Assembly (NCBI GenBank): GCA_017435745.1
Contig: JAFSEN010000089.1
Location: 1-36,012 of the forward strand
DNA length: 36,012 nucleotides
DNA from: Oscillospiraceae bacterium
GTDB lineage: Bacteria; Bacillota; Clostridia; Oscillospirales; Ruminococcaceae
Direction: 5' to 3'
Shown here: piece by piece, positions 1-36,012 of the stretch
How the letters are laid out: each line of letters starts with the position of its first letter
How positions within the stretch are numbered: the first letter of the stretch is position 1
Translations under genes and position numbers: made by a program
Notes under the pieces: generated by a model
The model's database searches: none
Told to the model about the DNA's origin: nothing
The model's input: only the letters and a program-made list of their open reading frames with translations

Positions 1-335
1 ATGTGGATCCGGAATTTTTTGATGAACTTGTTGACGCAATTGAAATCAAAGATAAACTCAACAGATATCCGGACCAGCTTTCCGGCGGAGAACAGCAAAG
101 GGTTGCTATCGCCCGTGCTCTTGTTTCAAAACCCGCAATAATTCTTGCGGACGAGCCAACCGGAAACCTTGACCCAAAAACCGGCGACCAGGTTCTTAAA
201 CATCTTAAAGAACTTGCCGCAAGGTTTAAGCAAACGATTCTTCTTGTCACTCACGATATGGAAATCGCCGGAATGGCGGACAGAATAATCCGTCTTCATA
301 ACGGAGAAGTTATTGAAACAAAGGATAACAGATGA
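1..335 (+). CDS. ABC transporter ATP-binding protein, C-terminal part (LolD/MacB-like)
   Basis: This is the 3' part of an ATPase subunit whose start lies before the window; the GTG at position 3 is only an internal codon. About 110 residues remain. They include the ABC signature [15 protein letters not shown], the Walker B stretch [12 protein letters not shown] with D-loop, and the switch histidine in LLVTHD. The [13 protein letters not shown] form is typical of the LolD/MacB/FtsE/SalX group, which partners with FtsX-type permeases in lipoprotein or peptide export. The Walker A motif is outside the window. The gene ends at TGA 333-335, directly followed by a terminator, so it is the last gene of its unit. 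The substrate cannot be told from this part. Confidence 0.93.
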
Positions 336-340
336 TAAAA

Positions 341-367
341 AAAGACCGCCTGCGGCGGTCTTTTTTT
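341..367 (+). terminator. Rho-independent terminator after the ABC ATPase gene
   Basis: A perfect 10-bp stem (AAAGACCGCC, 341-350, with GGCGGTCTTT, 354-363) and a TGC loop are followed by a T run to about 367. It starts 5 bases after the stop codon. The A run on its left side makes it usable from the opposite strand too, so it may also end the Nudix transcript, whose stop codon is at 369. Confidence 0.93.
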
Positions 368-368
368 G

Positions 369-887
369 TTAAACAGAATGAATCCATTCTTTAACTTCAT
401 CAATGATATTTTCTTCAATTTCAGTTCTTATTTCAAAAGTATCCGGAAGATTGAAAATATCTTTTTTTAGAAATTCCGGATAAAAATATTCCTTTTCAAG
501 TTTTTCAAACGGAAGCCATTCAAAGCTGTGTTCCTGCCCGTTTTCGGATAGGATAAACTTGTCGCCTCTTGAAAGAATATCTGTTTTTGAAATATCCATG
601 AGAAAATAAATACAGATTTCGTGAAATCTTATTTTGCTGACATCCTCGGTAAAAAACGCCTGATTAAGCCAAAGCGGACGCATAATCTCCGGTTCTGCAA
701 AAAGTTCCTCTTTACATTCGCGCAAAACAGCAGCTTCCGCAGTTTCCCCAAGTTTTACTCTTCCGCCGGGAAGATAAAAATATGGCGAGCTTCCGTCTTT
801 CATAGCAAGGATTTTTCCGTCATTTATAATCATCGCACAGGCGCGATAGTTGAATTTTTCGTTTCCGTTATTAAAAGTAATATCCAT
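369..887 (-). CDS. Nudix hydrolase
   Basis: A 172-residue Nudix protein, a family that hydrolyses nucleoside diphosphates linked to another group (X). The Nudix box is at about residues 42-65: G42 x5 E48 x7 R56-E57-x2-E60-E61. It matches GX5EX7REUXEEXGU except that the last glycine is replaced by F, so the metal-binding glutamates are kept. The nearby YFYLPGGRVK context is like MutT-type enzymes, but the substrate cannot be inferred. ATG 887 is preceded by a weak AAAGGGA ribosome site. The gene lies downstream of engB on the same strand, separated by a terminator; I see no clear promoter of its own, so it may be fed by readthrough. Confidence 0.9.
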   Translation of the reverse strand: MDITFNNGNEKFNYRACAMIINDGKILAMKDGSSPYFYLPGGRVKLGETAEAAVLRECKEELFAEPEIMRPLWLNQAFFTEDVSKIRFHEICIYFLMDISKTDILSRGDKFILSENGQEHSFEWLPFEKLEKEYFYPEFLKKDIFNLPDTFEIRTEIEENIIDEVKEWIHSV

Positions 888-920
888 AAAAAAATCCCTT
901 TCTGCGGATTTAAGGTTTAA

Positions 921-955
921 AAAGCGGCACTTTAAGAAAAGTGCCGCTTTTTATT
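921..955 (-). terminator. Hairpin terminator after engB (works in both directions)
   Basis: A 13-bp perfect inverted repeat (921-933 with 938-950, loop AAGA) lies 5 bases after the engB stop codon. Read on the - strand it is followed by TTTTTAAA; read on the + strand by a T-rich run. It closes the tig-clpP-clpX-lon-engB block. Confidence 0.85.
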
Positions 956-1579
956 TTATTCTTCGTATTCTTCGCCGTCTTCCTCAAATTCATAATCATC
1001 GGAAGAAAGATCTTCAAAAATTTCTTTAAGATCGGAAATTCCTTCAAAAGTCGTGGTGCTTGTCCAAATTGAAGTTATCTGATCGAAACAAGGAATTTCA
1101 GTCATAAAAGCCTCTTCCCTTTTTTTGCGTTCTGTTTTGTTAAGTTTATCGCATTTTGTAAGGGCAATTATAAAAGGAACTTCGTTGTCGATCATAAAAT
1201 CGATCATCTGAATATCGTCTTTTGTTGGAGCATGTCGGCTGTCAACAAGCTGAATAATAAGACGAATATCCCTGTCGCTCATAAGATAGCCTTCAACAAG
1301 ATCTGCCCAGCGTTTTTTGTCGCTTTGGGAAACTTTTGCATAACCATAACCCGGAAGGTCAACGAATTTTATTCCGTCAACATCATAAAAATTTACGGTA
1401 ACGGTTTTTCCCGGCTGACTTGAAACCCTTGCAAGAGCTTTTCTTCCGAAAATCGCGTTCATAAGCGAGGATTTTCCGACGTTGGAATGTCCCGCAAAGG
1501 CAAATTCAATATTTTCAGCTTTCGGAAGCTGTTTTGATGTGCCATATGCGGCTTCGAATACAGCGTGGTTATAATTCAT
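956..1579 (-). CDS. engB: Ribosome biogenesis GTP-binding protein EngB (YihA/YsxC)
   Basis: A small GTPase needed for assembly of the large ribosomal subunit. The 207-residue protein shows G1 GHSNVGKSS (30-38), G3 DLPGYGYA (74-81) and G4 TKCD (141-144), in the order and spacing of the YihA/YsxC family. It ends in a strongly acidic tail (EEDGEEYEE). An upstream GTG at 1591 would add four residues, but the GTGAGG ribosome site overlaps that codon and sits 6 bases before ATG 1579, so ATG 1579 is the likely start. It begins 12 bases after the lon stop codon, and lon-engB is a known gene pair in Firmicutes. Confidence 0.95.
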   Translation of the reverse strand: MNYNHAVFEAAYGTSKQLPKAENIEFAFAGHSNVGKSSLMNAIFGRKALARVSSQPGKTVTVNFYDVDGIKFVDLPGYGYAKVSQSDKKRWADLVEGYLMSDRDIRLIIQLVDSRHAPTKDDIQMIDFMIDNEVPFIIALTKCDKLNKTERKKREEAFMTEIPCFDQITSIWTSTTTFEGISDLKEIFEDLSSDDYEFEEDGEEYEE

Positions 1580-1591
1580 TTTTATCCTCAC

Positions 1592-4018
1592 TTACTGAAT
1601 GTTTACTGTTTTGGAATCGTGCTCAAGGCCGAGAATCGAAATTTCTTCTATAAAGCTTTTTTCCTTTACAGAGTTTTCTATCGGTCTTACAAGCGCAGTT
1701 TCAAGAACTGTTTCAACTTCTTTTGCCGGAACAAAGGTTATCGCGTTTTTTACAACCGGATCAATTTCTTCAAGGTCCGGAAGATTTTCTTCCGGAATAA
1801 GAACGGTTTTTACTCCCGCTCTGTAAGCGGCCATTGTTTTTTCACGAAGTCCGCCGATTGCAAGAACTCTTCCGCGAAGAGTAACTTCGCCGGTCATTGC
1901 AACATCCCTTCTTACCGGGATTCCGGAAAGAGCGGAAACAATAGCGGTTGTAAGAGTTACGCCCGCGGAAGGACCGTCCTTCGGAACTGCGCCTTCCGGA
2001 ACATGGATATGGATATCCTTTGTTTTATAAAAATCATGTTCGATTCCGTATTTTTCGGTGCAGGAACGCACATAGCTTATAGCGGTTCTTGCAGATTCCT
2101 TCATAACGTCGCCAAGATTGCCTGTCAGCTCAATTTTGCCGTTTCCGTCAAGAATTGCAACTTCAACCTGAAGCATGTCGCCCCCTACAGAAGTCCAGGC
2201 AAGACCGTTTACAAGGCCCACAGCGTCGCTGCTTTCAATAGTTTCCGGACGGAACTTTTTAACACCAAGAAAATCTGTTATGTTTGCATCGTTTACAACA
2301 ACTTTGGCTGTCTCTTCTCCGACAATTTTCTTTGCGGCTTTTCTGCAAAGGCTTCCGATAGTTCTTTCAAGGCTGCGGACTCCCGCTTCTCTTGTATAGG
2401 AATCGATAATAGCATAAATTGCATCATCGGCGATTCTGAACATTTTGGAATCAAGCCCATGCCGCTTCATTTCTTTTTTGACAAGGTGTTTTTTTGCAAT
2501 CTGGAATTTTTCTTCCCTTGTGTAAGAACCGAGTTCGATTATTTCCATTCTGTCATAAAGCGGACCGGGAATCGTGCTTGGGTCATTCGCCGTTGTGATG
2601 AAAAGAATATCGGAAAGATCGAACGGAAGCTCAATATAATGATCACGAAAAGCAACATTCTGTTCCGGGTCAAGAACTTCGAGCATTGCAGAAGCCGGGT
2701 CACCGCGGAAATCGCTTCCCATTTTATCTATCTCATCAAGAAGGATAAGGGCATTTTTGCTTCCTGCAAGCTTTACCGCGTTCATAATTCTTCCGGGCAT
2801 TGCGCCGATATAAGTTTTTCTGTGGCCGCGAATATCGGATTCATCCTTCATTCCGCCGAGAGAAATTCTTGTATATTTTCTTCCCATTGCGGCTGCAATA
2901 TCTTTTGCAATCGAGGTTTTACCAACGCCGGGAGGGCCAACAAGACAAATTATCTGGCCTTTGATATCCGGCTGGAGCTTTCTTACAGCAAGAAGTTCAA
3001 GAATGCGCTCTTTAACTTTTTCAAGGCCGTAATGGTTTTTATCCAGCTGTTTTTTTGCTTTTGCAATGTCGATTTTCTCTTCGGTTTTTATATTCCACGG
3101 AAGAGCGATGCAGGTATCAAGATATCCGCGGATAACGCTTGCTTCCTGGCTGTTGAAAGGCATTTTATAAAGTCTTGCAACTTCTTCAAGAAGTTTATCT
3201 TTAACTTCGCCTTCAACGCCGAGAGCTTCTATTTTCTTTTTGTATGCGTCGGCTTCGTCCTGAACATTTTCGCCTTCCCCAAGTTCTTCGGTAATTGCTT
3301 TAAGCTGTTCACGAAGGTAATATTCACGCTGGTTCTGGTCGATCTGCTCTTTTACCTTTTCATAAATATCTTTTTCAACGCCGAGGATGTTGTTTTCGTT
3401 TTCAAGAACACCCGCAAGGATTTCAAGACGTTTTACATAGTTGGATTCCTCAAGAATACGCTGTTTATCCTCAATATCAATATTGAGGTTTCCCGCAAGG
3501 AATTCTCCAAACTGGGCGGGATCATCCATTCCGAAAGCTTTTATTGCAAGTTCTTTCGGCATTTTGGGAACAAGATATGTATATTCATTGAAAAGATCTT
3601 TTACAGTACGCATGAGCGCATCGCAAAGAATAGAACGTTCCGGGCGAAGTTTTTTAAGCGGAAATTCCTGGGTATCCGCCACAAGAAAAGGTTCTTCCTC
3701 AACTAAATCAACAAGCTTTGCGCGGTATTTTCCTTCAACAAGAATTCTTGTTGTTCCGCCGTTATTTTTTATTACCTGGCGAACTTCGGCAACAACGCCG
3801 ACTTTATTAACATTATCGAGTTTAATCTCGTCTTCTTCAATATTAATTTGGGAAGCAAGAAAAACTTCTCTGTTCCCTTTCATTGCTTCTTCAAGAGCGG
3901 CAATGGATTTTTTTCTGCCGACATCAAAATGAAGGATCATGTTAGGAAAAAGAACGATCCCTCTCATGGCTATCATCGGCATCGTAATAATTTCTGCCGG
4001 TTGTTTCTTTTCGGTCAT
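1592..4018 (-). CDS. lon: ATP-dependent protease Lon (LonA type)
   Basis: An 808-residue cytosolic AAA+ serine protease that degrades misfolded and regulatory proteins, of full family length. The substrate-binding LAN domain spans about residues 9-210. The AAA+ module has Walker A GPPGVGKTS (361-369) and Walker B LILLDEID (424-431). The protease domain has the Ser-Lys dyad S684 (PKDGPSAG) and K727 (GGLREKTMAA). The 43-residue gap between them matches E. coli Lon S679/K722. ATG 4018 is preceded by a strong TCACCTCC-complementary ribosome site (GGAGGTGA, 4025-4032). No CIRCE or CtsR operator is seen before it. It lies between clpX and engB, so it is probably co-transcribed from the tig promoter past the hairpin at 4049-4080. 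Confidence 0.98.
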   Translation of the reverse strand: MTEKKQPAEIITMPMIAMRGIVLFPNMILHFDVGRKKSIAALEEAMKGNREVFLASQINIEEDEIKLDNVNKVGVVAEVRQVIKNNGGTTRILVEGKYRAKLVDLVEEEPFLVADTQEFPLKKLRPERSILCDALMRTVKDLFNEYTYLVPKMPKELAIKAFGMDDPAQFGEFLAGNLNIDIEDKQRILEESNYVKRLEILAGVLENENNILGVEKDIYEKVKEQIDQNQREYYLREQLKAITEELGEGENVQDEADAYKKKIEALGVEGEVKDKLLEEVARLYKMPFNSQEASVIRGYLDTCIALPWNIKTEEKIDIAKAKKQLDKNHYGLEKVKERILELLAVRKLQPDIKGQIICLVGPPGVGKTSIAKDIAAAMGRKYTRISLGGMKDESDIRGHRKTYIGAMPGRIMNAVKLAGSKNALILLDEIDKMGSDFRGDPASAMLEVLDPEQNVAFRDHYIELPFDLSDILFITTANDPSTIPGPLYDRMEIIELGSYTREEKFQIAKKHLVKKEMKRHGLDSKMFRIADDAIYAIIDSYTREAGVRSLERTIGSLCRKAAKKIVGEETAKVVVNDANITDFLGVKKFRPETIESSDAVGLVNGLAWTSVGGDMLQVEVAILDGNGKIELTGNLGDVMKESARTAISYVRSCTEKYGIEHDFYKTKDIHIHVPEGAVPKDGPSAGVTLTTAIVSALSGIPVRRDVAMTGEVTLRGRVLAIGGLREKTMAAYRAGVKTVLIPEENLPDLEEIDPVVKNAITFVPAKEVETVLETALVRPIENSVKEKSFIEEISILGLEHDSKTVNIQ

Positions 4019-4048
4019 ATTTTTTCACCTCCGGTATAAAAATATCGG

Positions 4049-4085
4049 AAGCGGCAGCCTCCCAAAAGCGACTGCCGCTTTTTTT
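4049..4085 (-). other. Intercistronic hairpin between clpX and lon
   Basis: A 9-bp inverted repeat (AAGCGGCAG, 4049-4057, with CTGCCGCTT, 4072-4080) sits between the clpX stop codon and the lon ribosome site. The T run (4079-4085) is on the + strand side, so on the coding (-) strand the hairpin follows an A run and has no U tract. This would make a poor terminator for clpX; it may instead be an RNA processing or stability element. Confidence 0.6.
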
Positions 4086-4090
4086 AATCA

Positions 4091-5404
4091 TTATTTTTCT
4101 GTTCTCGCTGCAATTTCAAGCGGAACATTCTTTTTGAGCGGGTTGCGCTCAATAACCGGGTCTGCGCTTTCTGTTACGCAGGCTTCTCCGATAACAACAG
4201 CTTCCGCGGTTTCATCAGAAGGAAGTTCGAACATAAGCTTTCCAAGGGTTTCTTCCATAATGGAGCGAAGACCTCTTGCCCCGGTTTTTCTGTCGATTGC
4301 TTTTTGAGCAATAGCTTCAAGAGCGCCTTCGGTAAACTGGAGGTTAACTCCGTCAAGGCTGAAAAGCTTCTGATACTGCTTTACAAGGCTGTTTTTCGGT
4401 TCGGTAAGGATTTTTACGAGAGCGGGTTTATCAAGACTTTCAAGAGCGGTGATAACCGGAAGACGACCCACCATTTCCGGAATTATTCCGAATTTGACAA
4501 GATCGTGGGGAGTTACCTTTTTAAGAAGATCTTTTGCTTCCTTGGATTTCTGGCTTATTACGTTTGCGCCAAATCCCATTGCGGAACTTGCGATACGTTT
4601 TTCGATAATAGGTTCGATTCCGTCAAAAGAACCGCCGCAGATGAACAAAATATTAGTTGTGTCGATTTGAATAAACTCTTGCTGAGGATGTTTTCTTCCT
4701 CCCTGGGGCGGAACGTTCGAAACAGTTCCTTCAAGCATTTTAAGAAGAGCCTGCTGAACGCCTTCGCCGCCTACATCTCTTGTTATGGAAGGATTTTCGG
4801 ATTTTCTGGTAATCTTATCTATTTCATCGACGTAGATAATTCCTCGCTGCGCAGCTTCAACGTCAAAATCCGCCGCCTGGATAAGGCGAAGAAGAACGTT
4901 TTCCGCATCTTCGCCGACATAACCTGCTTCGGTAATGGTGGTTGCATCTGCAATTGCAAATGGAACGCCGAGAACTCTTGCAAGGGTTTGGGCAAGAAGG
5001 GTTTTACCCGTACCTGTCGGCCCAAGAAGAAGTACGTTGCTCTTTTGGAGCTCAACATCTTCGGTATCCATTTTGCTGAGGATGCGTTTATAATGGTTAT
5101 AAACCGCAACGCAAAGGGTAGTTTTTGCTTCGTCCTGTCCGATAACGTATTTATCAAGAACTGCTTTGAGTTCTGCCGGCTTTAAAAGCGTTTTGGGATC
5201 AATAACAGGCTTGTTTTTATCTGCTTTTTTGCGTTTTGTCTTTTCAAGAGGATCCATCTCATCTTCGTCATAGAGGATGGAATTGCAAAGTTCAACGCAT
5301 TCGTCACAAATGCAAACGCCGGGTCCGGTTATAAGTTTATAAACCATATCCTGCGGTTTTCCGCAGAACGAACAGCGCATTTTGTGATCATCTTTATTGG
5401 CCAT
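4091..5404 (-). CDS. clpX: ATP-dependent Clp protease ATP-binding subunit ClpX
   Basis: The AAA+ unfoldase that feeds substrates to ClpP. The 437-residue protein starts with the zinc-binding domain (C11, C14, C33, C36; an extra cysteine at 31 stands where a tyrosine is common). It has Walker A GPTGTGKT (128-135), the pore loop GYVG (161-164), Walker B IIYVDEID, an RKH loop in GGRKHPQQ and sensor 2 in GARGLRS. All diagnostic features are intact. ATG 5404 has a GGAGGC ribosome site 8 bases upstream. It follows clpP with a 28-base gap, the usual clpP-clpX order, and transcription probably comes from upstream of tig or clpP. Confidence 0.98.
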
Positions 5405-5432
5405 AATTAAAAGCCTCCGAATTTATGCTTAA

Positions 5433-6017
5433 TTATTCTCTGTGGTCAAGTACGTTGTCAACAAGGCCGTATTCCATAGCCTGCTGTGCAGTCATGAAAT
5501 TATCTCTGTCGGTATCTCTTGTGATAACATCAAGAGGCTGACCGGTCTGTTCGGAAAGGATTTTATTAAGTCTTTCCTTAATTGCGATTATACGGTCGGC
5601 GTGGATCTTGATATCCGAAGCCTGACCTTGCATTCCGCCAAGAGGCTGGTGAATCATAATTTCGCTGTTGGGAAGTGCAAAACGTTTTCCTTTTGCACCG
5701 GAGCTTAAAAGGAATGCGCCCATGGAAGCAGCCATACCGATGCAGATGGTAGAAACATCGCATTTGATATAATTCATAGTGTCATAAATAGCCATTCCCG
5801 CTGTGATGGAACCGCCGGGGCTGTTGATATAGAGGCTTATGTCTTTATCCGGATCCTGTCCTTCGAGATAAAGAAGCTGTGCAACAACAAGGCTTGCTGT
5901 AACGTCGTTTACTTCGTCACAAAGCATTATGATTCTGTCATTAAGAAGACGAGAGAAAATATCGTAGGAACGCTCGCCTCTGTTTGTCTGTTCAACAACA
6001 ACTGGTACCAAACTCAT
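5433..6017 (-). CDS. clpP: ATP-dependent Clp protease proteolytic subunit ClpP
   Basis: The 194-residue serine peptidase that forms the double-ring chamber used by ClpX. The catalytic triad is visible: S98 in [10 protein letters not shown]123 in MIHQPLGG and D172 in DTDRDNFM, at the positions known for Bacillus ClpP. Length and sequence are standard. ATG 6017 follows AAAGGAG (6027-6033) with a 9-base gap. The 140 bases before it contain two hairpins and a small palindrome, so it may have its own control in addition to readthrough from tig. Confidence 0.98.
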
Positions 6018-6044
6018 CTGGTATCACTCCTTTCGGAATTTAAC

Positions 6045-6062
6045 GAAATTTGTCAAAATTTC
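6045..6062 (-). promoter_or_regulatory. Palindrome upstream of clpP, possible operator
   Basis: The perfect inverted repeat GAAATTT-GTCA-AAATTTC lies 10 bases before the clpP ribosome site. It overlaps a TTGACA-like hexamer on the - strand, but I find no convincing -10 at the right distance. It is not a CtsR box: only one TGTCAAA-like half is present. A role in clpP control is a guess from position and symmetry. Confidence 0.3.
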
Positions 6063-6079
6063 ATTATGATATAAAGGAC

Positions 6080-6146
6080 CTCCGGAAATAAATTCCGGAG
6101 ATCCCCCAATACAAAGATAATTATATTGCAGTTTCTCTGGAAACTG
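6080..6146 (-). other. Two hairpins between tig and clpP
   Basis: Two short perfect stems follow the tig stop codon: CAGTTTC/GAAACTG (6129-6135 with 6140-6146) and CTCCGGAA/TTCCGGAG (6080-6087 with 6093-6100). Neither is followed by a U run on the coding strand, so neither is a standard terminator. They may slow or process the tig-clpP transcript. Confidence 0.45.
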
Positions 6147-6157
6147 TTCCGCAATTA

Positions 6158-7687
6158 TTAGTCAACAGAAGGATCGATTTCTTCGGTTTTCTTTTTGCGG
6201 GTTGCTCTCTTTTTGGGAGCGGGTGCTTCTTCACCTTCAGCTGCAGGAGTTTCTTCTGCAGGAGTTTCTTCTGCTTTTTTCTTGGTGGTGCGTTTTTTCT
6301 TAGGTGCTTCTTCGCCTTCTGCAGCAGGAGCTTCCTCGGTCTTTTTCTTGGTAGTACGTTTTTTCTTGGGAGCTTCTTCTTTTGCTGCTGCTTCTGCTGC
6401 GGTAACTTCGGTTACTTTTGCTGCGTCGCGAACAAGTTTGATTGCTTTTTCTACGCAAAGGTCAAGAGCAAGTTCTTCTGCGGGAACGATTTTTCTTACC
6501 TGATCCTCTTTCATCTCATAACGTTCAGCAAGGGTTTTGAACTCTTCGTTCATTTCTTCCTCGGTCATTTCGATTTTTTCGAGTTTTGCGATTTCTTCAA
6601 GAGCAAGGCGGATTTTTACCTGACGTTCTGCCTGGGGTTTAAAGCCTTCGAAGAAAGTTTCTTTATCTGCGCCGGTATATTTGAGATACTCGTCAAGAGT
6701 AAGGCCTGCGGTTCTTGCAAGTCTGTTTTCAAAATCGGCAGCAATGTCTTCCATTCTTGCTTCATACATGCATTCGGGAATTTCTGCTTCCATGTTTTCA
6801 AGAATTGCATCAACAAGTTTTTCTTCAAGTTCTGCTTCGGACTGTGCATCTGCTTTTTCCTGAAGTTTTGCTTTGATGTCTGCTTTAAGCTCATCGATGG
6901 TATCGAATTCGCTTACGTCTTTTGCAAATTCATCATCAGCAACGGGCATTTCTTTTGCTTTGATGCTGTGGAGTTTGCATTTAAATACAACGGGAGCACC
7001 TTTGAGCTCTTCTGCGGGATAATCTTCCGGGAAGGAAACGTTTACATCAAATTCATCGCCTGCGTTGTGGCCGCAAACCTGTTCTTCGAAACCGGGGATA
7101 AACTGGCCGGAACCGAGTTCAAGCGGGAAGTTTTCGCCTTTGCCGCCTTCGAAGGGAACGCCGTTTTTGAAACCTTCGTAATCGATTTCAGCCTGGTCGC
7201 CGTTCTGTGCGGGTCTGTCTTCAACTTCGATGATTCTTGCATTTCTTTCAAGCATAACTGCAAGTTCGCCTTCAACCTGGGAATCTGCAACTTCGGTTAC
7301 GATTTTTTCTGCTTTGATGCCTTTATATTTCTTTACAGAAACTTCGGGTTTAACGGTTACGGTTGCGGTAAGGGTATAACCTTCTTCAGAGCAATCTACA
7401 AGTGCGATTTCTGCGCGGTCAACGGGAACGATTTTTGCTTCGGCAACAGCCATGTCGTATGCTACGCCGTAAGTTTCGTTAACTGCATCCTGATAGAAAA
7501 ATTCTCTTCCGTAAGTTTTTTCAATAAGTGCTTTGGGTGCTTTACCTTTGCGGAAACCTTTTACTGCAAGTTTTTTGCCTTTTTCTCTGATTGCTGCGTC
7601 AACAGCACGTCCGAATTCCTCTGCGGTTACAGCGATTGTAAGCTTAACCTCATTGGTTCCGGTTTTCTCAATCTGTCTAAGTTCCAT
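6158..7687 (-). CDS. tig: Trigger factor with a basic, repetitive C-terminal tail
   Basis: The ribosome-bound chaperone and peptidyl-prolyl isomerase that receives nascent chains. Of its 509 residues, 1-120 form the ribosome-binding domain with signature GFRKGKAPK (44-52). The FKBP-type isomerase domain spans about 160-245, and the helical chaperone domain runs to about 436. Residues 437-509 are an added tail with three copies of an A-P-K-K-(K)-R-(T/A)-T-(K/R)-K-K block separated by Glu/Ala/Pro linkers. The usual family length is about 430, so the tail is extra. The first in-frame ATG (7714) lacks a ribosome site; ATG 7687 has AGGAGG at 7698-7703. A strong promoter lies just upstream, making this the first gene of the proteostasis block. 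Confidence 0.96.
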   Translation of the reverse strand: MELRQIEKTGTNEVKLTIAVTAEEFGRAVDAAIREKGKKLAVKGFRKGKAPKALIEKTYGREFFYQDAVNETYGVAYDMAVAEAKIVPVDRAEIALVDCSEEGYTLTATVTVKPEVSVKKYKGIKAEKIVTEVADSQVEGELAVMLERNARIIEVEDRPAQNGDQAEIDYEGFKNGVPFEGGKGENFPLELGSGQFIPGFEEQVCGHNAGDEFDVNVSFPEDYPAEELKGAPVVFKCKLHSIKAKEMPVADDEFAKDVSEFDTIDELKADIKAKLQEKADAQSEAELEEKLVDAILENMEAEIPECMYEARMEDIAADFENRLARTAGLTLDEYLKYTGADKETFFEGFKPQAERQVKIRLALEEIAKLEKIEMTEEEMNEEFKTLAERYEMKEDQVRKIVPAEELALDLCVEKAIKLVRDAAKVTEVTAAEAAAKEEAPKKKRTTKKKTEEAPAAEGEEAPKKKRTTKKKAEETPAEETPAAEGEEAPAPKKRATRKKKTEEIDPSVD

Positions 7688-7730
7688 TATGTTGTTTCCT
7701 CCTGATAGATACATTTTCAGTAACTGTTAA

Positions 7731-7759
7731 AGTATATCATATAGCTAACATAAAATCAA
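7731..7759 (-). promoter_or_regulatory. Promoter of the tig-clpP-clpX-lon-engB block
   Basis: On the - strand, the -35 TTGATT (7754-7759) is separated by 17 bases from the -10 TATACT (7731-7736), which is preceded by an extended TGA. The predicted start lies about 35 bases before the tig start codon. The sequence around it is very AT-rich. Confidence 0.75.
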
Positions 7760-7788
7760 TTATTTTATATAAAAATATAATATAATTT

Positions 7789-8478
7789 TTATTTAATTTT
7801 CCAAAATTTAAAGCCAAGATGGTCCGCGGAAATAAGTTTAAATTCAATTCCCATATATTCACCCTCATTTGCAAGGCTTCTTGATGCCCCATGAAGATGT
7901 CCATAGAAAACTTTTTTAATATCATATTCCTTCAGAACCGATATGATATTGGGAACCATTTCATTGGCATAAACCGGAGGATAATGAAGAAAAACAATTT
8001 TTTCCGCTTCCGGAAAACGTTTTGAATCCTCCAGCGAAAGTCTTAATCGGAGCGCTTCCCTTTCGGAAATTTTGTGGTCGTGCTCTTCATTCGGCATAAA
8101 GACCCAGCCTCTTGTTCCGCAAAGAGCTATATCTTCAGCAAGTACCGAATTATTATGGAGAATTTCAAAAGTAGTTATGCCGTTTTCTTTAAAAAACTTT
8201 TCCGCTTTTGTTCTTGTGGTCCACCAATAATCGTGGTTCCCCTTCATAACGATTTTTCTTCCCGGAAGAGCATCTATAAATTTAAAATCCGGAAGAGCTT
8301 CTTCAAAACCGAGCCCCCAGGAAAAATCCCCCGGGATTACAACCGTATCTTCCGGTTTGATCTGTTCTTTCCAGCTTGATTCGATTTTTTTAACATAATC
8401 TTTCCATCCGAAAAAATTGTCCATCGGTTTATTTGTTCCAAAAGAAAGATGAAGGTCAGCCATTACCCAGACCGACAT
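7789..8478 (-). CDS. Calcineurin-like metallophosphoesterase
   Basis: A 229-residue cytosolic phosphoesterase with the two-metal signature: D8 and H10 in ADLHLS, D51 in GDFSWG, N81-H82-D83 in GNHDYWW, and a late GHLHG motif. These residues bind the dinuclear metal centre in this superfamily. The substrate is unknown; the family includes phosphomonoesterases and phosphodiesterases. The ATG overlaps the thrC stop codon by one base (TGATG), with a strong GGAGGTGATC ribosome site inside the end of thrC, so the two genes are translationally coupled. It is the last gene of its transcription unit; no good hairpin follows it before the tig promoter. Confidence 0.92.
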   Translation of the reverse strand: MSVWVMADLHLSFGTNKPMDNFFGWKDYVKKIESSWKEQIKPEDTVVIPGDFSWGLGFEEALPDFKFIDALPGRKIVMKGNHDYWWTTRTKAEKFFKENGITTFEILHNNSVLAEDIALCGTRGWVFMPNEEHDHKISEREALRLRLSLEDSKRFPEAEKIVFLHYPPVYANEMVPNIISVLKEYDIKKVFYGHLHGASRSLANEGEYMGIEFKLISADHLGFKFWKIK

Positions 8479-9971
8479 CAGCGATCACCTCCAACGGTGC
8501 TCAAAACAAATTCCGCCATTTCTTCCCTTTTACAGTTTTCCTTAAATCTTGGTTCCTTTTCCGAAAGTTCCGAAAGCTGTTTCGGCATTGGAAGACCGGA
8601 AAGCACCTCGATTTTCTTCGCAGCTTCAAAATCATCAGGTTCAATTTCACCGGAAATTGATTTGAGCACGGCCCTTGGAAATTTATAGGGGCTTGCTGTG
8701 GAAGCAATTATAGTTTTTCTGCAATCGCCGGTTTCGGCTTTGTATTTTTCATAAACTTCAACCGCAACGGCAGTATGGGTATCACAAAGATAGGAATATT
8801 CGTCAAAAAGCATTTTTATGCGGTTTTCCGCACCTTCATCGTCGGTAAATCCGGCTGCAAAAACTTCCTTTATTTTTGTAATGATATCTTCGGAAACAGA
8901 ATATTTTCCGTGCTCACGAAGGTCTTTCATAGCTTTCCCGACATATTCATCATCTTTTCCCGAAAGTTCAAAAATAAGTCTTTCAAGGTTGCTGGAAACA
9001 AGAATATCCATAGAAGGGGATTCGGTAAGATAAAAATCTCTGTTGGCATTATATTCACCCGTGCTCAAAAAATCCGTGAGCACGTTGTTTGCATTTGAAG
9101 CACAGATAAGCCTTCCGAAAGGAACGCCCATTTTTTTTGCGTAATATGCTGCAAGAATATTGCCGAAGTTTCCTGTTGGAACGGCCACATTCACAACATC
9201 CCCGTCTTCAATTTCTCCGTCCGCAACAAGATCCGCATAAGCTGAAATATAGTAAACCACCTGCGGAAGAAGTCTTCCGACGTTTATTGAGTTTGCGCTT
9301 GAAAAACTTTTTCCATTTTCGGCAAGTACCGCTCGGATATTTTCATCGGTAAAAATCATTTTTACTGCGGTCTGCGTATCATCAAAATTTCCCGCAACCC
9401 CGCAAACCCGGACATTTTTACCTTTTTGGGTCTGCATTTGGAGTTTTTGTATTTTTGAAACGCCGTCTTTAGGATAAAAAACAATTATTTCCGTTCCTTC
9501 AACGTCACAGAATCCTTCAAGAGCCGCTTTTCCGGTATCGCCCGAAGTTGCGGTCAAAATAACCGTTTTCTTCCCGTCGCCCGCTTTCTTTGCGGATTTT
9601 ACAAGGAAATGAGGAAGTATCTGGAGAGCCATATCTTTGAAAGCGCAGGTCGGACCATGCCAAAGTTCAAGCATATATATGTCTTCTCCGAGCTTAACAA
9701 TAGGAGCAGGCACTTCATCTTCAAAATTTTCGGTATATGCTTTTTCTGCGCAGCCAAGAAGTTCTTCTTCGGAAAAATCAGTCATGAATTTTGCAAAAAT
9801 CCGTTTTGCTCTTTCACAATATCCGAGTTTTGAAAGTTCGGAAATTTCTCCGTTTTCAAGAACCGGAATTTCAACCGGCACAAAAAGACCTCCGTCATCC
9901 GAAAGTCCTTTTATAATTGTTTCCGCCGAATCAAGACGAAGATTTTTGTTTCTTGTACTTTGAAATTTCAC
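8478..9971 (-). CDS. thrC: Threonine synthase
   Basis: A 497-residue PLP enzyme that converts O-phosphohomoserine to threonine, the last step of threonine biosynthesis. The N-terminal region (STRNK, SDDGGLFVP) is that of the long threonine synthase class. The PLP lysine is K112 in GPTCAFKD, and the phosphate-binding loop is in TATSGDTGKAA. The start is GTG 9971, with GAGGTGA 5-6 bases upstream overlapping the stop codon of the dipeptidase gene. No thrB or hom lies nearby, so the pathway is not clustered here. Six copies of the TGAGCAC heptamer lie in this gene or at its 3' end, the densest cluster in the window. Confidence 0.96.
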   Translation of the reverse strand: MKFQSTRNKNLRLDSAETIIKGLSDDGGLFVPVEIPVLENGEISELSKLGYCERAKRIFAKFMTDFSEEELLGCAEKAYTENFEDEVPAPIVKLGEDIYMLELWHGPTCAFKDMALQILPHFLVKSAKKAGDGKKTVILTATSGDTGKAALEGFCDVEGTEIIVFYPKDGVSKIQKLQMQTQKGKNVRVCGVAGNFDDTQTAVKMIFTDENIRAVLAENGKSFSSANSINVGRLLPQVVYYISAYADLVADGEIEDGDVVNVAVPTGNFGNILAAYYAKKMGVPFGRLICASNANNVLTDFLSTGEYNANRDFYLTESPSMDILVSSNLERLIFELSGKDDEYVGKAMKDLREHGKYSVSEDIITKIKEVFAAGFTDDEGAENRIKMLFDEYSYLCDTHTAVAVEVYEKYKAETGDCRKTIIASTASPYKFPRAVLKSISGEIEPDDFEAAKKIEVLSGLPMPKQLSELSEKEPRFKENCKREEMAEFVLSTVGGDR

Positions 9972-9980
9972 TTTTTCACC

Positions 9981-10907
9981 TCATATTCTTTTCGCAAAAA
10001 AGTTATATGCGTTTTTCCAAAATATTTTACCGGCAATTTCATTTCCGAATTCTTTTAAAATCAGTTCATATAAAGCCGGAATATTATTCATTTTTTCAAC
10101 ACCTTCGACAACTTCGCAGCCGTCATAATCGCTTCCCATACAAACGGAATTTTCTCCGCCGAGCAAAAGCATTCGTTCAATATGTTTTAAAATATCAAAA
10201 AGGCTTGCGTTTTCCTCATCGTTATTGAGGAACGCCCTATAAAAATTGATTCCTATAATTCCGCCGCGGCGAACAATTTCTTTGAAATGCTCATCTCCGA
10301 GATTTCTTCTGTGCGAACAAACTTCACGAAGGTTGCTGTGGCTTGCCGCAACGGAACAATCAACATTTCTGAGCACATCGTCAAGCCCCGAATCGGAAAG
10401 ATGAGAAACATCGATAACCATTCCGAGCCGCTGCATTCCTTTTATTACGTCGATTCCGAATGGTTTAAGACCGAAATTCTGGTCTGTCGAACCTTTACCG
10501 ATTTCGTTTTCACCATTCCATGTAAGAGTCATCATCCTGACCCCATCGTTATAAAGATTCTGCAGTCTTTCAATTTTTCCGCCGAGCACCCTTCCGCCTT
10601 CAACTGTCAGGATTGCGGCAGTTTTTCCCTTTTCGGTTATCATGTCGATATCTCCGGCTTTTTTAACTTGCTCAAAATACTGTGGAAACTTATTAAGCTG
10701 AGCATCAAAAAAATGTTTCGACATTGTGTAATAGTTGAAAGCATCTTCACCTGAAATAACGTCCGGACAAAAAATTGCGAAGCATTGGCAATGCCTGTTT
10801 ATTTTTTCGTTCCTCGGAAAAGAAATATCCAGATATCCGCAATCAAGATTACAGCTTTGATGAAGCGCGGTTGTTATTGTATCGCAATGAAGATCAAAAA
10901 AATCCAT
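9981..10907 (-). CDS. Membrane dipeptidase family (peptidase M19)
   Basis: A 308-residue zinc dipeptidase of the renal-dipeptidase family. Metal ligands can be placed: H7 and D9 (DLHCDT), E103 (VEGGRV), H169 (VIDVSHL) and H190 (AASHSNLR), plus the conserved R200/R201 region and GSDYDG near the end. No signal peptide or membrane segment is visible, so it is probably cytosolic and may act in peptide or D-amino-acid dipeptide turnover. A TTG-type upstream extension is possible, but ATG 10907 has GGAGG 6 bases before it. It overlaps the end of yraN by 14 bases and is followed by thrC after 9 bases, which points to one operon. Confidence 0.93.
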   Translation of the reverse strand: MDFFDLHCDTITTALHQSCNLDCGYLDISFPRNEKINRHCQCFAIFCPDVISGEDAFNYYTMSKHFFDAQLNKFPQYFEQVKKAGDIDMITEKGKTAAILTVEGGRVLGGKIERLQNLYNDGVRMMTLTWNGENEIGKGSTDQNFGLKPFGIDVIKGMQRLGMVIDVSHLSDSGLDDVLRNVDCSVAASHSNLREVCSHRRNLGDEHFKEIVRRGGIIGINFYRAFLNNDEENASLFDILKHIERMLLLGGENSVCMGSDYDGCEVVEGVEKMNNIPALYELILKEFGNEIAGKIFWKNAYNFFAKRI

Positions 10908-11283
10908 GAACAGCCTCCGTTCCGAAAGCATTTTTAATATGGGTGAATTTTTTTATTTCAAGATCGTTTTTTCCGTAAATTATTTCAAAAACATCGAAAC
11001 GAGGCTGACCGTTAAGCCCTTTTTTAAGTTTGTAAAGCATCGCAGCTTTACAGATTTTCTGCTGCTTTGAGCGGGTAACAGCCTGCCTTGGAGAATAAAG
11101 ACAATCGTCCGCCCGGGACTTAACTTCGATAAAAGCTATGTATTTTCCGTCTTTTGCAACAATATCAATTTCGCCAAGGCGGGTGTTGAAATTTCGTTCA
11201 ATAATTTCATAGCCTTTTCCTTCAAGATATTCCACGGCAAAATCTTCGCCCATATCTCCTCTTCTGCGTTTTTCGGTAATCAA
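10894..11283 (-). CDS. yraN: YraN/UPF0102 family protein (predicted endonuclease fold)
   Basis: A 129-residue member of UPF0102. The pattern RLGEIDIVAKDGKYIAFIEVK carries the E-x-D...E-x-K arrangement of the PD-(D/E)XK nuclease fold; the cellular role is not established. A TTG at 11283 preceded by AAGGTGA at 6 bases gives an N-terminus (MITEKRRRGDMGE) that matches family members. GTG 11292 would add three residues but has no ribosome site. It sits between rnhB and the dipeptidase gene, and rnhB-yraN is a common pair in Clostridia. Confidence 0.9.
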   Translation of the reverse strand: MITEKRRRGDMGEDFAVEYLEGKGYEIIERNFNTRLGEIDIVAKDGKYIAFIEVKSRADDCLYSPRQAVTRSKQQKICKAAMLYKLKKGLNGQPRFDVFEIIYGKNDLEIKKFTHIKNAFGTEAVHGFF

Positions 11284-11294
11284 AAAAATCACCT

Positions 11295-11897
11295 TCAGTG
11301 CATCTTTTTAAGAAATGTCAAACGATGTATATCGCTCGGGCCGAACTCTCTTAATTTTTCATAATGGAGCTTGGTTCCATATCCTTTATGCTTTGCAAAA
11401 CAATATTCAGGATGTTTTTTATCCATTTCAAGCATAAATCTGTCCCTGCTCACTTTTGCAAGAATAGAAGCCGCAGCAATACTTGCGGAAGTTGCGTCGC
11501 CCTTTATAACAAATTCCGCAGGAATCTCCATATTTTTCGGAACGCGGTTTCCGTCTATAAAGACATGTTCAGCTTTAATGCTCAAATTTTCAACAGCCGT
11601 TCTCATCGCAAGCATGGTTGCTTCAAGAATGTTGATTTCATCAATTGTTTTGTGGTCAACCGACTGAATTGAATAAGCGAGCGCGTGCTCAACGATTTCG
11701 TCAAAAAGCAGATCGCGCTTTTTTTCAGAAAGTTTTTTGCTGTCGTTAAGCCCTTCAATCTCATAATCTTCCGGAAGAATAACAGCTGCGGCAAAAACAG
11801 GACCAGCAAGAGGACCTCTTCCCGCTTCGTCAACGCCGCATATATATTTTATTCCAAGTTCCGCACGCTTTGCGTGCTCAAATTCATATAAGCTCAT
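11295..11897 (-). CDS. rnhB: Ribonuclease HII
   Basis: A 200-residue RNase HII that removes ribonucleotides and RNA primers from RNA:DNA hybrids. The active site is shown by D23 and E24 in GVDEAGRGPLAG, the NDSKKLSEKKR block, a later aspartate in VFIDGN, and ASILAKVSRD. A longer frame starts at 11948, but ATG 11897 has GGAGA at a proper distance and gives the usual family N-terminus. The start overlaps the last 14 bases of rbgA, so the two are coupled. Two TGAGCAC-type heptamers fall in this gene. Confidence 0.95.
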   Translation of the reverse strand: MSLYEFEHAKRAELGIKYICGVDEAGRGPLAGPVFAAAVILPEDYEIEGLNDSKKLSEKKRDLLFDEIVEHALAYSIQSVDHKTIDEINILEATMLAMRTAVENLSIKAEHVFIDGNRVPKNMEIPAEFVIKGDATSASIAAASILAKVSRDRFMLEMDKKHPEYCFAKHKGYGTKLHYEKLREFGPSDIHRLTFLKKMH

Positions 11898-12756
11898 TTG
11901 GTCTCTCCAAAGTGATGCGTCCAATTTTTCCTCCCCGGAATTCATCAAGAATCATTGCGGCGGCTCTTTCGGTATCGATCTCTCCGCCGGAAATTTTCAT
12001 TCCGCGTTTTGCTCCGATAAGTTCAAGAAGTTCAAACGGTTCAATTTCCGCTGTTTCTTCGTCGGTAAGTTTATATCTTTCGCAAAGCTGTTTATGTGCT
12101 TCGTGGTTAAGAACATCCGCAAGGCGAGCCGCAAGGGTTTCGATATCAAGAATATCGTCTTTTACCGCGCCGGTAAAAGCAAGGTGTTCGCCGACGGTTT
12201 TATCCTCGAATTTAGGCCAAAGAACGCCGGGCATATCAAGCATATCGATTCCTTTATCAAGAGTCACCCATTGTTTTCCTCTTGTAACACCGGGTCGGTC
12301 TTCAACTTTTGCGCGTTTGCCTCCGGCAATGCGGTTGATGAAAGAAGATTTTCCGACGTTAGGAATACCGACTATCATCATGCGGATGGGTTTGCCTTCC
12401 ATACCTTTTCTTGCGCGCTTTTCAAGTTCATTTTTAAGAACATCGCGGACAAGCGAAGCAAGTTTGTTAAGGCCTCTTCCGCTTCTGCAATCGGTTGCAA
12501 GAGCGCGGATTCCTTTGGATTTATAGTGTTCTATCCATTCCTGAGTAATTGCTTCATCTGCCATATCGCATTTGTTGAGCACAACAACTCTTGGTTTTCC
12601 GCCTACAAGGCTTTTCATTTCCGGGTTGCGGCTGGAAAAAGGCACCCTTGAATCGGTTATTTCAACAACAACATCAACAAGAGGAAGATTTTCTTTCATT
12701 AAACGGCGGGTTTTGGCCATATGTCCGGGGAACCACTGGATATCAACCTGTTCCAT
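11884..12756 (-). CDS. rbgA: Ribosome biogenesis GTPase RbgA (YlqF)
   Basis: A 290-residue circularly permuted GTPase needed for a late step of 50S assembly. The motif order is permuted: G4 NKCD (61-64) comes before G1 GIPNVGKSS (130-138) and G3 DMPG (174-177). The N-terminal QWFPGHMAKTRR is characteristic of YlqF. The frame is open to 12870, but the added residues are unlike the family; ATG 12756 is the likely start, although its AAAGGAG is about 14 bases away, longer than usual. It follows rplS, the standard clostridial order, and is separated from it by a terminator. Confidence 0.95.
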   Translation of the reverse strand: MEQVDIQWFPGHMAKTRRLMKENLPLVDVVVEITDSRVPFSSRNPEMKSLVGGKPRVVVLNKCDMADEAITQEWIEHYKSKGIRALATDCRSGRGLNKLASLVRDVLKNELEKRARKGMEGKPIRMMIVGIPNVGKSSFINRIAGGKRAKVEDRPGVTRGKQWVTLDKGIDMLDMPGVLWPKFEDKTVGEHLAFTGAVKDDILDIETLAARLADVLNHEAHKQLCERYKLTDEETAEIEPFELLELIGAKRGMKISGGEIDTERAAAMILDEFRGGKIGRITLERPNELI

Positions 12757-12804
12757 AAAGCAAAATTCGACTCCTTTCAAAATTATCCCATTTTTCTGTT
12801 TTAT

Positions 12805-12810
12805 ATTATA
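12805..12810 (-). promoter_or_regulatory. Possible -10 element of an rbgA promoter
   Basis: A perfect TATAAT on the - strand lies between the rplS terminator and rbgA. The -35 position, 17 bases upstream, falls in the terminator T run (TTTTTT), a poor match. The element would explain how rbgA is expressed after the terminator, but it is only weakly supported. Confidence 0.3.
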
Positions 12811-12824
12811 CAACATAATTAAGT

Positions 12825-12860
12825 AAAAAAAAAGACTCCCTTGCCGATTGACAAGGGAGT
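12825..12860 (-). terminator. Rho-independent terminator of rplS
   Basis: A 9-bp perfect stem (12835-12843 with 12852-12860) and 8-base loop are followed on the - strand by a run of nine T (12825-12833). It lies 18 bases after the rplS stop codon. Confidence 0.93.
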
Positions 12861-12878
12861 TTTTTCGCAAATAACAAA

Positions 12879-13220
12879 TTAGCGGACCTGTTTGACCTTT
12901 GCAGCTTTACCAACTCTATCACGGAGATAGTAGAGTTTAGCTCTTCTGACACGACCATGACGAACAAGTTCAACTTTTTCGATCATCGGGCTGTGAATCG
13001 GGAAAACTCTTTCAATGCCGCAGCCGTGTGCTACACGACGAACGGTGAAAGATTCGGAGATTCCGCCGTGCTGTTTAGCGATAACAGCACCTTCGAAAAT
13101 CTGGGTTCTGTAGTGGTCTCCCTCTTTGATTTTGCAATATACCTTAACGGTATCACCGATTGCAACTTCGGGTTTGTCAGCTCTCAGGCAGTCCTGGGAA
13201 ATAAGTTTAAGTGCATCCAT
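12879..13220 (-). CDS. rplS: 50S ribosomal protein L19
   Basis: A 113-residue protein of normal length for L19, which sits at the 30S-50S interface. Recognisable blocks are [15 protein letters not shown], the [22 protein letters not shown] core and the basic C-terminus [22 protein letters not shown] 13220 follows AAGGAGG with a 9-base gap. It has its own strong promoter, a structured leader and a terminator, so it forms a single-gene unit with some readthrough into rbgA possible. Confidence 0.98.
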
Positions 13221-13357
13221 TTCAAATATCCTCCTTGTTATTTTTCAGACATTCATACTCAATGGATACCATTGACAGAGGACTGTCCGCCCGACATATT
13301 TTTTTGTCGTTCATGTCGCCGGGAATGCGACAGCGCCGTTTAGGCATACTAAACAGC
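13221..13357 (-). promoter_or_regulatory. Structured 5' leader of rplS (candidate L19 autoregulatory leader)
   Basis: About 135 bases of untranslated leader contain several perfect stems: 13259-13265 with 13269-13275, 13274-13278 with 13283-13287, 13314-13319 with 13327-13332, and 13339-13343 with 13349-13353. A further stem, 13292-13297 with 13313-13318, competes with the third. Mutually exclusive pairing is what a regulatory leader needs. Ribosomal protein leaders for L19 are known in Firmicutes; assignment to that family is inferred from position, not from a covariance match. Confidence 0.6.
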
Positions 13358-13363
13358 CTTATT

Positions 13364-13392
13364 ATAATAACACAAGCAAAATATAATTTCAA
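13364..13392 (-). promoter_or_regulatory. rplS promoter
   Basis: On the - strand, -35 TTGAAA (13387-13392), a 17-base spacer and -10 TATTAT (13364-13369). Each hexamer matches consensus at five of six positions. The predicted start lies just before the structured leader. Confidence 0.8.
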
Positions 13393-13409
13393 GTATTATT
13401 TTAAAAAAA

Positions 13410-14087
13410 TCAGCGGAATTTTTCCATTTTTTCGTTATATACAGCCATTCTTTTGACTTTTATGTCGTCCGGAGCATATCCGGCAAAATTTCTGAACGCT
13501 GCAAAAACAAGATCCGGATTTATGTTGAGTTCAACGCCGGAAGCAAGACGAGCTTTAAGGAAATATCTTCCCTCTTTGAATTCAAGTTTTGAAAGTTTGA
13601 TATGCGGTTTTATGTCGATTTCCTTTTCACCGCTTTTGGTTTTTTTGATAACCGGAACAACTTCTCTATCAAAACATCTGTACCATTCAGCAAGGGTCTG
13701 TTCAACATCTTTTTCTTCGGCTTCAAAAGAAATATCGTAATCTGCAAAACGGATTTTTTTTGCGTCCATTTTCGGTTTTCCCGCGGCGATCGCTTTGAAC
13801 CCGACCGGAAGAACAGCGTTTATCCTGCGTACAATTTCTTCATAAGGCATCGGAGAAATGAGGCGGAAATCAACGCTTTCGGCAACGCTTTCGTAACCGA
13901 GAGAAAGCGGCAGAGCAAAGGTAAGATAAAGATGCGGATGAAATCCTTCTGTGTACCAGAAATCAATTTTGGAGCGTTTGAGGGCGCGCTGAAAAGCTCT
14001 CATAACATCGAGATGCGAGATATATTTTGCGCTGCCTGTTTTGGTATAAAAAAGTCTTACGTCTATAAATTCGGTGACATTATTCAA
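13410..14087 (-). CDS. DUF2344 / TIGR03936 radical SAM-associated protein
   Basis: A 225-residue protein of the family that accompanies the TIGR03960 radical SAM proteins. The N-terminal region (VRLFYTKTGSAKYISHLDVMRAFQRALKRS...YTEGFHPH) is diagnostic. In other genomes it is either fused to the radical SAM protein or encoded just after it. Its function is not established; a role in RNA or ribosome-related modification has been suggested from gene neighbourhoods. The start is TTG 14087 with AAAGGAGG 8 bases upstream, overlapping the end of the radical SAM gene by 8 bases. No terminator separates it from rplS. Confidence 0.88.
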   Translation of the reverse strand: MNNVTEFIDVRLFYTKTGSAKYISHLDVMRAFQRALKRSKIDFWYTEGFHPHLYLTFALPLSLGYESVAESVDFRLISPMPYEEIVRRINAVLPVGFKAIAAGKPKMDAKKIRFADYDISFEAEEKDVEQTLAEWYRCFDREVVPVIKKTKSGEKEIDIKPHIKLSKLEFKEGRYFLKARLASGVELNINPDLVFAAFRNFAGYAPDDIKVKRMAVYNEKMEKFR

Positions 14088-15915
14088 AACAGGCGCCTCC
14101 TTTCAGGCAATTTGCTCCGCAGCCGGAACATTTCTGGCGGCAGTTCGGAGTTGTTATATCCTCATGCGCTTTTTTGTTTTCGTTGATGATGAACTTCTTC
14201 GTAACACCGTAATCGAAAATATCCCAAGGCATGACCTCGTCATAGCTTCTGGTTCTGTTGGCATAAAATTCCGGTTTTACGCCGCATTCTTCAAAAGATT
14301 CCATCCAAACGTCGAATTTAAAGTGTTCGTCCCAGCTGTCAAGGTTGCAGCCTTTACGCCATGCAGTTTCGATAACTTTGCCAATCTTTCTGTCACCTCT
14401 TGCAAGAACAGCTTCGAGATAGGAAGTTTCCGCATCATGCCAGTCAAGATTTATCTTTCTGCTGTGAACAGCGGAGCGCATTACTTCCTGTTTTCTGTGG
14501 AGTTCTTCCCTTGTATCCTGCGGTTCAAACTGGAACGGAGTAAAAGGTTTCGGAACAAAGCTCGCAACGCTGCATGTAACCTGCACTCCCTTGCCTTTCG
14601 GTTTGTTCGGAAGACTGTAGAACATATTTACAACGCGCTGGGCAGTTTCGACGATTCCTCTTACGTCGTCGTCGGTTTCCGTCGGAAGACCGATCATAAA
14701 ATAAAGTTTTACAGCGGTATATCCGCCTTCAAAAGCGGTTTTTGCCGTATTCATAATTTCTTCTTCGGTAACATTTTTGTTGATAACGTCGCGCATTCTC
14801 TGGGTTCCTGCTTCCGGCGCAAAAGTAAGCCCGCTTTTGCGAACTTTGCTGATTTTCTGAAGAAGGCTTTCGCTGAAATTATCCACACGAAGAGACGGAA
14901 CAGCAAGGTTGACGTGTTCTTTCGGAGTCCACTCAAGAAGATCATCAAGAAGCGGTTCAAGTTCGCTGTAATCGCTGGTGCTCAGCGAAGTGAGCGAAAG
15001 TTCCTCATAACCGGTACTGTCGCAAAGGTTGTGAGCATCCCTGCAAAGAGTTTCAAATCTTTTTTCACGAACGGGTCGGTAAATAAATCCCGCCTGGCAG
15101 AAACGGCATCCGCGAATACAGCCGCGCATAAGTTCAAGCTGGCTTCTGTCGTGAACAATATCGATAAACGGAACGATAAATTTATCCGGATAAGGAACTT
15201 TATCAAGATCCTTTATGATGCGTTTTGTAATAGGAAGAGTTGCGGTTTCTTTCGGAACAAATTCTTTCACCGTTCCGTCTTCGTTATAAACAACGTCGAT
15301 AAGAGAAGGAACGTAAACTCCGGGAATCTTTGCCGCTTCGCAAAGATACTGTTTTTTGCTCCAGCCTTCTTTTTTTGCGGTTTTATAAAGACCGACAACC
15401 TCCGGAAGAACCTCTTCGCCTTCTCCGGGCATGAAAAGATCGATAAAATCTGCAATAGGTTCCGGGTTGCAGGAGCAAGGGCCGCCGGCAACAACAAGAT
15501 TCTTAAGTTCGTGTCTGTCCTCTGCCCTGACCGGAACACCGGCAAGATCCAGCATATTTAAGATTCCGGTATAGGAAAGCTCATACTGAAGGGTGAAACC
15601 TATAATATCAAAATCCCCGACAGAATCGCGGCTTTCAAGAGCAAAAAGCGGATAGCCGTTTTCTCGGAGAATTTTTTCCATATCCACATCCGGGGCAAAA
15701 ACTCTTTCACACCAGACTTCCGGGTCGCTGTTAAGAAGACTATAAAGAATTTTCATTCCAAGATGGCTCATTCCCACTTCATAAAGATCCGGGAAGCAGA
15801 ATGCAAATCTTACTGAAACATTCTCTTTATTTTTAACAACGCTGTTAAGTTCTCCGCCGCAGTATCTTGCGGGTTTTTGAACAAGGTTCAGGATTTTTTC
15901 AGGAATTGCAGGCAA
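14080..15915 (-). CDS. B12-binding-type radical SAM protein, TIGR03960 family
   Basis: A 611-residue radical SAM protein. The N-terminal part (to about 200) is like the cobalamin-binding domain of this class (GMSHLGMKILYSLLN, DFDIIGFTLQYELS). The [4Fe-4S] cluster motif CxxxCxxC is C266, C270, C273 in MRGCIRGCRFC. The last 20 residues are cysteine-rich (CRQKCSGCGANC) and may bind a second cluster. The substrate is unknown. The start is TTG 15915 with AGGAGG 7 bases before it. Its promoter diverges from that of the XRE gene. In many Clostridia this pair precedes rng-rplU-rpmA; here it precedes rplS. Confidence 0.9.
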   Translation of the reverse strand: MPAIPEKILNLVQKPARYCGGELNSVVKNKENVSVRFAFCFPDLYEVGMSHLGMKILYSLLNSDPEVWCERVFAPDVDMEKILRENGYPLFALESRDSVGDFDIIGFTLQYELSYTGILNMLDLAGVPVRAEDRHELKNLVVAGGPCSCNPEPIADFIDLFMPGEGEEVLPEVVGLYKTAKKEGWSKKQYLCEAAKIPGVYVPSLIDVVYNEDGTVKEFVPKETATLPITKRIIKDLDKVPYPDKFIVPFIDIVHDRSQLELMRGCIRGCRFCQAGFIYRPVREKRFETLCRDAHNLCDSTGYEELSLTSLSTSDYSELEPLLDDLLEWTPKEHVNLAVPSLRVDNFSESLLQKISKVRKSGLTFAPEAGTQRMRDVINKNVTEEEIMNTAKTAFEGGYTAVKLYFMIGLPTETDDDVRGIVETAQRVVNMFYSLPNKPKGKGVQVTCSVASFVPKPFTPFQFEPQDTREELHRKQEVMRSAVHSRKINLDWHDAETSYLEAVLARGDRKIGKVIETAWRKGCNLDSWDEHFKFDVWMESFEECGVKPEFYANRTRSYDEVMPWDIFDYGVTKKFIINENKKAHEDITTPNCRQKCSGCGANCLKGGACFE

Positions 15916-15946
15916 AGCGATTCCTCCTTTCTTGTATAACTATATA

Positions 15947-15976
15947 AGTATAACATAAGCTTAAAAGGTTTTTCAA
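15947..15976 (-). promoter_or_regulatory. Promoter of the radical SAM pair
   Basis: On the - strand, -35 TTGAAA (15971-15976), an 18-base spacer and -10 TATACT (15947-15952) with an extended TGT before it. It is divergent from the XRE promoter; the two -35 boxes are only 18 bases apart. Confidence 0.75.
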
Positions 15977-15994
15977 TAGTTTACGAAGCGTTGA

Positions 15995-16023
15995 TTTACA
16001 AACCTTTGCCCTCATGTTAAAAT
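15995..16023 (+). promoter_or_regulatory. Promoter of the XRE regulator gene
   Basis: On the + strand, -35 TTTACA (15995-16000), a 17-base spacer and -10 TAAAAT (16018-16023) with an extended TGT. Transcription should start near 16030, only a few bases before the ribosome site at 16035-16041, so the in-frame ATG at 16014 would lie outside the message. Confidence 0.7.
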
Positions 16024-16049
16024 CAAACTGTAAAAAGGAGGCGATTATT

Positions 16050-16685
16050 TTGGATAACACAAAAACCGGCAATATGATAAAGGAACTCCGCAGCGGAAAA
16101 GGCCTTACTCAAAAAGAACTTGCGGAAAAACTTTCTGTTTCCACCGCCGCAATTTCAAAATGGGAAAACGGAAAGGGTTTTCCGGATATTTCGATACTTG
16201 AACCCCTTTCTGCAGAACTTGGAATTTCAATCACCGAACTTATAAAAGGCGAAAAAACTTCCGCAGCGGAAGAAAACGATTCTATTGCGAAAGACATAAT
16301 AGAAATTTCAAAAAAAGAAATGAAATTTGAAAAAGCAAGACAAATTTTCATAACGGCCGCATTCCTTGCAACAATTTTGATTGTCAACATATTCGTAATT
16401 TTTGATGCTTTTTCGGGTTACCTGCTAAACGCGGAATTTTCCTTTCCGATGCCGAGTTTAATCGGACTTTTTATGTTCCTTTTCGGTGGAAATGCAATTG
16501 CTTTCGCTCTTTTCAACTTGCTTTTCGGAAACAGATTTTCAATCCAAAAAGCCATGCAGATTTCCCTTTTCAGCGAAGCCTGCTGTGCCGCTTCGATATG
16601 GCTTGGTTCAGTATATACAGATTACAAAGTTTCGATAAACGATATTTCTGCAGTTTTGGATACCGCAAACGCTATTGAACTTTAA
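16050..16685 (+). CDS. XRE-family HTH regulator with membrane helices, apparently truncated
   Basis: A 211-residue protein with a Cro/C1-type helix-turn-helix at about residues 7-65 (GLTQKELAEKLSVSTAAISKWENGKG), then three hydrophobic segments at about 99-120, 136-160 and 168-188. This is the membrane-tethered XRE type common in Clostridia; its ligand and targets are unknown. TTG 16050 is chosen because AAAGGAGG precedes it by 8 bases and the upstream ATG precedes the predicted transcript start. After stop codon TAA 16683-16685 the same frame stays open for 23 more codons, to TGA 16755-16757, and encodes a hydrophobic stretch ending in lysines, as if a fourth helix had been cut off. The divergent radical SAM operon is a possible target. 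Confidence 0.85.
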   Translation: MDNTKTGNMIKELRSGKGLTQKELAEKLSVSTAAISKWENGKGFPDISILEPLSAELGISITELIKGEKTSAAEENDSIAKDIIEISKKEMKFEKARQIFITAAFLATILIVNIFVIFDAFSGYLLNAEFSFPMPSLIGLFMFLFGGNAIAFALFNLLFGNRFSIQKAMQISLFSEACCAASIWLGSVYTDYKVSINDISAVLDTANAIEL

Positions 16686-16754
16686 TCCAGAATACTTTTC
16701 CTCATAACCGTTTTACTTAACGTTTTCGCCTATTGGAAAATTATTAAAACAAAA

Positions 16755-16790
16755 TGAAATAAAGCCGCCCAAATGGGCGGCTTTATTTCA
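16755..16790. terminator. Bidirectional terminator between the XRE and M50 protease genes
   Basis: A perfect 16-bp inverted repeat (16755-16770 with 16775-16790, loop AAAT) with a GC-rich core and A/T-rich outer ends. It serves both converging genes. The stem includes the last codons of the M50 gene, whose stop codon is at 16783-16785, and the stop codon of the extended XRE frame. Confidence 0.88.
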
Positions 16791-17346
16791 TCGTGCAAAG
16801 AACCATATAAATTAACGCGATTAGAATAAAATAATTTCCTGTAAATGCTATGGAAACAGCAAGAAAAACCGAAACCGCAGCGCAAAATAAAAAAGAAATT
16901 ATTTTAAATATCTTTTCCTCTTTCTGAGGTATAAACTCAAAGAGAACCGTTTTTAAAACGGCTCCGCCGTCGGTTGAAGAAAGAGGCATTGCGGTAAAAA
17001 TTCCAATAACAAGATTTATATAGGAAAAAATTTTATTTCCTGCCGCAAAAAACAGCAAACTTAAAATAAAATTTACCGCAAAACCCGAAACGAGCACAAA
17101 ACATTTTTTCTCTGTGCTCAGATTTTCCGGAAGAGAAATATGTATTCCGAAAACATCGGTTTTTATGCTAATCGGATAAACTTTTTGGCTTAACAATGCC
17201 AAAAGATGCCCAAGTTCATGCAAAATTGAAAATAAAACCGCAAAACCCGAAATTCCGGTTTTGTCCAAAAGCAAAACGGCCGTGAGCACCATAAAAAACA
17301 TCGGCGAAACAGAAACTTTTGTTTTGAGCACGGTGATTTCTATCAT
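16783..17346 (-). CDS. SpoIVFB-like M50 intramembrane metalloprotease
   Basis: A 187-residue, almost wholly hydrophobic protein of the site-2 protease family. The zinc motif HELGH is at residues 43-47 and the second-metal aspartate motif is STDGG (D126). In Bacillus, SpoIVFB cuts pro-sigma-K during sporulation, and its HELGH lies at about the same place. The gene overlaps the preceding M23-domain gene by four bases (ATGA), the same order as spoIVFA-spoIVFB. The assignment is by motif, topology and neighbour; the true substrate is unknown. It lacks the C-terminal CBS domain found in some relatives. Three TGAGCAC heptamers lie in it. Confidence 0.83.
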   Translation of the reverse strand: MIEITVLKTKVSVSPMFFMVLTAVLLLDKTGISGFAVLFSILHELGHLLALLSQKVYPISIKTDVFGIHISLPENLSTEKKCFVLVSGFAVNFILSLLFFAAGNKIFSYINLVIGIFTAMPLSSTDGGAVLKTVLFEFIPQKEEKIFKIISFLFCAAVSVFLAVSIAFTGNYFILIALIYMVLCTMK

Positions 17347-18017
17347 ATCTCAAAACATTCCATAGGGTCAATATTTCTTCCCTCAATTATCACCTCAAAA
17401 TGAAGATGACTTCCCGTTGTTCGTCCGGTTTTTCCCGTTTCTCCGATTTTTTCTCCCGCATTGATAAAAGTTTTTTCAAAAACCGATATTTTTGAAAGAT
17501 GGCAATATTTTGTCAAAAAATCTTTGGAATGTTCCAAAATTATATATTTCCCATAAATTTTGTCGAATCCAGTTTCAATAATTCTTCCTGGCCATGCTGC
17601 AAAAACGTTGCTGCCTTCTGCTGCCGCAATGTCAATTCCCGAATGATTGTCAGCCCTTCCGCTGATTGGGTCGGCTCTTTTTCCGAAAGCAGAGGTTATA
17701 TTAACGCTTTCGGAAGGAAATTTTGCGGCGCAGCTTGTTACAACAAATGACAAATTTTTTTCTTCAAGGCTATAATTTATTTTTTCAGCTGCTTCTGCGG
17801 CATAACTGACCGCTTCTTTTAAAAAAACAGAGTAATCCGAAAAAATGTTTATTGTTAAATCAAGTCCTGCCGTTTTACAAAGTTTGTTTAAATTTTCATC
17901 CAAAAGTCCCATTGTTGCGGGAAAATAAAAAGCATACACCGAAAACAATACAATAATAATTATTGTTGCTATAATAGCCAAACGGCTGTTTTTTTCTTTC
18001 TTTTTTGTTGTTTTCAA
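17343..18017 (-). CDS. SpoIVFA-like membrane-anchored M23 peptidase-domain protein
   Basis: A 224-residue protein with a short basic cytoplasmic tail, one membrane helix (about 13-31) and an outside LytM/M23 domain. The zinc ligands look intact: H125 and D129 (NHSGID) and H206 in HLHF, with H173 in YCHLS. Bacillus SpoIVFA, the regulator of SpoIVFB, has a related but usually non-catalytic domain, so activity here is an open question. The frame is open from 18056, but TTG 18017 has GGGAGGG 8 bases upstream. It overlaps the M50 gene by four bases. Confidence 0.82.
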   Translation of the reverse strand: MKTTKKKEKNSRLAIIATIIIIVLFSVYAFYFPATMGLLDENLNKLCKTAGLDLTINIFSDYSVFLKEAVSYAAEAAEKINYSLEEKNLSFVVTSCAAKFPSESVNITSAFGKRADPISGRADNHSGIDIAAAEGSNVFAAWPGRIIETGFDKIYGKYIILEHSKDFLTKYCHLSKISVFEKTFINAGEKIGETGKTGRTTGSHLHFEVIIEGRNIDPMECFEI

Positions 18018-18040
18018 AGTTTCAACCCTCCCTTTTTTAA

Positions 18041-18069
18041 GGAGTATGAAAAACAAATAAAAAAAATAC
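18041..18069 (-). promoter_or_regulatory. Weak sigma-E-like promoter before the SpoIVFA-like gene
   Basis: On the - strand, CATACTCC (18041-18048) resembles the sigma-E -10 element, and GTATTTT (18063-18069), 14 bases upstream, partly fits its -35. No sigma-A promoter is seen. The -35 overlaps the T run of the preceding terminator, so the match may be by chance. Confidence 0.22.
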
Positions 18070-18096
18070 CTACGGCTTTGCCGTAGGTATTTTTTT
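18061..18096. terminator. Terminator of the amidase gene (bidirectional)
   Basis: A perfect 16-bp inverted repeat (18061-18076 with 18080-18095, loop TTT) with a GCCGTAGG core. On the - strand it is followed by a long T-rich run. It begins two bases after the stop codon of the 18098-21235 gene. Confidence 0.93.
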
Positions 18097-18097
18097 A

Positions 18098-21000
18098 TTA
18101 TCCAAGGAAACTTAATCCGCCTTCGGAAGATTCATCCCCGTTTTCTTCACCTTCGGGACCGGAGATTGTTCCTTCTTCCCCGTTTTCGTCTTCCGGTACG
18201 CTTTCGGTATATTCCGGAGGCTCATAGCTGCTTTCTCCGCTTGTGGATTGGGTTCCGTAATTATAACTTCCGTTTTTGCCAACTCCGTAAAGATAGCTGG
18301 AAATGGAATCTGCGATCGCATCTGCAATTTCGCGCTGATAACTGCTCTTTATGAGTTTATAATAATCGGATTCGTTACTTACAAAACCAAGTTCACCGAG
18401 AACGGAAGGATATTCCTGGATTCTGGTAACATAATAGCGTCCTATCATATCTCCTCTGTCTTTTGTTCCAAGCGCAGAAGCAACGTTTGCAGAAAAATAT
18501 GCGGCAAGATTCTGTGAAAATCTTGTGAAATAGAAACATTCTGTGCCGTGTCCGCTGCTGGAAGTTGCGGAGTTGCAATGTACGCTTACAAAAACAAGAG
18601 GATCTCTTCCGGAAGCATAAACTACGCGGTCCTCAAGGCTTGGACGCTGGTTTACGGTGTCCATCATATAAACGGTCGCTCCGCGGCTTTGGAGTTCATC
18701 TCTAAGGTATTTTCCAACCGCAAGGTTTATTTCATACTCACCGTAATCCGAAAGGAATCCGAGAGCACCGACTCCAAGCGCACTGTGACCGACGTCAACA
18801 ACTATCGGAACTCCGGAAAGACTTGAACTTCCGGTCGGATTGTTAAACCGGAAAACAAGATCTCCATCTTCATAATATGCAGTGTATCCAAGGAAGCCGT
18901 ATTTTGTACTGAGCTCAAGAACAAGTTTTGAACTGTTCCATTTTGCAGAGCTGAAAAGCGGAGTACAATTAAGGCTGAGATTTCCCGGAACTTCATCTGT
19001 ATAGAAAAATTCTATTGTAAACTCATTCGGTGAATACTTAGCGACATACGCAACCTGCTGTTTCATTTCAAAAGTTACATAAGTGTATCTCTTGTTTGCA
19101 GAAACTGTCATATTTGTTATCTTATTTCCGCCAAGTTCGCCGGAAGCCGGACTTACGTCTTTTGTATAAACCCTTTGTCCGGATTGGAGGTTATAATAGG
19201 TAAATGTTTTTTCGCCTTCAACATAGGTTATTTCATCACCGACAACATAATCTCTTGTTCCTTTTGCAAGAGGATAGCAATCGTAATCCGAAAGGTCATT
19301 AAGAACATTTGTGGGGAAAGTTTCTGCAGATTTTGCAACAACTTCAACAAGACCTCCGGCTTTTGCTTTTGCAGAAACAGTTACATAAGCGGCTTCTTTT
19401 GTTTCGGTATTGCCTTCCCAGGTACCCTTGACAATAATATTGCCTATTCCCTGTTCTTCAGAGCCTGAAGGAGGCGCAGAAAGCATTCCTGTATATGTAA
19501 CGTATGTAGAATCCTGTTCTTCCTCTGTGGAATCGTCCGCCTCTGTACTTTGTTTAAGCGTTATGGTATTGGAACCGAGAGTTGCCGTTACAACCGAACC
19601 TTCATAAGCAAGAGCGGTTACGGTGATGCTCATTCCGCCGCCTACTGTTACGTTTCCAAGCGGAGTAACTTCTTTAAGAACCATTATATTTCTTGTGATG
19701 TTATATGTAACAGTTTTTTCTTTATGTTCAAATTTAAAAGTATTTAAGCCCGGAGAGAGTTCCATCGTAAGCATAAATGCGCCGTTGGAGTCCCTTTTAA
19801 CTTTGGTTCCGTTCATCGTAAGATCGAAATTAACGTCCGAAGCACCCGCAAAAACCGCAACTGTATCATAAGTTGAATAGGTCAGCTTTCCGGGACGGGT
19901 AAGCTCGAGCTGCGTAAGAAGAAAACTCGGGTCGATATTTTCAGTAAGATACTGAACAAGGGCATCTGTGGATTGTTTTGGGTTTTTCTGAAGCGCAGCA
20001 AGGGAATCAAAAATACTGCCCTTAAATCCGCTTAGTTTTTCCGCTATTATAACCTGGTCGGAAAGTTCCGAAGGATCGTCCCAGCCTTTTTCATCGGTGC
20101 ATGCTTTTGTTGCATACTGGAAAATATAAAGCGGAATTTTTTCGGCAACTACACCATTCCACCAATTCGTATAATCTTCAAATTTTGCAGATTTGTTTCC
20201 GGTAGCATATCCACTCTTAACCGCAACAAAATCCGCAAGGCCTTCTTCAACGAATTTTTTTGTATTGGCAAATCCGTTTACAAAACTTTCGTAACCTGCC
20301 TCGGTTGCGCTTCCTTCTTCAATGGTTGTGCTGTTCGCCCAAACTGCATCAACGGCAAGCCCAACAGCTATTGCGGGATTTTCCTTTTTTACAGCTTTAT
20401 AAGCTGCCGAAACAGCTGCTTCGGTGTTGGAACGAAGATAATTTTCAAAACCCATTCCGCTGCCGTATTTAGTATAATCCGAATATGCTTTTCCGTCGGA
20501 TTCAACGGTGTATGTATTGAGCATAATTCCGTCGATATCATAAGCGCAGACAGCCTTTGCGTTTGCACTTATAACGGAAAGCTGTTTGCTGTCGAGCACA
20601 TACGAAGTTTCAACTTTTCCGTTGGAATTGATTTTGAGCACGTCAAAAACGACATAAACATAAAGATCCATGCTCTTTGCTTTTTCGGAAGCATATTTGA
20701 GCATATCGATGCTCGTTTTTGCCTGTGGCATATCAACAGAGCTGTAAAGTACGGTTTCGCCGAAAGAAGTTTCGAGAAAAACAGTATTTGCAGAAAGTTT
20801 TTTTGCTTCTTCAAGAGCAGTATCGATGGATTTTTGTATATCTTCCGTGGAAGCGCCTTCTTCGGTGTAATAATCAACACCGGCTTTAAGGGTTATTGCC
20901 ATCATTCTTTCGGGCGCATGGTAAACAATCGGACCTTCAACGATATTTTCAATTTCCGGTTCTTCCTGAACATCCGGAGTTTCCGGCTCCGTCGGATTTA

Positions 21001-21235
21001 TAGTAACATCATTGAGGTTAACATCGTTTTGTTCCGGAACGCTTTGTTCTTCTTCGGAAGAAGAGTTTTCTGAACTTCCGGGCCTATAAAAATAATCCAT
21101 GCTTCCCAATATTTTTTCAACCCCGGGAAGTCCGCTTTGAAAAGCCGCAAAAACCGCTATTCCGCTGATAACCGCTATCAAAGATAGGCTAAGAACAAAC
21201 GTCATCAGCTTTTTGTTTAAAAAAAGTTTTTTCAT
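18098..21235 (-). CDS. Exported GHL10-like/N-acetylmuramoyl-L-alanine amidase fusion
   Basis: A 1045-residue protein with an N-terminal membrane segment (about 11-32), an acidic Ser/Glu/Pro linker, a TIM-barrel-like region (about 105-430), beta-rich repeats, and an Amidase_3 domain (about 808-985). The amidase keeps zinc ligands H817 (VDVGHS), a glutamate in GEYE and H886 (SVHCNS), and the catalytic glutamate near 948 (LGELGFVSN); its entry loop is unlike the usual DPGHGG. The barrel resembles the GHL10 domain of the next gene but has DIDGIMLNTYT where that protein has DIDGIHFDDYF, so its acidic residues are lost. It ends in an acidic tail. ATG 21235 has AAAGGA upstream; earlier TTG starts lack one. 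Confidence 0.86.
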   Translation of the reverse strand: MKKLFLNKKLMTFVLSLSLIAVISGIAVFAAFQSGLPGVEKILGSMDYFYRPGSSENSSSEEEQSVPEQNDVNLNDVTINPTEPETPDVQEEPEIENIVEGPIVYHAPERMMAITLKAGVDYYTEEGASTEDIQKSIDTALEEAKKLSANTVFLETSFGETVLYSSVDMPQAKTSIDMLKYASEKAKSMDLYVYVVFDVLKINSNGKVETSYVLDSKQLSVISANAKAVCAYDIDGIMLNTYTVESDGKAYSDYTKYGSGMGFENYLRSNTEAAVSAAYKAVKKENPAIAVGLAVDAVWANSTTIEEGSATEAGYESFVNGFANTKKFVEEGLADFVAVKSGYATGNKSAKFEDYTNWWNGVVAEKIPLYIFQYATKACTDEKGWDDPSELSDQVIIAEKLSGFKGSIFDSLAALQKNPKQSTDALVQYLTENIDPSFLLTQLELTRPGKLTYSTYDTVAVFAGASDVNFDLTMNGTKVKRDSNGAFMLTMELSPGLNTFKFEHKEKTVTYNITRNIMVLKEVTPLGNVTVGGGMSITVTALAYEGSVVTATLGSNTITLKQSTEADDSTEEEQDSTYVTYTGMLSAPPSGSEEQGIGNIIVKGTWEGNTETKEAAYVTVSAKAKAGGLVEVVAKSAETFPTNVLNDLSDYDCYPLAKGTRDYVVGDEITYVEGEKTFTYYNLQSGQRVYTKDVSPASGELGGNKITNMTVSANKRYTYVTFEMKQQVAYVAKYSPNEFTIEFFYTDEVPGNLSLNCTPLFSSAKWNSSKLVLELSTKYGFLGYTAYYEDGDLVFRFNNPTGSSSLSGVPIVVDVGHSALGVGALGFLSDYGEYEINLAVGKYLRDELQSRGATVYMMDTVNQRPSLEDRVVYASGRDPLVFVSVHCNSATSSSGHGTECFYFTRFSQNLAAYFSANVASALGTKDRGDMIGRYYVTRIQEYPSVLGELGFVSNESDYYKLIKSSYQREIADAIADSISSYLYGVGKNGSYNYGTQSTSGESSYEPPEYTESVPEDENGEEGTISGPEGEENGDESSEGGLSFLG

Positions 21236-21272
21236 AAAGTTTTTTCCGTCCTTTAACTGGGTTTCCCTTGGT

Positions 21273-22757
21273 TTAAATAATTTCAATAAGGTTGTTCCGT
21301 TCCGCTTTTACAGCATTTTTAACCGAAGAAGCCGGATTATAAAGCGAATCGTATCTGTAAAAAGCAAAACCGGAATATCTGCTTTCATTTCTTGCGGCAG
21401 TTATCTGCCTTGCAAGAACGTCATTATTATTTATCCATTCTTTTTTGCCGCTGTCACCGGCATAGGTATCTTCCGCGCCGATTTTATACGCCGCAAGCCC
21501 GACGATAAGTTCGATATCATTTCTGGTTATCATATCGTTAAATTCAGAAAGAACATCGAGATAAGGCTTGGTTTTGTTGTTGAAACCGAAATAGATCTGC
21601 GGACAGATATAATCAACATATCCCTTGCTTGTCACCCATGTATAAACGTCGCAATAAAGGGTGTTAAAGTTCTGGTCCATATTTCCCGCAGGACTTACAC
21701 CAAAACGGCAGGAGCTTTTTATTGATTTAATTGAAGAATAAACTTCTTTTATCAATATATTTACGTTTTGCCTTCTCCAGTCAGCAAGGCTTAGTTTTCC
21801 GCCGCCCGACTTATAATCACTATAATATGATTTATCAAAAGATTCGGCGGTAGTCGGATAAAAATAATCGTCAAAATGGATTCCGTCAATGTCGTAATTT
21901 CTTACAATTTCCTCAACGCCGGAAACGATAAGTTCAATAACTTTTTCGTCCGCCGGATTATAATAAATTCCGTTGTCCAAAACAATCACTTTATCTGTAT
22001 CAAGCCATTTATATGCCGGGCTCGATTTTGCGATTTTAGAAGTGTTTGAATTTCCTTTTATTCTGTAAGGATTTATCCAGGCTTCGATTTTAAGGCCGGC
22101 GGAATGAGCTTCCGAAACCATTATTTCAAGAGGATCGAACCCCGGGTCATTTCCTTCCGTTCCGGTGCAATAAACGGACCAGGGAAAAATATCCGAATCA
22201 TACATAGCGTCGCTGTGGGAACGGACATGGACAAAAACCGTGTTAAGCCCGTCTGCGGCAATGTTTGAAAACATTGTTTTTATGCCGGAAGTAAACTGGC
22301 TTTTTGTTTTCCCTTGAAGAATCGACTGGTATTCAAGATATGAAATCCAAACTGCCCTTGTTTCGCCGGAAGAATCATAGGTGTTTTCCGGAGTTTTTTC
22401 CGGTTCGGAAGATATGCTTTCCGAAGATTCCGGAAGCGATGAACTTTCAGAGGAAGAAGAAACTTCCGGCAACGAAGAAGAAACGGAACTTATTTCTGTT
22501 TTTTCGGAAGAAGATGAAGAACTGCTCTCCGGTTTGTTTTCGGAAGAACTTTCCGAAGAAGTTTCGCTTTGCGAAGATTCCGACGCAGATGAGCTTTCGC
22601 TGCTCTGTTCGATTGCAGAACTTTCAGAGCTGCTTTCGGAAGAAAGATTTCCGAGAATTGTTTCATTTTCGATGATTTCCGGTTCCCGATTCACGGAACA
22701 TCCGGCCGAAACAATAATCATAATAGCCGCAAGCAAAAGGCTTATTGTTTTTTTCAT
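21273..22757 (-). CDS. GHL10-family glycoside hydrolase-like lipoprotein
   Basis: A 494-residue lipoprotein. The signal peptide ends in a lipobox VSAGC with C20 as lipid site. Residues 21-130 are a low-complexity Ser/Glu linker, and the rest is a GHL10 (PF02638-type) barrel with GETRAVWISYLEYQ, NTVFVHVRSHSDAMY, AWINPYR and the acidic motif DIDGIHFDDYF at about 289-299. E. coli DigH (YddW), of this family, acts on peptidoglycan strands stripped of stem peptides, a product of amidases. ATG 22757 is chosen over 22775 because AAAGGAGG lies 6 bases before it. The amidase fusion follows after 37 bases, so the pair probably acts together at the wall. Confidence 0.88.
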   Translation of the reverse strand: MKKTISLLLAAIMIIVSAGCSVNREPEIIENETILGNLSSESSSESSAIEQSSESSSASESSQSETSSESSSENKPESSSSSSSEKTEISSVSSSLPEVSSSSESSSLPESSESISSEPEKTPENTYDSSGETRAVWISYLEYQSILQGKTKSQFTSGIKTMFSNIAADGLNTVFVHVRSHSDAMYDSDIFPWSVYCTGTEGNDPGFDPLEIMVSEAHSAGLKIEAWINPYRIKGNSNTSKIAKSSPAYKWLDTDKVIVLDNGIYYNPADEKVIELIVSGVEEIVRNYDIDGIHFDDYFYPTTAESFDKSYYSDYKSGGGKLSLADWRRQNVNILIKEVYSSIKSIKSSCRFGVSPAGNMDQNFNTLYCDVYTWVTSKGYVDYICPQIYFGFNNKTKPYLDVLSEFNDMITRNDIELIVGLAAYKIGAEDTYAGDSGKKEWINNNDVLARQITAARNESRYSGFAFYRYDSLYNPASSVKNAVKAERNNLIEII

Positions 22758-22784
22758 CTTCTCCCTCCTTTTCATTTTTATAAC

Positions 22785-22813
22785 ATTATAAAAAATAAAA
22801 TTTATAATAACAA
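22785..22813 (-). promoter_or_regulatory. Promoter of the GHL10/amidase operon
   Basis: On the - strand, -35 TTGTTA (22808-22813), a 17-base spacer and a perfect -10 TATAAT (22785-22790), just upstream of the lipoprotein gene and directly after the dnaE stop codon. I see no strong terminator after dnaE; a 5-bp TTCCG/CGGAA hairpin there lacks a U run. Confidence 0.72.
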
Positions 22814-22834
22814 GTTTTTATTCCGAATCGGAAA

Positions 22835-25800
22835 TTATTTCATTACAACATTTTCCTCGCCGAGAATTATTGCAAGGCGTTTCGGAACGTATCCGTTTTC
22901 AATCGTTGCATCGACCCAAAGCTTTGTCGGTGCTTTAACGGTCTTTTTCGTATCGGAAAAATGGATATAAAGCGGAGTAAGACCTTCAAAAACAGCAAGG
23001 AATTCCATTGCTTTTTTGTATTCCGCGGAATCTTCCGAAGGAACACGGATAAAAAGACCGCTTATTGAAGATTTTTTCTGTTCCGGAGCAGGCGCTGAAA
23101 CCTGTTGCTCCTGCGGAGCTTTTTGATACGAAGGTTTGCGCTGATATCCGCCCTGGTTTGCCGCAAAGGGAGTTCTCTGCGCTTCCTCAACGGTAAGGAA
23201 TCTTTCCGCAACAAGCTTTGTTTCCTCGTCTTCACGAACTGAAACCCTTGCTTCAACAACGACCGCTTCGTTAACGTTGATTATTCCTCCGTTTTCCTGA
23301 AGAGTTCTTGGGAAAACAAGCGCTTCAAGGCTTCCGGTGGTATCTTCAAGCGTTACAAACGCCATAACATCGTTGTTCTTTGTTGTTTTCATCTTTTTGC
23401 TGAGGACAATTCCGCAAAGGCGGACGCGTTTTTCCCCCTCATCAACGCCCGTCTGCTTGATTTCAATAACTTTGCTTGCCCCGATTTTTTCGATTATTCC
23501 GTTATATTCGTTCATCGGATGTCCGGAAAGATAGAGGCCGGTTGTTTCCTTTTCCATGTTGAGAAGCTCGCGGAGGGAATATTCCTTAAGGTTCGGAAGG
23601 TTATCCTCTTTTTCCTGTTCCTCCTCAAAACCTCCGAAAAGGCTCATCTGGCCGGAAACATTTGCCTTCTTTTCTGCATCGATTGCGGAAAGGATCGATT
23701 CATAACCGGAAAGCATCTGGCGGCGGTTTACACCAAAACAATCCAGCGCGCCGCATTTTATAAGGCTTTCAAGAGTCCTTTTGTTAAGTTCCCTGCCGTA
23801 CGCGCGTTTGCAGAAGTCTGTAAAGCCTTTATACTTTCCATTCATCTGACGCTCGGTTATTATGTCGCGGATAATTCCTCTTCCGAGGTTTTTTACCGCA
23901 AGAAGTCCGAAACGGACCCCTTCTCCGTCCCAGATAAATCCGCTTTCGGATTTATTCACGTCCGGACCGAGAACTTTGAGCCCCATATCCTGACATTCGC
24001 CGATATATTCTATGACTTTATCGGTGTTATCGAGAACCGAACTGAGCTGAGCCGCCATATATTCGCCCGGAAAATGGCATTTGAGATATGCGGTGCGGTA
24101 TGCAACCGTTGCGTACGCCGCCGCATGGGATTTGTTGAAAGCATAGGATGCAAAAGAACTCATTTCGTCGAAAATCTCGTTCGCAATCTTTTCCGGAACG
24201 CCGTTTCTGACCGCACCGGGAAGTTCAAGATTTCCGTTTTCGTCAAACTTTCCGTGGACGAAATATTCCCTTTCCTGCGCCATAACGTCGAGTTTCTTTT
24301 TGCTCATCGCGCGGCGGACAAGATCCGCGCGGCCATAGGAATAACCCGCAAGTTTGCGGACTATTTCCATAACCTGTTCCTGATATACAATACATCCGTA
24401 AGTAACGTCAAGAATAGGCTTAAGAAGCGGTGTTTTGTATGTAACTTTTTCCGGGTGATGGCTGTTTTCAAGATATTTTGGAATCGAATCCATCGGACCC
24501 GGACGATAAAGAGAAATAACCGCAGTAAGATCTTCGATGGATTTTGGGCCAAGACCCATAAGCACGCTTCGCATACCAGCAGACTCGAACTGGAAAACAC
24601 CCTGGGCTGCGCCTTTGGTGAGCATTGCATAAACTTCCGGGTCGCCGTCCGGAACTTTTGAAATATCAAAATCCGGAATACGTTTTCGGACCGCTTTTTC
24701 ACAATCGCTTATAGCTGTAAGGTTGCGAAGTCCGAGGAAGTCCATTTTAAGAAGTCCAAGTTCCTCAAGGGTCGTCATTGTGAACTGGGTCACAACAGAT
24801 TCATCAGGTTTTGCAACCGGAACAAATTCGGTAACAGGTTCCGGCGCAATTACAACTCCCGCAGCGTGAACGGAAGAATGCCTCGGCATTCCTTCCACTC
24901 TTTTTGCCGTATCGATAAGTTCATAAACTTTAGGATCAGTATCATAAAGCGCCTTTAAATCCGCAGAAATTGTAAGTGCTTTTTCAATAGTCATATGCAA
25001 ATCTGTCGGAACAAGTTTTGCAACCTTATCAACATCCTGATATGCCATTCCGAGAGCACGCCCAACATCACGGATAGCCGCTCTTGCCTTAAGCGTTCCG
25101 AAAGTTATAATCTGTGCAACATGATCTTCGCCGTATTTTCTGTTGACGTATTCAATAACTTCCTGTCTGCGTTCATAACAGAAGTCAATATCAAAGTCCG
25201 GCATCGAAACACGTTCCGGGTTAAGGAAACGCTCGAAAAGAAGGTGGTATTTTATCGGGTCGATGTCGGTGATTCCGATACAGTAAGCGCAGATGCTTCC
25301 TGCGCCGGAACCTCTTCCCGGTCCGACAGGAATGCCGACACTTTTTGCATAGTTGATAAAATCATGAACGATGAGGTAATAGTTAACATATCCCATACGC
25401 TCGATAACCCCGAGCTCATAGTTCAATCTGTCCCAAAGTTCTTTATCCGGATTTTCGCCATAGCGGCGATAAAGTCCTTCCCGGCACATACTTTCGAAAT
25501 ATTCGGTGTTATCCCGCCCGTCAGGAACTTCAAAAGCAGGAAGTTTTGTATGTCCAAATTCAAAATTCATATTGCATCGGTCGGCAATTTTTTGTGTGTT
25601 TTCAATTGCCTCCGGAACAAACGAAAAAATTTCACGCATTTCTTCTTCGGATTTTACGTAAAATTCGTCCGTTTCAAAAGCCATATCGTTATCTTCGTTA
25701 ACGGTATGGTTTGTTCCGATGCAAACAAGAACGTTCTGCATTTTTGCGTCGTCCTTGTTGATATAATGGCAGTCGTTGGTAGCAACAAGAGGAATTCCGG

Positions 25801-26383
25801 TTTCTTTAGAAAGTTTTACAAGGTTGGGCAGAATTCGTTTCTGGTCCGCAAGACCGTGGTCCTGAATTTCGATAAAATAGTTGTTTTCTCCGAAAATATC
25901 GCGGTATTCAAGAGCAACTTTTTTTGCGTTTTCATAATCGTTCTGGGTAAGGTTTCGCGGAATTTCTCCCGCAAGGCAGGCGGAAAGCGCAATAAGCCCT
26001 TCGTGGTGTTTTTTAAGAAGTTCTTTATCAACTCTCGGTTTTTTATAAAAACCTTCGGTAAAACCGGCGGAAACAAGTTTTATAAGGTTTTTGTATCCGG
26101 TGTTGTTTTCGCAAAGAAGAACAAGATGATAGCTCCAGTCCATCAGATGTTCCTTGCTGAAACGGGAACGGTTTGCAACATAAACTTCGCATCCGATTAC
26201 CGGTTTTATTCCGTATTTATTTGCTTCACGGTAAAAATCAATAACACCATACATTGCGCCGTGGTCGGTTATTGCAACAGCAGTTTGGCCAAGTTCTTTA
26301 ACCCGCGGAATAAGTTTTTTTATTCTGCAGGCGCCGTCGAGCAGGCTGTACTCCGTATGGAGATGAAGATGTGCAAAGCTCAT
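22835..26383 (-). CDS. dnaE: DNA polymerase III subunit alpha (DnaE)
   Basis: A 1182-residue replicative polymerase subunit. The PHP domain begins at residue 4 (HLHLHTEYSLLDG) and runs to about 280. The polymerase active site includes D396 and D398 in PDFDID, matching D401/D403 of E. coli DnaE. GPGRGSGAGS, the fingers region with HSSVHAAG and YQEQVM, and a C-terminal OB-fold (about 990-1080) follow. In Gram-positives this enzyme works beside PolC. ATG 26383 has AAGGAGG 6 bases upstream. It follows the MATE gene after 17 bases, so it is probably the last gene of the hprK operon. Confidence 0.98.
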   Translation of the reverse strand: MSFAHLHLHTEYSLLDGACRIKKLIPRVKELGQTAVAITDHGAMYGVIDFYREANKYGIKPVIGCEVYVANRSRFSKEHLMDWSYHLVLLCENNTGYKNLIKLVSAGFTEGFYKKPRVDKELLKKHHEGLIALSACLAGEIPRNLTQNDYENAKKVALEYRDIFGENNYFIEIQDHGLADQKRILPNLVKLSKETGIPLVATNDCHYINKDDAKMQNVLVCIGTNHTVNEDNDMAFETDEFYVKSEEEMREIFSFVPEAIENTQKIADRCNMNFEFGHTKLPAFEVPDGRDNTEYFESMCREGLYRRYGENPDKELWDRLNYELGVIERMGYVNYYLIVHDFINYAKSVGIPVGPGRGSGAGSICAYCIGITDIDPIKYHLLFERFLNPERVSMPDFDIDFCYERRQEVIEYVNRKYGEDHVAQIITFGTLKARAAIRDVGRALGMAYQDVDKVAKLVPTDLHMTIEKALTISADLKALYDTDPKVYELIDTAKRVEGMPRHSSVHAAGVVIAPEPVTEFVPVAKPDESVVTQFTMTTLEELGLLKMDFLGLRNLTAISDCEKAVRKRIPDFDISKVPDGDPEVYAMLTKGAAQGVFQFESAGMRSVLMGLGPKSIEDLTAVISLYRPGPMDSIPKYLENSHHPEKVTYKTPLLKPILDVTYGCIVYQEQVMEIVRKLAGYSYGRADLVRRAMSKKKLDVMAQEREYFVHGKFDENGNLELPGAVRNGVPEKIANEIFDEMSSFASYAFNKSHAAAYATVAYRTAYLKCHFPGEYMAAQLSSVLDNTDKVIEYIGECQDMGLKVLGPDVNKSESGFIWDGEGVRFGLLAVKNLGRGIIRDIITERQMNGKYKGFTDFCKRAYGRELNKRTLESLIKCGALDCFGVNRRQMLSGYESILSAIDAEKKANVSGQMSLFGGFEEEQEKEDNLPNLKEYSLRELLNMEKETTGLYLSGHPMNEYNGIIEKIGASKVIEIKQTGVDEGEKRVRLCGIVLSKKMKTTKNNDVMAFVTLEDTTGSLEALVFPRTLQENGGIINVNEAVVVEARVSVREDEETKLVAERFLTVEEAQRTPFAANQGGYQRKPSYQKAPQEQQVSAPAPEQKKSSISGLFIRVPSEDSAEYKKAMEFLAVFEGLTPLYIHFSDTKKTVKAPTKLWVDATIENGYVPKRLAIILGEENVVMK

Positions 26384-26400
26384 GTTTTCCTCCTTGTTTT

Positions 26401-27780
26401 TTAAGTAAGTTCCGGCTCTTCGTTATGAACTGTCATTCCGTGGCGGAGCCAGTCGCCTTTAAGATATTTTACAAAATAGATAATCGCTTTAACAAGTTCA
26501 TCGCTGCAAACAATTGTCATAACAAGAAGCGGATCCAGCTTAAACCAAAGTCCGCAAATTGCGCCGAGCACGCCTTTCATAAAAACTGCGGAAAAAACAT
26601 CGATTTTTGCAATGAATCCTGTATCTCCTCCGGCACGAAGAACCCCTGCACCGAGGTTCCAGCTTGTCCCATAGCAAACGTCAATATATGCGCAAACCAA
26701 AAGCATGCTTAAAATATAATTTGCCGTTGTTTCCGAACAAACTATAAAACCGGGAGCAAAGGGTCTTATAACCATAATAACGGCTGCCATAAAAATTCCT
26801 ACACCAAGGCCGCCGATAACAAAAAACTTGCTCCATTTTTTTGCTTCGCCGTCTTTTCCCGCCCCTATCATGTTTCCGAGAAGGATGAGCGAAGCGTTTG
26901 AAAATCCGCACATTGCAACGGTTGAAAGATCGAGAATTACGAGCACAAGGCTGTATGCCGCAAGGAATTCCTTGCTGTATTGTCCGAGTATTGCGGATTG
27001 AACGGTCATTCCGAAACCCCAGATAAATTCGCTGAAAAAAACCGGAATTCCGAATTTTAAGAACGAAGGAATATACTGCGCGGTTTTTGCAAAAATATAG
27101 TGCATTCTGAAGTTAAGTCTGTGCTCAAATTTATGCATATAGGTGAGCACCAAAACAATTTCCAAAGTTTTGCTTATTGCTGTTGCAATTGCCGCACCGA
27201 CAACTTCAAGCCTCGGGGCTCCGAGATTTCCGTAGATAAGCACCCAGTTGAGCACAAGATTTGTAAGGCATGAGCAAGTATATACCGCAACGGAAATTTT
27301 AACGTCGTGGATTGCCCTAAGATTTGAAAGGAAAGTTGTTGAAACCGCCGGGAAAACATAGAACCAGCCCATAACACGCAGATATTCAACGCCATAGGCT
27401 ATTACTTCCGGGTCGCTTGCAAAAACCCTCATAACAATTTCCGGAATAGTAAGCGTTACAGCCGAAAGCAAAAGCGCGGCAATAACATTAACGCGCATCG
27501 CAAGACCGATCATATCTCGAATCGGATCAATTTTTCCCTGTCCCCAATATCTTGCGGTTATAACAACCGTTCCCATGCTTATTCCCCAAACAAACATGTT
27601 GAAAAAAACATATAAAGAGTTTACCTGGTTTATTGCTCCAAGCTGAGCTTCACCGACAGACCCTATCATAATAGTATCCAGCATATTGACCAGAACGGAA
27701 ACAAAGTTCTGGGCCGCAACCGGAATTCCGATTTTAAACATCTGTCTGACAATTTCTTTTCTTGTGTACATTTCTTCCAT
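26401..27780 (-). CDS. MATE family efflux transporter
   Basis: About 459 residues with twelve predicted membrane helices in two homologous halves, typical of multidrug and toxic compound extrusion transporters driven by Na+ or H+. The N-terminal half has the family pattern PVAAQNFVSVLVNMLDTIMIG. The transported substrate cannot be predicted. The frame is open from 27798; I favour ATG 27780, which starts one base after the whiA stop codon, because none of the three candidate ATGs (27798, 27780, 27771) has a strong ribosome site and re-initiation after whiA is likely. Three TGAGCAC heptamers and two related hexamers fall here. Confidence 0.9.
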   Translation of the reverse strand: MEEMYTRKEIVRQMFKIGIPVAAQNFVSVLVNMLDTIMIGSVGEAQLGAINQVNSLYVFFNMFVWGISMGTVVITARYWGQGKIDPIRDMIGLAMRVNVIAALLLSAVTLTIPEIVMRVFASDPEVIAYGVEYLRVMGWFYVFPAVSTTFLSNLRAIHDVKISVAVYTCSCLTNLVLNWVLIYGNLGAPRLEVVGAAIATAISKTLEIVLVLTYMHKFEHRLNFRMHYIFAKTAQYIPSFLKFGIPVFFSEFIWGFGMTVQSAILGQYSKEFLAAYSLVLVILDLSTVAMCGFSNASLILLGNMIGAGKDGEAKKWSKFFVIGGLGVGIFMAAVIMVIRPFAPGFIVCSETTANYILSMLLVCAYIDVCYGTSWNLGAGVLRAGGDTGFIAKIDVFSAVFMKGVLGAICGLWFKLDPLLVMTIVCSDELVKAIIYFVKYLKGDWLRHGMTVHNEEPELT

Positions 27781-27781
27781 T

Positions 27782-28699
27782 TTACTCAATTTTTCCATTT
27801 CTTAAAGCATTTGCAATTTCGCTGATTTTTTTGAGCCTGTGATTCACCCCGGAACGCGAAAGCGGAGGTTCAACGGATTCGCAAAGCTCGCGCAGCGACA
27901 TTTCGGGATTTTCAAGCCGGAGCTTTGCAACCTGCAAAAGCTCGTCCGAAAGGATGCTTTCGTCCTTGTTTTCGAAGATATATTTTATATCTTCAACCTG
28001 CTGCATCGAAGCATTAAGGGTTTTGTCCATATTTGCGTTGTCGCAGTTCATTCTGCGATTCACCCTGTTTTTTATATCTTTTTCTATTTTTATGTTCATC
28101 ATTTCAAGCGAAGACATCATTGCCCCGATATAAGTGATAATATCTTCGATATTTTCGCTTTCCTTATAATAAACTATATAGGAACCCCGGCGAACGGTGC
28201 TTTTTGGCTGCGGAAGAACTTCGCCGATAAGCGTTGAAAGATCCCGGCAAAGATTCATATAGCTTACTCCGAACTCAAGATGATACTCTTTATTCGGATC
28301 AGTAAGGCTTCCGCAAACAAGATAAGCACCCCGGAGAAAATACGGAACATCTTCCTCATTTTCAATATTGGCGCGGTTTATGCGAAGGCTCGGTTCCTTA
28401 GGCATATGATAAAAAGTTTCGAGTATTTTTCTTCTTTCGGAAGCTTTTTCGATGCTTACTTTATAAAGCGTTCCTCTTGCTCTTTCGTGGAAAATAATTT
28501 TTGCCGAAATTCCGCAATGGGTTGCAAGTGCTTCGGCAAAAAGTCTTGCCGTAGGTTCATGTACCACAGCAAAACTTATTTCATCAGCAGTAAATTTATG
28601 TGAAAAAAGCAGAAATCCATAAAGAAGAGCATGCAAAGCACTTTCCTGTTCTGGAACATCTTTGCAAAGTTCATCTTTCAAATTGGCCGCAAAGGACAT
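27782..28699 (-). CDS. whiA: DNA-binding protein WhiA
   Basis: A 305-residue WhiA protein. The N-terminal half has the degenerate LAGLIDADG fold signature (YFLRGAYLVCGSLTDPNKEYHLEF), the middle has the NRRMNCDNANMDK block, and the C-terminus has a helix-turn-helix (MSLRELCE...SRSGVNHRLKKISEIA). In Actinobacteria it controls sporulation septation; in Firmicutes it affects cell division and chromosome segregation. ATG 28699 is preceded by AAAGGAG at a long distance (about 14 bases). It follows murB closely. In many Firmicutes rapZ and yvcK stand directly before whiA; neither is here. Confidence 0.96.
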   Translation of the reverse strand: MSFAANLKDELCKDVPEQESALHALLYGFLLFSHKFTADEISFAVVHEPTARLFAEALATHCGISAKIIFHERARGTLYKVSIEKASERRKILETFYHMPKEPSLRINRANIENEEDVPYFLRGAYLVCGSLTDPNKEYHLEFGVSYMNLCRDLSTLIGEVLPQPKSTVRRGSYIVYYKESENIEDIITYIGAMMSSLEMMNIKIEKDIKNRVNRRMNCDNANMDKTLNASMQQVEDIKYIFENKDESILSDELLQVAKLRLENPEMSLRELCESVEPPLSRSGVNHRLKKISEIANALRNGKIE

Positions 28700-28724
28700 T
28701 TTTCGTCTTTTCGCTCCTTTTAAT

Positions 28725-29630
28725 TTATTTTAAAATTTCTATTTCCGGTTCAAGATAAAAACCGGTGTCGGCTTGTACCTTTTCCTGAATATCTTTAATA
28801 AGCATAAGAACGTCGGCACAGGTTGCTCCGCCGATATTAACAACAAATCCGGCATGTTTTGTGCTGACTTCCGCTCCGCCGACACGGTAACCTTTTAATC
28901 CGCATTGGTCTATAAGTGCAGAAGCAAAAGCCCCTTCCGGACGTTTAAAAGTACTTCCTGCGGAAGGTTTATCCATGGGCTGTTTATCAAAACGGCGGCC
29001 GAGAAGGTCATCCATTTTTGCTTTGATTTCAGCTTTGTCGCCTTTTTGCAGTTTAAAAGCTGCACCTGTTATAAAATAATTTTTTTCGCTGTAAACGCTG
29101 TGGCGATAGCTCATTTGGAGTTCTTCTCCGGTGAATCTTCCTATATTTCCGTTTTTATCAACATGGTCTGCATAAACAATTGTATCTTTGATTTCACCGC
29201 CGTATGCTCCCGCATTCATAAAAACAGCTCCGCCGACGGAACCGGGAATTCCATAGGCAAATTCAAGTCCTGTAAGTTCTTTTTCAAGAGCAAAATTGCA
29301 AAGAGCCGCAAGGCTTGCTCCGGCTTCGCAATAAACCGTATTTTCATCAATAAGTTCGATTTTTCCGAATTCGCTGCCAAAATAAATTACAACCCCATCG
29401 ATTCCCTCATCCGGAACAAGCAGATTTGAACCTTTTCCGAGTGGAAAAAGAGGAAGGTTATTTTCATTGCAGTAATTTATTATTTCAATGATCTGTGCAA
29501 CTGTTGAAGGTTTTACGAAAAATTCAGCGGGTCCGCCGATTTTAAAAGAAGTGTGTTTCGATAAAGTTTCCTGCTCAATACATTTAATTTCTTTGGCTTT
29601 CGCAAATTCCAAAAAAGCATTTTTATCCAA
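28725..29630 (-). CDS. murB: UDP-N-acetylmuramate dehydrogenase (UDP-N-acetylenolpyruvoylglucosamine reductase)
   Basis: A 301-residue flavoenzyme that reduces enolpyruvyl-UDP-GlcNAc to UDP-MurNAc with NADPH, an early cytosolic step of peptidoglycan synthesis. The FAD-binding part shows TSFKIGGPAEFF and LGKGSNLLVPDEG, followed by GIPGSVGGAVFMNAGAYGGE. The catalytic serine is in SAGSTFKRPEG and the glutamate in LEPEIEI. It lacks the Tyr loop of type I enzymes, so it is type II as usual in Gram-positives. The start is TTG 29630 with AAGGGGG 8 bases upstream, 13 bases after the hprK stop codon. Confidence 0.97.
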   Translation of the reverse strand: MDKNAFLEFAKAKEIKCIEQETLSKHTSFKIGGPAEFFVKPSTVAQIIEIINYCNENNLPLFPLGKGSNLLVPDEGIDGVVIYFGSEFGKIELIDENTVYCEAGASLAALCNFALEKELTGLEFAYGIPGSVGGAVFMNAGAYGGEIKDTIVYADHVDKNGNIGRFTGEELQMSYRHSVYSEKNYFITGAAFKLQKGDKAEIKAKMDDLLGRRFDKQPMDKPSAGSTFKRPEGAFASALIDQCGLKGYRVGGAEVSTKHAGFVVNIGGATCADVLMLIKDIQEKVQADTGFYLEPEIEILK

Positions 29631-29643
29631 ACTTCATACCCCC

Positions 29644-30618
29644 TTACCAATCAAGGCCGTAATAAGAATCCCATTCTCCGAGATCGTCGTCAAAATCCCA
29701 GGAAGGCATACTAAGTCTTTCCATAAGTTCAAGCGCAGCGTTATTGCCCATTCTTTTCTGGCGGTTATTCATTGCAGCAACTTCAACTATGACGGCAATA
29801 TTGCGTCCCGGCTGAACAGGGATAGTGTAAAGCGGGACATCAACATCAAGAATTTTTGTAAAAACATCTTCCGCGCCCATACGGTCATAAACCTTATCGT
29901 TATCCCAAGGTTCAAGGTTAATTATCATATCAAGTTTTGCACTCTTTTTTACTGCGCCCATTCCGAACAGATTTCGCGCGTTGATAATTCCAACTCCGCG
30001 AAGTTCCATAAAATGCCGTATATTTTCCGGAGAGGTTCCGACAAGGCTTCTGTTGGAAACGCGCCTTATTTCAACCGCATCATCCGCAATAAGGCGGTGG
30101 CCGCGTTTTATAAGTTCCATTGCAACTTCCGATTTACCTACGCCGCTGTCGCCGTAAAGAAGAACGCCTTCGCCGTAAACTTCGACAAGAACGCCGTGCC
30201 TTGTAATTCGTTTTGCAAGAGCAACGCTCAGAGTCTGCGTAAGTCCCGCAATAAATTCGGAGGTCATTTCAGAAGTTCTGTAAATTGGAACATTGTATTT
30301 TTCGGCAATTGAGAGGAATTTTCTGTCAACGGTAAGATTCCATGTAATTATAATTACCATAGGTTTTTTTGACAAAAATTCATCAAGCGCTTCATACATT
30401 TTTGCGCCGAGTTTTTTTAGATAGCTGTATTCCGTCTTGCCGATTATCTGGACCCTTGAAGGGTCGAACAATTCATAAAACCCTGTAAGCTGAAGACCCG
30501 GACGGTTTACCTCATTGGTGCTGATTTTTATATCGCTTATATCTTCCGGAGCCCACACTTTTTCAAGGTTGAATTCCTTTACTATTTTAGTGAAATTTAC
30601 GCTGTAATTAGAAGCCAT
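29644..30618 (-). CDS. hprK: HPr kinase/phosphorylase
   Basis: A 324-residue bifunctional enzyme that phosphorylates and dephosphorylates HPr on a serine to govern carbon catabolite control in Firmicutes. The catalytic domain shows H141 (RHGVLVEVYGEGV), Walker A GDSGVGKS (156-163), D179/D180 in RLIADDAVEI, and the family signature in MELRGVGIINARNLFG. The frame is open to 30690, but ATG 30618 has AGGAGG 9 bases upstream and the normal N-terminus. It is the first gene of the hprK-murB-whiA-MATE-dnaE unit, behind a near-consensus promoter. Confidence 0.97.
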   Translation of the reverse strand: MASNYSVNFTKIVKEFNLEKVWAPEDISDIKISTNEVNRPGLQLTGFYELFDPSRVQIIGKTEYSYLKKLGAKMYEALDEFLSKKPMVIIITWNLTVDRKFLSIAEKYNVPIYRTSEMTSEFIAGLTQTLSVALAKRITRHGVLVEVYGEGVLLYGDSGVGKSEVAMELIKRGHRLIADDAVEIRRVSNRSLVGTSPENIRHFMELRGVGIINARNLFGMGAVKKSAKLDMIINLEPWDNDKVYDRMGAEDVFTKILDVDVPLYTIPVQPGRNIAVIVEVAAMNNRQKRMGNNAALELMERLSMPSWDFDDDLGEWDSYYGLDW

Positions 30619-30658
30619 AAAAAAACGCCTCCTATTATTTATATAATTAACCAAGTAT

Positions 30659-30687
30659 ATTATAATATAAAACAGACAATTTTTCAA
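30659..30687 (-). promoter_or_regulatory. Promoter of the hprK operon
   Basis: On the - strand, -35 TTGAAA (30682-30687), a 17-base spacer and a perfect -10 TATAAT (30659-30664). The message would start about 35 bases before hprK. Confidence 0.85.
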
Positions 30688-30734
30688 CAATTCTACTCAT
30701 TATTAATATCTTTTTTTATTGTTATTTCGGCACA

Positions 30735-30771
30735 AAAAAAGCCGTGCTCAAAATTTGAGCACGGCTTTTTT
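30735..30771. terminator. Terminator of the surface-protein gene, built from two inverted TGAGCAC copies
   Basis: A long perfect hairpin with GCCGTGCTCAAA facing TTTGAGCACGGC, flanked by A and T runs on both sides, 10 bases after the stop codon of the 30781-35298 gene. Its arms contain the repeated heptamer at 30744-30750 and 30756-30762. Confidence 0.92.
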
Positions 30772-30780
30772 GCATTTGAA

Positions 30781-33700
30781 TTATTGCTGTATATCTACAC
30801 TTTTTTGCTTTTCAACCGGGAACGAAGAAATTATATTGACAATAAATTTACGAATATAGTTTGCATCAACAGCGGTTATTTTTCCGTCGCCGTCAACATC
30901 GCCGAGCATAAGCTGCTGTTCCGTCGGAACGACAAGCTTTGCAGCGATAAGACGTGCTGTGTAAGCATCCATTACATCAACAATTCCGTCGAGGTTTATG
31001 TCGCCAAGTTCGTAGCCTTTCGGAGGTATTTCACGCGTTTCGGAATAATCGCAGTTTTCACAATGTCTCTGTTCCTCTCCGGGTTCTGTTGCTGTGGGTT
31101 CGATAACGGTTTCCCAATCGGAAAGGCTGTGGCCTGTTGCGGGAACTTCTTCCTGTTCAACGAGAACCTCTCCGCAGACGGAACAATGTTTACCTTCGGT
31201 CAAACCGGTTTCAGTACAAGTAGGCGCTACCGCTTTGTCGATTACTTCTGTGTGGCCGTTTGCAGGAACAACTTCCTGTTCAATAAGAACCTCGCCGCAG
31301 ACGGAACAATGCTTGCCTTCCGTAAGTCCCGTTTCGGTGCAAGTAGGCGCAGCTGCTTCGTCAATTACCTCGGTGTGGCCGTTTGCAGGAATAATTTCCT
31401 GCGCTACGAGAACAGTTCCGCAAACAGAGCAATGTTTGCCTTCGGTAAGGCCCGTTTCGGTACAGGTGGGTTCAACCGCTTCGTCGATTACCTCGGTGTG
31501 GCCGTTTGCGGGAACAATTTCCTGCGCAACAAGAACCTCGCCGCAGACGGAACAATGTTTTCCTTCCGTAAGTCCCGTTTCGGTACAAGTCGGTGCGACA
31601 GCTTCGTCGATTACTTCTGTATGTCCGTTTGCAGGGATAACTTCCTGTTCAACGAGTACCTCTCCGCAGACGGAACAATGCTTGCCTTCCGTAAGTCCCG
31701 TTTCGGTGCAAGTAGGCGCGGCTGCTTCGTCAATTACTTCTGTGTGGCCGTTTGCTTTGATTACAGTTTGCGCTACAAGAACCTCTCCGCAAACGGAACA
31801 ATGTTTACCTTCAGTAAGTCCTGTTTCGGTACAGGTGGGTTCAACCGCTTCATCAATTACTTCTGTGTGGCCGTTGGCTTTGATTACAGTTTGCGCAACA
31901 AGAACCTCTCCGCAAACAGAGCAATGTTTGCCTTCGGTAAGTCCGGTTTCGGTACAGGTGGGTGCGACCGCTTCGTCAACTACCTCGGTGTGTCCGTTAG
32001 CTTTGATTACAGTCTGTGCAACAAGAACCTCTCCGCAGACGGAACAATGTTTACCTTCGGTAAGACCGGTTTCGGTACAGGTGGGTTCAACCGCTTCGTC
32101 GATTACTTCTGTGTGACCGTTTGCTTTGATAACAGTCTGTGCAACAAGAACCTCTCCGCAGACGGAACAATGTTTACCTTCGGTAAGACCCGTTTCGGTA
32201 CAGGTGGGAGCTACAGCTTCGTCAATTACCTCGGTGTGTCCGAGTGCAGGAACAACTTCCTGCTCAACAAGAACCTCGCCGCAGACGGAACAATGCTTGC
32301 CTTCCGTCAAACCTGTTTCGGTACAAGTCGGAGCTACAGCCTTGTCAATTACCTCGGTGTGTCCGGTTGCCGGAACATAATCGTCAATATAGCTTTCGCC
32401 GCAGGCAAGGCAGATATATTCGGTATAACCACGTTCGGTGCAAGTAGGAGGAGTTAAATAGCTGTCATAAAAATGTCCCGTTGCCGGAATTTCCTCGCCG
32501 TAATAGGTCGTTCCGCAGACTGAACAGACTTCGTCGCCGGAATAACCCGGTTCGGTGCAGGTCGGCTCAACGAAATTTTCAAGAACAAGGCTGTGACCCG
32601 CTGCCTCGGTGTAATTCGCGGTATAACTGTAACCGCATCTTACGCAGGTATAAGTGGTATAACCCTGCTCGGTGCAGGTCGGTGCTGTCACTTTCGAGGA
32701 ATAGCTGTGTCCGAGAGCGGAAGTATAGTTGCTCTTATAAGAATATCCGCATACGCAGGAATAAATGGTATAACCCTGGGCGGTACAGGTAGGAGAAACA
32801 ACGGATGTGCTGTATCTGTGCGTATCGCTGTGAACAAGTCCTCTGCTTCTTGCATAGTTCCAGCCGGTTGTTCCGCAGGTTACATAAAGAACAACGTTCG
32901 GGCATTCGATAAAAGTCCAGTCTGTTGAACTTTTGTTTTCAATGGTTATGACGGAAGAAGGAATCACAACTTTTTTCAGTTTCGGACTTCTGCTGAAAGC
33001 AAGCCAGCCGATGCTCAGAACGCCTTCCTCCATAATTACGGTTTCCAGCTTATCGCAATAATCGAAAGCCTGCTGTTCAATTGTTTTTACGTTTCCCGGA
33101 ATTGTGATGGTTTTGAGCGAATCGCAGTCGAGGAAAGCGGAAGAACCGATTTTTGTAACGCTTTTCGGAATTGTTACGTCATAAAGCCTTGCGCTTCCAT
33201 AGAAAAGACCGTTCGGAATTTCCTTAAGGTTTGCCGGAAGAGTGATGTCTTCCATAGTATCACAGTTTGCAAAAACGGAGGATTCAAGAATAACGTCCGG
33301 GTTTTCAAACATTGCTCTGTAAAGGCGTACACATGAACGGAAAGCCGAATCTCCTATTCTTGTGATATTCGGAGTAAAAGTTACGGCCCAGAGCGATTCG
33401 CAATATGCAAAAGCATAGGGTTCAATTACTTTAAGACTGTCCGGAAAATATACATGCTCAAGACGATAGGAATCGTTGAATGCGCTTCTTGCAATTACTT
33501 CGGTTCCTGCAGGAACATAATAATAGGAAGTTATATCTCCCATGGAATATGCAACAAGGGTTTTTCCGTCCTTTGTGAAAAGCACCCCATCAACGGCTTT
33601 ATAATATTGATTTCCCGATTCAACGTAAAAATTAGAAAGCCTGCGGCAGCCGCTGAAAACAGAAGATCCGAGGCCGGTAAGCGTTGCGGGAATTGTGAAC

Positions 33701-35298
33701 TTGAACAAGCCGCAGTCCGCAAAAGCTGTATCGCCGATATACGTAACTCCTTCAGGCAAAGTTACGCTCTCAAGGTTTCTGTCGCCGAAGAACATACTGT
33801 CCGGAATGCGGGTAAGTCCTTTTCCGATAACCGCAGTTTTGAGTCCGTAGCAGTTTGAAAAAGCGCTTGATTCACAAATTGTAACGCTGTCCGGAATCAC
33901 GATTTCCTTGAGGGCAACGCATTCTGAAAATGCGCAGAATTCAAGAATTTTAAGGTTCGAAGGCAAGGTTACGTATTCAAGCGCGCGGAGATTGTTGAAG
34001 CCGTATTCCCGGATTGCGGTAAGGCTTTCCGGAAGAGTGAGTGAAGTGCAGTTTACGCACCAATAAAAAGCTCTTTCTCCAACCTCGGTAATTCCTTCGG
34101 AAACAACAATGTTTTTTACGCTGTCTTTATAATCGTACCAGGGTGCATGGTTATAGCGGTAGCTTGGAATAGCGCCTTTGCCCGCAACAGTAAGGGTACC
34201 GGTATCGCCGTCGAGCACCCATTCCATTCCGTTGGAAAGCTTTCCGGAAGCGGTTACGTTGAAAACATAGGGTACCACCGCCATTGGGTAATTTGCTTTC
34301 CATTCAGCTGTAATATATTCAGAATCCGGATGGTGTTCGGTGAAGTTGGATTCGGTGCAAAGGAACATTCTGTAATGGTCTTTAAGGTCGCGGTCCCAGG
34401 TGGGGTCCATGTTGTAATATTTATCTTCAAGACGGACTATGTTCCAGGCGTGGGACTCTATTTCAACGTAACCTGCCATGCCTTTTATATAGCGGCAATC
34501 CACGCCCAGTTCGAGCATCATTCTGTAATAAAGAGTTGCATAGCCCTGGCATACCGCGTCTTTCAGGATAATCGCCGCATAGGTGGAATGGCAAAGCTGG
34601 TATTCATCGTTGTCTTCGTTATTGAAGTCATATTGGACGTTTTCGGTTACCCAATCATAGGCGCCTTTGATTTTTTCATAATCCGTAAGTTCCCAAAGGT
34701 CGAGTTCGGCAAGGACTGCGTCAACCTCTGCATCAACCTCTGCTTCCTGTTCCGCGGTTGTAAGCCAGTTGAAAGTATAGGTTATTTCGCCGTAGGCGCC
34801 GCTTTCATCTTCGCCGGTGACAAGGTTATAATCATATCCAATCTGGTTGTGGCGGATATAGTCGCCCTCGTTCGGAACACCGGTGTGTTCCCACGCTTTT
34901 GTAAGAATCGCAGAAACTTCGGTTGAAGTGAAATTTCCGTTAAGGCGAAGGGTTATGGAAGGTTCCCTTGCAATCATCTGCGAACGGAGATAAAGAGCGG
35001 CTTCTTCTGTGGTGGAGAAGGTGGTGGAAGATGAAAGGAGCCGGATATTTTCCGTTTCGTTTTTATTGACTTCCGGTGTTTCAGATTCACTTTTAACTTC
35101 AGTTTCTTCTTCAGAATATACCAACAGATTTTCTTCCGTTTCCTCAAGATCCGACAAAGGCTCGGTATTTTCTTCGTGATATTCTTCCAAAATATCCGTT
35201 TCGTTCAAAGAAAGCGCAAAAGCAATTTGCTGCGCATAGCTGAAAAATATTGCAGCTGCAAGAAAAAAACTCAAAGCTTTTTTTAATATATTTTTCAA
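30781..35298 (-). CDS. Secreted transglutaminase/BspA-type LRR surface protein with repeats and a dockerin
   Basis: A 1505-residue exported protein. Domains in order: signal peptide (1-28); acidic linker; transglutaminase-like domain (about 200-310) with C250 (AVCQGYA), H283 (ESHAWN) and D298 (NMDPTWD); BspA/LRR_5 repeats (about 395-825); five divergent Cys-containing repeats (about 835-978); ten near-identical 41-residue repeats (979-1388); a short variant repeat; and a type I dockerin (about 1430-1490) with two calcium loops, [12 protein letters not shown] and [12 protein letters not shown]. The dockerin implies docking to a cohesin on a cell-surface or cellulosome-like scaffold; the target of the transglutaminase-like domain is unknown. 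The start is TTG 35298 with GGAG 9 bases upstream, behind a consensus promoter. Confidence 0.92.
31135..32364 (-). repeat. Ten tandem 123-bp units inside the surface-protein gene
   Basis: Ten units of exactly 123 bases (41 codons) with no gaps. Each encodes GHTEV(I/V)Dx[19 protein letters not shown] plus a variable end, with three cysteines per unit. Units 2-5 share the VIKAN ending and are almost the same at DNA level, while others end in variants of (V/I)(V/I)PA. The pattern points to recent unit duplication and exchange. The repeats are in frame and part of the coding sequence. Confidence 0.95.
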
Positions 35299-35340
35299 AC
35301 CGTGTCACTCCAAACAGTCTATTATCATAATAATAACTAA

Positions 35341-35368
35341 ATTATAATCTCAATATTTCTTTTGTCAA
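35341..35368 (-). promoter_or_regulatory. Consensus promoter of the surface-protein gene
   Basis: On the - strand, a perfect -35 TTGACA (35363-35368), a 16-base spacer and a perfect -10 TATAAT (35341-35346). It lies about 45 bases before the TTG start codon and is the best promoter match in the window. Confidence 0.88.
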
Positions 35369-35515
35369 TAATTGCCTTGTCATAACCCCGGTGTTTTTGT
35401 TCGTCATAATTCATAATTGTCCGTTGTTTGTTTTCACCATTTTTTTAAATGTGGTTTAAAATTTCAATTTATTTGTAAATATTTTTGTAAATTTCCATAA
35501 GTTTTTCAAAAACAT

Positions 35516-35544
35516 TTGAAACGTCGTAAAATACATGGTAATAT
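35516..35544 (+). promoter_or_regulatory. Likely promoter of the pyruvate:ferredoxin oxidoreductase gene
   Basis: On the + strand, -35 TTGAAA (35516-35521), a 17-base spacer and -10 TAATAT (35539-35544) with an extended TGG. The -10 match is moderate. Two direct copies of TTTGTAAAT lie just upstream, at 35472-35480 and 35484-35492. The rest of 35299-35587 is AT-rich and shows no other feature I can name. Confidence 0.45.
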
Positions 35545-35566
35545 TATGATGTTCAGTTATGTTTAA

Positions 35567-36012
<446 letters not shown>

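Follow-up and report, generated by a model that had tools for sequence, protein, structure and literature searches.

Helix-phased arrays of a short non-palindromic box across the chromosomes of a genus of Clostridia, possibly read by a multivalent protein assembly

SeqA reads GATC pairs cooperatively, the sites lying whole turns apart on one face of the helix, whereas Noc, SlmA and MatP, which serve nucleoid organisation, have palindromic sites numbering tens per chromosome. Chi and the KOPS/SRS motifs are strand-biased and act singly, and operators of the SinR/ComK type consist of 7-bp or A/T boxes at promoters, with variable whole-turn spacing, read by multimers. To our knowledge, the known chromosome-organising motifs are either few per genome or strand-biased. 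The DNA uptake sequences of Neisseriaceae (DUS) and Pasteurellaceae (USS) are clade-specific words with a consensus of about 11 bp; their short copies number in the hundreds, lie on both strands and within genes, and form terminator hairpins where they occur as inverted pairs. The word described here, TGAGCAC, resembles them in all these respects (the hairpins being predicted), but it belongs to helix-phased arrays of any orientation, in clostridial hosts that mostly lack a pilus ATPase. Passages of a 2025 paper state that only Neisseriaceae and Pasteurellaceae discriminate DNA in this way, uptake-type signals being known from these two families of Proteobacteria only (PMC12616744), and helix-phased arrays are not described in the parts of the literature on uptake sequences that are drawn on here.

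The window (the whole stretch of 36,012 nt analysed here) contains 20 copies of TGAGCAC, against 1.92 expected from 100 dinucleotide-preserving shuffles, of which the largest count was 6. In an order-2 Markov model, no other heptamer of the window is as strongly over-represented. The core GAGCAC occurs 32 times (8.2 expected), the raw count for AAGCAC/GTGCTT being 19. The first-pass annotation had listed the same 20 copies, ten per strand, and every core position was confirmed; its proposal that the word is over-represented genome-wide and strand-symmetric also held, as the 1.8 Mb genome carries 766 copies (367:399 on the two strands). In a 320,875-base genome sample, 159 copies were found against 11.3 expected (order-3 Markov), TGAGCAC was the top word at k = 6–10 and the most over-represented heptamer, and its consensus extended to TTTGAGCACGG. 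Three related boxes, TGAGCAT, CGAGCAC and CGAGCAT, accompany it; together they form YGAGCAY, with 40 boxes in the window.

The excess is independent of codon use, since 108 genic copies were observed against about 14 after synonymous shuffling; two sets of shuffles gave 6.6 and 7.3, against 37 and 71 observed. The commonest genic reading is Val-Leu (GTG CTC; 59/108), as might be expected if codon or codon-pair bias were the source of the word, but the shuffles speak against this at the level of codon use. The word is also independent of gene strand: in a 103-contig genome, copies between co-directional genes showed no strand bias (15 same, 14 opposite). A Chi-like motif of AddAB, or another polarity motif for recombination or segregation (KOPS/SRS), would likewise be a short word over-represented in the chromosome, and addB and addA of one congener, G004, together carry 14 copies. 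However, the absence of gene-strand bias, the frequent arrays, the helical phasing and the inverted pairs are all unexpected of such a motif. Synonymous chances to form the word are used about equally on the coding strand (21%, offsets 1 and 2) and the reverse strand (22%, offset 0), though less in the two other reverse offsets (14% and 8%). This explanation is considered very unlikely.

The spacings between clustered YGAGCAY boxes are multiples of 10.55 bp, the helical repeat of DNA, whatever their orientation. Among 233 pairs from three congeners, taken up to a distance of 120 bp, the best period was 10.55 bp, with a power of 78.0; 500 codon-phase-preserving jitters reached at most 10.4, and uniform nulls at most 14.6 (periods 4–20) or 10.9 (periods 9–13). 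The 74 control words gave powers of 8.0 or less, but with fewer pairs each (median 38). Phasing persisted in a held-out batch, in genic and in intergenic pairs, where the distance was no multiple of 3, and in direct pairs whose flanks were not duplicated. Summed over 15 whole genomes of the genus, direct GAGCAY pairs numbered 972 at 20–22 bp and 119 at 15–17 bp. Genic pairs in opposite orientation were phased more weakly (power 10.8, reached by 3 of 2000 nulls), and phasing was not significant for the inverted pairs of G004 alone (power 4.0). Protein helices can give periodicities of 10–11 bp, and amphipathic helices or tandem duplication might be invoked, with codon bias, for both word and spacing; given phasing in intergenic pairs, at distances not divisible by 3 and without duplicated flanks, the probability of such an origin is considered negligible.

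Synonymous chances were used far more often in phase with another box (45/76, 80/118 and 76/105, i.e. 59–72%) than when isolated (39/475, 52/410 and 38/282, i.e. 8–14%). The whole-turn spacing means that the boxes of one array face the same side of the helix, and this phasing, together with in-phase synonymous use, therefore suggests a reader that recognises double-stranded DNA and holds several boxes on that face. The spacing by whole turns looked for in the sites of nucleoid proteins was thus found for YGAGCAY. SeqA sites are similarly short, dispersed and spaced by whole turns on one face (cooperative reading being only presumed here), but the present box is longer, non-palindromic and strongly biased at synonymous sites. 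The sites of Noc, SlmA and MatP are likewise sequence-specific and scattered over coding and non-coding chromosome, whereas YGAGCAY boxes are non-palindromic, number hundreds and often lie in phased arrays. SinR/ComK operators likewise combine several boxes, variably arranged but on the same face of the helix; here, however, the boxes lie throughout genes and past stop codons, not at promoters.

In the window, one array (20518..20715, both strands) lies within a long gene with a match to CwlD-like amidases (ORF 18098-21286, minus strand). Its five boxes, TGAGCAT at 20518 (+), CGAGCAC at 20593 (+), TGAGCAC at 20635 (+), TGAGCAT at 20698 (+) and CGAGCAT at 20709 (−), are separated by 75, 42, 63 and 11 bp, or 7.11, 3.98, 5.97 and 1.04 helical turns. 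Three TGAGCAC copies (27121..27255; −, +, +) are 23 and 105 bp apart (2.18 and 9.95 turns) in a MATE transporter gene (ORF 26401-27798, −). Two-box groups comprise a direct TGAGCAC pair at 17283..17331 (+; 42 bp, 3.98 turns), CGAGCAC (+) and TGAGCAC (−) at 17091..17120 (23 bp, 2.18 turns), and TGAGCAC (−) and TGAGCAT (+) at 14978..15038 (54 bp, 5.12 turns) in a B12-binding radical SAM gene (14080-15915, −). Further pairs are TGAGCAT at 10287 (−) with TGAGCAC at 10370 (+) (10287..10376; 83 bp, 7.87 turns), CGAGCAC at 10583 with TGAGCAT at 10699 (10583..10705, +; 116 bp, 11.0 turns), and TGAGCAT at 11578 with TGAGCAC at 11685 (11578..11691, −; 107 bp, 10.14 turns). An inverted pair in thrC (8478-9971, −) is out of phase (9061..9083; 16 bp, 1.52 turns); the same gene holds TGAGCAC at 8497..8503 (−), 8663..8669 (+) and 8910..8916 (−). 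Single copies lie at 1619..1625 (−) in lon (1592-4018, −), 11874..11880 (−) and 12576..12582 (+). Isolated variant YGAGCAY boxes are left out of these sites.

Clustering is pronounced in G000, a genome of the genus, where boxes form 70 pairs (29.1 at random), 39 triples (1.7) and 7 quadruples (0.1). Single boxes are nevertheless common (259/375 YGAGCAY groups in the G000 sample; 76/152 TGAGCAC clusters), and clustered boxes mostly form arrays of two or three. In the genus, direct pairs (147) are roughly as frequent as inverted ones (125). The mean gap between TGAGCAC clusters is 1.9–2.9 kb, and regular spacing of arrays along the chromosome was not seen (CV 0.99–1.12); since gene-wise counts of boxes are also over-dispersed, a simple spacing role is not apparent.

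One inverted TGAGCAC pair of the window (30744..30762; 12 bp apart) lies 18 bp past the stop codon of an LRR protein gene (30781-35298, −). It is predicted to form a terminator-like hairpin with A/U tails (−25.1 kcal/mol, z −6.84), although it was missed by a simple terminator scan. Adjacent inverted pairs no more than 25 bp apart numbered 58 in three genomes; 41 of them were not contained within a called gene, and 29 of the 41 had a TTTT run alongside and a stop codon within 60 bp. Inverted pairs past stop codons have probably been co-opted as terminators, and the use in terminator hairpins that had been noted at first reading is supported by these predictions. The same pairs, and the density in G000, which peaks between convergent genes at 2.03 per kb (0.37 within genes), would suit an element of terminators or 3' ends only, copied elsewhere by chance. 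This is highly improbable: 172 of 265 G000 copies lie within called genes, spread along their length, genic copies show strong synonymous bias, and G010 has no such convergent excess (0.41 against 0.46 per kb) and G004 only a small one (0.88 against 0.69). A terminator-only element is refuted by the genic, phased copies, the boxes not being confined to 3' ends.

TGAGCAC is clade-specific. The comparison with related genomes suggested in the first-pass annotation found it abundant in all 14 congeners searched (367–1273 copies each), and orthologous copies are conserved above background: 36/58, 25/34 and 16/28 were identical, against 33–39% for permuted words, with only 1/4 identical in the comparison with L021. 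It is the top heptamer in G011, a congener with 61% GC, where phasing was absent among five strict pairs in 106 kb and direct GAGCAY pairs numbered only 36 (20–22 bp) and 12 (15–17 bp) genome-wide. Similar arrays of nearly the same box occur in G090, a species of another family (listed as 100% complete). A comparison of 303 kb of G090 with the sample from the genus matched 117 ORFs; 10 were scanned, and no candidate for the reader stood out.

Most known DNA-uptake systems require a pilus assembly ATPase. A PF00437 search of the genus (15 genomes) found a convincing one in G011 only; two others had a PilT-like protein or fragment and 12 had weak matches only. Nine of the 15 passed the Pfam cut-off, six of them weakly (E 1.4e-8 to 2.2e-6, frames of 290–323 aa), whereas in 20 other genera of the family the same search gave E <1e-120 for seven. 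Of the com genes suggested for checking, ComEC was present in 15/15 and a ComEA-like HhH match in 12/15, three above the curated cut-off. An uptake sequence, whereby a surface receptor would prefer boxed DNA and biased uptake with recombination would multiply the boxes by molecular drive, could draw on ComEC and the ComEA-like matches, on the hundreds of copies on both strands, on their density, on the 35% (93/265) outside called genes and on the terminator pairs; phased arrays would strengthen the grip of a multivalent receptor. However, ComEC is also present in 45/46 other relatives searched, neither a pilus assembly ATPase nor a HHH_3 protein of ComEA size was found in the array-bearing G090, and G000 (90% complete) lacks a ComEA match, its only HHH_3 match lying in a 439-aa frame. 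DNA uptake, the analogy drawn at first reading, is not supported because of the scarcity of the ATPase and its absence, with that of a ComEA-size protein, from G090; the restriction of DNA discrimination to two families (in the passages of PMC12616744) also argues against it, and it is considered unlikely.

Pilus-independent transfer is an improbable alternative, of somewhat lower standing: packaging (or entry) by a gene transfer agent (GTA) or transducing phage would bind arrays, so that marked fragments are favoured and boxes multiply by drive, and a multi-subunit DNA-binding ring could account for the same-face spacing. GTA-like packaging of 4.6–8.9 kb fragments is reported to be prominent among Ruminococcaceae and Oscillospiraceae (PMC12946183), and the nearest relative is labelled Oscillospiraceae at NCBI. 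Cluster gaps averaging 1.9–2.9 kb, the retention of ComEC without a pilus ATPase, and the same-strand orientation of 14/19 listed clusters in G090 (in stretches chosen with a same-strand pattern) would also fit. The near-equality of direct and inverted pairs in the genus is unlike what a ring of fixed polarity would suggest, and viral contigs with the pattern resemble background or duplications.

Our tentative preference, held at a little under even probability, is that YGAGCAY is read as double-stranded DNA by a putative chromosome-binding, multivalent protein assembly. TGAGCAC would be the core of the recognition box, with TTTGAGCACGG as its best context, and the reader would bind arrays cooperatively through multiple DNA-binding units that share a scaffold, surface or filament. 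Because the boxes lie in varied core genes, are spread along entire genes instead of sitting at promoters, and persist where there is no pilus, its likeliest role would be chromosomal: it would be a nucleoid-associated protein, or one that anchors the chromosome, and would mark and hold the cell's own DNA. The chromosome-organisation motif first offered as an alternative to uptake fits better. It is an evenly balanced proposition that these orientation-free, helix-locked arrays of non-palindromic boxes in synonymous sites form a new class of chromosomal element with a putative multivalent reader, which may mark the DNA of the cell itself, whether to fold it, to anchor it or to recognise it as self in gene transfer. 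A helix-locked word written hundreds of times, with synonymous sites among its places, indicates that the chromosomes of these uncultured gut bacteria are read as duplex DNA at very many points, and the reader, once found, would open up a new system of chromosome organisation or self-DNA recognition in Clostridia. The arrays occur in one whole genus and in G090; the reader may have moved horizontally, since the box of this species, from another family, is nearly the same.

The helical phasing and the three related boxes had been overlooked in the first-pass annotation. Its description of the flanks was partly borne out: in the window, T precedes the heptamer in 13/20 copies and G follows it in 11/20, T never following. 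A precedes none of the 20, but this is a small-sample effect, as A precedes 26% of the 265 copies in the larger G000 sample.

The window contains 20 copies of the heptamer TGAGCAC, ten on each strand, and every copy placed there by the first-pass annotation, which had read the word as a possible DNA-uptake-type or other genome signal, was confirmed; 100 dinucleotide shuffles of the window gave a mean of 1.92 copies and a maximum of 6. The whole genome from which the window comes (G000; 1,818,117 bases in 103 contigs) holds 367 copies in forward and 399 in reverse orientation, versus 9 and 3 copies of the reversed word. When a 320,875-base sample of this genome was scored against an order-3 Markov model, the word, or its parts or extensions, ranked first at each length from 6 to 10, with TGAGCAC observed 159 times for 11.3 expected, TTGAGCACG 69 times for 0.9 and TTTGAGCACG 48 times for 0.35. 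Sampled congeners span 42% to 61% GC, and TGAGCAC is the top heptamer in each genome ranked (G000, and the congeners G004 and G011). It is present in 367–1273 copies per genome in the 14 congeners searched and in 16–677 copies in 46 other relatives with genomes of 1.1–3.8 Mb; per megabase, on rounded genome sizes, genomes of the genus have no fewer than 367 copies and the other relatives no more than about 285. Of the named relatives, the nearest is a MAG assigned to the Oscillospiraceae and derived from the cecum of a water buffalo (DnaE identity 92%). In an order-wide draw that included no congener, TTGAGCACG was counted 255 times in G000 and at most 101 times in each of the 393 other genomes. 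Other words are also in excess: a second strongly over-represented word, AGCGTGTAG/CTACACGCT, was found in the 61% GC congener G011 (15 copies versus 0.3 expected in 106 kb; stretches L197 and L236–L240), and the palindrome TTCCGGAA (204 versus 124 expected) and CTTCCGGAA (135 versus 60) form a weaker, possibly codon-driven signal in the G000 sample.

Genes (called with our own ORF scorer; 467 in the G000 sample) contain 37 copies in one orientation and 71 in the other, versus 6.6 and 7.3, respectively, after synonymous shuffling within genes, and codon bias was therefore rejected as the cause of the word. TGAGCAC occupies, by frame and strand, 12 of 57, 23 of 110, 58 of 267, 6 of 43 and 6 of 76 of the places where the encoded protein leaves room for it, versus 4 of 640 for the reversed word. 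A strand-biased motif was rejected on gene orientation, the ratio between co-directional genes being 15:14. Copies lie all along the length of G000 genes, with 93 of 265 outside called genes, and a terminator-only origin was rejected on this census. They are densest between convergent genes in G000 (2.03 versus 0.37 per kb), an excess not seen in the congener G010 (0.41 per kb). Inverted pairs located right after stop codons give predicted hairpins with T runs, as at 30744–30762 of the window (predicted folding energy −25.1 kcal/mol, z −6.84).

Copies of TGAGCAC are clustered: the first sample has 50 pairs of neighbours no more than 60 bp apart, versus about 4.4 in random sequence. Chaining TGAGCAC and its near-copies (YGAGCAY), hereafter boxes, at 65 bp in the G000 sample gave 259 single boxes (480 expected at random), 70 pairs (29), 39 triples (1.7) and 7 quadruples (0.1). 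A spacing pattern first noticed in the pair list of the first sample was subsequently checked on further sequence. Distances have maxima near 11, 21, 31–32, 42–43, 52–53, 63, 75, 85, 95 and 106 bp (G000, G010 and G004), and the best period for 233 distinct pooled pairs is 10.55 bp, the helical repeat of DNA, with a power (strength of the periodicity) of 78.0, versus control maxima of 10.4 for 500 jitters by multiples of 3 and 14.6 for 500 uniform nulls (periods 4–20). The power of 74 other words did not exceed 8.0, but these words provided fewer pairs (median 38). The phasing is present in each single genome (41.7, 24.6 and 19.7 in G000, G010 and G004), and none of 2000 nulls reached the values for genic pairs (45.9), intergenic pairs (31.8), pairs whose distance is not a multiple of 3 (22.4), direct pairs whose flanks are not duplicated (50.2), pairs at least 60 bp apart (19.3) or a held-out G000 batch (15.5). 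Genic pairs of opposite orientation are phased more weakly (10.8; reached by 3 of 2000 nulls), and inverted pairs in G004 alone gave no significant phasing (4.0). Tests of codon-frame periodicity and of tandem duplication led to the rejection of both as causes. The maxima for direct pairs lie at whole turns; those for convergent pairs are shifted upwards by about 1 bp and those for divergent pairs downwards by about 0.7 bp, offsets that would fit a contact centre slightly 3' of the heptamer centre. TGAGCAT, CGAGCAC and CGAGCAT are also in phase with TGAGCAC. In the window, the boxes at 20518–20715 are spaced by 7.11, 3.98, 5.97 and 1.04 turns, and the pair at 9061/9077, 1.52 turns apart, is out of phase. 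The same four-box array, with gaps of 54, 41 and 11 bp, lies in stretches L017 (1413–1525, G000) and L149 (1164–1276, G004), and the two arrays are apparently orthologous.

These arrays are a target of selection or drive. Protein-permitted places use TGAGCAC in 45 of 76, 80 of 118 and 76 of 105 cases when in phase with another box (G000, G010 and G004, respectively), versus 8 of 45, 12 of 53 and 11 of 35 when out of phase, and 39 of 475, 52 of 410 and 38 of 282 when isolated; gene calls covered 58% of the sample for G000 and about 81% for G010 and G004, with the same picture. Orthologous copies are identical in 36 of 58, 25 of 34 and 16 of 28 cases, at 81–83% nucleotide identity, versus 33%, 39% and 36% for permutations of the word. 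Genic copies are retained in 80 of 130 cases when in phase and 24 of 54 when isolated (each genome pair counted in both directions), and comparison with stretch L021 showed one of four orthologous copies to be identical and three of four still to be a box. Counts per gene are over-dispersed, and no regular spacing of clusters was seen along contigs. Stretch L134 of G004 (contig C15) carries, at 2555–11471, a mobile element with a large serine recombinase, a P4-type primase and HsdM. Depletion in mobile elements is not used as evidence, because this 20-kb stretch (4 copies versus 13.2 expected, p 0.003 uncorrected) was chosen post hoc as the lowest of 81 and its deficit is not significant when all 81 are allowed for, and because the lowest G000 stretch, L165 (1 versus 5.4 expected), carries ordinary genes.

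The phased pairs are largely confined to the genus. Direct GAGCAY pairs at 20–22 bp number 36–105 per genome in its 15 whole genomes (972 in total), versus 0–17 (119 in total) at 15–17 bp; G011 shows the weakest contrast (36 versus 12), and 106 kb of its sequence yielded five strict pairs and no phasing. Seven members of other genera of the family (G018, G034, G025, G033, G027, G020 and G015; 57–100 kb each) showed neither a comparable word nor phasing. Among 150 genomes, nearly all drafts, only G090, a species of another family, exceeds 20 such pairs outside the genus (48 versus 12). Within its family it stands alone in a set of 81 genomes (38 pairs versus 0–2), and the five members of its own genus that were searched have 0–1. 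Its arrays consist of 5–7 CTGAGCACGG boxes, most gaps being 20–22 bp (L181 9593–9705, L182 9975–10067, L183 9428–9530, L184 3581–3672 and L186 9443–9515), and several overlap ORFs of a mechanically compiled list; the G090 stretches were picked around hits, so their word counts do not represent a random sample. In a class-wide draw of 391 genomes, only G000 had more than one TGAGCAC pair of 20–22 bp spacing (23).

The uptake function raised by the first-pass annotation was tested through its machinery and is not supported. A pilus assembly ATPase is convincing only in G011 and was not found in G090; the other 14 genomes of the genus lack a convincing one, though ComEC is kept in all 15 (and in 45 of 46 other relatives) and a ComEA-like HhH match in 12, of which three exceed the curated cut-off. 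PilT-like proteins were detected in G011 and G010, with a fragment in G009, and the other 12 genomes gave weak matches only (best E 1.4e-8); six of these, in frames of 290–323 aa, pass the Pfam cut-off, and judging from their length they are presumably other ATPases, such as SpoIIIAA. The same search recovered assembly ATPases at E <1e-120 in G119, which belongs to the same genus as G090, and in 7 of the 20 other genera searched in the family; G090 also gave no match of ComEA size. The signal thus occurs without the known uptake machine, and a DNA uptake sequence is unlikely. DNA transfer that bypasses the pilus, for example by a gene transfer agent (GTA), is a serious rival; we assign it a still lower probability. 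GTA entry via ComEC is known elsewhere. One report describes GTA-like packaging as prominent in the Oscillospiraceae and Ruminococcaceae (PMC12946183).

Given a signal without the known uptake machine, the best reading is a chromosome-bound multivalent protein, which we consider almost an even bet. That the boxes lie on one face of the helix at distances from one to ten turns, whatever their orientation, suggests that they would be recognised as double-stranded DNA, by units that may share a scaffold, surface or filament. SeqA binds several sites on one face, and proteins of this kind would be the nearest functional analogues. The signal resembles the uptake sequences DUS and USS in its density, strand symmetry and terminator pairs, but differs from them in its helix-phased arrays, which are absent from the available portions of two accounts (PMC1852404; PMC12616744). 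It is a variant of dispersed chromosomal signals rather than a member of the uptake sequences, since the pilus motor, one of their defining features and one that was tested, is lacking in most carriers. A literature search on uptake in Clostridia and Firmicutes, recent surveys of uptake sequences, Ruminococcus competence, competence genes, helical phasing, TGAGCAC itself and over-represented Oscillospiraceae motifs, covering few subscription papers or preprints, retrieved no description of the signal.

Candidates for the reading protein were sought by comparing G090 ORFs (303 kb) with a sample of part of the genus; 117 matched, and ten scanned from the upper list were ordinary genes only (gyrase B, ProRS, AzlCD, TetR, DtxR-like, XRE and other common families). 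Ten genes scanned beside G090 arrays were ordinary or housekeeping, with no shared theme, and no array-rich virus emerged from 16 and 20 stretches of viral contigs that show the paired pattern. Site-rich genes (3 + 20 proteins, 10 of the 20 without a match at threshold) likewise had nothing in common; the conspicuous ones in G004 are addB and addA, which together (L132 443–7262) contain 14 copies of TGAGCAC, an excess more significant than any other in that sample. ACGGCCACA and CCGCAGACG are examples of short words repeated locally in the window, which also encodes, at 30781–35298 on the minus strand, a 1505-aa leucine-rich-repeat surface protein similar to the HupY/LrrG adhesins, with a score under the family cut-off.
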